64,000 nt of DNA from Symbiodinium sp. CCMP2592 (taxonomy: Eukaryota; Sar; Dinophyceae; Suessiales; Symbiodiniaceae). Numbering within the stretch: position 1 is the stretch's first letter; each line of letters opens with the position of its first letter. The stretch lies in NCBI GenBank assembly GCA_905221615.1, contig CAJNDT010001280.1, forward strand, positions 164,410-228,409. The letters run 5' to 3'. Below the pieces are notes generated by a model. The model was not told the DNA's origin. It did no database searches and worked only from the letters and a program-made list of their open reading frames with translations. Shown piece after piece: positions 1-64,000 of the stretch. The position numbers and the translations under genes were made by a program.

Positions 1-234
1 CCAAAGTGGGTGCCCATGTGGTTCGGTGCCAGCCTCCGGGTGCGGACCTTTCTCCTCCATGCCCACGAGACCATGGAGGAGTTCCAAGTGTCCATGGAGC
101 CATCCACAGCATCCACGTCCTTCCAAAACTGGCTTCGAGCTCAATTGGTGGCTGTGCATGAAGCCACCCATGGTGACCAAGGCTCCAATGCTGATCTCAC
201 CAGAATAATCAAAGAGCTTCTGCACCAGCCATGA
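1..234 (+). CDS. 3' end of an unidentified protein-coding gene (partial)
   Basis: A reading frame is open from the first base of the window to a TGA at 232-234. The last ~55 residues look protein-like: a Met/Glu/Ser-rich stretch, then a mixed amphipathic segment ending in Ile-Ile-Lys-Glu-Leu-Leu-His-Gln-Pro. Codon use resembles the other + strand genes of the 1-22 kb block (many GCC, CCA and TGG words). The start lies upstream of the window, so domain content and family cannot be judged. It is followed at once by AT-rich simple sequence. It could also be the last exon of a split gene. Confidence 0.35.
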   Translation, partial: PKWVPMWFGASLRVRTFLLHAHETMEEFQVSMEPSTASTSFQNWLRAQLVAVHEATHGDQGSNADLTRIIKELLHQP

Positions 235-259
235 GCATGCCTGGACGGTGTGAAAACAT

Positions 260-593
260 GTGCTTGCAGGCATATACACATGTGTATATATATATATATG
301 TATATAAGCAGTTGTTTTATGAATGTATTTTTCTGCAATCGTGTAGAAATTTCTATAGATGTACATGTATATGATATATACCTCTGTATACATATGTTTG
401 TGTAAATGTTGCATCTCTGAAGTTTTGCTACAGAGTGCCAATGTGGCCACTATATGTCCATAAATACAGGCTATGCATGTATGTTATATATATATATATA
501 TATACATACATGTTCATACTTATACATACACATACAGATTTATGTACATATCCCTATCTGTACTGCCAGAGTGGCTTGCATCTTATATGTATG

Positions 594-634
<41 letters not shown>

Positions 635-640
635 GCCGAT
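260..640. repeat. (TA)n/(CATA)n simple-sequence tract with scattered TGGCC words
   Basis: The stretch is mostly TATATA and CATACATA runs, the longest at about 597-634, interrupted by short GCCANNNTGGCC-type words (438-447, 566-576). No credible coding sequence is present; the Ile/Tyr-rich ORFs here are translations of the microsatellite. Confidence 0.8.
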
Positions 641-688
641 GTGGCTTGCACCATTTCTTTCTTAATTTGCCAATGTGGCCGGTTCGCT

Positions 689-870
<182 letters not shown>

Positions 871-1069
871 GAGACAGTCAACGAGACCTTGCATGAGATT
901 CTTGAATGGTGTGCGGATGCTGCAGCCATTCTTGCCAAGTGTTGGCCTGCCCCATAGCGCTCCCAAGCCACCAGCCCTCCAAGATGGCCCCGAAGGCCGG
1001 TGCAGGGTCTCCATTTGGGTCCTGCTTTAGATATCTAAAGGGCACATAACGACCCTGCAGGCACAAGCC

Positions 1070-1439
1070 ATGAAGGCCCAGCAGGACTCCAAGGCCACGG
1101 TCTCCAAGCAGAACATGAAGAAGCCGGCCGCCAGCAAGACCACGGAGAAGCCAGTTTTGCCAGCCGGCAGCAAGACCACGGTGGAGCCAGAGGCCATGGA
1201 CCCCATGGAGGACACTTTGGGCATGACCAAGGCCCAGCTGCAGGCCATGTTTGGCCCAGGCTTCGAGCCAGACTTCGAGGAGCCAATTGGGGGCCATTTG
1301 GCACTCCATTGCTCCAAGCCAGGGTGCAGCAGCTGGGTGTGGTGCCACAAATTGTACCAGCGGGGTTTGCGTGCAATGCGGGCAAGTCTGGCTTCGGTCG
1401 TTTGTCGACCATGGATGCAGGCTCCAATGGCATGACTGA
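1070..1439 (+). pseudogene. Zinc-ribbon-like ORF with a frameshift (fragment 1)
   Basis: From ATG 1070 the frame encodes a Lys/Ser/Thr-rich start, then an acidic Met/Asp/Pro stretch, then a Cys-rich segment (His-Cys-Ser-Lys-Pro-Gly-Cys ... Trp-Cys-His-Lys) to about 1360. The natural continuation, containing Cys-Val-Gln-Cys-Gly-Gln-Val-Trp, lies in a different frame that stops at 1437-1439. A 1-2 nt indel or short intron therefore separates the two halves of a probable zinc ribbon. The layout (low-complexity N-terminus, then CxxC ... CxxCG-x-x-W) matches the ORF at 2081-3037, so the two are probably paralogous. No specific function is recognisable. Confidence 0.4.
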
Positions 1440-1499
1440 CCACTTGGACCATGATGGCTTGGTGGAGTGAAAAAGAGAAGTTGCAAGCCTTTATTTGTC

Positions 1500-1820
1500 A
1501 AAAGGCCCGTAGCCTATATCTCACCCCTTAAGCCTCCAAGCCTATCTCGGCCCAAGGCTCCAAGCATACAGGGTTTCGCCTTTGATGGCTCGCTATTTCG
1601 CTAGGAGCACATGACATGTTTCTAGATGTCAATATATATATATATATAGATATATATATATATATATATGTGGTCAGAAGGCCCGTATCCTAGATCCCAC
1701 AAAGCCTCCAAGCCTATCTAGGACCAAGGCTCCAGGTTTCCAGAGTCCCTGCTATAGTTTCGCCTTTCATGGCTCGCTTTTTCGGTAGGTGCACTTTACA
1801 TGTTTCTATATATGTCTTGC

Positions 1821-1860
<40 letters not shown>

Positions 1861-1960
1861 TAAAGACATGTAGGTATTTCTTTATATAAACAACTAAATT
1901 TTCTACAGATTTTGATATATAGAGAATTATGTATGTATACTGGCAAAGCTGTAGACACAA
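1500..1960. repeat. Two diverged copies of a 'pseudo-coding' motif plus (TA)n tracts
   Basis: The phrase around 1503-1620 (AGGCCCGTAGCC ... GGCTCGCTATTTCG) recurs at 1678-1800 in diverged form. Each copy is followed by a TA microsatellite (1632-1669 and 1820-1862). No coding sequence is supported here. Confidence 0.6.
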
Positions 1961-2080
1961 AGTATGTCTAGTCACAAACACAGTTTCGAATTGTTGATCC
2001 TGCCACTGTGCTGCAGCCTTTCGTGCTCCAGCACACTTTTGCCATCCACGGCCAGCTTTGCTTTTGCATTTTGCACCATA

Positions 2081-3037
2081 ATGTCCGGTGCCGCTCCCAA
2101 GAGCAAGGCAGCCATGCCCACGGCAGCCTCCACAGCCTCCACGGAGGCAGCGGTCCCCACGGCAGCTCCAGCCAAGGCCCCTCCGGCCAAGGTCCGGTGC
2201 TTGGGCCATGGGTGGCACCCATGCCAAATCCAGCGGTTGCACCATTGGTGCTTGCAAGGCCATTGGTGCCAGCCAACCAGGTCACGGCCCTCACCATGGC
2301 CTGCGGGTGGTACGTCCCACCCACTGCTGTTGTCCAGAACCCTGGTGCACAGCATGCCACGGCGAGGTTCACCAACCAGCGGCCCAACTTCAACTATCCA
2401 GAGCCCACCCACTGGATCTGGGTGGAGTGCACCAGGTGCCAGGCGGCCATGGTGTCACTCCATCACATCCACCAGGCCAGATCCTGCATCCGCTGCGGCC
2501 ACTCTTGGTTCGAGTCCATTTTTGGTGGGCTGTGGATCTATGAGCCACGGCAGGACCAGGGCCACTTCGACCAGGACGACCACGAGGACCAGGGCCAGGT
2601 GAACCAGGAGGGCCAGGATTGGTGGGCTGCAGAAGACGAGGGCCAAACGGACCACGAGAGCGACCATGATAGCGGGGCCTTTCCGTCTCCAAATTGGCCA
2701 GACTGGGCAGTCATGGATTTTCTGAATGCCCTGCAGGAGCCCGAGCCAGAACCAGCAGCCCATGGAGCAGCCCACGGAGGAACCCACGGACGAGGCCACG
2801 GAGGAGCCCACGGACGAGCCCACGGAGTCCCAAGACCATGCAGGACCATCGCATAGCAGCATGTTCTGCTTGCCTTTGTTGTGTGACCTGGCATGCAGGA
2901 CCAGCGGCCTAAAGGCACAATGCATGGTCTTCCATGGAGCGAGCGGCCAGGGCACCATGGATCTTCCATTGCATCTTCCATGCGATGACAAAAAATTCGC
3001 AAAGGATCTCAGGTTTCGATGGTTGGAGATATTATAG
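2081..3037 (+). pseudogene. Zinc-ribbon-like ORF with low-complexity ends, frame-interrupted (fragment 2)
   Basis: ATG 2081 opens an Ala/Pro/Lys-rich N-terminus that is sensible to about 2190. The central part continues in the next frame: a Pro/Val-rich linker, then Trp-Val-Glu-Cys-Thr-Arg-Cys ... Ser-Cys-Ile-Arg-Cys-Gly-His-Ser-Trp-Phe near 2418-2510 (a CxxC...CxxCG ribbon), then an acidic Gln/Asp/His stretch. Near 2745 the best frame switches again to a Glu-Pro-Thr repeat and runs to the stop at 3037. Two frame switches mean a decayed copy, sequencing indels or very short introns. The Cys spacing supports metal binding; the family is not identified. Confidence 0.4.
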
Positions 3038-3049
3038 ATAGAAATCTAT

Positions 3050-3350
3050 TGAAGTTAAGGTATATAGGGTTTAAATATATAATATATAATGGGGTTTATA
3101 AGTATAGGGGTTTATAGGGTTTCTATAGGGTTGAGTGCTTATAGGGTTTAATAGGGTTTATATAGGGCTGTGTCTTTCTATCTCTAGACATGTAGATATT
3201 CATTTTGGGATTATTATAGTCTTTAAGTTTGTATAGGGTTTAGGGTTTGGAGGTTTTAAGTCTTTTTTAGGTAGTAAGGTTTCAAGACATACAGAGACAT
3301 TGTTTCAGCTGTCCGGGAACATATAGGGATTCAAAGTTTCAGTGTAGATC
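3050..3350. repeat. Degenerate TATAGGG/TTTAGGG tract
   Basis: The stretch is a patchwork of TATAGGGTTTA, GGGTTTATAGGG and similar words. It is related to the telomere-type heptamer that dominates beyond 22 kb, but strongly decayed. No gene seen. Confidence 0.65.
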
Positions 3351-3373
3351 TACATGTATATATACATCCACAG

Positions 3374-3421
<48 letters not shown>

Positions 3422-3589
3422 GTATCATTTTTTATACAGGCAGAGATATATATATATATATATGGTATCCCCCCCCATGGATCTACCTTTTTCGTGTGTT
3501 TGTGAGCCACATCACACGAAAATGGAAGATCCTTGAGGGGAGGGCCTACCCGATGGACCGTTTTGTGGCTGGGTGAACTCCACCCTGGC

Positions 3590-4060
3590 CCGATTGAGTT
3601 CAATCGGGCCGATTGAACTCAGTCGCCCCCCCCCCCGATTGAGTTCAATCGGGGCCGATTGAGTTGAATCGGGCGCCGGATTGAAGATTGAAGATTGAAG
3701 ATTCCCTCGAAAACTTTGCCGGGGAATCTTCAATCTTCAATCCGGCCCCCGATTGAGTTCAATCGGGGCCGATTGAGTTGAATCGGGCGCCGGATTGAAG
3801 ATTGAAGATTGAAGATTCCCTCGAAAACTTTTGCCGGGGCATCTTCAATCTTCAATCTTCAATCCGGCCCCCGATTGAGTTCAATCGGGGCCGATTGAGT
3901 TGAATCGGGCGCCGGATTGAAGATTGAAGATTGAAGATTCCCTCGAAAACTTTTGCCGGGGCATCTTCAATCTTCAATCTTCAATCCGGCCCCCGATTGA
4001 GTTCAATCGGGGCCGATTGAGTTGAATCAGGGCCGCTTGACTGCAATCGCGCTTCGTCCC
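3590..4060. repeat. Palindromic satellite, ~122-bp unit, four copies
   Basis: The word GATTGAGTTCAATC starts at 3637, 3751, 3873 and 3995, giving spacings of 114, 122 and 122. Each unit contains (GATTGAA)n followed about 30 bp later by its inverted complement (TTCAATC)n, so every unit can fold into a long hairpin. The ends are degenerate copies. The satellite lies just upstream of tandem copy A; the corresponding place before copy B is the N gap. Confidence 0.9.
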
Positions 4061-4199
4061 AAGTGGGCGGGGTTTCAGGTTCAGGGTTGAGGAATGTGAA
4101 TTTGATGTGCCGAACGTGTTTACCAGGATCTCGAGTGCTGCGTGTTGGTGAGCGGTTTTTCAAAATGATGGCAAGCATTTTTTTGGTCTGTGAATATTG

Positions 4200-5700
4200 G
4201 TGAAATCACGAACGGGTATTCAACAGGATTCATAAAGGTATAAACGGTTTCTATAATCTATGGGTATCTATATGAAATTTTTAAGATGTAAAGGAGGAGT
4301 ATCGTGTAAGGTGTTCTATATGCTCTTGTTTTTGATTTCTTCATTGGGCACATAGCAGGTACAGCGCAGAGCATTCTGCTCCTGATTATCCTGCCATTAA
4401 TCCGTTATCTATAAAGTACTCTACAAGGCATTCTATGGTGCATTCTACGGGTATGTTATAGAATATCCGTTAGGTGTTCTTTAGGACTTCCTATGGGGTA
4501 CTCAGAGGGTATCATAGATATTGTGTATTCTGTAAGCTAGTCGGTAGGGAAATGCAGATGATATTGTACAAGGCCTATAAAAGGCCAAGTATGTAACGTT
4601 GTTTCGGGCTTTCTATCGGGTACTCCATAACGCATTGTATAAGGGATTGTACAAGGCATCAACATGAACGTAAAGATTATCTTACAGAACGTGTTCTATA
4701 ACGTAATGTATAGGCTATACGGCTATAAGGTACTCAAGAAGATATCTATGAGGTATATAGGGGATATTCTATAACGTCTTACCTAGGGTCACCTGTACGA
4801 AATTCTTTGGGGTTTGTGGTATTCTTTAGGTTATTCTCTTCGACTCCTGGATCACTCCTAGAAACCCCTTACCCAATAGGCTGCTTCTTTATGAGGGGTT
4901 CTCAGATCTTGGGCTCGTTGAAAGGTTATCTATACTATAGGTACTCTTACTTCCCAAATACCTATGGGGGTGTAGGAAGTTTAAACTTTCGCAACAAGAT
5001 TACCTTATTAGGGGCCAAAAGTTGAAAGTTTGGTTTTGAGCCACTAAATGTTATATGGGTTCATGGTATATATACTGTATACAACGACTGTCATGTATAG
5101 GGCCATATGGGCATCCTGTAAGGTCTTCTCTAGAGTATTCCAGACGGTCTTCCATGAGGCGCACGACATATAGAGGGTAGTATGTGTTCCATAAGGTATT
5201 TTGTAGGGTATTCTATGTCGTATTTTGTAAGGTATTCTAGATATTCAAAAGATATACGGACTGTGACTGAAAGTATATGATAAGGTATTCTCGAGGCTCT
5301 AGGGTATTCAATAAGGCATGAGGGTATTCGATATCAGTGCATTCCATATGAAAGGCTTTACGATACATAGAGAAAGTATTCCAAAGGACATCCTGCAAGA
5401 TATTCTATATAGTGTCTTGTATATAGTGTCCTATAGGGTATGTGTAATATAATGCGCGCGGGGTGAATCCTATATAGGTGGTCTTGGAGACGGTATGCGA
5501 CAGGATGTTCGGGTGGATTTCTATAAGATATAAAGGTTATGTGAGTGGAATTTTGCAAAGTATTCTTAAATGTAATTTAAAGGGCACTATATAGGTGAAA
5601 CACAAGGTATTGAACCCTGGAAATATCGATAGATTTCGTGTTCGCGGATATTATCTATAATCCCGATGCGTCCTATATATGGGACGTGTAGAAATAGGGT
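4200..5700. repeat. Degenerate GGTATTCTATA-type repeat field
   Basis: About 1.5 kb of AT-rich sequence shows endlessly varied forms of GGTATTCTATAAGG and GGGTACTC, with no conserved phase. It looks like a very old short-unit tandem array. No ORF longer than 75 codons is convincing. The same field is copied at about 11510-13000. Confidence 0.6.
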
Positions 5701-5734
5701 CCTCTTTTCATATCTATACTTGTCGTGATACGGG

Positions 5735-5971
5735 ATGACATATCTTTGCTCTCCTGTTGCGTGTTACCTTCACAGCCCATACTGCTGCATGCAAAAACCT
5801 ATACACACACAGAACATGCATGCAACCTTGCGTTCTTTTGCAACACGAGAAGAAGCCGTACGCGAATGTATGTCGCTTGGAAAAACTCAGTGTGTATATG
5901 AAGGAAATGCAGAATTTAGGATCTGCGAAATCTTTGATCGAGTCGAAGCGTATTTAGTGAAGGACTTATAA
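5735..5971 (+). CDS. Small ORF, 78 codons, copy A
   Basis: The ORF runs from ATG 5735 to TAA 5969-5971. The last ~45 residues are well mixed and hydrophilic (Phe-Ala-Thr-Arg-Glu-Glu-Ala-Val-Arg-Glu-Cys ... Ile-Phe-Asp-Arg-Val-Glu-Ala-Tyr), unlike translated repeat. The N-terminal third is Cys/His-rich. Copy B keeps the full ORF, and the one base difference I see inside it (TTT to TTC) is synonymous. An internal Met near residue 28 is another possible start. I recognise no family; it may be an exon rather than a whole gene. Confidence 0.35.
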   Translation: MTYLCSPVACYLHSPYCCMQKPIHTQNMHATLRSFATREEAVRECMSLGKTQCVYEGNAEFRICEIFDRVEAYLVKDL

Positions 5972-6059
5972 AGAGAAGGGAATACGTTATAGAATATCAA
6001 CTATTTCCCATCCGGCTCTCAAACACACGAAAGGGTAGATCCTTGAGGGGGGGGATAGC

Positions 6060-6460
6060 AGATATATATATATATATATATACAGACTCATATATATATA
6101 TATATATATATTCTAGTGTATATATACTGCTACTTATACAGATTTGTTGCCAGAATGGCCAGTATACCCATTGCCAGTGTGGCCAGCATGTTCATATTGT
6201 TTTACATTTATATGTAGCCACAGCCATCATGGCCAGCTTCTTTAGATTTCTCATCCACATATTGAAAGACAGCCATCGTGGCCAGTTTTTGTTTTATATG
6301 GATATAGCCAGCATGGCCAGCAAGCTCCAACACCAGTCCCAGCAACCAGTGCAGCACCATAAGCAATGTCAAACCCAGCAGCCCTATAGTGCATGCACCT
6401 CCTGTCCGAGTGCCAGTGTGAGCTGGTAGCAGACCCCAGTCGCAGGCACATGTGCATCAC
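6060..6460. other. (TA)n tract followed by spaced GCCA-NNN-TGGCCAG words
   Basis: After TA runs at 6061-6110, words of the form GCCAxxxTGGCCAG appear repeatedly (6133-6146, 6172-6189, 6213-6237, 6270-6282, 6307-6320) in a poorly coding, T-rich background. The TGGCCA core is palindromic. This may be a regulatory or leader region for the ORFs that follow. Confidence 0.4.
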
Positions 6461-6589
6461 ATAATGTTGTAATCCGCGCCCGTTCTCTCCAGCGGTTCAG
6501 TAGAGTCGCAAGCACCAAACAAGCCGCACCCAGACCATGCGAGCAGACTGACTAGATGGAAACTTACAAGCAGTGTTCAACAAACAGTG

Positions 6590-6750
6590 GTTGCATTTAG
6601 GATTGCACCTACAATCCTAAGTACAAGAGTTTTGCACTTAGGATTGCAATTACAATCCTAAGTGCAGAATTTCTGCACTTAGGATTGCAATTACAATCCT
6701 AAGTGCAAAATTTCTGCACTTAGGATTGCAATTACAATCCTAAGTGCAAT
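6590..6750. repeat. Tandem palindrome array, 41-bp period, four copies (copy A)
   Basis: The word ACAATCCTAAG recurs at 6611, 6652, 6693 and 6734, exactly 41 bp apart. Each unit is a near-perfect hairpin: GCACTTAGGATTG, a six-base loop CAATTA, then CAATCCTAAGTGC, followed by a short AATTTCT spacer. The first unit is slightly diverged. The array ends about 45 bp before the ATG at 6796. It is preserved in copy B (about 13895-14055). It could be a protein-binding array in a promoter or a subterminal transposase-binding repeat. Confidence 0.9.
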
Positions 6751-6795
6751 AAGCCATTGTTTGGCGTTTTCCATTTCTCCACGTGGCCTGCAGCC

Positions 6796-8218
6796 ATGGA
6801 TGATGGCAACGGGACTGTGCTGCCGACGACACCGAGTCCAGAGTACGATCCCCACAGCCCTGCGATGAGTGAAGTCTCCCATGAGACAGTGGTGCAGGAG
6901 AGGTCCACGGCCAAGGCACGGACCCAAGTCTTCGCATGGCCGACACCACCAGATTGGGTGAACCTACAGGCTGCTGCCCAACAAGCAGCGGTGCTGGGCC
7001 GACTGGGACCAGTGCTGGGACAGTTTGGGCCGACAGCACCACTGGTGCCTCCAACAGCACCCTTGGAACAGCACCATTGCTGGCTCCGACAGCACCATTG
7101 GTGCCTCCGACAGCACCATTCCTGACTCCTCATGGCTGCCTTCAGTTGGACCAATGGTGCCCCCAGTGGCACCATGCCTGCCTTCAGCAGCACCACTGCT
7201 GCAACCGATGGTGCCTCCAGCGGCAGCATTTCCTCCAGCTGGATGGGTCCATGGTTGGCAGTCAGAGGCAACCACACACAGCATGGAGGTAACATTCGGA
7301 GGCAGGGGACCCAGTCAGCCACGACAACCCCCAGCAGAGGCCGCAGCAAGACCAGCACAGCAGGCAGCACCACCAACAGCACAACAAGGCCCTGAGGCCC
7401 AAGGGAAGGAACAGCAACAACCACCATCCCAAGCAGCCGGGCCAACAACACAGCAGCAGCCACGGCAGCAGCCACCCACAGCAGAGCAACAGCCACAGCA
7501 GCAGCAACCTCCCTGGCGGCGACAACAAGCACCACAGCCAGCACCACCAAAGTCAGCAGCGGAAGCGGCGAGGCCACCAAAGGAACCAGCAAAGTCAGCA
7601 ACGGAAGCGGCGAGGCCACCAATGGAACCCACTCGACCAGTGGGCCCAATCAGCAAAGCCAACGTTATGAAGGGCAAAGGCAAAGGCAAAGAATCCAACA
7701 TCCCGGCCGCATTCCGAAAGCAAGCATTGGGCCACACACCCATGGTCGTTCCGCCACCGAAGCAAACACCAGAGCCGGCCACCTCCTCCCACGACCCATG
7801 GGCTTTCCAAGGACCGCCGCCCAAGCTGCAGCCACGAGAACCAGACTACCCACCACCTGGATTCGGGCCAAAGCAAGTGGGAAAAGAACCACCAAAGGCC
7901 AGGCGACCCACTGCTGCTGCACCAGCCGGTGCCATGCCAGATGTGCCACACCGACACACAGGCTGGAAACACAAAGCATGTTGGCTGTTGACCAGATACA
8001 GCCAAGAAGATTGGAGAGGGGTCCAGGAGCTGTGCAGCAGCTTCCAAAAGGAGCTCCATGACCACGAACCAGTGATGTGGCTGGACGGGAAACCAACGTG
8101 GGCCAGGAAGGTCCAATGGTTCATTGACCATTGGACCCAGGGCGACTATGCTCGCTGCCACAGACTCTACCAGTGGCACCATGGACCTGATTGTTTAGGT
8201 TTTCCAGAAACCATATAG
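6796..8218 (+). pseudogene. Pro/Gln-rich protein with conserved C-terminal block, frame-interrupted (copy A)
   Basis: ATG 6796, in the CAGCCATGG context, opens a frame encoding an acidic Ser/Thr/Pro N-terminus, a Trp-Pro-Thr-Pro-Pro-Asp-Trp motif and a Pro-Thr-Ala-Pro-Leu-Val-Pro repeat. This repeat then continues in a second frame (about 7064-7125) and a third (about 7140 on), which is open to the TAG at 8216-8218. The third frame carries long Pro/Gln and Glu-Ala-Ala-Arg-Pro-Pro repeats, a Gly-Lys basic patch, and a well-mixed ~75-residue C-terminus rich in Trp, His and Cys. Both frame switches are shared with copy B, so they predate the duplication or are introns. The gene sits directly after the palindrome array. 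The family is unknown; transposon-associated accessory protein is a guess. Confidence 0.45.
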
Positions 8219-8219
8219 T

Positions 8220-9420
8220 TCCGAATCTTTTCTAAAGCATTGCTGAGATAAATATGGATCGGAAAGCCATAAATAAGCTAAGCCCCAGATAAGCTTTCTT
8301 TGAAAGGAGTTTGAAACAATAGTCCAAGTTCGTTTTTTTCGACCGACACAACCGCTGTCCATTAAGGTTCAGCACGGAGTCCCAGATGGCCCAGTACTTG
8401 GCTGAGCATGCCATGGTGGTGGAGGAGCACGGCCATGACCCACTGCAGCCAGACCGCTTCAGGCAGCACCAGTAAAGCACCAGAGGTCCGTGCATGCACC
8501 ATGTCCATGTCATGTATTCGCCAGTTTTGTGGCCAGCACACTTCGCCATTTTTTGTGGCCAGCACAGTTCGCCATTTTTGTGGCCAGCACAGTAACTATA
8601 CAGAAAGAATCAAACTTATTGGTTGTTTTTGTTTTCTTTCTCTCTCTATATATGTATATATATATATATATATACACATATGTTTATATCTATCTATCTA
8701 TATATATATATATATATGTGTGTGTTTCTTCTTTCTGTGTATAATAATGTAGGCTGCATACATGTATATGTGTCTATATGTACGTATGTGTGTGTATATA
8801 TACACATACATACATATATTTGTTTCATTATACACACCTATATACCCAGTTACATACAATCACTGTGCTTATATATATATATAAGCAAACGTATAGATGG
8901 TGATAAAGCCACATGGCTAGCCACTTGGTTTTTTTTCCTTTCCATATAGAGTCTTCTACATAATATATAATTACTTAGATATCTATATATATATATATAT
9001 ATGTGTGTATCTGTCTGTTTATCTACATATGTACATCTTTATATATACATACATTCATTTAATTGAACTATATAACATATATATATATATATACATTCTT
9101 TCTGTTGGCTAGCCAAGAAAGCTGGACACTGTATATGTTTCACATGGTATCTGTACATGGGTGTGTGTGTGTGTGTCTTTTCTTTTTCATCTAAACTCTC
9201 ACGAACTTCATGTTGTTTTGGCAGAAATCCAGACAACTTTGGCTTGCATGATGTCTCCTTCCAGAATCAACAATCGCTGTGTTCTATATTCTGTACTGTT
9301 TTCTGTTGTTGTCCATACATAAAGAGACACAGACATATATTTTATGTGTATATACATATATAGACATGCATATCTGTCTTTACATATACATGTCTTCTGT
9401 GTGTCCTAATGTATCTATAG
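8220..9420. other. AT/GT microsatellite-rich spacer (copy A)
   Basis: The spacer contains three TTTTGTGGCCAGCACA-type repeats (8526-8595), then many TATA, CATA and (GT)n tracts to about 9400. Microsatellite lengths here account for most of the length difference from copy B. No supported gene. Confidence 0.6.
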
Positions 9421-9532
9421 GATGTGCCTTTCAACGTGCCGCTATAGATTGCTTGAGATGTGCTTTCTCTGCCATCCTCGCAGCCACCTTGGCCTGCATT
9501 CCAATTTGTTTTAGGACCACACTTGTGCCGCC

Positions 9533-10177
9533 ATGTCCCAAGTGTGGAGCATTTCTGACTTTTTGTCTGAACTTCGCCATCTGGGCCAGCTCACTAAGAT
9601 GCGGCCAGGGAGCCTGGTCGTCACTACCATGGCGACCACACTCGTGGAAAGGATCCGTGCGGCCAAGAATTGGACATCGGCAGGCATCATCCAATTGATC
9701 GGTGAAGTCCAAAGCATGGAGCTGCCAGATGCCATAAAGGAGAGCATCCAGGAGGCCGTTGAGACATGCCAGACCAACGAAGCCTCCCACATCAAGCTCT
9801 CCACTTGCGGCCAGAAGATATTCCATGTGCCAGCATACTTGACCACGGCGGATTGGCAGGCTCTCGAATCTGCCGTATCCAAGGATGACCAGATGTCTGT
9901 CATGGCCAAAAGGCTCCGAGCAATGGGCCTTACCTCCCTGAAGGAGAACACGGTGCACCAGGTGCTCGCCACCCTGCTCTACGTCAACCACAGCCGAGGC
10001 CAACCACAGATGCAGCCGAGGGCCATACATTCCATGGTAGACGACTTCCAGGCCATCTTCCACGGCACGGCCAAGATTGACTGTGCCCAAACTGGCCACT
10101 TACTCGGAGGATCCTCTCCAGAATGGCGAGGCCTGGCTGAGCCAAGCATACACGAATGGCTGCAGTCCAGCCAATAA
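9533..10177 (+). CDS. Hypothetical helical protein, 214 codons (copy A)
   Basis: The ORF runs from ATG 9533 to TAA 10175-10177. The product is a well-mixed, mostly helical soluble protein, with a His-Leu-Gly-Gln-Leu-Thr-Lys-like start, several amphipathic helices and no signal peptide or membrane segment. In copy B the protein differs at only a few residues. At the C-terminal end, sensible coding (Leu-Pro-Leu-His-Ala-Trp-Tyr-Arg-Lys-Val) resumes just after the stop in the frame of the next ORF (10077-11116). The two ORFs overlap by about 100 nt, so they may be one gene interrupted by a shared frameshift or small intron near 10130-10185. No family recognised. Confidence 0.5.
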   Translation: MSQVWSISDFLSELRHLGQLTKMRPGSLVVTTMATTLVERIRAAKNWTSAGIIQLIGEVQSMELPDAIKESIQEAVETCQTNEASHIKLSTCGQKIFHVPAYLTTADWQALESAVSKDDQMSVMAKRLRAMGLTSLKENTVHQVLATLLYVNHSRGQPQMQPRAIHSMVDDFQAIFHGTAKIDCAQTGHLLGGSSPEWRGLAEPSIHEWLQSSQ

Positions 10178-11116
10178 AAAGCTTCCTCTGCATGCTTGGT
10201 ACAGGAAGGTGCCCATGAGGAAGAACCATCATTTGCTGGTTGGCTATCATGTGCCGGCGGAGTCCAACAAGGCACATGGAAGCCATGACCATCTGGCCAA
10301 AGCTGCCCAAATGCTCTCTGGGCTTCACCACCTGCAGAGCCAGAGATTAAACTCTTGCATGCAGAACCTGCCAACACCGCAGCAGCAACCATCGCAGCTT
10401 GCACTTCTGCCGGTGCAGAACGACCAGAACCAAGCGGTGCAGCAGCAGCCGCTGCAGCAGCAGCCGCTGCAGCAGCAGCAGCCGCTGCAGCAGCAGCAGC
10501 CAGTGCAGCTGCAGCAGCCCTCGCAGCAGCCACTGCAACTGCAGCAGCCCTCGCCCCAGCCACTGCAGCTGCAGCAGCCGTCGCAGCAAACAGCACTGCA
10601 GCAGACTTCTGCTACGGCCCATGATGAGGCGGGCAGCCAAGCAGCAGTGCCGCCGGATCCCATGCTCGCCACAGCCGAGCCAGACATGTGTACGGAGAAG
10701 CCCTGCAATTCCAAGCCAAAGACTTTGCAGGAGTTTGAGGACCAGCACTTCCAGGAACTCAGGAAGAGGAAGCTTGAGGCCAAAGAGAAGGCCGTGCCAA
10801 AGGCAAAAGCCAAAGCGAAAGCCAAGGCCAAGGCCAAGGCCAATCCCAAGGCTAAGGCCAATCCCAAGGCTAAGGCCAATCCCAAGGCTAAGGCCAAGGC
10901 CAAGGCGCAAAGGCGAACCAAGCGAAGCCAGTGGCCAAGAACCAGGACCACCTGCCGCCGCACAAGCGGGATCCACCGATTTTCGGGTGCCCCAAATGCC
11001 GAGGGAATCCAGGCGGTTGTGGGCAGTGCCAGAGCCCAACGTACACAGGCCTGCGGCTCCCAGGCCGAGAAGCCTATCGGGCCCATATGGCCCGACGGGC
11101 CAGGATGGCCAAGTGA
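10077..11116 (+). pseudogene. Gln-rich / Lys-Ala-rich protein with C-terminal CxxC...CxxC knuckle, frameshifted (copy A)
   Basis: The frame covers a His-rich segment, a glutamine/proline/leucine repeat (about 10375-10600), an acidic helix and a Lys-Ala repeat (about 10800-10900). It then goes out of register: copy A lacks about 10 nt relative to copy B near 10905-10915. The expected end lies in the other frame (10931-11116), with Cys-Pro-Lys-Cys, six residues, then Cys-Gly-Gln-Cys, and a basic Arg-rich tail ending at TGA 11114-11116. Gln-rich plus Lys/Ala tail plus zinc knuckle suggests a nucleic-acid-binding protein. A link to the neighbouring transposase-like gene is inference. Confidence 0.45.
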
Positions 11117-11251
11117 GCTCCAGGGCCACGGCGGGGAGACCTCCCGTGTCACCATAATTGGCCATTTTGGCTGACCAGATCCGTTGGCTTAACCACGGGC
11201 CTTGCATTGGGGCAAAAGTTTCTCGCAAGTTGTTTGCTTTGCATGCAATGC

Positions 11252-11390
<139 letters not shown>

Positions 11391-11400
11391 TGTCGTCTCC

Positions 11401-11500
11401 NNNNNNNNNNNNNNNNNNNNNNNNNNNNNNNNNNNNNNNNNNNNNNNNNNNNNNNNNNNNNNNNNNNNNNNNNNNNNNNNNNNNNNNNNNNNNNNNNNNN
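11401..11500. other. Assembly gap, 100 N
   Basis: Exactly 100 N, the usual placeholder for a gap of unknown size. It lies between the end of the CT tract of copy A and a base homologous to 4191. By analogy with copy A, the missing sequence may include the palindromic satellite seen at 3590-4060. Confidence 0.99.
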
Positions 11501-13039
11501 TGAATATTGGTGAAATCACCAACGGGTATTCAACAGGATTCATAAAGGTATAAAGGGTTTCTATAATCTATGGGTATCTATATGAAATTTTTAAGATGTA
11601 AAGGAGGAGTACCGTGCAAGGTGTTCTATATGCTCTTGTTTTTGATTTCTTCATTGGGCATATAGCAGGTACAGCGCAAAGCATTCTGCTCCTGATTATC
11701 CTGCCATTAATCCGTTATCTATAAAGTACTCTACAAGGCATTCTATGGTGCATTCTACGGGTATGTTATAGAATATCCGTTAGGTTTCCTTTAGGACTTC
11801 CTATGGGGTACTCAGAGGGTATCATAGATATTGTGTATTCTGTAAGCTAGTCGGTAGGGAAATGCAGATGATATTGTACAAGGCCTATAAAAGGCCAAGT
11901 ATGTAACGTTGTTTCGGGCTTTCTATCGGGTACTCCATAACGCATTGTATAAGGGATTGTACAAGGCATCAACATGAACGTAAAGATTATCTTACAGAAC
12001 GTGTTCTATAACGTAATGTATAGGCTATACGGCTATAAGGTACTCAAGAAGATATCTATGAGGTATATAGGGGATATTCTATAACGTCTTACCTAGGGTC
12101 ACCTGTGCGAAATTCTTTGGGGTTTGTGGTATTCTTTAGGTTATTCTCTTCGACTCCTGGATCACTCCTAGAAACCCCTTACCCAATAGGCTGCTTCTTT
12201 ATGAGGGGTTCTCAGATCTTGGGCTCGTTGAAAGGTTATCTATAGGTACTCTTACTTCCCAAATACCTATGGGGGTGTAAGAAGTTTAAACTTTCGCAAC
12301 AAGATTACCTTATTAGGGGCCAAAAGTTGAAAGTTTGGTTTTGAGCCACTAAATGTTATATGGGTTCATGGTATATATACTGTATACAACGACTGTCATG
12401 TATAGGGCCATATGGGCATCCTGTAAGGTCTTCTATAGAGTATTCCAGACGGTCTTCCATGAGGCGCACGACATATAGAGGGTGGTATGTGTTCCATAAG
12501 GTATTTTGTAAGGTATTCTATGTCGTATTTTGTAAGGTATTCTAGATATTCAAAAGATATACGGACTGTGACTGAAAGTATATGATAAGGTATTCTCGAG
12601 GCTCTAGGGTATTCAATAAGGCATGAGGGTATTCTATATCAGTGCATTCCATATGAAAGGCTTTACGATACATAGAGAAAGTATTCCAAAGGACGTCCTG
12701 CAAGATATTCTATATAGTGTCTTGTATAGAGTGTCCTATAGGGTATGTGTAATATAATGCGCGCGGGGTGAATCCTATATAGGTGGTCTTGGAGACGGTA
12801 TGCGACAGGATATTCGGGTGGATTTCTATAAGATATAAAGGTTATGTGAGTGGAATTTTGCAAAGTATTCTTAAATGTAATTTAAAGGGTACTATATTGG
12901 TGAAACACAATGTATTGAACCCTGGAAATATCGATAGATTTCGTGTTCGCGGATATTATCTATAATCCCGATGCGTCCTATATATGGGACGTGTAGAAAT
13001 AGGGTCCTCTTTTCATATCTATACTTGTCGTGATACGGG

Positions 13040-13276
13040 ATGACATATCTTTGCTCTCCTGTTGCGTGTTACCTTCACAGCCCATACTGCTGCATGCAAA
13101 AACCTATACACACACAGAACATGCATGCAACCTTGCGTTCTTTCGCAACACGAGAAGAAGCCGTACGCGAATGTATGTCGCTTGGAAAAACTCAGTGTGT
13201 ATATGAAGGAAATGCAGAATTTAGGATCTGCGAAATCTTTGATCGAGTCGAAGCGTATTTAGTGAAGGACTTATAA
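13040..13276 (+). CDS. Small ORF, 78 codons, copy B
   Basis: Same protein as the ORF at 5735-5971. The only substitution I see is synonymous (Phe codon TTC here). It sits at the same distance from the downstream palindrome array. Function unknown. Confidence 0.35.
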   Translation: MTYLCSPVACYLHSPYCCMQKPIHTQNMHATLRSFATREEAVRECMSLGKTQCVYEGNAEFRICEIFDRVEAYLVKDL

Positions 13277-13894
13277 AGAGAAGGGAATACGTTATAGAAT
13301 ATCAACTATTTCCCATCCGGCTCTCAAACACACGAAAGGGTAGATCCTTGAGGGGGGGGATAGCAGATATATATATATATATATATACAGACTCATATAT
13401 ATATATATATATATATTCTAGTGTATATATACTGCTACTTATACAGATTTGTTGCCAGAATGGCCAGTATACCCATTGCCAGTGTGGCCAGCATGTTCAT
13501 ATTGTTTTACATTTATATGTAGCCACAGCCATCATGGCCAGCTTCTTTAGATTTCTCATCCACATATTGAAAGACAGCCATCGTGGCCAGTTTTTGTTTT
13601 ATATGGATATAGCCAGCATGGCCAGCAAACTCCAACACCAGTCCCAGCAACCAGTGCAGCACCATAAGCAATGTGAAACCCAGCAGCCCTATAGTGCATG
13701 CACCTCCTGTCCGAGTGCCAGTGTGAGCTGGTAGCAGACCCCAGTCGCAGGCACATGTGCATCACATAATGTTGTAATCCGCGCCCGTTCTCTCCAGCGG
13801 TTCAGTAGAGTCGCAAGCACCAAACAAGCCGCACCCAGACCATGCGAGCAGACTGACTAGATGGAAACTTACAAGCAGTGTTCAACAAACAGTG

Positions 13895-14055
13895 GTTGCA
13901 TTTAGGATTGCACCTACAATCCTAAGTACAAGAGTTTTGCACTTAGGATTGCAATTACAATCCTAAGTGCAGAATTTCTGCACTTAGGATTGCAATTACA
14001 ATCCTAAGTGCAAAATTTCTGCACTTAGGATTGCAATTACAATCCTAAGTGCAAT
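13895..14055. repeat. Tandem palindrome array, 41-bp period (copy B)
   Basis: Four hairpin units identical in layout to 6590-6750, offset by 7305, ending about 45 bp before the ATG at 14101. Confidence 0.9.
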
Positions 14056-14100
14056 AAGCCATTGTTTGGCGTTTTCCATTTCTCCACGTGGCCTGCAGCC

Positions 14101-15523
14101 ATGGATGATGGCAACGGGACTGTGCTGCCGACGACACCGAGTCCAGAGTACGATCCCCACAGCCCTGCGATGAGTGAAGTCTCCCATGAGACAGTGGTGC
14201 AGGAGAGGTCCACGGCCAAGGCACGGACCCAAGTCTTCGCATGGCCGACACCACCAGATTGGGTGAACCTACAGGCTGCTGCCCAACAAGCAGCGGTGCT
14301 GGGCCGACTGGGACCAGTGCTGGGACAGTTTGGGCCGACAGCACCACTGGTGCCTCCAACAGCACCCTTGGAACAGCACCATTGCTGGCTCCGACAGCAC
14401 CATTGGTGCCTCCGACAGCACCATTCCTGACTCCTCATGGCTGCCTTCAGTTGGACCAATGGTGCCCCCAGTGGCACCATGCCTGCCTTCAGCAGCACCA
14501 CTGCTGCAACCGATGGTGCCTCCAGCGGCAGCATTTCCTCCAGCTGGATGGGTCCATGGTTGGCAGTCAGAGGCAACCACACACAGCATGGAGGTAACAT
14601 TCGGAGGCAGGGGACCCAGTCAGCCACGACAACCCCCAGCAGAGGCCGCAGCAAGACCAGCACAGCAGGCAGCACCACCAACAGCACAACAAGGCCCTGA
14701 GGCCCAAGGGAAGGAACAGCAACAACCACCATCCCAAGCAGCCGGGCCAACAACACAGCAGCAGCCACGGCAGCAGCCACCCACAGCAGAGCAACAGCCA
14801 CAGCAGCAGCAACCTCCCTGGCGGCGACAACAAGCACCACAGCCAGCACCACCAAAGTCAGCAGCGGAAGCGGCGAGGCCACCAAAGGAACCAGCAAAGT
14901 CAGCAACGGAAGCGGCGAGGCCACCAATGGAACCCACTCGACCAGTGGGCCCAATCAGCAAAGCCAACGTTATGAAGGGCAAAGGCAAAGGCAAAGAATC
15001 CAACATCCCGGCCGCATTCCGAAAGCAAGCATTGGGCCACACACCCATGGTCGTTCCGCCACCGAAGCAAACACCAGAGCCGGCCACCTCCTCCCACGAC
15101 CCATGGGCTTTCCAAGGACCGCCGCCCAAGCTGCAGCCACGAGAACCAGACTACCCACCACCTGGATTCGGGCCAAAGCAAGTGGGAAAAGAACCACCAA
15201 AGGCCAGGCGACCCACTGCTGCTGCACCAGCCGGTGCCATGCCAGATGTGCCACACCGACACACAGGCTGGAAACACAAAGCATGTTGGCTGTTGACCAG
15301 ATACAGCCAAGAAGATTGGAGAGGGGTCCAGGAGCTGTGCAGCAGCTTCCAAAAGGAGCTCCATGACCACGAACCAGTGCTGTGGCTGGACGGGAAACCA
15401 ACGTGGGCCAGGAAGGTCCAATGGTTCATTGACCATTGGACCCAGGGCGACTATGCTCGCTGCCACAGACTCTACCAGTGGCACCATGGACCTGATTGTT
15501 TAGGTTTTCCAGAAACCATATAG
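14101..15523 (+). pseudogene. Pro/Gln-rich protein with conserved C-terminal block, frame-interrupted (copy B)
   Basis: Counterpart of 6796-8218, with the same two internal frame switches. The clearest protein difference is a Met-to-Leu change in the C-terminal Trp-rich block (ATG to CTG at 15380). The conserved C-terminus despite broken upstream frames suggests either recent decay or that the switches are introns. Confidence 0.45.
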
Positions 15524-16299
15524 TTCCGAATCTTTTCTAAAGCATTGCTGAGATAAATATGGATCGGAAAGCCATAAATAAGCTAAGCCCCAGATAAGCT
15601 TTCTTTGAAAGGAGTTTGAAACAATAGTCCAAGTTCGTTTTTTTCGACCGACACAACCGCTGTCCATTAAGGTTCAGCACGGAGTCCCAGATGGCCCAGT
15701 ACTTGGCTGAGCATGCCATGGTGGTGGAGGGGCACGGCCATGACCCACTGCAGCCAGACCGCTTCAGGCAGCACCAGTAAAACACCAGAGGTCCGTGCAT
15801 GCACCATGTCCATGTCATGTATTCGCCAGTTTTGTGGCCAGCACACTTCGCCATTTTTTGTGGCCAGCACAGTTCGCCATTTTTGTGGCCAGCACAGTAA
15901 CTATACAGAAAGAATCAAACTTATTGGTTGTTTTTGTTTTCTTTCTCTCTCTATATATGTATATATATATATATATATACACATATATGTTTATATCTAT
16001 CTATATCTATATATATATATATGTGTTTCTTCTTTCTGTGTATAATAATGTAGGCTGCATACATGTATATGTGTCTATATGTACGTATGTGTGTGTATAT
16101 ATACACATACATACATATATTTGTTTCATTATACACACCTATATACCCAGTTACATACAATCACTGTGCTTATATATATATATATATATATGTATATATA
16201 AGCAAACGTATAGATGGTGATAAAGCCACATGGCTAGCCACTTGGTTTTTTTCCTTTCCATATAGAGTCTTCTACATAATATATAATTACTTAGATATC

Positions 16300-16333
<34 letters not shown>

Positions 16334-16405
16334 TGTATCGGTCTGTTTACCTACATATGTACATCTTTATATATACATACATTCATTTAATTGAACTATA
16401 TAACT

Positions 16406-16441
<36 letters not shown>

Positions 16442-16880
16442 TTCTTTCTGTTGGCTAGCCAAAAAAGCTGGATACTGTATATGTTTCACATGGTATCTGT
16501 ACATGGGTGTGTGTGTGTGTGTGTCTTTTCTTCTTCATCTAAACTCTCACGAACTTCATGTTGTTTTGGCAGAAATCCAGACAACTTTGGCTTGCATGAT
16601 GTCTCCTTCCAGAATCAACAATCGCTGTGTTCTATATTCTGTACTGTTTTCTGTTGTTGTCCATACATAAAGAGACACAGACATATATTTTATGTGTATA
16701 TACATATATAGACATGCATATCTGTCTTTACATATACATGTCTTCTGTGTGTCCTAATGTATCTATAGGATGTGCCTTTCAACGTGCCGCTATAGATTGC
16801 TTGAGATGTGCTTTCTCTGCCATCCTCGCAGCCACCTTGGCCTGCATTCCAATTTGTTTTAGGACCACACTTGTGCTGCC

Positions 16881-17525
16881 ATGTCCCAAGTGTGGAGCAT
16901 TTCTGACTTTTTGTCTGAACTTCGCCATCTGGGCCAGCTCACTAAGATGCGGCCAGGGAGCCTGGTCGTCACTACCATGGCGACCACATTCGTGGAAAGG
17001 ATCCGTGCGGCAAAGAATTGGACATCCGCAGGCATCATCCAATTGATCGGTGAAGTCCAAAGCATGGAGCTGCCAGATGCCATAAAGGAGAGCATCCAGG
17101 AGGCCGTTGAGACATGCCAGACCAACGAAGCCTCCCACATCAAGCTCTCCACTTGCGGCCAGAAGATAGTCCATGTGCCAGCATACTTGACCACGGCGGA
17201 TTGGCAGGCTCTCGAATCTGCCGTATCCAAGGATGACCAGATGTCTGTCATGGCCAAAAGGCTCCGAGCAATGGGCCTTACCTCCCTGAAGGAGAACACG
17301 GTGCACCAGGTGCTCGCCACCCTGCTCTACGTCAACCACAGCCGAGGCCAACCACAGATGCAGCCGAGGGCCATACATTCCATGGTAGACGACTTCCAGG
17401 CCATCTTCCACGGCACGGCCAAGATTGACTGTGCCCAAACTGGCCACTTACTCGGAGGATCCTCTCCAGAATGGCGAGGCCTGGCTGAGCCAAGCATACA
17501 CGAATGGCTGCAGTCCAGCCAATAA
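16881..17525 (+). CDS. Hypothetical helical protein, 214 codons (copy B)
   Basis: Counterpart of 9533-10177, same length and stop context. A few conservative replacements are visible (for example Leu to Phe near residue 37, Phe to Val near residue 97). Its C-terminus overlaps the next ORF exactly as in copy A, so the overlap predates the duplication. Confidence 0.5.
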   Translation: MSQVWSISDFLSELRHLGQLTKMRPGSLVVTTMATTFVERIRAAKNWTSAGIIQLIGEVQSMELPDAIKESIQEAVETCQTNEASHIKLSTCGQKIVHVPAYLTTADWQALESAVSKDDQMSVMAKRLRAMGLTSLKENTVHQVLATLLYVNHSRGQPQMQPRAIHSMVDDFQAIFHGTAKIDCAQTGHLLGGSSPEWRGLAEPSIHEWLQSSQ

Positions 17526-18488
17526 AAAGCTTCCTCTGCATGCTTGGTACAGGAAGGTGCCCATGAGGAAGAACCATCATTTGCTGGTTGGCTATCATGT
17601 GCCGGCGGAGTCCAACAAGGCACATGGAAGCCATGACCATCTGGCCAAAGCTGCCCAAATGCTCTCTGGGCTTCACCACCTGCAGAGCCAGAGATTAAAC
17701 TCTTGCATGCAGAACCTGCCAACACCGCAGCAGCAACCATCGCAGCTTGCACTTCTGCCGGTGCAGAACGACCAGAACCAAGCGGTGCAGCAGCAGCCGC
17801 TGCAGCAGCAGCCGCTGCAGCAGCAGCAGCCGCTGCAGCAGCAGCAGCCAGTGCAGCTGCAGCAGCCCTCGCAGCAGCCACTGCAACTGCAGCAGCCCTC
17901 GCCCCAGCCACTGCAGCTGCAGCAGCCGTCGCAGCAAACAGCACTGCAGCAGACTTCTGCTACGGCCCATGATGAGGCGGGCAGCCAAGCAGCAGTGCCG
18001 CCGGATCCCATGCTCGCCACAGCCGAGCCAGACATGTGTACGGAGAAGCCCTGCAATTCCAAGCCAAAGACTTTGCAGGAGTTTGAGGACCAGCACTTCC
18101 AGGAACTCAGGAAGAGGAAGCTTGAGGCCAAAGAGAAGGCCGTGCCAAAGGCAAAAGCCAAAGCCAAGGCCAAGGCCAAGGCCAATCCCAAGGCCAAGGC
18201 CACAATCCCAAGGCTAAGGCCAATCCCAAGGCTAAGGCCAATCCCAAGGCTAAGGCCAAGGCCAAGGCCACCCCCAAGGCAAAGGCGAACCAAGCGAAGC
18301 CAGTGGCCAAGAACCAGGACCACCTGCCGCCGCACAAGCGGGATCCACCGATTTTCGGGTGCCCCAAATGCCGAGGGAATCCAAGCGGTTGTGGGCAGTG
18401 CCTGAGCCCAACGTACACAGGCCTGCGGCTCCCAGGCCGAGAAGCCTATCGGGCCCATATGGCCCGAAAGGCCAGGATGGCCAAGTGA
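17425..18488 (+). pseudogene. Gln-rich / Lys-Ala-rich zinc-knuckle protein, frameshifted (copy B)
   Basis: Counterpart of 10077-11116. Here the lesion is different: two extra bases (CA, near 18203) in the Lys-Ala repeat throw the upstream frame out. The repeat after the insertion is in register with the C-terminal part (18303-18488), which carries Cys-Pro-Lys-Cys, six residues, Cys-Gly-Gln-Cys and the basic tail to TGA 18486-18488. Because the two copies carry independent lesions, the ancestral gene was probably one uninterrupted frame through this region. Confidence 0.45.
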
Positions 18489-18615
18489 GCTCCAGGGGAG
18501 ACCTCCCGTGTCACCATAATTGGCCATTTTGGCTGACCAGATCCGTTGGCTTAACCACGGGCCTTGCATTGGGGCAAAAGTTTCTCGCAAGTTGTTTGCT
18601 TTGCATGCAATGCTC

Positions 18616-18817
<202 letters not shown>

Positions 18818-18824
18818 CGTCTCC

Positions 18825-19005
18825 GTGTAGAGATACACAGACACACACACACGTATATATATATATATATAGAAATGGTGTATACAATGGTTTATGTCGC
18901 ATATATAATAAGGTTCTATTTCTCCAATTACTTTCGCTTTTCATTCAATAACTGAAAAATATATGCCTATATACATGCAATAAATATACATATTTATATG
19001 TATAA

Positions 19006-19036
<31 letters not shown>

Positions 19037-19089
19037 TGTATATATAGGTCTTATATGCATATATATATATATATATACTTTAATATCTA

Positions 19090-19120
<31 letters not shown>

Positions 19121-19600
19121 CATGTGCGAGCATGAATTTGACGTCTGTGGACGGTCAATTTCTTCTTGTAGCTGGAATATATGTATTTCTCTTGAGGTAT
19201 GATACTGCAAGAATCATATATTCCTGACAAAGGGCCTCTATATGGCATGCAGGGTTTCTTTTTGGCGACATAGCAATCGGTGAGTGCCCTTTCCATTTCT
19301 GTCCTGCCAGCTCTGAGAATGCATGACTTCTGTCCGTGAAGCTTGTTGCTCCAAACAAGAAGTACCAGCAGAGGCAATGCATGCAGGACTATATATATGT
19401 TTGAACATGGTGCCCCGAGCTCCCCTCTGCAAAACCGTGCATATATATATATATATATATATATGCTTGTCTATGGAACGTTTCCCGTTGATTACGTGCA
19501 CACCAGATGGATGCAGACAGCTCAGATACATCGAAATATCTTAAAGTATGTGTTTACATATATATATATATAAGAAGTTCGGATCCATCATTTGTAAACC
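18825..19600. other. TA-rich spacer before the transposase-like gene
   Basis: Long (TA)n runs occur at 18990-19120, 19440-19464 and 19558-19572. Between them (19125-19430) is mixed sequence with no ORF I trust. It forms the upstream region of the gene starting at 19632. Confidence 0.6.
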
Positions 19601-19631
19601 AAGTAGGCACTGTCCGAAGCCCTGGGTGACC

Positions 19632-21716
19632 ATGGAGCCTTCCAAAAAGAAAGCCAAACTTCAACACCTTCTGACGTTCAAGGCCAGCCTGCCAGGCCAT
19701 TCCCAAAGTGCTTTGGCGGGCTTCGTCAAAGCAGCCAAAGAGCAGGGCCTCCCGGAAGCCAGTTCTTCCAACGACCAGCGAAAGGCACGGCAACAGCTTC
19801 TTGAAAGCTGTGATGGCGGCCCCCTGGGACCATTGATCCAGCAGGCAGAACTGCCCATGAGCGACGGTGCCACAGTGACCATCCATTTTGCCAACCTTCT
19901 GGTCTATATCACCAGTCTTTTCGCCATGGGGGGCAGCTTCCATGATCTGCTCCAAAGGAAGCATGCGGCCAATCCCTCGTCGCTGGACAAGCCCTGGTCC
20001 TTGATCTTGTATTGCGACGAGGTGATCCCTGGCAATGTTCTTGGTCGTGCTGAACGCAAGCTATGGGCCATTTACGCCACCTTCCTCCAGCTAGGCCAAG
20101 AAGCCATGGGCCACGAAGACATGTGGCTGACCATCAGCCTAGAAAGATCCACCTTCGTGGCCCAATTGCCAGGTGGCATCGGCCAGGTGTTCGCCAAGAT
20201 TCTGGAAGCCATCTTTTGCTGCCCCATGGCTGAACCATGTGGAGGCCTGCTCTTGAAAAGTCCACATGGGCCCATGGGCAACATCCGCCTCCATTTCAAT
20301 TGGGGTATATGCCTCGCTGATGGGGCTGCCCAGAAGCAGATCTGGTCTTCCAAAGGCGACGCTGGTACCCGATTTTGCATGTTATGCGCAAACATCCACT
20401 CAGCAGCCACCATGGCTGCAGGCCAGGATGTCATTGACCATGCGACGACCAAATACCACCAACTGCGCTTGACAACCGACACTGAGGTCATCCAGTCCTA
20501 CCATCGTTTGGACCAACGGCAGCAAACATGCACCAAGGCGGATTTCCAGCACTGGCAGCAGGCCGCAGGGTGGACGTGGAATGCCCATGCCCTCCTCTTG
20601 AACCAGCCGCTGTTGTCCAGAGGCCACATTCGACCAGTGAGCCAGTTTTGCCACGATTGGATGCATGGGATCTTGCAAGGCACTGGCCCTGTCGTCCTCT
20701 TCCAGACAATGGAGACCATTGGCATGGCAATGGGTTTCAATGCTTGGGATTCCATGGAAAAGTACATCCAGCTCTGGTCCTGTCCAGGGGCTTCCAAAGC
20801 AGGGCACCTGAAAGCTTTGTTTTCCTCCAGGATGGTGAGCAAACACCAGGCAAGTTATAAGTTTTCCTGCCAGGCCAGCGACCTCTTGAGTATATTCCCC
20901 ATTGTGCGGCATTATCTCCACACCATGGTTATGCCGGTGGGCGGCTGCCCCATTAAGGCCTGCGAGGCATTCTTGGCCCATGCAGACCTGCTCGACCAGG
21001 TGCACCAAGGAACCATGTATGGGGCCACTACCAGGGCAAGCCTACTACCAGCTGCTGAGTCGGCCATCCAGAGTTTCGTGGAAGCCAACTTCGGAGTTTC
21101 CTTAATAAAGAAGTGGCACTGGCTTCTGCACCTGCCTGATTTCTTGGAGAGGTATGGGATGTTGCCAAGCACTTTCACCACTGAGCGCAAGCACAAAACC
21201 ATTGCCAAGTATGCCACCAACTTGCAGAAGACCACGGCTTTCGAAAGCCATTTGATGCAGCAGGTCGTGGCCATGGAGATCACCACTTTGAAGGAGCCAG
21301 GTCTGCACCCGGACACCTGCCAGCTGCTGAAGCCAAAGAAAGCTACCAAGCAGCAAGTCCAAGTCCTCCGCGACTTCGTGGATGGCCCATTGAACGAAGC
21401 CATGGTTGCTTCGAGTGCGAAGCTTGCCAAAGGTGGCACCATTCATGCCCACGATGTGGTTGTCTTCCAGCAGCAAGACGGACGTTGGGAAGTCGGCCAA
21501 GTTTGGTTCCACTTGGAAGTGGGTGCTCAACAGGTCACACTTCTCCAGCGGTGGACTCCCACGGTGAACAAAGCATCCCACTCTGCGAAATGCACCATCA
21601 CGAACGAGCAAGGCTTCGTTCCCATCGACTCCATCCAGTACCCACTGCTGTATAGTAAAGCCTCAGACCAAGAGGCCACGGTGCTCATCCCGTACCAGCT
21701 TAACTGCAGGCTGTGA
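19632..21716 (+). CDS. DDE-transposase-like protein, 694 codons
   Basis: This is the only long intact gene in the window. I chose ATG 19632 (GACCATGG context) over the in-frame ATG at 19548 because the extra 28 residues are translated TA repeat. Visible marks are Tyr-Cys-Asp-Glu-Val-Ile-Pro-Gly-Asn (Asp129); Lys-Gly-Asp-Ala-Gly with Phe-Cys-Met-Leu-Cys (Cys249, Cys252); Phe-Cys-His-Asp-Trp-Met-His (Asp342); and His-Leu-Pro-Asp-Phe-Leu-Glu-Arg-Tyr-Gly followed by Thr-Thr-Glu-Arg-Lys-His (Glu518). This order resembles the D...CxxC...D-x-MH...ER layout of TNP2/Transposase_21 (CACTA/Plavaka-type) transposases, and closely resembles hypothetical proteins I recall as abundant in Symbiodinium-type genomes. 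Asp129, Asp342 and Glu518 as the catalytic triad is inference. The last ~120 residues look like an added SH3/Tudor-like module. Confidence 0.7.
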   Translation: MEPSKKKAKLQHLLTFKASLPGHSQSALAGFVKAAKEQGLPEASSSNDQRKARQQLLESCDGGPLGPLIQQAELPMSDGATVTIHFANLLVYITSLFAMGGSFHDLLQRKHAANPSSLDKPWSLILYCDEVIPGNVLGRAERKLWAIYATFLQLGQEAMGHEDMWLTISLERSTFVAQLPGGIGQVFAKILEAIFCCPMAEPCGGLLLKSPHGPMGNIRLHFNWGICLADGAAQKQIWSSKGDAGTRFCMLCANIHSAATMAAGQDVIDHATTKYHQLRLTTDTEVIQSYHRLDQRQQTCTKADFQHWQQAAGWTWNAHALLLNQPLLSRGHIRPVSQFCHDWMHGILQGTGPVVLFQTMETIGMAMGFNAWDSMEKYIQLWSCPGASKAGHLKALFSSRMVSKHQASYKFSCQASDLLSIFPIVRHYLHTMVMPVGGCPIKACEAFLAHADLLDQVHQGTMYGATTRASLLPAAESAIQSFVEANFGVSLIKKWHWLLHLPDFLERYGMLPSTFTTERKHKTIAKYATNLQKTTAFESHLMQQVVAMEITTLKEPGLHPDTCQLLKPKKATKQQVQVLRDFVDGPLNEAMVASSAKLAKGGTIHAHDVVVFQQQDGRWEVGQVWFHLEVGAQQVTLLQRWTPTVNKASHSAKCTITNEQGFVPIDSIQYPLLYSKASDQEATVLIPYQLNCRL

Positions 21717-22045
21717 AACATCCATGCTTCACCTATTGAGTGCAGGTTTGGGTTTCGCCCTGATCATCGTGCCTACCTGGAGATTTGGACTTCCAAAGGG
21801 GGGTTTAGGGTTCGTTTTCATGCATGGTTTGTATAAGCTTTCAGCTGATGCCTTTCTCATTCTTTTTTTAAAAGGCCCTCTTGCTCACAAGATATCCATG
21901 ACACCGCCTATATATGGCCAGCTACATATGACATATAACCCATGTGAAAGCCTATATGGCCAGCCGATTTCCACATTGCTCCCATACTTCATGGCTGTTC
22001 CATCCCATATATTTAGTGTAAGTATTTGCCACGAAAGCCACACCC
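21717..22045. other. Downstream flank of the transposase-like gene
   Basis: Mixed sequence with two TATATGGCCAGC words (21910-21921, 21953-21964) and a 113-codon hydrophobic ORF (21724-22065) that I do not trust. This is the last stretch with the base texture of region 1. Confidence 0.4.
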
Positions 22046-22048
22046 AAA

Positions 22049-22135
22049 AACAGAGTTATAACTAGTTAGCTAACTCCACCTAACTAGTTATAAAAAAATA
22101 CTTAACTCATGTTAACCAAGATAACTAGTTATAAC
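22049..22135. mobile_element. Palindromic element with TTATAACTAGTTA ends
   Basis: GTTATAACTAGTTAG opens and CTAACTAGTTATAA closes an inner hairpin (22052-22091). AACTAGTTATAAC recurs at 22121-22133. Nested palindromes like this suggest a small MITE-like element. No coding capacity. Confidence 0.6.
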
Positions 22136-22719
22136 ACAGCGAGGATTCCAAGTTTCTTCGAGCTGTATATTTCTTTGGGTTCAGGGTGCGGCGTGTACGG
22201 ATGTTCTGGGAGCAAGCTTGAAGGGGCAGGGAGCAAGCTTCAGTTATTAGTTATGGAAGTTACTATTTGGGAGAGTACATGATTATTTCAGGCACTTGGA
22301 CCCTTAGGGTAGTGTCTAGGACTCGTTGGTGGATCAGAGCTTTGGGTTGCTAAGCTTGGGACCAATTAGCTGCCATTCTGGGGCTTTGCATGGGATGTAC
22401 CTATCATCTGTGCTTCTGCTACTTGGCTCGACCCCAACCCCCAAAAACTCCCTTAACCGAGCTTGAATGGGCCATGCTCATACTCCCCAGAACCAAATCC
22501 CATTATCCCATGCCCTGTAGCCTAATTCCCTTCCTAATCCCTAAACTCTAACCCCCGACCCTAAACCAAAACCCGAACCCTAAGCTCACTGCCTATAACT
22601 GTAAATTGAAACCCTCCGCCCAATGCCCGGTAATATGCCTTGCCTGGAGGTTCAGGGGTAGTTACAAGGTGGGGCTATAAGCAGGACGACTATAAGTATA
22701 ACCCATATGAGGGACTTAT

Positions 22720-22960
22720 AACCCTACTTATAACTGACCTAATGCTACGCCTTAACCTCTAAACCCTATAGAACCCTTAAAGGACCCCTATTTATCCAAT
22801 AGAATGCCTAAAGGAACCGTACTTCTCCTATAGAACCCTGAATGGACCCCTATATACTTATCCTATAGAATGCTTAAAGGAACCCTACTTATCCTATAGA
22901 ACCCGTAAAGGAACCCTACTTATCCTACAGAACCTTCAAAGGAACCCTACTTTTTCGCTA
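22720..22960. repeat. Degenerate ~32-bp tandem repeat
   Basis: Words such as CCTATAGAACCCNTAAAGGAACCCTACTTAT recur five to six times with drift. The unit resembles the 44-bp satellite at 56.4-58.2 kb (both contain TATAGAAC...TAAAG.AACCC), so they may share ancestry. Confidence 0.65.
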
Positions 22961-23371
22961 CCCAAGAACATCCAAGTGGCCTGGGTGTAGGCCATAAGAG
23001 GAGAGCTTCCGAGAGAAGCGGCCAAATCTCAATCTGGGTGCCTGTTTTCGGGTTTAGGGTTTAGGGGTTTAGCGCTTTAGGGGTTCTAGGGTTCAGGAAA
23101 TGGGCTACATACCTGTTTAGGGTTTCTTGCGATTGAAGTTTTGGGACTTAAGGCCCAAAACCAGTGCATTCATATGGGTGGTTGTCAAAATTGGGGTTTT
23201 TTTTGGGTACCCTAAATAATAGGTGCCGTATTATAATAGGGCCTTAGTGTAGAGCTTGTAGGGGTTTACGGTTTAGGTTGTTTTTTTCAGTGCAATGGGG
23301 CCTTTTCTCGCAGAAGGTCCAGCCGGTTTCGGCCTGCACTAAAACAGGTCGGTTTAGGGGTTTAGGGTTTA

Positions 23372-24088
23372 GGAAGATGTTGAAGAGCTTCAAGTCTTCG
23401 GTGACGCACTGGCATGACCCAGCTGTTAGCGACATCGACTTCGGCGAGTTGTGCTGACAAGGCACCGGGGCAGTAATACACAGAGACAGACATATACCCA
23501 CAGCTAGCAAACGACACGAAATCGATTAAAAGAAGCTTTGGAAACATGGGGCCGCATGACACAGCTTCACTTTGCTGAAGACGCCGAGGTGCTGACGAAG
23601 TGAAATGATGATAGCACGTCACTAAAGCCAAATCCTGAACACGTCATGCAATGCCTTGAAAGGCTCATGGAGCATCACGTTCTCACTTCCGACCTTGAAG
23701 GACCTTGAGACTCAACCCCTAAACCCTGAAACCACCAACCCTTTCGACTTGGCTAACGCTGAGATCTCAACCAAAAGCCCTGTACCCTGAACTCAATAAG
23801 CTGCTTGAGCCCAGCCAAAAACTGTTGGCACAATCCAGCAACTTGAAGATAATACATGACGTCGTCTGTCAAGTTGTTGGAACAGTGGTAATTATGGCGT
23901 GGCCATGTACACATATTGCAGACACATGCATGAAAGCTTTCCTGGCTCAGGAGCTGCATTCCGAAGAACTGCAGAAAGCACACTGGAAGCTCCATCTGTC
24001 CCTGAGCTCAGGTGGAGTCTTTTGGGTTCCGCTGGGGCCTGGCTTTCAACGTGAAAGATTCTGGATTCGAGTTTTTCTGTCTGCATGA
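23372..24088 (+). CDS. Candidate split gene, unidentified
   Basis: Three coding-like + strand segments lie in order. The first is about 23372-23445, starting Met-Leu-Lys-Ser-Phe-Lys-Ser after a TTTAG|G acceptor. The second is about 23627-23700 (Glu-His-Val-Met-Gln-Cys-Leu-Glu-Arg-Leu). The third, about 23774-23887, is strongly helical (Glu-Leu-Asn-Lys-Leu-Leu-Glu ... Ile-Ile-His-Asp-Val-Val) and ends at a possible GTAATT donor. Open sequence continues to a stop at 24088. Exact junctions were not resolved. No family is evident. Confidence 0.3.
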
Positions 24089-24825
24089 GGCAGCTAGGAC
24101 AAGCTCTCAAGAGTTGGGGCTGTAGGACATTGCAGGGCTTCGAACTCAGGCTTTGGGAACTTCGCTTCGGAGACTTACCCCTCAGTCCTAAACCCTAGAT
24201 CCCCCATATAAACACTCAACATCTTATCCGGAGACCGAAAGAAGTTGTCTCCTGGAAAGTTATATAATTGGCATCAGTAGGGCCGTTTTGGATTTTATAG
24301 AGGTCGTTGTATAGCTTCTCCAAATTTAATCGAATAAGGAAGCAAACTAAGAAATGCGAATAGTAAGTATTGAAGCCCTAATACTTCCACGGTCCAACAT
24401 CCAAGCATCTGAAACCCTCTAAGGCCTGAGTATATACTATATGGGCACGTGGATCCTTAGGGGCATCTGAGGCCCTTCGAATCAGAGGCGTAGGAAGGAT
24501 TCCGTCTTGAGCAAGTAGTTGTTGCTGAAATCTTGGACCAGCCCAGGGTTTGTGATGCAACCCAAGAACGATGACCGGTTTAGGGCTTAGGGTTTAGGAT
24601 GCACTTTGAGTCCCAGCGTCTCCCTGCAACCCTAGAGCCCCCCCAAACACTAAAATCCTGTAGCAGTAATCCTGAAACCCCAGAAGCCCGTTCATGCCCA
24701 AATCTCCGTGTTCTGTGCCTGATGCTTCGGGCAGCAGCGCCGTAAGCAGTCGGTGCACCTTCCCGCATCACGGTTTATAGCACCCGATCCAGGGGCCAAG
24801 ACAGACATGTTCATAGGGTTCCTTT

Positions 24826-24893
24826 GGGTTTAGGGTTTAGAGTTTAGGGGTTTAGGGTTTAGGGGTTTAGGGTTTAGGGGTTTAGGGTTCCTT
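24826..24893 (+). repeat. Interstitial TTTAGGG array
   Basis: About eight TTTAGGG/TTTAGGGG units in the + orientation, one of the cleanest in the window. Telomere-type heptamer; interstitial here. Confidence 0.85.
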
Positions 24894-25421
24894 ATCATAA
24901 GCCTACTATAACATCGCCCCAGAAAAACTGTTCAGGCCACTCAGGCCCCTAGATTACACCCCAAACCCTGTAGACGTCAAATCGTTGAAGGCTTCTGGTC
25001 TGCGGGTTCGGGTTTGGCCGCAAGGACCTGAAAAGGATACTCCTATCACGACTGTTGTCATTGTCATTAACATAAGCAGCGGCAGTGCGAAAGCGAGTAT
25101 GACCACAACTGCAATAATTACTAACAGTAACCATGCTTCAAGAGCTAAGCTGAATTGCAGCGACAAGGATATTATACGTATTATATACTGTATATAATAC
25201 ACAAAATATACACATACTATATGTATGTATATATATATATATATGTTTATGTACCGACTTTATATTCTACACACTATATGTAGTACAACATCTAAGGAGC
25301 AACAGACCAGTTGCTAGTAGCATGGGCCCAAGGTGTGGCTTCACAAGCCCTGCATCCGAGATCCCTGAATCCGAAGCAGTGCTGCAGGATCCTGCAACCC
25401 AAGACCTACAATAAAAGCCCA

Positions 25422-25509
25422 AAAAGTTGGAAACCACAAAGCCTCAATCCTTAAGAGTGATGCACAGGGAATCCCAGCACTATTTGGCCTTAATCCGGTT
25501 TCCAACTTT
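25422..25509. mobile_element. Palindromic element family H, copy 1
   Basis: AAGTTGGAAACC and its complement GGTTTCCAACTT bound 88 bp. The interior (CCTCAATCCTTA...GGGAATCCCAG...TTTGGCC) recurs at 60010-60102, so this is a dispersed family. No TSD is obvious. Confidence 0.75.
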
Positions 25510-26015
25510 ATGGGTTTTACTGTAAACGCTGTTTTTGGTTTAGGGCTGAAGCCGAATACCAAACTGGCGAGTCTTGGGCTACATAGACCTGGCTCATGGC
25601 TGTATGGCATCAGAGTAGGATGTATATTGAGGTATGGGCTTTGGGTGTCAGGATGTGGCCTTGTGATTCGAGATTTCGAGATTAGGACCTGAGTCCCAGA
25701 ATGTTCGGTTGTGGTTTTGGCCCTTCTTCTTAGTGCCCATCATCTTGCCGCCGGTAATGCCATCACTGTTGTGGTGGTGAACCTCCTCCTCCTACTGTCC
25801 TACTGCTACTACTGCGAGTGAAACTCGTCGGAGTTCACCTTGGTCGTGTCACTGCGGCCGCGTGTGCCCACTGCTTTGGCAGGCTGCAGACCTCTAGCCG
25901 TTCCTGCTCACATCAACCGTGCGAAGAATAGTTTTGGGAGTGGCTGACTCAACTCAGACCGACCGTGCAACAACGGTCACAGCATGGCTCTGTAGGAGCA
26001 GCTGCAGGAGCAGGA

Positions 26016-27093
26016 TCAGCCGATGAGCTGCAGCTGGAACTCTTCTTCTTCCGGCTCATCTTCGCCGTCGGCCGATGGACCTACGCCGCTGAGACTTTGG
26101 AAGCCATTCTTCGCGAGGACGCGTTTGGATGCCACATTCGTCCGAGCCACCCCTCCAATAATGGAGGCAATTTGCGGGGTGTCGGTTTCATTGAACTGCC
26201 GGCACCAGCTGACAAAACCTTTCCTCAGCATGTTTGTTTCCGTTCAACATGTGCTTGTAGACTTGTAGATGTAACAGCACAACCCATCATTTATTATGTG
26301 ACATGTAGTATCGAACTTCTACACGACAGAGCAGTGGTTGCTGGCGACCAAGCTACACGAGCTCTGATGCAAAGCCTCGGCCCCAGAATCTCTCAGACAG
26401 CAGGTAGCCCAAGCGAATATCCTTCTGGGATTCAGATCCCTCCACGTCCATTTCGAAAGCAATCACTAGTCCGACAATCGAGTCAGAAGCCATCTTCAAA
26501 GCATCCTTCTGGTCCCCACTTCCTGGGTGCAAGTTGAAGAGCTCAGTTACTGACGCAGTTTCGGTATAGGTGATACGGAAACCATGCTAGCAATGGAAAC
26601 GGATATTATATAACTTCTTAACAAGAACGCAGTGTCTTTCGGTATCTTCTCTGCCACGATCTTTGGCCACCGCAAAGAGCAGCGTGGTCATGGGTTCATC
26701 GATTAAGTCGCACATCCACTGCCTGGCCCTGTCTGGTGAATAGGGGCCTTGCCAATGAGGTGGGAGTGGCTTGGTCACCTGAATCTCTCAAAATTCGATC
26801 GCACAGACTCTAGGGGTGGGGGGGGAGGCTCTTCGATCGGCTTGTGCAAGGCTGTTTGTTGTTCGAGGTCAACTGGGTCTGTTTGTCTGTTTGGCCGCTT
26901 GCGAATCAGCCTCTTCGGTGAGCACTGATGCGACGACAACAGAGGCAATGTCGAACTCGTGGTCCCTTGATTCGGCTGCGGAATGCCAGCGGGAGAAAGT
27001 TGGCTGGAACTCTTGCACAAGGAGCCGATCTGTTTCGAAGCAGCAGCCACGCAGTAAGGATGTCGCAAGGCTGCTAGCTGCGGTGTCTGCCAT
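26016..27093 (-). CDS. GNAT-family N-acetyltransferase, four exons, 225 residues
   Basis: Exons are 27093-26911, 26778-26658, 26522-26357 and 26223-26016 (minus strand), joined in phase with no stop. Introns are 132, 135 and 133 nt. Intron 1 starts GC and the other two GT; all end AG before a G. The product shows the RimJ/RimL-type (Acetyltransf_3) layout: Glu-Thr-Asp-Arg-Leu-Leu (residues 20-25), Leu-Pro-Pro-His-Trp with Tyr-Ser-Pro-Asp-Arg-Ala, then the acetyl-CoA loop Arg-Phe-Trp-Gly-Arg-Gly (146-151) after a beta strand Ile-Arg-Leu-Gly-Tyr, and the C-terminal Asn-Val-Ala-Ser-Lys-Arg-Val-Leu-Ala-Lys-Asn-Gly-Phe (186-198). An acidic tail follows. The ATG is in GCCATGG context, and an in-frame TAA lies 16 codons upstream. 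Family length is usual (170-220). Substrate (protein N-terminus, ribosomal protein or small molecule) is unknown. The second junction is the least certain. Confidence 0.85.
26779..26910 (-). other. Intron 1 of the acetyltransferase gene (GC-AG)
   Basis: 132 nt, from GC at 26910-26909 to AG at 26780-26779, between Glu-Glu and Val-Thr codons. GC donors with AG|G acceptors are typical of dinoflagellate introns. Confidence 0.75.
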
Positions 27094-27422
27094 GGCAGCA
27101 AATCGGAAGAAGCCGCCGCGAGTGCCTAAGTGTGGGTTTTATCGTCACTCGATCCCAGTGGTGGCGGTAATAGTGCTCGTCGCAGAGAAGTGCCAACGAG
27201 CAATTGCTGAATCGATGCCCCAAACTTCTCCCCCCAAAACCTACACCCCTGGAGCCCTGAACCCTCCAAGTCTGAACCGGACCCTGCGACTTCAAGCCCA
27301 AGACCTCAGAGGTGAACCCGAGGCCCTAGGCCTCAGAACCAAAGTCGCTGACCGGATTCTGGGGAGGCTGCATAGCCAGATGTGCTTCCCTTGACCACGG
27401 CGATTCTTGCCTTGTCGAACAA

Positions 27423-27513
27423 CTTACCTTTGGTTAGTAGGGAATGGAAGAACGGTAGTATTAGTAGTTATTATTGTACCCCACTCCTCCATTCCCTACT
27501 AACCAAAGTTAAG
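27423..27513. mobile_element. Palindromic element family E, copy 1
   Basis: CTTACCTTTGGTTAGTAGGGAATGG and the inverted TTCCCTACTAACCAAAG bound 91 bp. A third copy of the right end (ACTAACCAAAGGTAAG) lies at 27605-27621 after a CTATAGATCCC repeat, suggesting nested insertion. The inner ends carry TACTAAC...AAAG, which reads like a branch point plus 3' splice site. Confidence 0.8.
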
Positions 27514-27737
27514 TAAACCCTAAACTCCATAGATCCCTTTAGGGAACCCTATAGATCCCTTTTTTAAGGAACCCTATAGATCCCTTTATTAAAGAACCCT
27601 ATAGATCCCCTTACTAACCAAAGGTAAGACAAGACTTCGGGGTTTCCGGCGGTGATTGGGGGTTTGGGTGTTATCGGCTCTGGGTTTGGCGTTCGGGGTT
27701 TGGGATTGGGGCTTTTGGGGCTTAGGGTTTAGGGCCT

Positions 27738-27849
27738 CTAGACCCAAGAGTAACCTAGGAAGAAAAAGGGTGCCCTTTTTGGTTTAAAGGGGCTTATAAG
27801 GGAACCTGAACCCTAAAAAAGGGAATAAGGGCCTACTGTAGGTCCTAGG
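27738..27849. mobile_element. Dispersed element family F, copy 1
   Basis: 112 bp that recurs almost unchanged at 52220-52332 (CTAGACCCAAGAG...GGTGCCCTTTTTGG...AGGTCCTAGG). In both places a family E element lies within about 300 bp. Confidence 0.85.
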
Positions 27850-28667
27850 CCTATAGGGGCTTAGGGCGCTGTTGTTGTCGATAGTGTCGCCTCGTACTGT
27901 TGGTATGAAATTCTCTACACTTCGATTTGTTCTCACTATATCGGTAGTAGAGTTGCCGTGCCGACTATTGTAGCAGCAACAACACGACCACTTCTTAGTA
28001 TAAAAGCCCGGGCTTGGGGTTCGTGCTTTGCACTACCTGTGGAATGCTTAACTCTTGGGGTGCAGGCCTTAGGGTTAAGGGTTTAGGGATAGGGTGAGTT
28101 TAGGGATGGGTTTCGGGTTAGATTGGGAGGAACCGTGGACAAGGTCTACAAGCCGAGGGGTTCGACTGCACCTGGTCGTTACTTGATACCTAGACCTACA
28201 CGATACCAGCCCATGTCAGCTGAAGCTAGCTTTCACAGTTCAGTTCAAGAGTTCGGCATTCTTTCCGTTGTGGTGAGCAGAAATCCAGGCTTCATCGAGG
28301 GTGTACCTCTTTAGTCTTGGTTTCCGTAAGCTTGAGAGCCTTAGGATGAGGCCTGTCGAAGGGCGATTCCAGGGTCGAGCGAGCTTGCAATGTTCACAAG
28401 ATCCAAGGGTAAAAGGAGGGACCCTTAATAAGGACCCCTAGGTATATACCCTTAATATAGCTTTGATATACCCATTACAAGAAACCCGCGAAGCAACCCA
28501 AGCATGCATCCAGTACCCGTCAAAGTCGGGATTTAGCTTGCTAGTGCCTCCGTGCCTCCGATGGTTTAGGGTTTAGGGTTTAGGGCCACCTTCTCAGGCC
28601 CAAGCCAACTGCTCTCAAAAACTCTGAAATCTGAACCCAGATTCGCTCTAAGTCAGGCCTTACCAAG

Positions 28668-28771
28668 AGGCTCATACCCTACCCCTTTCTTAGGATACCT
28701 AGTTTTATGGTTAGGATCTGTTATCTTAAAAAGTATAGGCGCCCTGACAAAGGGGTAGGGTATGAGCCCCT
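28668..28771. mobile_element. Palindromic element family G, copy 1
   Basis: AGGCTCATACCCTACCCC and its complement bound 104 bp with a TTAGGATACCTAGTTTTAT interior. A second copy lies at 30433-30533. Confidence 0.85.
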
Positions 28772-28794
28772 AGACAGCCTAAGGGCCGCGCCAG

Positions 28795-30339
28795 GTGGGA
28801 CTCCACAAGCAAACGAGCTGCTTCGCCCTGCGGATCTATGAAGGTCACAGGAACTCTGGTTTAGCGGTTCAGGGTTCATGGTTTAGGGCTTAGGAGTTTA
28901 GGGTTTCGTAGAGCATGCCCTGAACCCTATAAACCGTTTAGGGTTTAGGAGTTTAGGGTTTCGTATGAGAGTAAGCCCTGACCTCTGAACCTTATAAAGC
29001 ACTCAATCCCTAAACCCCACGACACCAAGCCTTATTGGGTCCTAGGCTTGCATGTCGAAACATTCTCCATTCCATCGCCACGTCCTCCCCAAGCTGCCTT
29101 GCTTAACAAATTTGGGGGTTTGTTGCGGCAGGAGGAATCGCAAGCCGAAAACCCTTATCCCTGAACCCAAACCGCCGCCTCCTTCAGTGTCGCTATCTCC
29201 CGGAAATCCAGGGCCAAGCGAAGCCAAGCAACGGCAGCCTCCTCCGGTTCACGGTTTATGGGTTTAGGGTAAACTTGTGCGCTTTAGGGTTTGCTTGTTT
29301 TGTTTTTTTGAACCCTCATGTCTTTTTGCAGCTGCATCCAGGGTTTGGGGTTAAGGGTTCAAGCTTTGGCAGGAGTTTAGATATAGCTCAGCATGGAAAG
29401 ACTTGCGGAATCACGACTCACAATCTGGACCCGGCGAGTTTGGGTGTCTGGGGGCCTTCTAACGAAGGACTCATGCTGAGTTCAGGACTCTAAGAGGAGC
29501 TCCTTGATAACCATCGAAAACAGCCCCCAACATGCAATCCCGATTGCCGGTCGCCAGGATGTCGCGCACCTCCGCCAAAGTCTCGGAAGCCTCCAAGAGC
29601 GACAGGACGAGCCTGGACATGTGGGTTTAAGTAAGTTTGGTGGTTTCTGAGAGGTTACAGTAAGTTTATCGCTGTAAGTAGGGTTAGGGTTTCAGGTTAC
29701 GGGCTGTCGTGCTTTATATTCAGGTTGAGAGAGCTCTTGAGGTTTAGGTTGCAATAGGCTTTGAGGCCAAGCCTTTGGGGGGGCGGATTGGAGCAGCGCG
29801 CAAAAAGTAAGGGGGTTCGTCGCTAGAGCGACTGAGACAAAGCACATCACGGCAGTATGACAAGACCTAGGAGGTCTGACCGCCCACCAGATGCCCTGAA
29901 CAAGCGAGTATAGCTTCTCCGTAGTGTTCATCGATAACGGTTGGCATGTAGTTCTCGGAAAGCCCAACACTGCAACTCCGATGCTCCCCAGCACCCAAGC
30001 ATCCCAGAGTCAAACTCTGAAGCCCTGAAAGCCTCAGACACCCGCTTCGTTGAAAGACCCTATGACTGCCAGGTACCCTGGATAGCTCAACTTCAGTTGC
30101 CATCTCGAAATCCATGATACGAACATGCAAGAGATATACGCGTTACTGATGACGGCAAAACCCTGGCATAGCAAAAGTAGATACTACCCCAGAACCCTAT
30201 TCTAACTATTATCAGGGTTAAGGCCCCTATGTTAACTTTAAAACTTCCAGAAGAGCCCAGTAGACCCCGACGTCGTGCTCGTGCATCGAGGCCAGCACGG
30301 CGCAAGGTTGGCCTCCTTGAAAGCCAAGAGCCGGATAGC
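28795..30339 (-). CDS. Candidate multi-exon gene, unidentified
   Basis: The best exon is 30339-30245: after a CATGAG|G acceptor, 31 codons read Tyr-Pro-Ala-Leu-Gly-Phe-Gln-Gly-Gly ... Val-Gly-Val-Tyr-Trp-Ala-Leu-Leu-Glu, ending at a GT donor. Further coding-like minus segments follow: about 30120-30075 (Met-Asp-Phe-Glu-Met-Ala-Thr-Glu-Val), 29250-29160 (Glu-Pro-Glu-Glu-Ala-Ala-Val-Ala-Trp-Leu) and 28865-28795 (Val-Pro-Val-Thr-Phe-Ile-Asp-Pro-Gln-Gly). Intervening sequence is TTTAGGG-like. The chain of exons and their phases was not worked out, so these may belong to more than one gene. Confidence 0.3.
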
Positions 30340-30432
30340 CTCATGCTTTTGCACAGGGTTTAGGGTTTGGGGGCTTAGGGTCTAGGGGTTTAGGGGGTTA
30401 GGGTTTAGGGCTCTTCTAAGAGCCGTTGCTGA

Positions 30433-30533
30433 GAGGGTCATACCGTACCCCTTTTTTAGGATACCTAGTTTTATTAATAGGATCTGTTATATAGAACATT
30501 AGGTACCTTGAAACAAGGGTAGGGTACGAGCCT
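30433..30533. mobile_element. Palindromic element family G, copy 2
   Basis: Same interior as 28668-28771 (TTTTTTAGGATACCTAGTTTTAT...GGATCTGTTAT) with slightly diverged ends. Confidence 0.8.
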
Positions 30534-30890
30534 CTAGGTAGGTTCGGGCTGTTCAATCTTACCAAGCAACCACCCATCCTAGCAATGCACCTTTGAAGCA
30601 AGCAATACGCCCCAACCATACTGTCCAGAAAGCCACAAGTACTTCTATCCTGTGTGTTTAAGGAAAGACCGCCCAAGCGACATTGACGAAGTATCAGAGC
30701 AACTACCAACTTTCAAGACAAACATAATCCCCAGAGTCGTCCCAGACCCTGAACCACATCATTCATTGTTAAAATGGCTCAGAAAAGTTAAAGCCCCAAC
30801 AGTTCATTCATGGAGCAGAGGTTTTTATAAAACCCCCATAGAGGTTTTGGGTGTTTATAAAAAACCTCTATGCTGGAAACTTTGACACAG

Positions 30891-31355
30891 AGGTCCGCAC
30901 GGCTGGAGTTGCAGCATGCGGCTCCTCCTGTGTGGATTCGTGATCTCAAGGTTTGCGAAGATCTAGGCCATAGAGTCCTTAAGCTCTTGTCCTTCTATCC
31001 CGATAGTACCATCCTCAGGTTTATTTGACCATGTATTGCAGGTCGATCCCAAGATATGTTTCGGATACAGCGCACAGCACTGCGGCAAGACTCTACACTT
31101 TAATGCAGGCTGCACAGCTCCATGCTCTTCGGGTGTGGGGTTAGGGCGGCATATCAGATGGCTTAGTTTCAGCCTTCGGAGCTGAAGACTGTGCATGTAC
31201 TTCGACATTGCCGCCGTTTCTGTTCCGAAACCTTCAGCGCGAGAGGCTCGGCTCTCTATAATACTATATGACCTTGCACAGCATCTCATTGATCAAATGT
31301 GCACCTCGATGAACATTGATGGGTGCCTTGCGCTCTCTTCCAACCCATCTTGACG
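30891..31355 (+). CDS. Candidate split gene with a 23-nt intron, unidentified
   Basis: Exon 30891-31018 (after CACAG) encodes a basic helical segment including Pro-Val-Trp-Ile-Arg-Asp-Leu and Leu-Ser-Phe-Tyr-Pro-Asp. Reading on would hit TGA, but a 23-nt GT...GCAG segment (31019-31041) can be removed in phase, giving Ser-Ile-Pro-Arg-Tyr-Val-Ser-Asp-Thr-Ala and a helical Leu-Tyr-Thr-Leu-Met-Gln-Ala-Ala-Gln-Leu to about 31119. A further open block with a 52-codon ATG-to-TGA frame (about 31196-31354) lies downstream in a different frame; its junction is unresolved. A Glu/Pro-rich segment at 30663-30717 may be an upstream exon. Confidence 0.4.
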
Positions 31356-31709
31356 GTTTGGGGCTTATGCTCTGAGGACAGAACATGCATCTGCTCTACG
31401 ACTAGATGCACATCACGTGCGCTACGAAGAAACCGTATAGCACCACGAGGCAGCATCACGCAAGTGTTGAATCAACCGTCCAAGCGACTCCTCAACACAC
31501 CAAACGGCGACCGAAGGAAGCAGACTGTGCCAACGCAGAACAGCACCAGCAAAGACAACGAACAGGCAATCAAGGTAGCAGCACAAGAAGCAGTGAACCA
31601 AACAACGACTTACGAAGGTATGTGTGACCGTACCAACCACGCAGCCACGAGCACAAGGAAAGAAACAACAACCACACCAGCATTAACACAAATACAGAAA
31701 GCAAATTAG
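31323..31709 (+). CDS. Thr/Asn/Gln-rich ORF, 128 codons, doubtful
   Basis: An open frame from ATG 31323 to TAG 31707-31709 lies in a stretch poor in T on the + strand. The product is hydrophilic and Thr/Asn/Gln-rich with no domain. The unusual composition of 31.39-32.0 kb makes long + strand frames more likely by chance, so confidence is low. Confidence 0.2.
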   Translation: MPCALFQPILTVWGLCSEDRTCICSTTRCTSRALRRNRIAPRGSITQVLNQPSKRLLNTPNGDRRKQTVPTQNSTSKDNEQAIKVAAQEAVNQTTTYEGMCDRTNHAATSTRKETTTTPALTQIQKAN

Positions 31710-32097
31710 ACATCGCATTCAACTCAGAAATCACCAAAATACGCAGCAAAGCCAAACCCACAACCGCGACAGTAAAGATGTAGACACACATGCAAGGCAA
31801 GCGAGCAAGCAGGCAAGGTTCTTACAAGCAGATGCAGAACCCGTCTTTGAAAATAACTGAAGAAACAACACCAATGCACAAAGCAAACGATCGAAGGACA
31901 AGCAGACAGAACGAGACGAAACTAAATGCAAAGGGGTGCTATTACGGTCGAGATACCGGTTACTACAAAGGTTGCAATCAGGATCACAAAACAGGATACA
32001 GGAACAAGGCATGCCAACCATCGATTTCTCTCTGAGCTGCACACCCCCAAGAGCAACGATAGGTCCAGCTCTGCAGTCACAGCCTCTGGTTGAGGAT

Positions 32098-32168
32098 TCA
32101 GTTTAGGGCTTAGGGTAATTTAGGGTTTAGGGTCTAGGGTTTAGGGTTTAGGGCTTAGGGTTTAGAAT
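32098..32168 (+). repeat. Interstitial TTTAGGG array
   Basis: About seven TTTAGGG-type units with GCTTAGGG and TCTAGGG variants, + orientation. Confidence 0.8.
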
Positions 32169-32189
32169 TTAGCAGTTGGGGCTTAGGAT

Positions 32190-32795
32190 GCCATAGATTG
32201 GGCTGAGTAGAAAGGGGCCAACAGAATGCGGACACGGTTCGACGCACCGAACATGTAGCCTGCAAACGCCTGGAAGAAGACAGTCAGTTGAAGTACGAGT
32301 GTCCATATAGTTGTTAATGCATTGTTGCATGCATCGATGACTGCACATTCAGAACCGTTTCTTCAACGTAAGATGCCCCCTGAGGATCTGATCCAGCACG
32401 TTGAGAACTTGAAGCGTGTCGTGCAGATACCGGAGACATGTTGAGGATCCCGACTGAAACATATGACCTGGTGGCCCGAACAACTAATTAAACGAGAGTG
32501 TTGGCTGCAGGTGTGGTGCCGATGGCATTCGAACGACACCCATTCGCACAGATCGTCTTGGGCATGCAGCATGATGGGACGACGGCATCGAAGTCTTCTC
32601 CCTGGTGCTTAGCAGGGAATGGGGGAATGGATTATGGTGACTATTATTGGGGATTATATAGAGACTACTCTAGGGATCCATTCCCCCATTCCCTACTAAG
32701 CCCAATGAAGCATCTTTCACACCTTTGTCCTCCCGCTCCGCGCAGGTCGCTCACTGCGGCGCATGCTAGTGCCGACAGCAGGACGCTGGCCCCTA
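32190..32795 (-). CDS. Candidate split gene interrupted by a palindromic element
   Basis: Minus-strand coding-like segments are about 32795-32702 (a Ser-Ala-Leu-Ala-Cys-Ala-Ala-Val-Ser-Asp-Leu helix ending in a Cys-Glu-Arg-Cys motif), a block at 32607-32490 open in two frames, 32444-32355 (Tyr-Leu-His-Asp-Thr-Leu-Gln-Val-Leu-Asn ending Lys-Lys-Arg-Phe-stop), and 32290-32195 (Phe-Ala-Gly-Tyr-Met-Phe-Gly-Ala-Ser-Asn). A family E-like palindrome at 32607-32701 separates the first two and could be spliced as a 94-nt GC-AG intron (32608-32701). Phase across it cannot be fixed because two downstream frames are open. Family unknown. Confidence 0.3.
32607..32701. mobile_element. Palindromic element family E-like, copy 2
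   Basis: GCTTAGCAGGGAATGGGGGAATGG and its inverted partner ending CTACTAAGC bound 95 bp. Flanks on both sides are coding-like on the minus strand. Confidence 0.8.
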
Positions 32796-32987
32796 CACCC
32801 TAAACCCCTAAACCCTAAAAATTCCGATGCTGCAAAACTGGAAGAAAATCATCCCCCCAATCTGAACTCGAAGCAGTAATTTCGAATCCTTGAATTAGCA
32901 TCGAAGCCAGCATCCCATACCCTTAGAGCCTTAGATCCGATAACCATCCGGAAAAAAACACAAGACCCCACGATTCCTGGCCTTGAG

Positions 32988-33048
32988 GTCTGAAAGCAGC
33001 GTGGACGCAATCAGGTTTGCTGCCGCTGAAGCGAATCGTCGTCTGCAG
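32988..33048 (+). CDS. Candidate internal exon, 20 codons
   Basis: AG|G acceptor at 32986-32988, then Ser-Glu-Ser-Ser-Val-Asp-Ala-Ile-Arg-Phe-Ala-Ala-Ala-Glu-Ala-Asn-Arg-Arg-Leu-Gln, then a consensus GTAAGC donor at 33049. Its partner exons were not found; it lies opposite in strand to its neighbours. Confidence 0.35.
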
Positions 33049-33302
33049 GTAAGCAGACTTGGAAGGGCTAGACAGTTCTAACCTGCTTCTGGGCGACAAT
33101 TAATAACCCCATTGCTTGGATTTCTGTGGCTTCAAGCTGTGTAAACAGCCCTAAACCCCTAAACCAACCAACCTACCTAAGCACAAACCTAAACCCCATA
33201 CTACCATGCATCTGGTACTTCCTCGGCCCCTCTAACAGCAAGAGCGAGGCGACCCAGGGCTTGTGAAGACTCCTTAGGGTTTAGGGTTTATGGTTGAGTG
33301 TG

Positions 33303-33417
<115 letters not shown>

Positions 33418-33470
33418 GGTATATAGGGTGTTGGGGTAGGTAAAGGAATATAGGCTTTAGGGTTTAGGGT

Positions 33471-33880
33471 TTATAGGCTTCCGGAATGTACTCCGTACAT
33501 CATTGAGGCGCTTGCTTGTGCTTCTTTTCTGGATATGTGCCTGTGAATAGTTTCAGCCGTGGTCAGGAAGGGCCATTTTGCTTCTCTGTCGTGCTCTCTA
33601 CGAAGGCTTGGAATCCAGGATCTTGGGCAGCTCATCTGATTTCGTTTCTGGAATATACCTGAGCCATATAATTGCATCATCTGAGCTTTCCGTACATTCA
33701 GGCACATCCATTCCGGATGCATCCGTACTTCGAGGGTCGTCCTCTGCGGAGTCGGGCCTCTCAAGATCCATAAGGATCAGTGATAAAGGGGCACTGACCC
33801 TTTTTCACAGATCCCTCGGGCGCTACTCTCTTGGGAGGCTCTTCCACTGGCTTTGGAGCTGTGATGACCACATTCTGAAT
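33471..33880 (-). CDS. Split gene, 3' three exons, unidentified acidic protein
   Basis: Exons 33880-33795, 33757-33602 and 33540-33471 join in phase to 103 codons ending at TAA 33473-33471. The introns are 37 nt and 61 nt, both GT-AG, and both acceptors are followed by G. The product begins Ile-Gln-Asn-Val-Val-Ile-Thr-Ala-Pro-Lys, has a Pro/Glu/Lys linker, an acidic Asp/Ser/Glu stretch, Ile-Ile-Trp-Leu-Arg-Tyr-Ile-Pro-Glu, and a Ser/Ala/Met tail. Upstream exons must exist beyond a CTGCACAG acceptor at 33884-33881; a Met-start segment near 34063 (with Cys-Met-Gly-Cys) is a candidate. No domain recognised. Confidence 0.55.
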
Positions 33881-34384
33881 CTGTGCAGAACAATGGATTG
33901 TGTGTAAGTTCTCTACTGAAATAGACGCAAATAGAGGAATCGGCGCGACAAATAGTTTGAGGCCTATAAATTGGCCTATACATCATGATTGCGGTCTATA
34001 TAATGCAGCATGATTATGTCCAGGCAGTTTCAGATCACACCCCATACACCTTGCAAACATACTGCCTGGGAAAATTGTTCAGAAACCATAAACCCTAGAC
34101 CCCAAACACTACCAAAAGCCTAAAGTCCTAAAACCGTCCTAAGCCCTTCTAAGTCCCAAAACAGCCCAAAAGAACCCAACTGCCTTAAAAAAAAGCACCC
34201 CGAAACGCCTCAGCGGGGTCTCCTCAGAGCCCAGCGATGGGATCAGCAACTCAGAGATGGCCCAGGGCCAGAAGCCTCTTTCTGCCCCCAAAGGGTTCTA
34301 TAGTCGGTGGTTCCTTTAAGGGTACAGTTTCGGATGTAGGGCTTGAGGGGTTTCGGGGGCTAGAAGCCTCTTTCGTCTCTTAGG

Positions 34385-34550
34385 GCTTGGTGGCTTAGGG
34401 GTTTTGGGTTTAGGGTTTAGTGGTTTATGGGTTTGGGGTTTAGGGCTTAGGGGTTTAGGGTTTAGGGTTTATGAGTTTAGGGGTTTAGGGTTTAGGGGTT
34501 GGGGTTCATGGGTTTAGGTGGCTTGATTAGTGGTTTTGGGTTCAGAAGTC
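34385..34550 (+). repeat. Interstitial TTTAGGG array, long and degenerate
   Basis: About 20 TTTAGGG-derived units, many as GGGTTTAGGGG, TTTATGGG or TTGGGG, all in + orientation. Confidence 0.85.
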
Positions 34551-34896
34551 AGGGTCCTAGTATATACCTAGTTAATTAGTACAAGGCTTCCATATTCGGG
34601 TTCCTTTAATGAAGGGTTCTGTAGTCGGGTTCCTACAAGGGTACAGGAGCCTCTTTCTTCTCTTAGGGTTCAGGGCTTTGGTGGTTAAGTGGTCTCGGGG
34701 TTTAGGGTTTGGGGACTCGGGTTTCGGGTTTAGGGTTGTAGGGGTTAAGGGCTTTGCCAGGCCCAGAAGCTGTTTTGCGCAGGTCATGTGCTTCGACTTT
34801 AAAGCCACAAGATATGTTTAGGTTTCAGGGCTTGTCTGTAGGTCTCAGTGTTAACATTGCAGGGTTTGGGACAGGGGGGGGGTTGACAGAACCTGG

Positions 34897-35081
34897 CTAC
34901 ATGAGGACAACTAGTCCGCCACATGAGGATGCTCTCGCAGGGAAGCTGGTCGCGATAGCCTTCCTAAGGAAACCGGCGGCTTCCTTCTCCCACCAGATGA
35001 CCCGACCGAAATCAGCTGCCCGGTAGTGACCCCTGTGGAGTAGAATGCATACCAAAGGATGTTGTTCACGAGCCCAAACTC
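34897..35081 (-). CDS. Two-exon coding block with a 20-nt intron, unidentified
   Basis: Exon 35081-35053 (after GCAGAG) encodes Glu-Phe-Gly-Leu-Val-Asn-Asn-Ile-Leu plus two bases. Removing the 20 nt 35052-35033 (GTATGC...CCACAG) restores phase to Gly-His-Tyr-Arg-Ala-Ala-Asp-Phe-Gly-Arg-Val-Ile-Trp-Trp-Glu-Lys and a helical stretch ending at TAG 34899-34897. The result is compositionally very protein-like (aromatic and charged mix). It resembles a conserved enzyme core, but I cannot name the family. Upstream exons are missing. Confidence 0.45.
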
Positions 35082-35276
35082 CTCTGCAACACATGGATCA
35101 GCTTGAACCCTAGTCCAATCCCCATGAGTTGCGTTCAGCTTACAATCCTGAAGTCAAGCCAGACTACCTTCTTCCCCACGGAAGCCCGAAGCAAACCCTG
35201 CACCCTAAAACCCCCATAGACTTACGGAGCCCTTATAGAAACGTTTGACTTTATCAGATCCCTTCAGAGAACAATC

Positions 35277-35405
35277 CCTAACCCTAAACTCTAAACCCTA
35301 ATCTTAAACCCCAAAACCTAAATCCTAATCCTAAACCCTAAACCCTAATCCTAAACCCTAAACCCAAACCCTAAACCCTAACCCTAAAATCTAAACCCTA
35401 AACCC
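35277..35405 (-). repeat. Interstitial CCCTAAA array
   Basis: About 16 CCCTAAA/CCCTAATCCTAAA units, opposite in orientation to the 34.4 kb array. The two face each other across about 0.7 kb containing the 34.9-35.1 kb coding block. Confidence 0.85.
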
Positions 35406-35763
35406 GTTCAAGGCAACTCCCCGACCGGTGCAACCTGCAGCAGCTTCTGCATCAGCACGACACAGCGAGGCCTAGTCTCGCAACGTGGCAAAGATAGGGG
35501 GGCCTTAAAAACTAGAATAGGGTTCCCTACCGGGTTCCTTTTAAAGGGGTCTGCAAGGATTACTATAAGGGTTATGGACCCTCAAAATAGTATAGGTAAT
35601 GGGGCCTTAATAACTAGAACAGGGTTTTGGAGTATATGAACCCTCAAATAGTATATTCTATTCGATGGACTGTAGAGTCAAAATAGTATATGTAATTATG
35701 AAGGCCCATGTATTGCCCTATGGTAGGGCAATGCAGGGTACGATGCCCATCAAAGGTGGCGGG

Positions 35764-35956
35764 TTAAGCTGTAGGCCATGCTTCGGGTGTAGGAGATCTA
35801 TAAACTTCATGCGCCCATTCACACACCTTTCGAGACGGACAAGTTTCTGCTAGGTTCTCAAACGGTCAAACACATGGGGCACAGTCCTTCCATCCAACAA
35901 CAAGGCGACCCTCCATGTTGAACCTCCGTTCGGCCTCTGCCCAAACTCGCCAAACC
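35764..35956 (-). CDS. Two-exon coding block with a 24-nt intron, Cys-containing C-terminus
   Basis: Exon 35956-35874 follows a TGTAG|G acceptor and reads Val-Trp-Arg-Val-Trp-Ala-Glu-Ala-Glu-Arg-Arg-Phe-Asn-Met-Glu-Gly. Removing 24 nt (35873-35850, GTGTTTG...CCTAG) keeps phase and yields Glu-Thr-Cys-Pro-Ser-Arg-Lys-Val-Cys-Glu-Trp-Ala-His-Glu, with TAA at 35766-35764. Together with Lys-Asp-Cys-Ala-Pro just upstream, the Cys spacing suggests a small metal or disulfide site. Family not recognised. Confidence 0.45.
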
Positions 35957-36213
35957 CTACAGCCCCTGGCCTGTACACTCTATGTAAACCTCAAATCCGG
36001 AAGCCCTCGTGGAACTCTTGACAAAGAGCCATAAAAAAGAGACCCGCCCAACCCCCCAAAGCCGGGGACCAAACCCAGAGACCGGACAGCAGGGAGCTGT
36101 CGCGAGGTAAGGAGGCAAACTGCTCACGCCAGCCTTCGTGAAAGTGTTTTGCTTGGTTCCTTACGGTTTGCGCAAGGGCTTCTATACGGGATTTGGAGTT
36201 CTAAGGTTTGGGC

Positions 36214-37090
36214 CTAAGGGGTTCTAGTTGGGCCAACGCCGCGGAAGCCTTTTTTGCTTCCTTGAGCCCGTCCAGTGCCAACTCCAACCTCCAACCCTTT
36301 CTGCGCTGTCTCAACGGCTTCGGTCGCCTTCGCCGTCTTGCGCACAACCTCGGCAAAGCCTTGGAAGTGCTTGAACACGGTGGAGGTTTTGGAAGCTTCG
36401 CACAGCCTCGCTGAAGGCAAAACGAAGTCGCTTACAAAGCATGGCCGATGTTGTTTGTCTTGCAACCATGCCACGCGCGCGCCACCTTCTTTTGGAAGGC
36501 AGAGTACATCTGCCGTTCCCGGTCAGCCCGGCTGAGATCCTTCCGCGGGTTGTACTCCTCGGACGTAGGCCGGCAATGCTCCTTCTACTGTGTGGCCTGA
36601 CGTTGTCCCCCCCTGACCGACCTGGGTTGCTTCCTTGAAGGTGGCACCTCGGAGGCGACGCTTAACGTTCTTGGACTGCACCATCTCGGTCCTGCCAACC
36701 GAACATCTACCGAGATTTGGGACATTGTTCAATCCAGGGATATCCACGGCCTCACTTGCGCGATGATGTCTTGCAGATCCCCACCCTGGGCGAGTTGGCG
36801 CAGGGCAGCCTGATCGAACACGCATGAACGCGCACCTACTGCACGAAGACCACATCACGACTGCGACCTCGCAGTTGTAGCACATCCAGTGCTTTTCATC
36901 CGCGCGACGCCAGAGCCACGTGTGCGGGTACGGCCTTACGTGGTCACAGTGTTGATACTGACATCTGATTTACTATTTCCGCTAGGGCGCTTCCCGCACT
37001 TGGAACAGGGGTACTCTTTCTTTCCGGTGTCTCTGCCGCGTCCTGTGGACGTTTGGCAGGAACCTCCTGGTCGGAAACAGAGCGCCAAAC
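36214..37090 (-). CDS. Split gene with zinc-ribbon-like start and helical C-terminus
   Basis: Well-supported exons are 36691-36622 (Thr-Glu-Met-Val-Gln-Ser-Lys-Asn-Val-Lys), 36557-36436 (Glu-Tyr-Asn-Pro-Arg-Lys-Asp-Leu ... Ala-Trp-His-Gly-Cys-Lys) and 36406-36214 (Phe-Lys-His-Phe-Gln-Gly-Phe-Ala-Glu-Val-Val, then heptad-like Lys/Ala/Glu). They join in phase across 64-nt and 29-nt GT-AG introns, the last with a GTAAGC donor. Upstream minus segments carry Tyr-Pro-Cys-Ser-Lys-Cys-Gly-Lys (about 37000), Trp-Met-Cys-Tyr-Asn-Cys-Glu (about 36865) and an Ala-Leu-Arg-Gln-Leu-Ala-Gln helix (about 36825-36755) with uncertain junctions. The paired CxxC motifs suggest a zinc ribbon. Function unknown. Confidence 0.5.
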
Positions 37091-37368
37091 TATGTTGAAA
37101 GGTGCGTCATGTACGATACGTTGGATGTTACATGATGTTACACATTCCGGATCAGTCCTTCTTCCTCGCTACCCGTCTTGCGAGGACCCTTTTTCCCACG
37201 AGACTTGCTCCTGCGATGGCCCGGTGACAACAGGGCCGTTAACTCATGCGTCCTACATGCTCCTCGCGGCGGGCTCGGTGTCGCAGGCCGCCATGCTCCA
37301 GTCGAGGCTCCTTTGAAGGAGTACAATTGAGGAAGTGATTTGCGTAGAATGGCACGCTCGCACCTCAC

Positions 37369-37695
37369 ATGCAGATTGCCGGAAGCGCGCTCTTCCGACC
37401 GTCGTGGTCCCAGGATTCCTCCCAAGACCAGCTGCCGGAGGAGGACCAACAACTCCACGGCATGAAGGCAACCGCGACGAGCACCGCATCACCACACAGC
37501 ATGGTGCAGGGACAAAGAGCGACACGCGTGGCTGCTTGCTTAAAACTCAAAAGGCGCTTCGGCTGCAGAGATGGACGAGACGCAAGCAGCGAGGATATTG
37601 ATGACGACAACACTGACGAAGATTGCAAGGAGCCGGCAACGATGGCGACAGGTATTGACAGGGAAATCAATTGGCAAAATCGACAACGAAATTAA
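37369..37695 (+). CDS. Acidic/low-complexity ORF, 108 codons, doubtful
   Basis: An open + strand frame with Gln-Asp/Ser-rich and Asp-Asp-Asn-Thr-Asp-Glu segments and a central basic patch. No domain. The antisense frame is also long, so coding status is uncertain. Confidence 0.25.
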   Translation: MQIAGSALFRPSWSQDSSQDQLPEEDQQLHGMKATATSTASPHSMVQGQRATRVAACLKLKRRFGCRDGRDASSEDIDDDNTDEDCKEPATMATGIDREINWQNRQRN

Positions 37696-38160
37696 CGAGG
37701 CTTCCGCACACATGTGAGCGCACTGCGACTGTGCAAATCGGTCAATTTTCCCAACGAGCCTGTGCATAGCGCACGCATCCGCACAGTGTCAAGGCAATTC
37801 GTCGCGCCGAGAAGGACAGCATCACGGCGTTTTTTTTCTTCACTCGACCGCAAGATGCAACACGTTTGTGCACGCATGCGCACGCACTGCGAAAGTGCAA
37901 CTCGCTCAATGCTCCCAACATCTCCCAACAGGCCTGCACATACAACGCAGCTCGTCGGCAAATTTTGATTTAGCATAACAATATGAATGTATCGCCGACA
38001 GAAACAGCATCACGGCGTGTTTTCGTGTTTTCGTCACTCCACCGCGAAGCGTGCGAGGGTCGGGTACGCACTGTGACTGTGATGACTGTGCAATCGCTCA
38101 ATGTTCCCAAGCATATAATTACTCAGACAATGCAATGCAATTCGTCGACCAGTTTCGATC
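37690..38160. repeat. Degenerate ~170-190 bp tandem repeat, about 2.6 copies
   Basis: The phrase GCACTG(C/T)GA...GTGCAA(A)TCGnTCAATnTTCCCAA recurs near 37711, 37881 and 38067. The phrase AGCATCACGGCGTnTTTTCnTCACTC recurs near 37818 and 38007. Confidence 0.65.
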
Positions 38161-38299
38161 ATCGCCGAGGCGATCTTTGCGGTTTCAGGTACGGTGCTAA
38201 GAAAAGGCTTTGGGTTCTGTAGGGGTCTTATGGCTTTAGTCTTTTTGCTTCGATGGCTGTGTGGGGACGTGTATATATATATATATATATGTACATACA

Positions 38300-39620
38300 C
38301 ACAAAAACATAGTCAGATAGATAAAGACATGACTTAACAGTTAAATAGCAACATAAGAAACACAAGACAAACACACATACATATCGATTTGAATGTTTGG
38401 GGTACTGCCTGATAGTATTTTCAGGTCTTGGCAGGCCTGTTTCATGTAGGATTGAACGACAACGGGCCTCAATGACGTTGTACTTTCAACAACCGCAAGC
38501 AATGGCAACAGCAATTGTCAAGGCCTGCAAATTCTATACTAGGTTCCATCGGTTTGGGGTTGACGTGATTGCGGGTTGAGCCCAGGGAATCTAATAACAT
38601 TCATCAAGAGTCCCAGTTCTGGGATCCCGACTACAACCCAATGAGTGTTCCTAAACTAAAGAGCGCGGGTTTAGGGTTCATGTGGCGGCTCCTTGATATA
38701 ATTATAGTGCAATATACCCGCCCAAACCCTATTCTAATTTTAATTATAGTGTATTATACCCCCCCCAAACCCTAATAGTTGATCGAACCCTTGGAGAACG
38801 GGGTTTCATTCCATTTTCTAGCAATTTGGGGTGTCGGGTTGAAGCTCTCGAAGCGGGGAGTATGGCTTGTAGGGCAGTGGGGTTTAGGGTTTAGGGGTTT
38901 AGGGTTTAGGGGGCTGCATCTGCACACATTGGGTTTGTTTGTTTTTGGCCTTGGCTTAGGGCTTAGGATTGATTCATCGGGAATGGGGTTGACTGTTTCT
39001 TCCGGCCAGAGGACATCGGGATTGTGGGGAGAGAAGTGCGAATCAAGCTCAATACCTTCAAAACAGGGAACTGTGATGTAGGGTTCGGGAGTGAAGATTT
39101 GAGTAAGTGGGTGTTGAAGGGGGGTGTAAAGTAAAAGCCAGAAAGTTGGAATATGATTATCCTAAACCCTTTATGGTAAATTATAGGGTATCCTACCCTG
39201 AAACCATATTCCAACTTTCTGGAGTTCCCTTTACGGGTTAATTGAAAAGAAACGTCTGGCGTGGCGAAAGGCAGGTCTGGGGCCTGTGAGTGGGACTGGA
39301 GAGCTTTCAGGCTGCAGAAGGTGCTCACCCTGAGGGTCCATGTATCCAAATATAGTGAAGGGTCCTTTAAGTGTACCATAAGGGATCCTTTAAGGGATCT
39401 ATAAGGGTTCGATGAGGGTTTAGGGTATAAGGGTCCATGTACCCAAATAGCATATACATTAGCCTTAAAGTAGTCCCTATACAGGTACACTGGGGCCAAA
39501 GTATATCCTATTTGGCTACATGGACCCTTAGGGTCAGGGCCTGGGAGCGGTGGGGTAATATAGGGGCCGTCATAATTAGAACAGGGGTTTGGGGATACGT
39601 CATGCTATAGTCTTTTTAAG
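38300..39620. other. Mixed spacer with small palindromes
   Basis: The spacer contains TTTAGGG words (38878-38911). It also contains an 85-bp palindrome bounded by CCAGAAAGTTGGAATAT (39138-39222) and another bounded by TCCATGTACCCAAATAG/CTATTTGGCTACATGGA (39430-39530). One + strand segment (38422-38510) is weakly coding-like. No confident gene. Confidence 0.45.
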
Positions 39621-39689
39621 GAACCCCTACAATGATATTGGTAACTATTCGCAGTCTTCGTATTTCGTCTTTGGGCTCAAGGCGCTCAT

Positions 39690-39892
39690 ATTCACAGAGC
39701 CCGAGCAATGAAACACTGGATCAACATCAACGCAGCCTCCGGAAAACGGGACTACAACATAGAACCCGGATAGAACAGCTCCACAGGATTCAGAGCCCTC
39801 GTAGAGAAGGAAGCCCTGCTTTCGATACTCTTTCTTTCAGCCGACACCGGGAACAATGGACCGGGAACCTCAAACTCTGCATGCTAATCTCA
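39690..39892 (+). CDS. Candidate coding segment with one in-frame TAG
   Basis: The + frame reads Met-Lys-His-Trp-Ile-Asn-Ile-Asn-Ala-Ala-Ser-Gly-Lys-Arg-Asp-Tyr, then meets TAG at 39771-39773. It continues in the same frame as Phe-Arg-Ala-Leu-Val-Glu-Lys-Glu-Ala-Leu-Leu-Ser to a stop near 39892. Either the segment is a pseudogene with a nonsense change, or an 18-nt in-phase segment (GATAGA...CACAG) is spliced out. Unidentified. Confidence 0.3.
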
Positions 39893-40195
39893 CATAACTC
39901 CTGTAGTTTGAAGGGGCTTAGGGCCCTAGGGTCTCACATGGATGCAGCCCAATAGTTCTAGTCAGGTGCAGGATCAAATGATATAGAAGGTGTGCTGAAG
40001 CATATTGAATTGCACTAGCACAATGAGAAGCGATGACTTGAAAGCCAAAACCCCCACACTTTGCATCATATCGGAATAGGGCGTCGGGTGGTATAGTATG
40101 CTGTAACTATTGCGGAGCTCTGAAGAATAATGTTCGAATTATTCTGACCCCTACATTATCAATTCCAAAGTCGAGGCAAGCTGTTGGTAGTCTAG

Positions 40196-40548
40196 GGAGT
40201 GTAGTTAAAGTTAAAGCACTCTGGGCGCGATGGTTCAAGCTAATTTGTGTAGTGCTACTGTCGGGACAGGGCCCTCGAGTTTGGGGTTCGAGCTTACGGA
40301 AGGACTTCCGGCTTGAGTTTCTTAGATTTGGGAGTTTCCGAAAATAGGGGACCCTAATATAGTACTCCAAATAGCAGGCTCCTTATTATAAGGACCCCAA
40401 AATAAGGTACCCCCAATTTTCGGAAACTCCCATTTATTGTCCTGCCGAAGGCTTGAAGGGCTGTGGTTCGTCGCTGCCGCCTGATGCACCATGCCGCACG
40501 AGATCTGCCAAGACTGGAGCCAGAACCTGCGCTCACTGTAGGGCTTAG
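40196..40548 (+). CDS. Two-exon gene fragment spanning a family A palindromic element
   Basis: Exon 40196-40333 follows a TCTAG|G acceptor and encodes a Lys-Ala-Leu-Trp-Ala-Arg-Trp-Phe-Lys-Leu segment ending Glu-Phe-Leu-Arg-Phe-Gly. The donor GT at 40334 lies inside the left inverted repeat of the element at 40330-40431. The acceptor at 40449-40450 (CCGAAG) gives an in-phase second exon, Leu-Lys-Gly-Cys-Gly-Ser-Ser ... Thr-Cys-Ala-His-Cys-Arg-Ala, with TAG 40546-40548. The intron would be 117 nt. Family unknown; upstream exons not assigned. Confidence 0.45.
40330..40431. mobile_element. Palindromic element family A, copy 1
   Basis: GGGAGTTTCCGAAAAT and its exact complement bound 102 bp. The interior (GGACCCTAATATAGTAC...TCCTTATTATAAGGACCCC) is itself palindromic. 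ATTT flanks both ends, a possible 4-bp target duplication. Confidence 0.9.
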
Positions 40549-40574
40549 CTTAGGGTTTAGGGTTTAGGGCTTCA

Positions 40575-40800
40575 GTGGTTCAGGGGTTACATGGCGATGG
40601 GATTGTGGAGTCAGGGTTCATGGCTTCATGCAGAGATTCGTTGTTGGTGACTCCTAGTATAGTTGAGCTGCAGCTTCAGTCTATAAGCCGCGATGGCAGC
40701 ATGAGGTCTATTCCATGTCTTCCTGGTGCTGGATTCGCAGGTTTTGAACATCTTCAGACCACGAAGGATTTAAGGTTTAGGATTAGGATCCCACCCTCCC
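40575..40800 (+). CDS. Candidate coding segment, unidentified
   Basis: The + frame from about 40610 encodes Phe-Met-Ala-Ser-Cys-Arg-Asp-Ser-Leu-Leu-Val-Thr-Pro-Ser-Ile-Val-Glu-Leu, then Leu-Pro-Gly-Ala-Gly-Phe-Ala, running to 40817. A second + frame is also briefly coding-like. A TTCGCAG acceptor-like site at 40734-40740 may mark an exon edge. Confidence 0.25.
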
Positions 40801-41956
40801 CACTAACAGTTAAATGAAGGTTCCTTCTATAACACACAGGCGGAAATGAGCACCAGGGTTTGAATGTCAGCTCTTTAATTCAAGACTTCAGATTGCGAGT
40901 CTCGGGCTTCGAGACTCTGAACAGTAGGAACTCTGGGCTCGAAAACCTGAACCACAAGCATAGAACCCTGAAGCTTACAACCCTGAAGCCCTGAAACCCT
41001 AAACCTTTACAACCCTGAAGCCCTAAACCGTGAATCCTCAATCCCTCAAGCCGTGAGCCCCAAACTCTACTGACTGTGGCTGGGGCCCAGGCTGGGACGG
41101 GCCAGGATGCCAGCCCATCGGGCGTCGGCCGAAGCAACACCGCCTGAAAGTGTGAAGTTGCTCCCTTATGCTGGTTATTGTTGAGTCCGATTTAGGGCTT
41201 CGGGTTTTGGTAGGGTCTGATGTAGGTTTATGAGGCTCCGTACCCGCCTTTAGTTAACAAGCAATATCGCCCCTACGAACACTGCAAAACACAGTCGGCG
41301 GGGCCTGTGCCGCAGTGCGTCCCGAATTCAAAGGTGGAAAGCCTCTTGATACCAGCATAGGGCCGGAGTAAGTAGTATTACTATTCCCTTACGGTCCCGA
41401 ATACTCATCATCACACAATGGTTTATGCTCGAAGCCCTATGCCCTAAACAGTCATCTATAAATCGAGCGGAGTTTGCTATCTCTTGGGCCCATGGAAGGA
41501 AGCCCGATCCGGAAAGTCCACTCTAGAAGACTGCGCTGCATTGACTGTGCACAGCAACTCTGGACACCTGTCTCATATTGAGTTTACATTCTTGTTTGCA
41601 TATCAAACCTCTTGCAAATTCTGAAAGACAGCTTACAATGCCACGACAAATACACCAGAAGTTAGACTGCCACGGCGGGTGAAGTCTATACTATACACCC
41701 GAGCTTCGTCTTGGGCTCATGGTAATTCTTATATAGGAGTTTACGTTCAGGAAACTTGGGTTTAGATGTTGAGGGCTCGGACCAGAGATGAAGGGCTTAG
41801 GTTGCAGCATCCCACAACTGAAAACAATAAATTCCCCGTTAAGACCCTCAGCTCTGCCCCCTCCCCCACCCCCCGGACATCCCCGCACCCCTTCCAACCT
41901 CTAAGCCCAGAACGCGAAACCCAAAGAACACCCTATAGTCCCCAAAAAGGCAACCC

Positions 41957-42226
41957 TCATATATAGAACCCATGTAGCAACATTTGTGCAGCTCCAAGGT
42001 GCTGCTGACGCCCGGGCATCGTCATCCCAAGCGCCATGGAGAGACGGTAACGACGTCTCCAGTGCCTTGCAGCAGCAGAGTCTTTTTGGACAGGTTCCCA
42101 CAAGGGTTCCTGCACTTTTGATGCTTCAGGAAGTTGACAGCTGAGGGGACAACCCTCGGCGGCAGTTGGATTTAGACAGCATATCTTGGCTTTGTTGAAC
42201 TTCCCTCCTGGGAGGTATGACGTCAA
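41957..42226 (-). CDS. Candidate coding block, 89 codons, unidentified
   Basis: The minus frame is open from 42226 to TAG at 41957. It encodes a Cys/Pro segment, then Glu-Ala-Ser-Lys-Val-Gln-Glu-Pro-Leu-Trp-Glu-Pro, an Arg-rich helix (Ala-Ala-Arg-His-Trp-Arg-Arg-Arg-Tyr) and a Met/Gln/His tail. Composition is protein-like throughout. No motif identifies a family. It may be an exon rather than a gene. Confidence 0.35.
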   Translation of the reverse strand: MTSYLPGGKFNKAKICCLNPTAAEGCPLSCQLPEASKVQEPLWEPVQKDSAAARHWRRRYRLSMALGMTMPGRQQHLGAAQMLLHGFYI

Positions 42227-42262
42227 GCTGCTTCCAAACCGTCCTCCTGGGCCTGGGATACT

Positions 42263-42360
42263 GTTGATGATATTATAAATCCTGCATTACCTTAAGGACC
42301 CTAAACTATGGGAATTATGGTATATTCCTTTTTATGGGCAATGCAGGATTTATATCATCA
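42263..42360. mobile_element. Palindromic element with TGATGATATTATAAATCCTGCATTACC ends
   Basis: The left arm is matched by GGGCAATGCAGGATTTATATCATCA at the right, about 98 bp in all, singleton in this window. Confidence 0.85.
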
Positions 42361-42475
42361 GCCGTATGAGACCGACGACCTCAACCCTTCTTGGGGGCCG
42401 ACTGCCCTGCCCTGTCTGGCAGTCTGCCTGGTTTGAGGACCGGAAGTCTGAACCAGCCCCTGACCCTCCTTACCA

Positions 42476-42564
42476 GTCTCCATTGCAGTTCCCTTTTTGG
42501 GGTTACCTTTTGGGATCCTTAATATAAACTTGGTTAAACCAAAAAAGGAACTACAATGGAGACT
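42476..42564. mobile_element. Palindromic element family D, copy 1
   Basis: GTCTCCATTGCAGTTCC...GGAACTACAATGGAGAC, 89 bp. Just outside lie CTTACCA on the left and ATAGGTGAG on the right, i.e. donor-like words on both strands. Confidence 0.85.
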
Positions 42565-42756
42565 ATAGGTGAGTCCTGAACCTCTACCATGTACCCACAT
42601 GGCTTATACTTTGGCCCCAAGGCACCTTGCACAAGTGTATTGGTAGGTATCTCTATCAGGGCCCCTTTTTGGGGGTCGTTGTTGCAAGGGTGCTGCTTTC
42701 TTTGGGGGTCCTAAAAAAAGACCCTAAATCTAAAGCACTACCCATATACTTTAGAA

Positions 42757-42845
42757 GGCCCCCACCCTGTAATAGTGGTATAATACGACTATAATAGGGC
42801 CCTAATATAATCCTTATAGTCACTACTACAGGGTGGGGGCCCCTT
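42757..42845. mobile_element. Palindromic element with GGCCCCCACCCTGTA ends
   Basis: GGCCCCCACCCTGTAATAGTG and CACTACTACAGGGTGGGGGCC face each other over about 85 bp. Copies of ACTATAATAGGG/CCTAATATA fill the centre. Confidence 0.85.
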
Positions 42846-42876
42846 CTAACATACACTTGTTGAGTACATGGGCCCT

Positions 42877-42972
42877 TGAAGATCCGACAGGACCTCAATT
42901 TCTGGCCTCGGCCTTGGCCGAGCTCATCAAGGCCTCGACCTTGGTTGGCTTTTGTGACATGACCAAGGCGTA
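42877..42972 (+). CDS. Candidate terminal exon
   Basis: After a CTTGAAG acceptor-like word, the + frame reads Pro-Thr-Gly-Pro-Gln-Phe-Leu-Ala-Ser-Ala-Leu-Ala-Glu-Leu-Ile-Lys-Ala-Ser and stops at TAA 42970-42972. Amphipathic and helix-like, but short. Confidence 0.3.
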
Positions 42973-43019
42973 ATATTGAACTGGGAAGTATTCCTTACGT
43001 AATCATATTCAATCTGCAC

Positions 43020-44100
43020 CCACCTGAAAAGCAAAAATTCGACTTAGCCTAAACCTTCGGCTGATATTCTTGCGGATGTACTGCTGCAACTTCTCAGACA
43101 GCTGCTATTGGTGTAAAGGCTTCTATTGCTTAGCACCATGAACAATGTCACAAAGATCATGGCAGTATCGTTATTGTTCCTGAGAGTTTGATAACGACAA
43201 TCACCGATAGTGTGAATGGTTGTGGATACGACGACTCGAAACATCAGTCACGGCTGTTGTTGCTAGTTGCATGTTTGGTGACAGTCTTCATTACTACTAT
43301 CTTACTATGGCTCATGTCCATATCGCACGTCGTTGCTAGATACTACTAACTTGTCTCAAAGCTAGCAGCACTTGCAACCACTGTTCCCTTCCATAACATG
43401 GCATAGCTGCTGTAACGAGCATCGCAAGTACCTGTATGCGCTAGCACTCATGTGCACACGACTTGTTTTAAAAACTGCGTGGATACACGTTCAACGCTCA
43501 CGGTCTGTAGACCGCAAAGCGACGATCTATCATGTTCAATGTATAAATGTGGCGCCTGGCATGTCTGGCTAGTCGGAGAAGGGTTTGGGAATATGCTCGG
43601 ATTGAAACCAAAAAGAGGTCGTGTGGTCCTACCGACCGATAACGATCCATCAATAACCATAACCATAACCCAGCAACCCTAAAAACATAGCTCAACTGCA
43701 TCGAGGCTGGCATCTTGAGAAGTGTACCATGGTACCTGGTAAGGACCCACCCACCAAACCAAACAACAAGCCTGAGGTCTATTAGGAGACTCGGACCCTC
43801 AGCCATCCAAACCCCAGCCACAAGGTTCGAACCCTACCTGCCAACACGCAAACCCTGAAACTCGATAGCCTAAAACACCTAAACCCGAAAAACTGAGCCT
43901 GACAGCCTGTGAGCCCCGCCAAGAAACTTCAAACTCCAAGTGCCGAAACACGATGAACCCCCTAAACCTTGAACCCTTAAACCCCAAACCCCTAAACCCT
44001 GAACCCTAATGATGAACCCCGGATTGTCCCATCAGGTTCTGAAAAAAAAGGCACCGGCCCGGCGTCCGGCCGGCAACGCCGCGACAACGGCATCCTGGGT
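43020..44100. other. No supported gene; decayed CCCTAAA-type text after 43.8 kb
   Basis: 43.0-43.7 kb is mixed sequence with several 60-80 codon ORFs on both strands, none convincing. 43.80-44.02 kb is CCCTAAACC-like, and 44.10-44.22 kb is GGTTTAGGG-like, i.e. opposite orientations about 100 bp apart. Confidence 0.45.
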
Positions 44101-44443
44101 TTAAGGTTGGGCCAGGGTTTAGGGTTTAGGGTTTTAGGTTGGTAGGGTTTAGGGTTTAGGGTATAGGGTTCAAGGTTGATGGTTTTGGGTTTGGGGTCAG
44201 GGTCTGAGATAGAGGGTTTACGGTTCTGAGGTGTGTGAAGAGGGTTCCAGAATGGTCTTAAGAAGTTCTATGCGGGCTTCATAATCAAGCTGCCCTGGGT
44301 AAGGGAAGGGCTTCTGCTTCATCGAGGCTTCGTAAGGTTGTTTGAAAACTTCCACGGGTTTAAAAAGAGTCTAAAGGGCTTAAAACGGGGTTCAAAGAAA
44401 CGTGTTTTCTTCGGTGTTTTGTGCTTCGAGGATTTGCAAGAGT

Positions 44444-44768
44444 TTATGTAGGGCCTTGAAGGGTTCGTGTTCCCGTTGATGTGTGAATAGGTGTATGGAA
44501 TGTAGCTGTGGGATCGATGTCTTGAGTTGGGCCTGGCTTGGCTGTAGGATTGGTGAGAGAGTGAGTGAGTGTGTGTTTGTGTGTGCAGAGCTTCAAAATT
44601 TCGGTCGTGGTGGCCGAATTTATCCTTAAAAACTGGCTTTGCGCTCCAGCCTTTGCCCGTGATGCCCAAAGAGAAGCATCCTCCAAGCTTGCTCTGCTCA
44701 GAACCCCAGTGACCTGACCGTCAGCAGATGCTGATTTCGTGATGTGGCTCGAGCGCTGCGGATGTACT
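44444..44768 (-). CDS. Two-exon coding block with a 20-nt intron, unidentified
   Basis: Exon 44768-44714 (after a CAGCAG acceptor) reads Tyr-Ile-Arg-Ser-Ala-Arg-Ala-Thr-Ser-Arg-Asn-Gln-His-Leu-Leu. The frame would stop soon after, but removing 20 nt (44713-44694, GTCACT...GAGCAG) continues in phase as Ala-Ser-Leu-Glu-Asp-Ala-Ser-Leu-Trp-Ala-Ser-Arg-Ala-Lys and Ile-Leu-Lys-Leu-Cys-Thr. The frame then stays open to TAA at 44444 through a Thr/His/Pro-rich, less convincing stretch. The first ~57 residues are the credible part. Confidence 0.45.
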
Positions 44769-44965
44769 CTGCTGTAAATGCTACCAATCCCCTGCGCATG
44801 AACCCCGCAAACCCAAGTTCACCAACTTCTACCCTGCCTTACTACATCCCCAAAAACCAAGCTCCTGTGTATTTCTTCCCTTGCACCCTCTGTAAAGCCC
44901 AAATCATAAGCCCTTAAGCCTTAAGGCCAACCTGCCTTTTTCGCCCTAGTGTACTAGCCAGAGAG

Positions 44966-45056
44966 CCCAATACCCCTCAATTAAGGCATATGGCTTAAAT
45001 TATGTAGGGCATCATATTGTGATTTAAGCTATATTCCTCAATTAAGGGGTACTGGG
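44966..45056. mobile_element. Palindromic element family B, copy 1
   Basis: CCCAATACCCCTCAATTAAGG and CCTCAATTAAGGGGTACTGGG bound 91 bp. The right end overlaps the donor of the minus exon 45150-45053. Confidence 0.85.
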
Positions 45057-45150
45057 TACATGGGGCGGTCCTGCGCGGCTTTGGCCGCAGGGTCGGCGTA
45101 AAGGTCCACACGAAGAGGTTCGGGACCTCGGGAAAGTTCGTGGAAAACTC
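45053..45150 (-). CDS. Candidate exon with donor inside a family B repeat arm
   Basis: After a TGCAAG|G acceptor, the minus strand reads Val-Phe-His-Glu-Leu-Ser-Arg-Gly-Pro-Glu-Pro-Leu-Arg-Val-Asp-Leu-Tyr-Ala and on to Met-Tyr-Pro. It ends at GT 45052, which is the GT of CCCAGTACCCC in the arm of the palindrome at 44966-45056. The element would then be the 5' part of the intron, with a CTGGCTAG acceptor candidate near 44954. Composition is strongly protein-like; family unknown. Confidence 0.4.
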
Positions 45151-45231
45151 CTTGCAGTCAGATGTTCCCCAAGAAGCCGGCAATCTGGGTAGTAGGTTGC
45201 AAAGGCTTAGTGGTATTATCAGGTTATATAT

Positions 45232-45333
45232 GGGAGTTTCCGAAAATAGAGGACCCTAATATAGCACCCTAAATAGTAGGATCCTTATTATAAGGACCCC
45301 AAAATAGGGTAACACCTTTTTTCGGAAACTCCC
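45232..45333. mobile_element. Palindromic element family A, copy 2
   Basis: Same ends and interior as copy 1. ATAT flanks both sides (45228-45231 and 45334-45337). Confidence 0.9.
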
Positions 45334-45696
45334 ATATCGGGGTTGTTGTTGGATCTGTTGTCTTAGCAAAGCAGTTCTGAGGTTAGGATCGAAGAAATCG
45401 GGCTTTATTCCGGGTGAGGGAGATGTGCGTTCAGCGGGTTTGAGGGCAGTTTTGGGGGCTTGGAGGAGATAAAGTCTGGAGGTTACATCAAGGTTTCTAG
45501 CGGCTCAGGGTTTAAACGCCGAACCCTTGACCATAAACCCTGCGTTGTGCTCCAAGCCTTGGCTGCTGGCAACCGGGCATTATCGTGGTGGGGTTGCTTA
45601 GAGGAACCTGTAGGGCCGTAGGGTTGTTGCCAGGGGTTTCAGTCAGGGTAGAGCAGGGTTTTATACCAGATGTAATGAAGGTGAAGAAGAACCAGC

Positions 45697-45996
45697 TTGC
45701 CTTGCGTAACTTTTGCTGAAAAAGAAACCACGACCCAAGAAGATACCAACAGTCAGAATAGGGCTTCGGCGCACAAAGCAGTCTTTCTTTTGACTCTCTC
45801 TCTCATATGGGTGTGGATATACTTGTTCCGTTTATTCATGGAAGCCGAAGCAAGATATAAGAGGAGTACTATTGATAGTTATGCAGGCTTCCATGGGCCC
45901 TGGAACCGAACCTTGAAACTTCGGAGCAAAAGACTCCCCCGACATCCTATACCGCGGAACATTCAAGCACGCAGCCCTGCAAATCACAACACTTGA
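45697..45996 (+). CDS. Hypothetical ORF, 99 codons, with one hydrophobic helix
   Basis: The + frame ATG 45697 to TGA 45994-45996 includes a hydrophobic run Val-Phe-Leu-Leu-Thr-Leu-Ser-Leu-Ile-Trp-Val-Trp-Ile-Tyr-Leu, followed by basic residues, which could be a membrane segment. The antisense frame is also open and protein-like over 45832-46014, so strand is uncertain. Confidence 0.25.
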   Translation: MPCVTFAEKETTTQEDTNSQNRASAHKAVFLLTLSLIWVWIYLFRLFMEAEARYKRSTIDSYAGFHGPWNRTLKLRSKRLPRHPIPRNIQARSPANHNT

Positions 45997-46217
45997 AAAA
46001 TACCTTGAAACCACAAACCTTCATAGCCCCACCCGAAGGCCCTAGATCCAAAGCCCCATGAACCCTAAGCCCCTAAAGCCTACACCCTACAGACCCTAAA
46101 TCCAAAAATGATTAAGCCCCCTAGGTTTCCTGCCAACTCCGTTCGGGGTCTCGGCAGAGTTGGCCAGAGGCTGCGTGAGCGCGGCTGTCTGTTCTTGGAC
46201 TTGAGAAATTGCCTACA

Positions 46218-46315
46218 GTCTCCACTGTAGGCCTCTTTTAAGCTAACCAACTTGTATGATCACGATCCTAAGATATTGACTTTGGCGAGCCAAACAAAGG
46301 AGCTACAATGGAGAC
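46218..46315. mobile_element. Palindromic element family D, copy 2
   Basis: GTCTCCACTGTAGGCC...GGAGCTACAATGGAGAC, 98 bp, followed directly by AACAGGTAAGG, a consensus donor context. Confidence 0.8.
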
Positions 46316-46393
46316 AACAGGTAAGGACACTTCGGGTTGTTCCTAGCAGTTCGCTTATCGAAGTAAAAGCTTGGGGATTTAGGGCTGTGGGTT

Positions 46394-46493
46394 TCCCAAA
46401 GAGCCTAATACCCTTTACTTAAGGAATATGCCTTAAATTATTGGGGCCTTCATAAAAAAAATTAAGGTATATTCCTTATTGGGCTCTTTGGGG
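46394..46493. mobile_element. Palindromic element family B, copy 2
   Basis: CCCAAAGAGCC...AAGGAATATGCCTTAAATTAT and AATTAAGGTATATTCCTTATTGGGCTCTTTGGGG share the family B core. Confidence 0.8.
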
Positions 46494-46672
46494 TTGGAGC
46501 CTCTTCAGGGTTGGCTCAGAACAGTTGAAGTTAATAGCCACCTACCATCATAGGACCCTCAGAAGTTCCTTTCAACCAATTCGAACCCAACCTTTGACCA
46601 ACGCATTCAGTGAATGTCCATACAAGGAAACCCCGTCTCAATCTCATCTCAATCCGCTCCAATCGTGGGATG

Positions 46673-46964
46673 ACAGGAGGTGGGGTGGTTCGAAGAATAT
46701 TACCAGCAGTCCCTAATCCTGCGTCACCTGCAGACTCGTCGAGGCAAATGCTCTGGGCCAAAACATCTGCAGCTCCTGCGCCGACAACAGGCCAACCAAG
46801 TCTGCACTAATCTCCTCTCATCGTCCTTATGTTACCATAATATCGCCCATACTCTGTTCTGGTGGGAGAAAACTCTTCTAATTGCGAATTTTCGCCGAAA
46901 GGGATGGCTGGCGCTGCGCCTTGAGCTTCCGTGTGGAATGGTTGGGTTGTTTGGTTTTGATTAG
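46673..46964 (+). CDS. Candidate coding block, ~94 codons, unidentified
   Basis: The + frame reads Gln-Glu-Val-Gly-Trp-Phe-Glu-Glu-Tyr-Tyr-Gln-Gln-Ser-Leu-Ile-Leu-Arg-His-Leu, then a basic Gln-rich helix, a Cys-Tyr-His-Asn-Ile-Ala-His segment and a hydrophobic end, with TAG 46962-46964. Well mixed and without repeat character. Upstream exons not identified. Confidence 0.35.
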
Positions 46965-47297
46965 GCCTTGCTCGAGCGAATCTGGGTATGATCATCCCCC
47001 TCCACGCGTTCGCAACGGTCTGGGTTGGGCCGCTTCGCACATGCCCTTAAGGCTCTAGGCTCTTGTATTTGGGGGGCAATACGGGGGGACCGCGAACGCA
47101 CAGCACACAACCATATATACTCCACATTTCGAGTTCTGCAAAGACGTGTTCTTCCAACAAGCTGGCTGCATGGCCTGGATGATCACCAAAGTAAGCCGTT
47201 TCCGCGTCGAACATTTTCAGTGCCTCCCAGCCTCAACCGACATAATCAGAGCTGTCGCGCCCTGACGCCCGGCAAACCAAATCCAACTGAGAACACA

Positions 47298-47351
47298 AGC
47301 ACTCTCTCTCTCTCTCTCTCTCTCTCGCGCTATCTCTCTTGTTCTTCTCTC

Positions 47352-47392
<41 letters not shown>

Positions 47393-47400
47393 TTTTTGTC
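47298..47400. repeat. (CT)n microsatellite, interrupted
   Basis: CT dinucleotide runs with CGCG and TTCTT interruptions; the only such tract beyond 19 kb. Confidence 0.9.
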
Positions 47401-47674
47401 TCTCACTCTCTGACTTTCTCTTTCTCTCCGCCCTCAACCATTCAATCCTTCCTCTGCCTCATGGCGAATCCAAACCATGCCCCTGCTCTGTGCACGTCTC
47501 CTCCGACGGTTGCACCTCGAGCCAGTAGGCAGCAAATGCGATATCGGACCGTTGGGTAAAGGGCGCTTTCAGCACATTTCATGTCATGGGTCCATTCAAG
47601 TGTGTATGCTTGTATATACTGTATGAGTGCATTTATTTGTCTGTTCATTTTTTGTGTAAATATGCAAGTGCACA

Positions 47675-47791
47675 TATGTGTATGTATATATATATATATA
47701 TATATACACACGTGCATATACATAAATAAATAAGTAAATAAATAAATAAATAAATAAAAATAATTAAACAAATAAATAAATAAATAAATAA

Positions 47792-47825
<34 letters not shown>
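47675..47825. repeat. (TA)n and (TAAA)n microsatellites
   Basis: A TA run, then about 15 AAATAAAT tetramers, then another TA run. Confidence 0.95.
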
Positions 47826-47828
<3 letters not shown>

Positions 47829-48299
47829 ATAACTATGGTGTATATACGTACTTATGTTTGTATGTATGCATGTATGCATGTTCACCTAGTTTTGAACGGG
47901 TATGCGCGACGGAAGGAAGGAAGGAACGAATGCATGAGTCTAGGCATGTGGAGATTCCATCTGCTGTGACTCAGAAAGCCGACCCGATTCTTCCCTTGAC
48001 ATTACAACCAAGCCCAAGCCCTCATCCTGCACACATCAAACACACCAGGCACCTTGCCGATTCCTTTCAAACACATCTGCAGCACATGTGTATGAGTGGT
48101 AGCAAGTATGCACCAGGTTGACTCCCCGTCTTGTATAAGACCATGTCTGGAACACTAGCAGCTCATACATACAAAGCAGCTAGGCCTTCACATCTTGAAA
48201 CCTAAATCTCCAAATTAAACCTCTCAACCTACAGCCCTTGAGCATCTGCTTGTCTTTGGAATCCCACTATTCAGGTTAAGTCAGAAAGCAGACTAACAG

Positions 48300-48527
48300 T
48301 CCGGAGACGGTGATGATTCAGAGTGTTGTGTCTTGTCCGATGACACACCGAGGCAGCTATCAAGAATCAACAATCACAGCGAAGAAACGGCTTCTGCAGT
48401 CGCAATCTTGCAGAGGAAATCCTTGCAAAACCATCCCCTCCGAAAGCACCGACCGGCAGCAAGCCAAAGCAGTTTGTTTGAACGCCGAAGCACGCCAACC
48501 CTTGACGATTCCCTCTTAAACTGTTGA
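48300..48527 (+). CDS. Candidate terminal exon, 75 codons
   Basis: After CTAACAG (branch-point plus acceptor-like), the + frame reads Gly-Asp-Asp-Ser-Glu-Cys-Cys-Val-Leu-Ser-Asp-Asp-Thr-Pro-Arg and Ala-Ser-Ala-Val-Ala-Ile-Leu-Gln-Arg-Lys-Ser, ending Asp-Asp-Ser-Leu-Leu-Asn-Cys with TGA 48525-48527. It is Ser/Arg-rich and hydrophilic, plausible as the C-terminal tail of a regulatory protein. An in-frame TAA precedes the acceptor, so it must be spliced to upstream exons. Confidence 0.45.
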   Translation, partial: SGDGDDSECCVLSDDTPRQLSRINNHSEETASAVAILQRKSLQNHPLRKHRPAASQSSLFERRSTPTLDDSLLNC

Positions 48528-48649
48528 ACGTTCTCATGCACTGTCCCTGAAATGACATGTCTACTATGTCAACTTACGGCGTCCGTGTCCCACCTCTTCG
48601 AACCACTCCCTTGGGAGATGCCAAGGGACCGAAGTGGGCCCTGGGCTCA

Positions 48650-48708
48650 TAGGGTTTAGGGTTTAGGGTTTGGGGTTTAGGGTTTTAGGGTTTAGGGTTT
48701 GGGGTTTA
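48650..48708 (+). repeat. Interstitial TTTAGGG array
   Basis: About eight TTTAGGG/TTTGGGG units, + orientation, between two coding blocks. Confidence 0.85.
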
Positions 48709-48832
48709 CGTGGTCTCTACTTGTACAACATTGTAGGAATTGCTTCTGAAGGCACAGCGGTCCTTGCCTCACCCGGAGTAGGGTTGCTGAGGGTTTGGAG
48801 GGATTGAGACCTAGACTTTATTCTGCTTGTAG

Positions 48833-49250
48833 AGGAGTGTTATTGGGTACCACAGCCCTACTTTGAATCCTGCTTCTGCTCCTCCCGAAGACTCAGATCC
48901 CCTGTCCAAGTTGAACTGTGGATTGAAGTAAACATCCCAGACCCCCGGGAGGATCTAGAAAGTAGATCCCCTAATTTGGGGCCCTATACTACTAAGGGTA
49001 CTTTATTAGGAACCCCCATTAAGGGATCTACTTTTTGGATCCTCCCGGAGGTCTGGGATTGAGTTTAGCGTGGGATTGGGAGGTCTTCTTGGAATTAGAG
49101 GGGCGGCCTGAGGAGCAGGACGAAGATCGACTCGTGATAGATGTGTGGCCGAACTTTCAGCCACAAACAGGAAATGCACACAAAGTTCAAGCACACTGCG
49201 ACACGACGACGAAACAAAACTCACACTACACCGGGGAAGAGGGAGAATAG
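48833..49250 (+). CDS. Two-exon gene fragment whose intron is a palindromic element
   Basis: Exon 48833-48927 encodes Val-Ile-Gly-Tyr-His-Ser-Pro-Thr-Leu-Asn-Pro and Pro-Leu-Ser-Lys-Leu-Asn-Cys-Gly-Leu plus two bases (AA). The 136-nt segment 48928-49063 (GTAAAC...GATTGAG) can be removed in phase. The next exon reads Leu-Ala-Trp-Asp-Trp-Glu-Val-Phe-Leu-Glu-Leu-Glu, an acidic stretch, Leu-Val-Ile-Asp-Val-Trp-Pro-Asn-Phe, then a Gln/Thr/His tail ending at TAG 49248-49250. The intron is almost entirely the palindrome bounded by ATCCCAGACC. No family recognised; upstream exons unknown. Confidence 0.5.
48932..49058. mobile_element. Palindromic element with ATCCCAGACC ends (family J)
   Basis: ATCCCAGACCCCCGGGAGGATC and GATCCTCCCGGAGGTCTGGGAT face each other over about 127 bp. 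The donor GTAAAC lies a few bases outside the left end and TGAG follows the right end. Confidence 0.85.
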
Positions 49251-49952
49251 GCCTTAGGTTGCTCATTTCATCCAGCTGGCCCAGGGACACCGTGCCCGGA
49301 AGATGAACACTGAAAATTTACGGCCTGGGCGGTGACACAGGGACCCGAGCCGTGCTACGTATGGGTTCCAAAATCCCAGTTCATGGCTTCGGATTTAGGG
49401 GTCTGGGAGTTTAAGGGCTTTGAGGCTTTAGGGGTTTGGGGTTTAGGGGTCCAGGAGTTTAAGGGCTTTGAGGCTTTAGTGTTGGTTTAGGGTTTAGGGT
49501 TTAGGGTTTAGGGTGGGGTTTAGGAGTTGACGAATTTTCAAAACCCACCGTTTGCTAACCAGTACTGCAGGAGATGCCGGGCCACCTTCTCCAACTGGGC
49601 CAGTGCAAAGGATCTCCAGAACCTGGTCATGCTTAGCCTAAATCCTAAACACTCAAAGCCAAAACCTAACCTGCTGGAGGCACCCTACACCCTAAACCGG
49701 AAAGGACAAAACTAAACCTCAACACCCTAAACCCTAAAGCGGAAAGGACAAATATAAACCTCAACACCCTAAACCCTAAATCGGAAAGGACAAAAATAAA
49801 CCTCAACACCCTATATAAACCCTAAACCGGAGAGGACAAAACTAAACCTCAACCTTTGGAGACGGACTTTTCGGAGGACAGCTTCAGCGCCAGGAGTGCA
49901 CCGAGGCCCTAGCCTGAAAAGCGGAATCCTCACCTACTATAGGGGCCTAAAT

Positions 49953-50055
49953 GGGAGTTTCCGAAAACAGGGGACCCTGATATAGTACCTAAATATAGTA
50001 GGATCCTTATTATAAGGACCCCGAAATAAGATACCCCTATTTTTCGGAAACCCCC
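49953..50055. mobile_element. Palindromic element family A, copy 3
   Basis: Family A ends and interior. AAAT on both flanks. Confidence 0.9.
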
Positions 50056-50306
50056 AAATAGATACCAATACGATCGCACCTACCTTGCTAATATAAGGTT
50101 TAGGGTTGGGGAGTTTCGGGGTCTAGAAACCGAATATAGGGGCCAAAATGATTACCAATACCATCGTGGCGGTTGCTAATTATGATTATAGTATGATAGA
50201 CCCCAAAACCGAATCCTTAATATTAAGGCGTCTATTTATAGTATATACCCCTATCTATAGGATGTACCCCAAAACCCTATTCTTCTTACTAAGCCCCCTA
50301 TTTTAG

Positions 50307-50628
50307 GCTCTGAGCTTCGTTTCCACTGGGGCAGACCAGCCTTTGCCCAGGAGTCTCGCTGTGCGGTGTCGCCCGTCCTCCATGTGGGAGTTTCCGAAAA
50401 TTCAGGATACCTTATTTTGGGATCCTCATAATAAGGATCCTACTATTTAGGGTAAGTACTATAATAAGGATCCTACTATTTAGGGTAAGTACTACATGAG
50501 GGTCCCCCATTTTCGGACACCCCCATGTCAACAGGTTTTGTTGGGGACGGGGAGGCTCCCGGTTGCAGGCTGAGACAAAGTCAGCAAATAATCACGATCA
50601 TAGCAATACTAGAAATTACGATGATTAA
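50307..50628 (+). CDS. Two-exon coding block spanning a family A element
   Basis: Exon 50307-50389 follows TTTTAG|G and encodes Ala-Leu-Ser-Phe-Val-Ser-Thr-Gly-Ala-Asp-Gln-Pro-Leu and Arg-Pro-Ser-Ser-Met-Trp plus GA. The donor GT at 50390 is inside GGGAGTTTCC of the element. The acceptor AACAG at 50530-50534 gives a 145-nt intron and an in-phase exon, Phe-Cys-Trp-Gly-Arg-Gly-Gly-Ser-Arg-Leu-Gln, then an Asn/Asp/His tail with TAA 50626-50628. The second exon is the weaker part because its tail is low-complexity. Confidence 0.35.
50386..50524. mobile_element. Palindromic element family A, copy 4, with internal duplication
   Basis: Family A ends; flanked by ATGT on both sides. It is longer than its relatives because AAGGATCCTACTATTTAGGG is repeated inside (about 50433-50490). 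Confidence 0.85.
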
Positions 50629-50671
50629 AAACAACCTAGGACTATACAAATACAGTAATGATTCATGATCA

Positions 50672-51139
50672 TTGCGTTATGATGATGTTTTTTTGATCAT
50701 CAGCGTGTCGATCAGCCTTGCCCTCAGCCCGGATCCTAGAATCAGCCTATCGGAAATCGGATTTTCGCAAGAGCGCGCCTTGCTAGCACTTGTCGCAGCG
50801 CAGTGCCACGCTGAACCGTGCCGGGATCCTGGCTGCGACTGGAAGGTCGTACAAGTTCTATTCGAAGGTCCAGTCTCTTTAACCCAAAGAGGTTCAAGCC
50901 ATATGCTAGATGGCTGCATCATAGGATACACGTCTAGGTGGTACCATCAACCTCCAAGTAGGGCCCATTCAAATCTAGACCCCTGTCAGGGGTCCAGCAG
51001 TTCCGGCGAGAATGCCAAAACAGACTCCTTGCTTGTTTCTGATGAAACTTCTCATTTCCTGGATGCAGCCAACAAAGCGGTTGAGGAACAAGTCAAAACC
51101 CTGAAACCCCAATCCCCGAGCTCTGCACACCTAGCCTAA
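50672..51139 (+). CDS. Hypothetical protein, 155 codons, N-terminal hydrophobic segment
   Basis: The + frame ATG 50672 to TAA 51137-51139 is the longest convincing single-exon frame in the 28-64 kb part. It starts Met-Arg-Tyr-Asp-Asp, then a hydrophobic run (Val-Phe-Leu-Ile-Ile-Ser-Val-Ser-Ile-Ser-Leu-Ala-Leu) that could be a signal anchor. A mixed region with five Cys and Val-Val-Gln-Val-Leu-Phe-Glu-Gly-Pro follows, then a Ser-rich linker and an acidic helical C-terminus. No family recognised. It directly follows the split block ending at 50628. Confidence 0.4.
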   Translation: MRYDDVFLIISVSISLALSPDPRISLSEIGFSQERALLALVAAQCHAEPCRDPGCDWKVVQVLFEGPVSLTQRGSSHMLDGCIIGYTSRWYHQPPSRAHSNLDPCQGSSSSGENAKTDSLLVSDETSHFLDAANKAVEEQVKTLKPQSPSSAHLA

Positions 51140-51558
51140 ACCCCAAACTCCGAGCCCTCAGCCGCCTCAGCCACAAAGGGGACCATACACCCTTAAGGAA
51201 CCCTTCTATAGAACCTTTGGACGAGCCCCTTCGTCGGCCTTTATAAATAGAGTAGGGTTTCGGAGGTTCCTTACTATACTTATAGCATAACAGTAATATA
51301 ACAGTTTTATATACAGCAACCTCTATTCTAATTCTTAAGGCCCGTACAGTAAGTCCAGAAAGGGGCCTGGCAGGCTCTTGGAGCCAGAGCAGCTGCGAGA
51401 GGTGCAAGGTGCAGCGCCCGGCTGTCCTGAGAGATCTGCAGAATGCCTTTGGGGTTTAAGGGCGTTTATGTATACGGTTCAGGGGTTTAGGGTCTAGGGC
51501 TTAAGGGTTTAGGGTTTAAGGGTTTAGGTTTTAGGGAAATCTGTAGAATGCCGCCAGA

Positions 51559-51660
51559 GACTCCAATCAAGATCCCTTGATTCAGCAGTATGCCCTAAAT
51601 TATGGTAGAATCCCTAACATGAGTTAAGGTATATTCCTTAATTGAGAGGTATTGGAGTCC
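51559..51660. mobile_element. Palindromic element family B, copy 3
   Basis: GACTCCAAT...ATTGGAGTC ends with the family B core (CTTAATT, TTAAGGTATATTCC). Confidence 0.75.
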
Positions 51661-52219
51661 CTGGGTATGCCTTCAGGGTTGACGGGCGTTTCGGGTGTCT
51701 TAGGTTTCCCGGCTTAGGGCAGTCATGGTAGAGGGGGTTTAGGGTTCAGGATTGTTTTGGCATTTCGGACTCAGGAAGTTCAGGGTTTACAGTTTGGGAT
51801 TTTGGGAGTTCAGAGTTTAAGGGCCGTACCACCAAGGAGCTACATCCGAAACCATAAACCCCAATACCCTGACAAGGCGTAAACCCGCAAAGGACTTTGT
51901 AGAACCCTTAAAGGAGCCCTCAAAGAGCTTTCGCAGAAAAGCCAGCCGTACGAAACCGGTCCCAAGACGAACCCAAAGCCCCTCAACTCCAAGCCCTAAA
52001 ACCCAAAGCCCCAAGGCCTAAACCCTGAACCCCGAACTAAATTAGACTCCAAACCCCTGAGCCCTAAACCCCAAACACTAAACTCCACACCCTAAGCCCT
52101 AAGGCCAGCCTCTTCCGAGGCGAAGGACAGCAGCGCCGATACTAGCGAGGAAGCCTTGGAAGGGGGGGGGAAGCGGAAGCTTTGGAAGTTCCGAGAGGGT
52201 CCTCCTCACCTTAGGGAAA

Positions 52220-52332
52220 CTAGACCCAAGAGCAACCTAGGAATAAAAAGGGTGCCCTTTTTGGTTTAAAGGGGCTTATAAGGGAACCTGAGCCCTACAA
52301 AAAGGGAATAAGGGCCTACTCTAGGTCCTAGG
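52220..52332. mobile_element. Dispersed element family F, copy 2
   Basis: 113 bp, nearly identical to 27738-27849 in the same orientation. Confidence 0.85.
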
Positions 52333-52344
52333 AAATCTGTTCAG

Positions 52345-52650
52345 GCTCGAACTGAGACCGTCAGAAAAACTGTCTGTTGGCACATTGCCATGGAGTTTGC
52401 TTTTTAGAAGTGCACGGAGGAGATCTGTCACTGACTAGGCTGCTAGCAGCGTATGGTCAAGTCCGACAGGCTGAAACACAGCCAGAGCCGGTTCAAGACA
52501 AACTTACCTTTGGTTAGTAGGGAATGGAGGAATGGGGTACAATTATAACGACTATTGCTACCATTCTTTCATTCCCTTCTAACCAAAGGCAAGCAAATCC
52601 ACTTGAAGAGCCCGTCATTCTCCTCCTAGTAGTAGCGCCGCAGGTTCATA
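52345..52650 (-). CDS. Candidate split gene around a family E element
   Basis: Minus segments: about 52645-52605 (Glu-Glu-Asn-Asp-Gly-Leu-Phe-Lys-Trp-Ile-Cys), then the element at 52503-52593, then about 52500-52440 (open in two frames, one reading Leu-Ala-Val-Phe-Gln-Pro-Val-Gly-Leu-Asp-His) and about 52430-52350 (Val-Thr-Asp-Leu-Leu-Arg-Ala-Leu-Leu-Lys-Ser-Lys-Leu-His-Gly). The element again lies between coding-like segments, but phase across it was not fixed. Confidence 0.3.
52503..52593. mobile_element. Palindromic element family E, copy 3
   Basis: CTTACCTTTGGTTAGTAGGGAATGG and the inverted CTAACCAAAGGCAAG; shares ends with 27423-27513. Confidence 0.85.
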
Positions 52651-52945
52651 ACTTACCAGAGCTTTACTTGGACCCTAAACTTCCCAGCTTTTAAAAGGAC
52701 TTATATATGTTGAGGAAATCGTATAAAGCTCACAGACCCTTTGCCCTGAGTCCGAAACGCCTGAACACTCACCCCTAACCCTGGGTAGGATGCAGGGATC
52801 TCCGAAAGGGCTTGGGCACGGTTGGGTTTCTCAGAAGATGGAAGCATTAGGCTTTATACGGTAGGGTCCATGAACCCATGTAGCACATACTTGGGCCCTA
52901 AAGTAATTACCCATGTGAGGGCCACTTTACGGCCCATAGGAATAC

Positions 52946-53275
52946 ATGGAGCACCAAAGGGAAAGCCGCCACCCAAGGTCGGCGCTGTCGCAAGGGGCAC
53001 CCTCGGCGATACCTGGGGGCGTCGCCAGACTCAAATCAGGGTTAAGGGTATGGGGTTCAACGAATGCCCTTGGGCTTAACGGTTTAACTATCCGGCCCTT
53101 CAGCATGCATCTGATGTACACTTCGGCTCCGGAAATATCAGACAGAAATAATGGGGATCAGTGGGACATACATGGGAGACAAAAAGACCACACTTTTGAG
53201 CTCTTCTTCGCACACTCAGGACACCGAACGGCCATAAATCCTGGCCAGTATTCCTCCCACACTCTGATGTATTAA
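52946..53275 (+). CDS. Hypothetical ORF, 109 codons
   Basis: The + frame is open to TAA 53273-53275. The second half (Ile-Arg-Pro-Phe-Ser-Met-His-Leu-Met-Tyr-Thr-Ser-Ala-Pro-Glu-Ile and Thr-Phe-Glu-Leu-Phe-Phe-Ala-His-Ser-Gly-His) is well mixed. The first half is Pro/Arg/Gly-rich. The antisense frame is also open over part of it. Confidence 0.3.
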   Translation: MEHQRESRHPRSALSQGAPSAIPGGVARLKSGLRVWGSTNALGLNGLTIRPFSMHLMYTSAPEISDRNNGDQWDIHGRQKDHTFELFFAHSGHRTAINPGQYSSHTLMY

Positions 53276-53672
53276 GGTCCAGGGTAGAGCTTGGCGGACC
53301 AAGGCACTCCAACAGCAAGTAGAGAGATCTGAACAGGTGCAGTGATCACAAGCCAAAGAGTCGCAATATTGTAATCCACACCTTCGGCCCTGCTTCAACA
53401 GCTTGCGGCTCCCATCTTAAGATCGACTGACGGAGAGATTCTGCACGCCAACGACTGCCACCACTGCTTCCACCCTGCACCAAACCCGAGGCCCTTAACC
53501 CTCCGCCCTCAAGCTCCCGAAACGAAGCCCTAGAGGTTTAGGGTTTAGGGTTTAAGGACCTAGGGCTTATAGGGTTTAGGGCTTTAATGGGCTTTAGGGG
53601 TTTGGGGTTTAGAATTTGGGCGTGTCCAAAGACTCTCATCATCTCTCATCCCTGCACCCTAACTCTTGATTC

Positions 53673-53873
53673 CTATGCGAAGCGTGCCATGCCGCCTTTT
53701 GCAGTGCAGCAGTGGCTGCCTGGGTACCGCTCGACAGACAACTTCTGAGCCTGGGACTGAGGGGGCAAAGACGTGAAGCGATATTCAATGAAGTAACGAA
53801 GTGCTATTTTAAGGTTTTTGGAGTCTTCTTTAAGGGTCTTGCAAAGATTCCATGTGTGGGCTCTTGAGGTCAA
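53673..53873 (-). CDS. Candidate exon or small gene, 66 codons
   Basis: The minus frame reads His-Thr-Trp-Asn-Leu-Cys-Lys-Thr-Leu-Lys-Glu-Asp-Ser-Lys-Asn-Leu-Lys-Ile-Ala-Leu, then a Pro/Gln stretch and a Cys-Cys-containing end, with a stop at 53673. The first 30 residues are strongly helix-like. Unidentified. Confidence 0.35.
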   Translation of the reverse strand: MTSRAHTWNLCKTLKEDSKNLKIALRYFIEYRFTSLPPQSQAQKLSVERYPGSHCCTAKGGMARFA

Positions 53874-53947
53874 TTTGAGGTTTCCTCAAGTGGTATGAGG
53901 ATAGCTTCGTGTGGCTGGTTGTTTTTGTTTGCGCTGGTGTGCCTAGT

Positions 53948-53990
53948 GCTGCTGCTGCCGCTGCTGCTGCCGCTGCTGCTGCCATTCAAT
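53948..53990. repeat. (GCTGCTGCC)n microsatellite
   Basis: Short run of GCTGCTGCTGCC units. Confidence 0.85.
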
Positions 53991-54439
53991 GCCACCATAC
54001 TGAATACTGTGTCACAGTGTCTGTTGCGCCGTTAGTTTCCAATGCATAGCTTGTTCTTGATATGCTTATACAAGTACTAGTTTGCCGCTTCCAGCTGGCG
54101 CAGGACGTAAGAGTCGTGGTTCTTGCCGTCATCACCATTGTCGGAGTTCCACTAGTCGCGAAGGCACTACAATTACTATAGTTCTTCTATTCAGACCTTA
54201 CTAGTGTAGTTGCTTCTTCCGCCAGCATCGGTCTCAGAAACGGCAGCTGTAGCCCATCCCCCGAGGCCTATGTCTGAGACCAGAGAACTCCCAACAAAAC
54301 CTGAAAGCCCCAGAGCCCGAAACGAAACCCGAAGCGCCGGAATCCCAGAAAGCCTCTGTCGAGGCTGTCTTCGTGGGAGCATCCAGGGGTTTAACGAGTT
54401 AAGTGCATTATAGGGTTTCAAACTGTGTGACTAGGGGTA

Positions 54440-55560
54440 GGGCACGGTTTAGGGTAGGGTTTGGGTTCAGGGTTTAGGGGCGCTTGAGTTCTTGGACTTT
54501 TGGTCCAGCGTTCTAGGGTCCTGAGCCTTAGGTTCGAGGGTCTTGCGCAAAGCCTTTAATCGTGAAGGAAAACGGAGTCAACAGTAGAGTTGCAACCCGT
54601 TCTTGAGAGCTAGTTTGAGATTTTGGGGTCCGTCGCAGTCGCAGCATGCAAAGGCTCAGGCAAGAGGCAGGAGACGTCCTGGAATCTTTCCTGCCGAGCA
54701 CCAAATTAAGAGCGAGGGGCCAAAAATCGCCCAAAAGAGCACGGATTGTAGGCTTAGGGCTTATAGGTTAGGGTGCAGAGTGAAGAGAGAAGAGTTTGGG
54801 TTCGGTTCCCAACAAGCAAGAAGATAATGGCATGATGTTCTTGCGAAGACCAAACCCTAGATGGCCTTGAAGGCTACGACGACTTCCCAAAGAGGGAACC
54901 CAATCCCCGCGCCTTGAAATGCCGGGGAACTGTTGGGCTGGTTGTCCAGAAGCCGGGTTGCAGACGGGAGATATCTACCGAGCTACATAGAAGATGCCAA
55001 GACACAGCATTTTAAGAGTGATCTAGGTGGGGCTTTCAAAGCCTTTGAAAAACATTAGTAAATAACATCCTCTTAAGCCCAATAAGGTAAAATATAAAAT
55101 GTCCCAAAGCCCTACCTAGTGATTCAACAGCCAAAGAGACGACAGCAGCTCTAGGTCTGGTTGGGGGCTCGGCGACACAAGCTTTTTCATCGATCTTGCA
55201 AAGGGCAAGAAGCCGATCATGAGTGTGAGTGTTCAGGCGACAAGTGGCCCAAGCCTCTAGAGAAAAACAGTGGTAGAGAACTCCACATCAGAAATCATTG
55301 CTAGAAACTACGGCAGGTACCTGTCTGTTCGACAGGCTCAGAAAATGGGTTCGGTGTCACCTGCACACAGCCCCCAAACCCCCAAAACTAAATGACCCTG
55401 ATTGGTACGAAATAACCATAACCAAAACTAAATAACCATTATCCAAAACTAAATAACATAATTGGTACTGGGCCTGTAACTCGAACAAAACAGGCGGTGC
55501 GCCGGAGACAAGGTAGTTCAAAACACGCAGCTCTGAACCTTCAAGACTCAAGCCCCGAAG
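54440..55560. other. No confident gene; small coding-like pieces only
   Basis: Mostly decayed TTTAGGG-like text and unique sequence. A + frame at 54603-54827 (Arg/Gln/Lys-rich) is weakly coding-like. At 55380-55470 the words AACCATAACCAAAACTAAATAAC repeat imperfectly. Confidence 0.4.
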
Positions 55561-55567
55561 CCTCAAA

Positions 55568-55690
55568 ACCGAATGCCTAACCCTAAACCCCAAAACCTCT
55601 AAACCCCCAAAACCCTAAACCCCTAAACCCTAAACCCCTAAACCCTAACCCCTAAACCCTAAACCCCTAAACCCAAAACCCTAAACCTTT
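55568..55690 (-). repeat. Interstitial CCCTAAA array
   Basis: About 15 CCCTAAA/CCCCTAAAC units in CCCTAAA orientation. Confidence 0.9.
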
Positions 55691-55762
55691 CGACCATGAG
55701 GCCCCGAAGCCTTCAGGCTCCAAGACTCTTGCAGAACCCTGAAGGGCCCTTGAAAGGGAAAA

Positions 55763-55842
55763 GGGTTTAGGGCTTAGGGTTTAGGGTATAGGGTTTAGGG
55801 TATAGGGTTTAGGGTATAGGGTTTAGGGTTTAGGGTTTAGGC
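55763..55842 (+). repeat. Interstitial TTTAGGG/TATAGGG array
   Basis: About ten units alternating TTTAGGG and TATAGGG, opposite in orientation to the array 75 bp upstream. Confidence 0.9.
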
Positions 55843-56410
55843 TAGATGGAACCTTTGAATTCTAGTTGAAGCCCTCCCTTAAACCCCCACTTCGCCTCTT
55901 TGTCGACCTTTTCCAGCTCCAAAGCAGAAGCCTCAACAAGCTTCAAGGTTTACGGCTTAAGGGTGTAAGGGTTTCGGGATTTTGGCTTTCAGGGCGTTAG
56001 GGTTGAGGGGTTTAAGAGTCTCTTTGCCAAGAGCTTCTTGCCGAGGACTCGGCTAAGGGATCCTAGTGGGGTGTTGAGGGCCTTTCAGGGTTCACGTTTC
56101 ATTTGTGTTAAGCTTTGTTGGTGGTTTTTAAGCCTTGCCATGGGCTTCAGGATTCAGAAGTTAGGATTTGATATAGGGGCCTTCATCATCAGGCCCAGGG
56201 TTCGGATGTACATGATGTATATATATATATATATACTGATGATAAGGAGCCCTGAAAAAAGGGAAAACTACTGTTCCTACTGCTGGCCTTTCCGCCTGGG
56301 GGTTCAGGGCCAGGGTCTGGAGCCCACCCTGCCTGAGCCAGGTCGCTGGCTCGCTGCGGTAGCAAAGGTTCCAGGCCTCAGCGAGCCGATTGCAGAAATG
56401 GGATTCGTAA

Positions 56411-58210
56411 GTACCCTTATATCGTATAGTACCCTTATAGAACTCTTAAAGAACCCCTAAAAGGATCGTATAGTACCCTTATAGAACTCTTAAAGAACCC
56501 CTAAAAGGATCGTATAGTACCCTTATAGAACTCTTAAAGAAATCCTAAAAGGATCGTATAGTACCCTTATAGAACTCTTAAAGAACCCCTAAAAGGATCG
56601 TATAGTACCCTTATAGAACTCTTAAAGAACCCCTAAAAGGATCGTATAGTACCCTTATAGAACTCTTAAAGAACCCCTAAAAGGATCGTATAGTACCCTT
56701 ATAGAACTCTTAAAGAACCACTAAAAGGATCGTATAGTACCCTTATAGAACTCTTAAAGAAATCCTAAAAGGATCGTATAGTACCCTTATAGAACTCTTA
56801 AAGAACCCCTAAAAGGATCGTATAGTACCCTTATAGAACTCTTAAAGAACCCCTAAAAGGATCGTATAGTACCCTTATAGAACTCTTAAAGAACCCCTAA
56901 AAGGATCGTATAGTACCCTTATAGAACTCTTAAAGAACCCCTAAAAGGATCGTATAGTACCCTTATAGAACTCTTAAAGAACCCCTAAAAGGATCGTATA
57001 GTACCCTTATAGAACTCTTAAAGAACCACTAAAAGGATCGTATAGTACCCTTATAGAACTCTTAAAGAACCCCTAAAAGGATCGTATAGTACCCTTATAG
57101 AACTCTTAAAGAACCCCTAAAAGGATCGTATAGTACCCTTATAGAACTCTTAAAGAACCCCTAAAAGGATCGTATAGTACCCTTATAGAACTCTTAAAGA
57201 ACCCCTAAAAGGATCGTATAGTACACTTATAGAACTCTTAAAGAACCCCTAAAAGGATCGTATAGTACCCTTATAGAGCTCTTAAAGAACCCCTAAAATG
57301 ATCGTATAGCACCCTTATAGAACTCTTAAAGAACCCTTAAAAGGATCGTATAGTACCCTTATAGAACTCTAAAAGAATCCCTAAAAGGATCGTATAGTAC
57401 CCTTATAGAACTCTTAAAGAACCCCTAAAAGGATCGTATAGTACCCTTATAGAACTCTAAAAGAACCCCTAAAAGGATCGTATAGTACCCTTATAGAACT
57501 CTTAAAGAACCCCTAAAAGGATCGTATAGTACCCTTATAGAACTCTTAAAGAACCCCTAAAAGGATCGTATAGTACCCTTATAGAACTCTTAAAGAATTC
57601 CTAAAAGGATCGTATAGTACCCTTATAGAACTCTTAAAGAACCCCTAAAAGGATCGTATAGTACCCTTATAGAACTCTTAAAGAACCACTAAAAGGATCG
57701 TATAGTACCCTTATAGAACTCTTAAAGAACCCCTAAAAGGATCGTATAGTACCCTTATAGAACTCTTAAAGAACCCCTAAAAGGATCGTATAGTACCCTT
57801 ATAGAACTCTTAAAGAACCCCTAAAAGGATCGTATAGTACCCTTATAGAACTCTTAAAGAACGCCTAAAAGGATCGTATAGTACCCTTATAGAACTCTTA
57901 AAGAATCCCTAAAAGGATCGTATAGTACCCTTATAGAACTCTTAAAGAACCCATAAAAGGATCGTATAGTACCCTTATAGAACTCTTAAAGAACCCATAA
58001 AAGGATCGTATAGTACCCTTATAGAACTCTTAAAGAATCCCTAAAAGGATCGTATAGTACCCTTATAGAACTCTTAAAGAACCCCTAAAAGGATCGTATA
58101 GTACCCTTATAGAAATCTTAAAGAACCCCTAAAAGGATCGTATAGTACCCTTATAGAACTCTTAAAGAACCCTTAAAAGGACCCTGATAGTACGCTTATA
58201 GAACTCTTAT
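56411..58210. repeat. 44-bp satellite, 40 full units
   Basis: The unit reads CGTATAGTACCCTTATAGAA followed by CTCTTAAAGAACCCCTAAAAGGAT. CGTATAG occurs at 56423 and the last full unit begins at 58139, a distance of exactly 39 x 44. No unit has gained or lost a base; variation is by substitution only (for example AACCACT, AAATCCT and AATCCCT in place of AACCCCT). The array ends in one or two diverged units. No spacers of unique sequence, so not a CRISPR array. Confidence 0.97.
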
Positions 58211-58219
58211 GGAACCCTT

Positions 58220-59140
58220 ACTTAGTTGCTGAGTTCATAAGCCCCTATAGTGGGTGATACTATCCCAAAAAGTGTCAAGGGTATCCACTCAGCCACTAAG
58301 TTTAGGCTTGTTATGAAGCGTGATGACTGAGGGTTTAGGTTTAGGGTTCAGGGTTTCAAAAGCGTCGAGAGTTTGGGACGGGTAGGTAGGCGAATTGATC
58401 CCTGTCGGCACGGGGTGAGGTATTCAAAGGCCGGGTCGAATCGTTACACCCATACCCTACCGGAAACCCCCCGAAACCCCAAAACGGTGGACGCGTCCAA
58501 CAATAAATCCCAGTAAGCTCAGCCTAAGTCTAAACCCATATTCTGAGAGAGGCTTTGAGGCTCAAGCCGGAGTTCGCCAGGCCTGCCACGGGCAAGCAAT
58601 TGCAAGCAAAGTAAAGCTCTGAATCAATGATACAGATTGGTATAATGTCCCCTGGCTACCAAAGGGTTTTCTGGACACAAATCCTCTGTTTCTTGATGGG
58701 CTCAAAGAGCCGGATCACTACTGTGATCACTTTAAAGGCGAGTCAGCATGAATGCTGCTCTATGTGTGGCTATTGCACACACTGCATGGTGCTGATCTGA
58801 CCGTGGTTGTAGGTGCTGATGTAGCTGTAGCTGATGCTATGGTTAATACTGGGCGAGTTTAGTTGAGGTGATGAGGTGCGTTTGTTGCTGCTGTCAATGC
58901 TGATGATGTCGTCGCCATGGGCGTTGGTATTGATGCCCCAGCTGCCTTGGGCCCCACCTATATAGACCCAAACAAAACCCGATAAGCCCTAAACGGTTTA
59001 GGGCTGAACCTCAGAATTCGTCAACGCCCCTACCCCTCAAGCCAAGAACTGACAGCCTACCCCTGAACCCTAAAGCCCAAAAGCCAAAACCCAAGCCCAA
59101 ACAGCCCAAGGCCTGCAACACCCACAAATCTCTGAATCTT
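58220..59140. other. No supported gene
   Basis: Unique and TTTAGGG-decayed sequence. 58.78-58.95 kb is rich in GCTGATG words. No ORF over 60 codons. Confidence 0.5.
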
Positions 59141-59148
59141 TAAGAAAT

Positions 59149-59250
59149 GGGAGTTTCCGAAAACAGGGGACCCTAATATAGTACCTTAAATAGTAGGATC
59201 CTTATTATAAGGACCCCGAAATAACGTACCCCGACTTTTTGGAAACTCCC
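59149..59250. mobile_element. Palindromic element family A, copy 5
   Basis: Family A with diverged right arm (TTTTTGGAAACTCCC). No clear target duplication. Confidence 0.85.
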
Positions 59251-59343
59251 AACCCCTGCCCTGCGCCTCCCAGAGCCCTCGCGATCGGCGGTCCTACGCC
59301 CGACAGCAGTACCAAGGCCGAAGCCTGAGAGAAGGGAGACTAT

Positions 59344-59427
59344 GGGAGTTTCCGAAAATTAGGGATACCGTATTTTGGGATCTCTTATACTTATAACAAG
59401 GATACTACTATTAAGGGTAAGGGAGAA
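59344..59427. mobile_element. Palindromic element family A, copy 6, truncated
   Basis: The left arm and about 60 bp of interior are present. The right half is replaced by a family B element starting at 59428, so this copy was probably disrupted by insertion. Confidence 0.7.
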
Positions 59428-59536
59428 CCCAGAGCCTCCAAAACCCCTTAATTAAGGAATATACCTTAAAGTATAATAGGATCCCTAATATGATTTAAGG
59501 TATAGTCCTTAATTAAGGGGTTTTGGAGGCTCTGGG
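59428..59536. mobile_element. Palindromic element family B, copy 4
   Basis: CCCAGAGCCTCCAAAACCCCTTAATTAAGGAATATACC and its complement bound 109 bp, the most perfect family B copy in the window. Confidence 0.9.
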
Positions 59537-59541
59537 AATAT

Positions 59542-59644
59542 GGGAGTTTCCGAAAATTAGGGGGTACCATATTTGGGGATCCTTATAATAAGGATACTAC
59601 TACTAAGGGTGCTGTATTAGGGTCCCCTATTGTCGGAAACTCCC
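59542..59644. mobile_element. Palindromic element family A, copy 7
   Basis: Family A ends; ATAT directly flanks both sides (59538-59541, 59645-59648). Confidence 0.9.
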
Positions 59645-59816
59645 ATATAACTCCTTGTAGTTTGGGTTTGAGCGTTGAGGCCCGGAAGTCTAGGGTTGAG
59701 GTGCTTAAGCGCTTGTTTTCTGCCTGTCTTCGGTATTCAATTAAATGGTTTTGGGCTTTCGGGCTTACTGACCTATGCCTTTAGAAGCTTCGAGTCGCAT
59801 CATCGCGAGGAAGTAC

Positions 59817-59890
59817 CTGGACCCCCAAAGTATGTAGAATAATAGCCTTTTATAGGTATTGGGCCATTATTTTACCTACTTTGGGGGGCT
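59817..59890. mobile_element. Short palindrome with CCCCCAAAGTA ends
   Basis: CCCCCAAAGTATGTAGAATAATAG and CCATTATTTTACCTACTTTGGGGGG are imperfect inverted repeats, 74 bp. Confidence 0.7.
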
Positions 59891-60009
59891 TAGGTAGGGG
59901 ATCACTGGCCCTGGCTTCTGTCAACTACATCCTCGCAGGTCTCGGGATGAATGGGGTTCGGGATCCGCCGGAGATGGGAGGGTTTGGGGTTTTTAGTAGA
60001 AGCCTAACA

Positions 60010-60102
60010 CTTGGAAACCCAATAGCCTCAATCCTTAGAGTAATGTATAGGGAATCCCAGTACCATTTGGCCTGAATCCGGTTTCTGACTTTCCAGGGTT
60101 TA
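60010..60102. mobile_element. Palindromic element family H, copy 2
   Basis: Matches 25422-25509 through CCTCAATCCTTA, GGGAATCCCAGTA and TTTGGCCT, with diverged arms. Confidence 0.75.
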
Positions 60103-60143
60103 CTGTAGGCTCTTGGGTCTTGGGGCTGCGTGTAGGATATCCG

Positions 60144-60341
60144 TTACCCAGCTTCGGAGATAAAACCAATGTCCAAGTTTTGCAACTGAAGAGCCCCAAA
60201 CCCGAAAGCTGCAACCGGACTCCGACAGGCGAAACCGACTATGGGCTTTTGTTTAACAAACTCTTCGACTAGGTGTGGGCGGGTGAATATTTCATGATTA
60301 GATCTACAAGGGGCCACCGTAAGTCCCGAAGGACATGACAT
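60144..60341 (-). CDS. Candidate exon or small gene, 65 codons
   Basis: The minus frame reads Ala-Pro-Cys-Arg-Ser-Asn-His-Glu-Ile-Phe-Thr-Arg-Pro-His-Leu-Val-Glu-Glu-Phe-Val, then a Gly/Phe/Ala-rich stretch and Asn-Leu-Asp-Ile-Gly-Phe-Ile-Ser-Glu-Ala, with a stop at 60144. Well mixed and free of repeat character. Family unknown. Confidence 0.35.
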   Translation of the reverse strand: MSCPSGLTVAPCRSNHEIFTRPHLVEEFVKQKPIVGFACRSPVAAFGFGALQLQNLDIGFISEAG

Positions 60342-61241
60342 TCACGTCACAGCAAGCCCGGGAGCCTACTTTAAGCGGCCACCCCGCTTGTTTGCATGGT
60401 CCCGATCGCCCTGCAAAAAGGCCATGGCAGCTTATTTCTTAAGGCAGCTGGAAGCCCGTAGACCCAAAACGGCCCTCAACCCCGAACTCCTAAACAACTT
60501 TAAGCTTAATTAATTTAACCCTAAAGCTAAACGACACTAAGTCCTAAAGCCCCAAACCCCAAAATGTGTGTACCTTCCCGAGGTCGGTACTGGCAAGTGT
60601 GAGGCAGACTCGCCTGCCGCACTCCAAACCAGCGGACCCAACTTCACACATTTTTTTGGTGTCTGTTGAAAGTGCATCGGACCTTTTCGAGCAATCCCCA
60701 GCAAGCCCACTCATCATTTAGGGTTTAGTGCCGGGTTTAGGGCTCAAGAAATTAAACCCTTGTTGATCACCCCTGGCTCCACCGCGAAGGATTCAGTTAT
60801 AGCCGAAGCAAAGATAGAGTACATCTTCGTGCACGCGGTCTTTTATTCTGAAAAGCTAGAACAAGACACATCCCCAAAACATCAGAAGGCTTCTATCCTA
60901 ACACTCCAGATGCCACAATGTAGGTAGCATCTGCAAACACGTAGACCTCAACTAAACATCTTTTTCTGGTAGTTATTTTCTGTCTCCGCTGTCAAGGATC
61001 CCCAAAACAAAACTGTGTAATCAAGCAAAACCAGCCCTTAGACGTAAGACAGAAATCATCCTAAACTACACCGCTCCGACTCGACTACTCTTATATAGAA
61101 AGGGCCCTAAACCTTGAACCCTAAACCCTTATCAAATAGCTCCTGTTACGAAAGGCCCATCAGAAGCCTGCCGCCCGCCGGGCCGTCGACCGACCGAAGA
61201 ACGCAGCGAGGAGAGCCTGACTTGGTGACTAATCAAGTCAT

Positions 61242-61343
61242 GGGAGTTTCCGAGAATTTGGGGTACCTTATGTCGGGGTCCTTATAATAAAGATCCTACT
61301 ATTTCGGGTACTTTCTTAGGGTTCTCTATTTTCGGAAACCCCC
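61242..61343. mobile_element. Palindromic element family A, copy 8
   Basis: GGGAGTTTCCGAGAATTTGG...ATTTTCGGAAACCCCC. The upstream + frame (Arg-Ser-Leu-Pro-Pro-Ala-Gly-Pro ... Gln-Val-Met-Gly) is coding-like up to the GT in the left arm, like copies 1 and 4. No partner exon identified. Confidence 0.85.
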
Positions 61344-61917
61344 TTGTATCACTACCATTAACTGGCTTTTGGGGGTCTTGGGTGTATGTTTGCATATGTG
61401 AGCTTATGGGCTGCGTCCGCCCATCGGATCTCTATGCCCCAAAATTGAGATAAGCGAGATATAAACTTACAGCGATTTTGACGAGTTTTCGGAAGGACGT
61501 TGCAGGATTCTGGTCCGCAAGTTAGTCCAAGTTACAATCGTCTATTAGTTGTGGCAAGTTGAAGAAGATCCTGAGCAAGATTCAAGTCAATGCAGGCTGT
61601 TTCGATTGGGGCTATTTGGGTTTAGGGGTGGAGGAATGCTCTAAACCAGATACCCAACCAACCTCTAGACCCAAATTCTAAATCCATACCCCGAGCCTTA
61701 CTTGGAGGTTCATAGGTAGTTGTAGGTAGGGTTATGAGTCCCCCAAAAGGGGTTGTAACTCTAGTTATCCTACTTATCACCCAACTTGTGGCTACCCATA
61801 AAAACCACGTAAGCGCCATCCCGAAGGAAAACTGAGGCGCCCTGCCGCTGCCACGGCCGGCTGGCCAACCGAGGGCCCATGTATGTCAAGACTGTCCTCC
61901 CGCAGCTTTGGTTCAGG

Positions 61918-61950
61918 TTAAACCCTAAACCCTAAACCCTAAACCCTAAA
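61918..61950 (-). repeat. Interstitial CCCTAAA array
   Basis: Four perfect CCCTAAA units in a row. Confidence 0.9.
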
Positions 61951-62256
61951 TTTCATTGTTAATAGGGGCCTTGAAGGTTCTTACAGGTGTTATTATGGTT
62001 AAGTCATAATAGGTTTTCCATAATAAACGAGGTTTGAAGGGCTCCTTCCTAGGATATTAGGGGCTTGGGCATCACTAATGCTGTTCAATCTAGGGTTGAC
62101 GGTTTCGTAACACTATATAGGCATAATTGAGGGTTTTGGACTGAGAGTTTTGGTGCAAGAGTTCCGGGCTATGGCATCGAGAAGGCTCGGATTGCCTGAA
62201 TTCTGACCCCTCGGCAAAATGGGTATGCCCTACATGGCAAGAGCATGCGCGTGTCC

Positions 62257-62580
62257 TTAGGACATATTTTGAAACCAAGTTGCAAGCTGGCTAGATAAGT
62301 CGACAAGCATGCACCTCTTTGTTGAACGGTTCAAACGCAAGCATTCGCACATGTGCATACATGCATGAATCAATATCCAAATTAGAGTGGCGGTGTATTT
62401 ACAGCAAAATGAACCCGGTAACTCATGGTCGTCCATGTCAGATCCTTCATCACCCCTAGACCACGCCCTTGTCCTGTTTTTTAAATGCAGTGGGCCTTTC
62501 TCTCTGCTGCCTCGACCCTGCCTTTGACAGGCTTGCACAAACAACATCACTACAGCCACATCAGAACAAGTGTTGTTCAC
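62257..62580 (-). CDS. Hypothetical ORF, 107 codons, Cys/Met-rich
   Basis: The minus frame from ATG 62580 to TAG 62257-62259 is free of repeats. It has a Val-Ala-Val-Val-Met-Leu-Phe-Val-Gln-Ala-Cys start, a basic Arg/Lys/Gly section, an acidic Asp-Met-Asp-Asp-His-Glu-Leu section, a hydrophobic Leu-Ile-Trp-Ile-Leu-Ile-His run and a Cys-rich end. No family recognised. Confidence 0.35.
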   Translation of the reverse strand: MNNTCSDVAVVMLFVQACQRQGRGSREKGPLHLKNRTRAWSRGDEGSDMDDHELPGSFCCKYTATLIWILIHACMHMCECLRLNRSTKRCMLVDLSSQLATWFQNMS

Positions 62581-63246
62581 TGCTCACGAAGGCATAGGGC
62601 TTCGCAGGGAGTCTTGAAGAGAGAGCAAACCATGTAAGGTAACACATGTCGAGAACTACTAACTCATATGGGGACAATGCAGGATTCTGCTACTGACTAC
62701 TCAAACGACTAGGGATTTTGCCTTGATCTCCATGCTTGATGGGGTCTTCTCGGAGACTCGTAGAAAAGATAGCTTAGGGCTCGGGGCTCAGTGTTTCAAA
62801 AAAGCTTGGGGCATAGGTTTTCTTCGGGCTGGCAGAAGGTAGGGCTTACGGTGGCGGAAGTCCTGAAGGACGTCGGCGAGCTTGTCCACGGTGCTTTTCT
62901 CATTGCCTCAAGCACTGCAAGCTGAACGCTCTTCCCAAACGGGGTTTCAGACTTAACACGTTTTGGACTACCTGACTCTGATGGAATCCGTGCCAGTGGG
63001 AAGGGGGTTCAAAGGGCGGCGATCAGATGCTCTTCACTGGATTCGGATTCCAAGTCGGTGGCAGCCTGAACGAGGGGTCTGAAGCCCTGAACCCTGAATC
63101 CAGAACCTAGACCCAACCCTGAAGGGACTCCTGCAAGTGCTCCTACCATCCACAGGAAGCTTTGCTTTTCAACAAGGCAGATGTGTTCATCAAGGGCGGT
63201 TTAGTTATTGCTTATGCTCGTTGTGTATAAGTTTTTGGTTGAGGAT

Positions 63247-63374
63247 TTAGGCGAGATGTTTCAGAACTGTATCAGCACTTCCCCCGAAACAAGAAAAACA
63301 ACCTTCATGAGGCGCAAACATTGAAGTCAAGCTCGGGAGCTCAACAGCTATGGGTGTGAAACTTCTATCGGTGC
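63247..63374 (-). CDS. Candidate terminal exon
   Basis: The minus frame reads Phe-Thr-Pro-Ile-Ala-Val-Glu-Leu-Pro-Ser-Leu-Thr-Ser-Met-Phe-Ala-Pro-His and ends Thr-Val-Leu-Lys-His-Leu-Ala with a stop at 63247. Upstream (63376-63482) is microsatellite, so an acceptor near 63375 would be needed. Confidence 0.3.
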
Positions 63375-63375
63375 A

Positions 63376-63482
63376 TAGTGTATGTATGTATGTATGTATG
63401 TATGTATATATATATAATATAAAATATATATATATATATATATATATGTGCGTGTACACATATATATATATATATATATATA
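63376..63482. repeat. (GTAT)n and (TA)n microsatellites
   Basis: GTATGTAT tetramers followed by TA runs with a TGTGCGTGTACACA interruption. Confidence 0.95.
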
Positions 63483-63489
63483 CACATGC

Positions 63490-64000
63490 TCTCCTCAGCA
63501 GAAGTCTCGCAGAACGTACATGCTAATATCATTATCATAAAGACCCGTAAGTAGCGCATCCAAGTCCAATAACTTCAAGAAGTCTCGTAGATTCTAGTAG
63601 TTCTCACCACGATTTCAAGCCACCCGTCTGGGCACGTCGATCAAGCAATCGCAACATTCGAAGCCCTGCCCCTCAGCCGCCTTAGCCCATAAGTGGGCCT
63701 TCGGATGAGGTTTGAGGCTCTAGGTCTTTGGGTTCAGGGTTGAGGATTTAGGCATTCCGAAGCGTGTTGCTTGATCTTACTTCGTCTCAACAACACGAGC
63801 TATGCGAAAGCACTGTGCCCCTGCCGGAGCGGCTTCTTTTGCGAGCCAGCCCGTGGCAGCACGACTCCCACTGAGCTTTGAGGGCGCTGCCGCCTGAGTT
63901 TAGCAGGCCCAAAGAACACTTCTCTTAACCGAACCTACCCTAATGTTTTGTCGAGACGTTACGATTTCTACATATCGGTCGGCACTTGGGCAAGACAACA
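63490..64000. other. No supported gene at the window end
   Basis: Unique sequence with a few CCCTGAAG-type words. No ORF above 60 codons other than translated microsatellite. Confidence 0.5.

Follow-up and report, generated by a model that had tools for sequence, protein, structure and literature searches.

Copies in the window

The 64,000-nt stretch of DNA analysed here (the window) carries eight copies of a ~102-bp palindromic element, seven complete and one truncated, as the initial annotation had proposed (Table 1): the 16-bp end of the element (GGGAGTTTCCGAAAAT) occurs 15 times at up to three mismatches (shuffle mean 0.58, maximum 2 in 100 shuffles), and these matches pair as the ends of seven complete copies and one half copy. 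The matching 4-bp flanks reported for five copies were likewise recovered (five of the seven complete ones), and at the other two the flanking 4-mers differ. All copies belong to a single family present in two orientations, which we assigned copy by copy (59147-59245 and 59548-59646 are 82% complementary); one copy reaches 139 bp because its inner stretch is repeated. The half copy adjoins another hairpin (59428-59536). For seven open reading frames of the window, Pfam returned a single match, under its cut-off, and an Rfam search gave no match at gathering score.

Table 1 Copies of the element in the window and at the FKBP locus (TSD, target-site duplication)
Feature	Position	Strand	Length (bp)	TSD	Remark
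Complete copy	40330..40431	+	102	ATTT	Initially annotated intron 1 (unsupported)
Complete copy	45232..45333	+	102	ATAT	
Complete copy	49953..50055	+	103	AAAT	
Complete copy	50386..50524	-	139	ATGT	Initially annotated intron 2 (unsupported)
Complete copy	59149..59250	+	102	None matching (AAAT/AACC)	
Half copy	59344..59424	-			Left end only; orientation and inner boundary estimated by eye
Complete copy	59542..59644	-	103	ATAT	
Complete copy	61242..61343	-	102	None matching (TCAT/TTGT)	
L092, FKBP gene	C363:204079-204187				

Abundance and target site

Genome-wide, the family is a MITE, that is, a very high-copy non-autonomous DNA transposon, of ~102 bp. In the 1.098-Gb genome, probably that of a coral-symbiotic alga of the genus Symbiodinium, its 16-bp end has 28,448 forward and 28,539 reverse matches at up to one mismatch, whereas the same 16-mer written backwards has 14 and 19. 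The 16-bp ends form terminal inverted repeats (TIRs) and the duplication has a fixed length of 4 bp: exact 4-bp TSDs border 36 of 73 sampled copies (8.4 expected by shuffling, shuffled maximum 15), and none of the lengths 2, 3 and 5-8 bp rose above its own shuffled maximum in the same sample. The insertion target in these copies is A-N-N-T, most often ATAT, and folding of the consensus gives -44 and -55 kcal/mol, one value per strand. Viral contigs hold three exact 16-mer matches, the surroundings of which, in the stretches read, are unlike the element.

Sampled insertions seem to lie mostly outside exons. Empty sites fully open across 300 nt were found for 8 of 71 sampled copies, compared with 29% of 5000 random sites (best of six frames), and the frames at the 71 empty sites are shorter than those at random sites. 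A genome search for copies with an ANNT target returned 14,110 strand matches, and 739 for AGNT. Full copies flanked by AGGT at each end number 83 (backwards control, 0), which is ~1% of the copies having perfect 10-bp ends, and those likewise flanked by AGAT number 266. The resulting ratio of 0.31 is close to that of G to A at the same target position in the sampled copies (12:44 left, 11:38 right), and a genome-wide excess of introns is therefore not shown; tested by frame openness and by the AGGT:AGAT ratio, the family was not found to be enriched at introns. An AGGT (or ACCT) duplication occurs at none of the seven complete window copies, and the window copies are probably ordinary MITE insertions that landed outside AGGT and are not introns.

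Reading frames and homology at AGGT copies

Where the duplicated target is AGGT, the product reads AG/GT-GGGAG...CTCCC-AG/GT (slashes mark the candidate splice points), and excising GT...AG recreates the original site. We read 40 of the 83 AGGT copies for frames across this junction. A frame open for at least 140 nt on each side was found in the sense direction at 10 of the 40 and in antisense at 3, as opposed to 8 of 140 strand-tests on other copies (sense versus other copies, Fisher p=0.0012); at a threshold of at least 195 nt, the counts were 7 sense and 1 antisense of 40, versus 2 of 140 (sense versus other copies, p=0.0004). The comparison of sense with antisense by itself is weak (p=0.03 for 10 versus 3). 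Among random sites drawn from the window and 11 unselected stretches, a set into which the window's long repeat frames enter, 20% reach 140 nt, a share above that of the other copies and slightly under the 25% of the AGGT copies. The remaining 30 of the 40 AGGT copies have no such long frame. Another copy with an AGGT target, L004, appears non-coding. At ten loci judged coding, the element lies in both orientations (6 and 4).

One long-frame copy lies in an FKBP gene (L092), the joined peptide of which matches a protein of Symbiodinium sp. CCMP2456 at 99% over all 134 amino acids. Positions 67 and 68, which flank the element, are adjacent and ungapped in ten aligned homologues, three of which, from other species, are named as translations of MMETSP transcripts; the Pfam domain (FKBP_C, E 3.5e-15) covers residues 75-134 only, to the right of the junction. 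Only two further long-frame copies have a Pfam match at E <0.01, namely L115 (PPR_3, E 4.3e-5, residues 1-49, left of the junction) and L100 (Ion_trans, E 0.0077 and under its cut-off, residues 5-72, junction near 67), and none of the three is a strong match spanning the junction. A PDB search with the L100 peptide returned nothing at E 0.001, and one with L091 gave only weak acetyltransferase matches (best E 0.086). At L109, the aquaporin-family domain MIP (E 2.8e-12) extends over residues 3-84, and the junction falls inside it, near 46. The frame of this copy, 138 nt, places it narrowly outside the ten long-frame copies. Among 20 control peptides from other copies, nothing fell under E 0.029.

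Homology across the junction is seen in two different genes (FKBP by homologues, aquaporin-type by domain), with weaker hints in two more. From the predicted peptides, we show coding continuity over the AG/GT junction for one AGGT copy by close homologues and for a second by a domain match. As the copies were selected for AGGT, the constancy of the predicted splice position is by design.

Alternative readings

A first alternative is a plain MITE that has no role in introns, the AGGT copies near exon halves being coincidences or marking genes interrupted by insertion. That sampled copies lie in open frames no more often than random sites and that AGGT copies show no clear excess agree with it, yet the frame is restored exactly at AG/GT in the FKBP gene, the uninterrupted homologue of which is 99% identical, a second AG/GT junction lies inside the aquaporin-family match, and genes broken by insertion would presumably show no preference for AGGT targets; we regard this reading as improbable.

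The initial annotation had instead placed the 5′ splice site within the left arm of the element (GGGA/GTTTCC) and paired it with a downstream flanking AG, with introns at 40330 and 50386. Open frames do meet in phase there (97+31 codons at the first, 43+12 at the second), but 13% and 42%, respectively, of random plus-strand sites in the window have frames of this length or longer and an AG no more than 45 nt away, so that the coding-like flanks are at chance level; a homologue search with the 40330 junction peptide found none. Across 146 flanks, AG directly follows the 4-bp TSD 20 times and stands at offset 23 19 times (~10 expected), which could be taken to favour the model; these are, however, two peaks among 40 offsets examined, the first mirrors a C/T excess left of the TSD and therefore fits a symmetric target preference, and the AGs of the annotated junctions lie ~18 and ~8 bases past the right TIR and not at the peak offsets. 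GTTTCC is also presumably a poor match to the donor consensus, which counts against the model. We consider splicing from the arm very unlikely: the GT and AG that fit as splice sites belong instead to an AGGT duplication. What stands of the original introner proposal is the palindromic TIR element, its 4-bp duplications and the apparent service of some genomic copies as introns, whereas, on the present evidence, the mechanism and the copies named do not stand. A specialised introner aiming at AGGT in genes is scarcely credible: long frames are indeed commoner in AGGT copies than in other copies, but the preferred target is ATAT and two-sided AGGT is found at only the ~1% of copies given above.

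Proposed route from MITE to intron

The reading that we hold to be very probable is that a very high-copy MITE with an A-N-N-T target (mostly ATAT, 4-bp TSD) forms GT...AG introns where it lands in AGGT within a gene. The element, presumably mobilised by an unseen transposase, would insert at A-N-N-T, mostly ATAT, and duplicate 4 bp. At AGGT, the duplication would put AG/GT on either side (exon-AG/GT-GGGAG...CTCCC-AG/GT-exon), with the GGGAG end of the TIR supplying a purine run after GT and CTCCC a pyrimidine run before AG, so that the spliceosome could excise GT...AG (~106 nt) at these predicted sites and the pre-insertion reading frame would be regained. Since the element begins and ends with the same inverted repeat, either orientation would work, and the sense would be set by the strand of the AGGT. 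Other exonic insertions would presumably be purged.

As the A-N-N-T range happens to include AGGT and the TIR ends would give good splice contexts both ways, the surviving exonic insertions would be the AGGT ones; we lean towards the view that an ordinary AT-targeting MITE, not one specialised for genes, yields the introns as a by-product. A single transposon family could thus be traced and counted from non-genic hairpin to intron, under a rule of four letters (AGGT). If the ten long-frame copies of 40 are introns, roughly tens to a hundred such introns would exist genome-wide. Given that the 83 AGGT copies and 266 near-miss AGAT copies can be compared in one genome, a specialised element and a MITE filtered by selection can be told apart by test.

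Comparison with known systems

Like MITEs in general, the present family is short, carries TIRs and TSDs, reaches very high copy number and is apparently mostly non-genic; it is unlike them in that a minority of its copies is placed exactly as introns would be. A literature text search with gggagtttccg matched papers that, by title, are unrelated to dinoflagellates. In Florenciella, the insertion site is described as providing introners with their two splice sites (Gozashti et al. 2022, PMC9860276, Fig. 2E legend), and, by this description, our family resembles them in having no predicted splice site inside the element, although the lineage differs. The introner elements described for Amoebophrya combine hairpins with inverted repeats of 8-20 nt and direct repeats of 3-5 nt, and were defined mainly among non-canonical introns (Farhat et al. 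2021, PMC7789003); inverted and direct repeats, a hairpin and a dinoflagellate host are shared with our family, whereas GT-AG boundaries are predicted here. Family 1 of S. microadriaticum, probably of the same genus, is described with 4-bp TSDs and TIRs, the example of Fig. 2B spanning 115 positions; its 3′ splice site is reported to be carried by the element and its 5′ site to come from the TSD (Gozashti et al. 2022, PMC9860276). Compared by description, it is like our family in TSD, TIRs and length, and unlike it in that both splice sites are here predicted to derive from the TSD. As introners are already known in dinoflagellates, the family described here would be a further member, possibly one already tabulated.

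An abundant hairpin element with a four-base target

The eight copies counted in the initial annotation, seven complete and one truncated, were borne out, the truncated one being a left half; the 16-bp terminal inverted repeat (TIR) has 15 matches in the window at up to three mismatches versus 0.58 expected, and the matching 4-bp flanks that it described were recovered at five of the seven complete copies. The seeming subtypes are one element in two orientations, and the extra length of copy 50386 comes from a repeated inner stretch. Across the 1,098,105,373-base assembly (5,383 contigs), in which the window occupies C1280:164410-228409, the 16-bp end (at most one mismatch) is matched 28,448 times on the forward strand and 28,539 times on the reverse, versus 14 and 19 for the same pattern read backwards. 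Our sample of 73 distinct complete copies comprises 7 found in the window, 3 in a set of 11 unselected 10-kb stretches and 63 in stretches on contigs C1 and C2 picked by exact 16-mer, a choice that biases end conservation. Of the 73, 36 had flanks that match over exactly 4 bp (shuffled pairings, 8.4; maximum, 15), and agreement over other lengths (2, 3 and 5–8 bp) never exceeded the shuffled maximum. The target of these copies is A-N-N-T, most commonly ATAT. The 102-bp consensus, built from 62 copies of 95–112 bp (median divergence 7.8%), has a strong predicted hairpin on both strands, and the family is a MITE. At locus L008 (1501–1811), one complete copy is followed by two extra right ends about 100 bp apart, with ACCTTAAA after the first two right ends; this is a local tandem amplification.

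Window copies and coding sequence

For copies 40330 and 50386, coding-like flanks had been proposed to join from a GT inside the left arm to a downstream AG. The frames at these junctions (97 and 31 codons, and 43 and 12 codons, respectively) are equalled or exceeded at 13% and 42% of random window sites, so this claim is not supported. For the junction peptide at 40330, the protein database offered 18 word-sharing candidates, none of them at E 0.001, a weak negative given that only proteins of similar length were admitted. When the element and one target-site duplication (TSD) were removed in silico from 71 copies, a fully open 300-nt frame (best of six) was found at 8 (11%), versus 29% of 5000 random sites drawn from the window and unselected stretches, a set inflated by the repeat-rich frames of the window. 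Together with the chance-level window frames, this argues that the sampled copies overall, and the window copies by the same evidence, are not exonic. Of 146 flanks, 20 have AG directly after the TSD (about 10 expected) and 27 have a left TSD that ends in GT (about 8 expected); both excesses fit a symmetric target preference.

Insertions at AGGT

AGGT is one case of the A-N-N-T target, and its duplication would set AG|GT beside GGGAG...CTCCC on both sides; the result would be a frame-neutral intron of canonical form. Genome-wide, 83 places fit the strict pattern AGGT-GGGAGTTTCC-N{70,95}-GGAAACTCCC-AGGT (49 forward, 34 reverse; backwards control, 0), and at least one pair among them is apparently a duplicate (two places on contig C57, 10 kb apart). 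Among 40 of these read with 200-nt flanks, 10 in sense and 3 in antisense kept one frame open through 140 nt or more on either side, versus 8 of 140 strand-tests at sampled copies outside this set (P = 0.0012); at a threshold of at least 195 nt, the counts were 7, 1 and 2, respectively. As 20% of random sites reach 140 nt, the meaningful contrast is that between AGGT copies and other copies of the same element. Of ten loci that were judged coding, six have the element in one orientation and four in the other, with a GT–AG length of 105–118 nt.

Twenty sense peptides from the 40 AGGT copies were scanned against Pfam (see table); 16 had no match below E 0.01, and 20 control peptides (longest frames at other copies) had none below 0.029. 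At L092 (contig C363, 204079–204187), the element is flanked by K67 and V68, which are gap-free neighbours in all ten aligned homologues, three of them entries named as MMETSP transcripts; to the left of the junction, the aligned homologues share an SGLQYK-type motif. This peptide had 302 protein matches, and the best among the 120 listed, the FPR2 protein from Symbiodinium sp. CCMP2456, matches at 99% along the full 134 residues. The L109 peptide matched PDB aquaporin-4 clearly in its right half (i-Evalue 0.00036) and weakly in its left (i-Evalue 12). Protein continuity points to splicing, with firm support at one locus and a domain match at another, and the proposal that the elements supply introns would hold for such AGGT junctions and not for the window copies, which the frame evidence places outside exons.

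Copies at AGGT show no clear excess: their ratio to AGAT copies, 83:266, is close to that of G to A at the corresponding target position. This favours a by-product of an ordinary MITE over a specialised introner. A genome-wide excess of copies at introns is not borne out by this ratio, which is what the target preference predicts, or by the open-frame proportions.

Other features of the window

Fourteen further hairpins of 66–126 bp have different terminal sequences; CTTTGGTTAGTAGGGAATG is common to those at 27428 and 52507. Many hairpin MITE families may exist in this genome, and some could obey the same AGGT rule. Two near-identical ORF sets, spaced 7.3 kb apart, look like a tandem duplication. 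A 723-codon ORF, without a Pfam domain at E 0.01, has 44 relatives (29–99% identity; species-named ones all Symbiodinium), perhaps a dispersed protein family.

Window features (window positions) and Pfam matches at AGGT loci (peptide residues)
Feature	Position	Detail
ORF set	about 5938-11500	163-, 305-, 418-aa frames
ORF set	about 13243-18900	163-, 305-, 418-aa frames
ORF	19545-21713	99% identity over 96% of length to a Symbiodinium sp. CCMP2592 protein
Hairpin	22055-22135	
Hairpin	27428-27508	
Hairpin	28669-28768	
Hairpin	32614-32694	
Hairpin	39138-39222	
Hairpin	39428-39530	
Hairpin	42274-42354	
Hairpin	42475-42564	
Hairpin	42757-42841	
Hairpin	46395-46492	
Hairpin	48934-49059	
Hairpin	52507-52589	
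Hairpin	59428-59536	
Hairpin	59822-59887	
Interstitial telomere-like array	43960-44160	TTTAGGG
Interstitial telomere-like array	48660-48710	TTTAGGG
Interstitial telomere-like array	49440-49510	TTTAGGG
Interstitial telomere-like array	55579-55841	TTTAGGG
L092	75-134	FKBP_C, E 3.5e-15; right of junction at 67
L109	3-84	MIP, E 2.8e-12; spans junction near 46
L115	1-49	PPR_3, E 4.3e-5; left of junction near 67
L100	5-72	Ion_trans, E 0.0077, below cut-off; junction near 67

Relation to known introners

No description of the hairpin-family sequence was found in the literature on dinoflagellate and Symbiodiniaceae introners or on Symbiodinium MITEs and introns, or by 11-mer, in a search of main texts, and the family may already be tabulated elsewhere. 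Introner-containing genes are reported to make up 3.2–6.3% in Symbiodiniaceae (PMC10522408), and some introner families outside S. microadriaticum owe both their splice sites to the insertion site (PMC9860276). That introners can have TSDs and TIRs is established, and the hairpin family would be an additional member of this known kind. The introners of S. microadriaticum, as described in PMC9860276, have 4-bp TSDs and TIRs, as the family here does.
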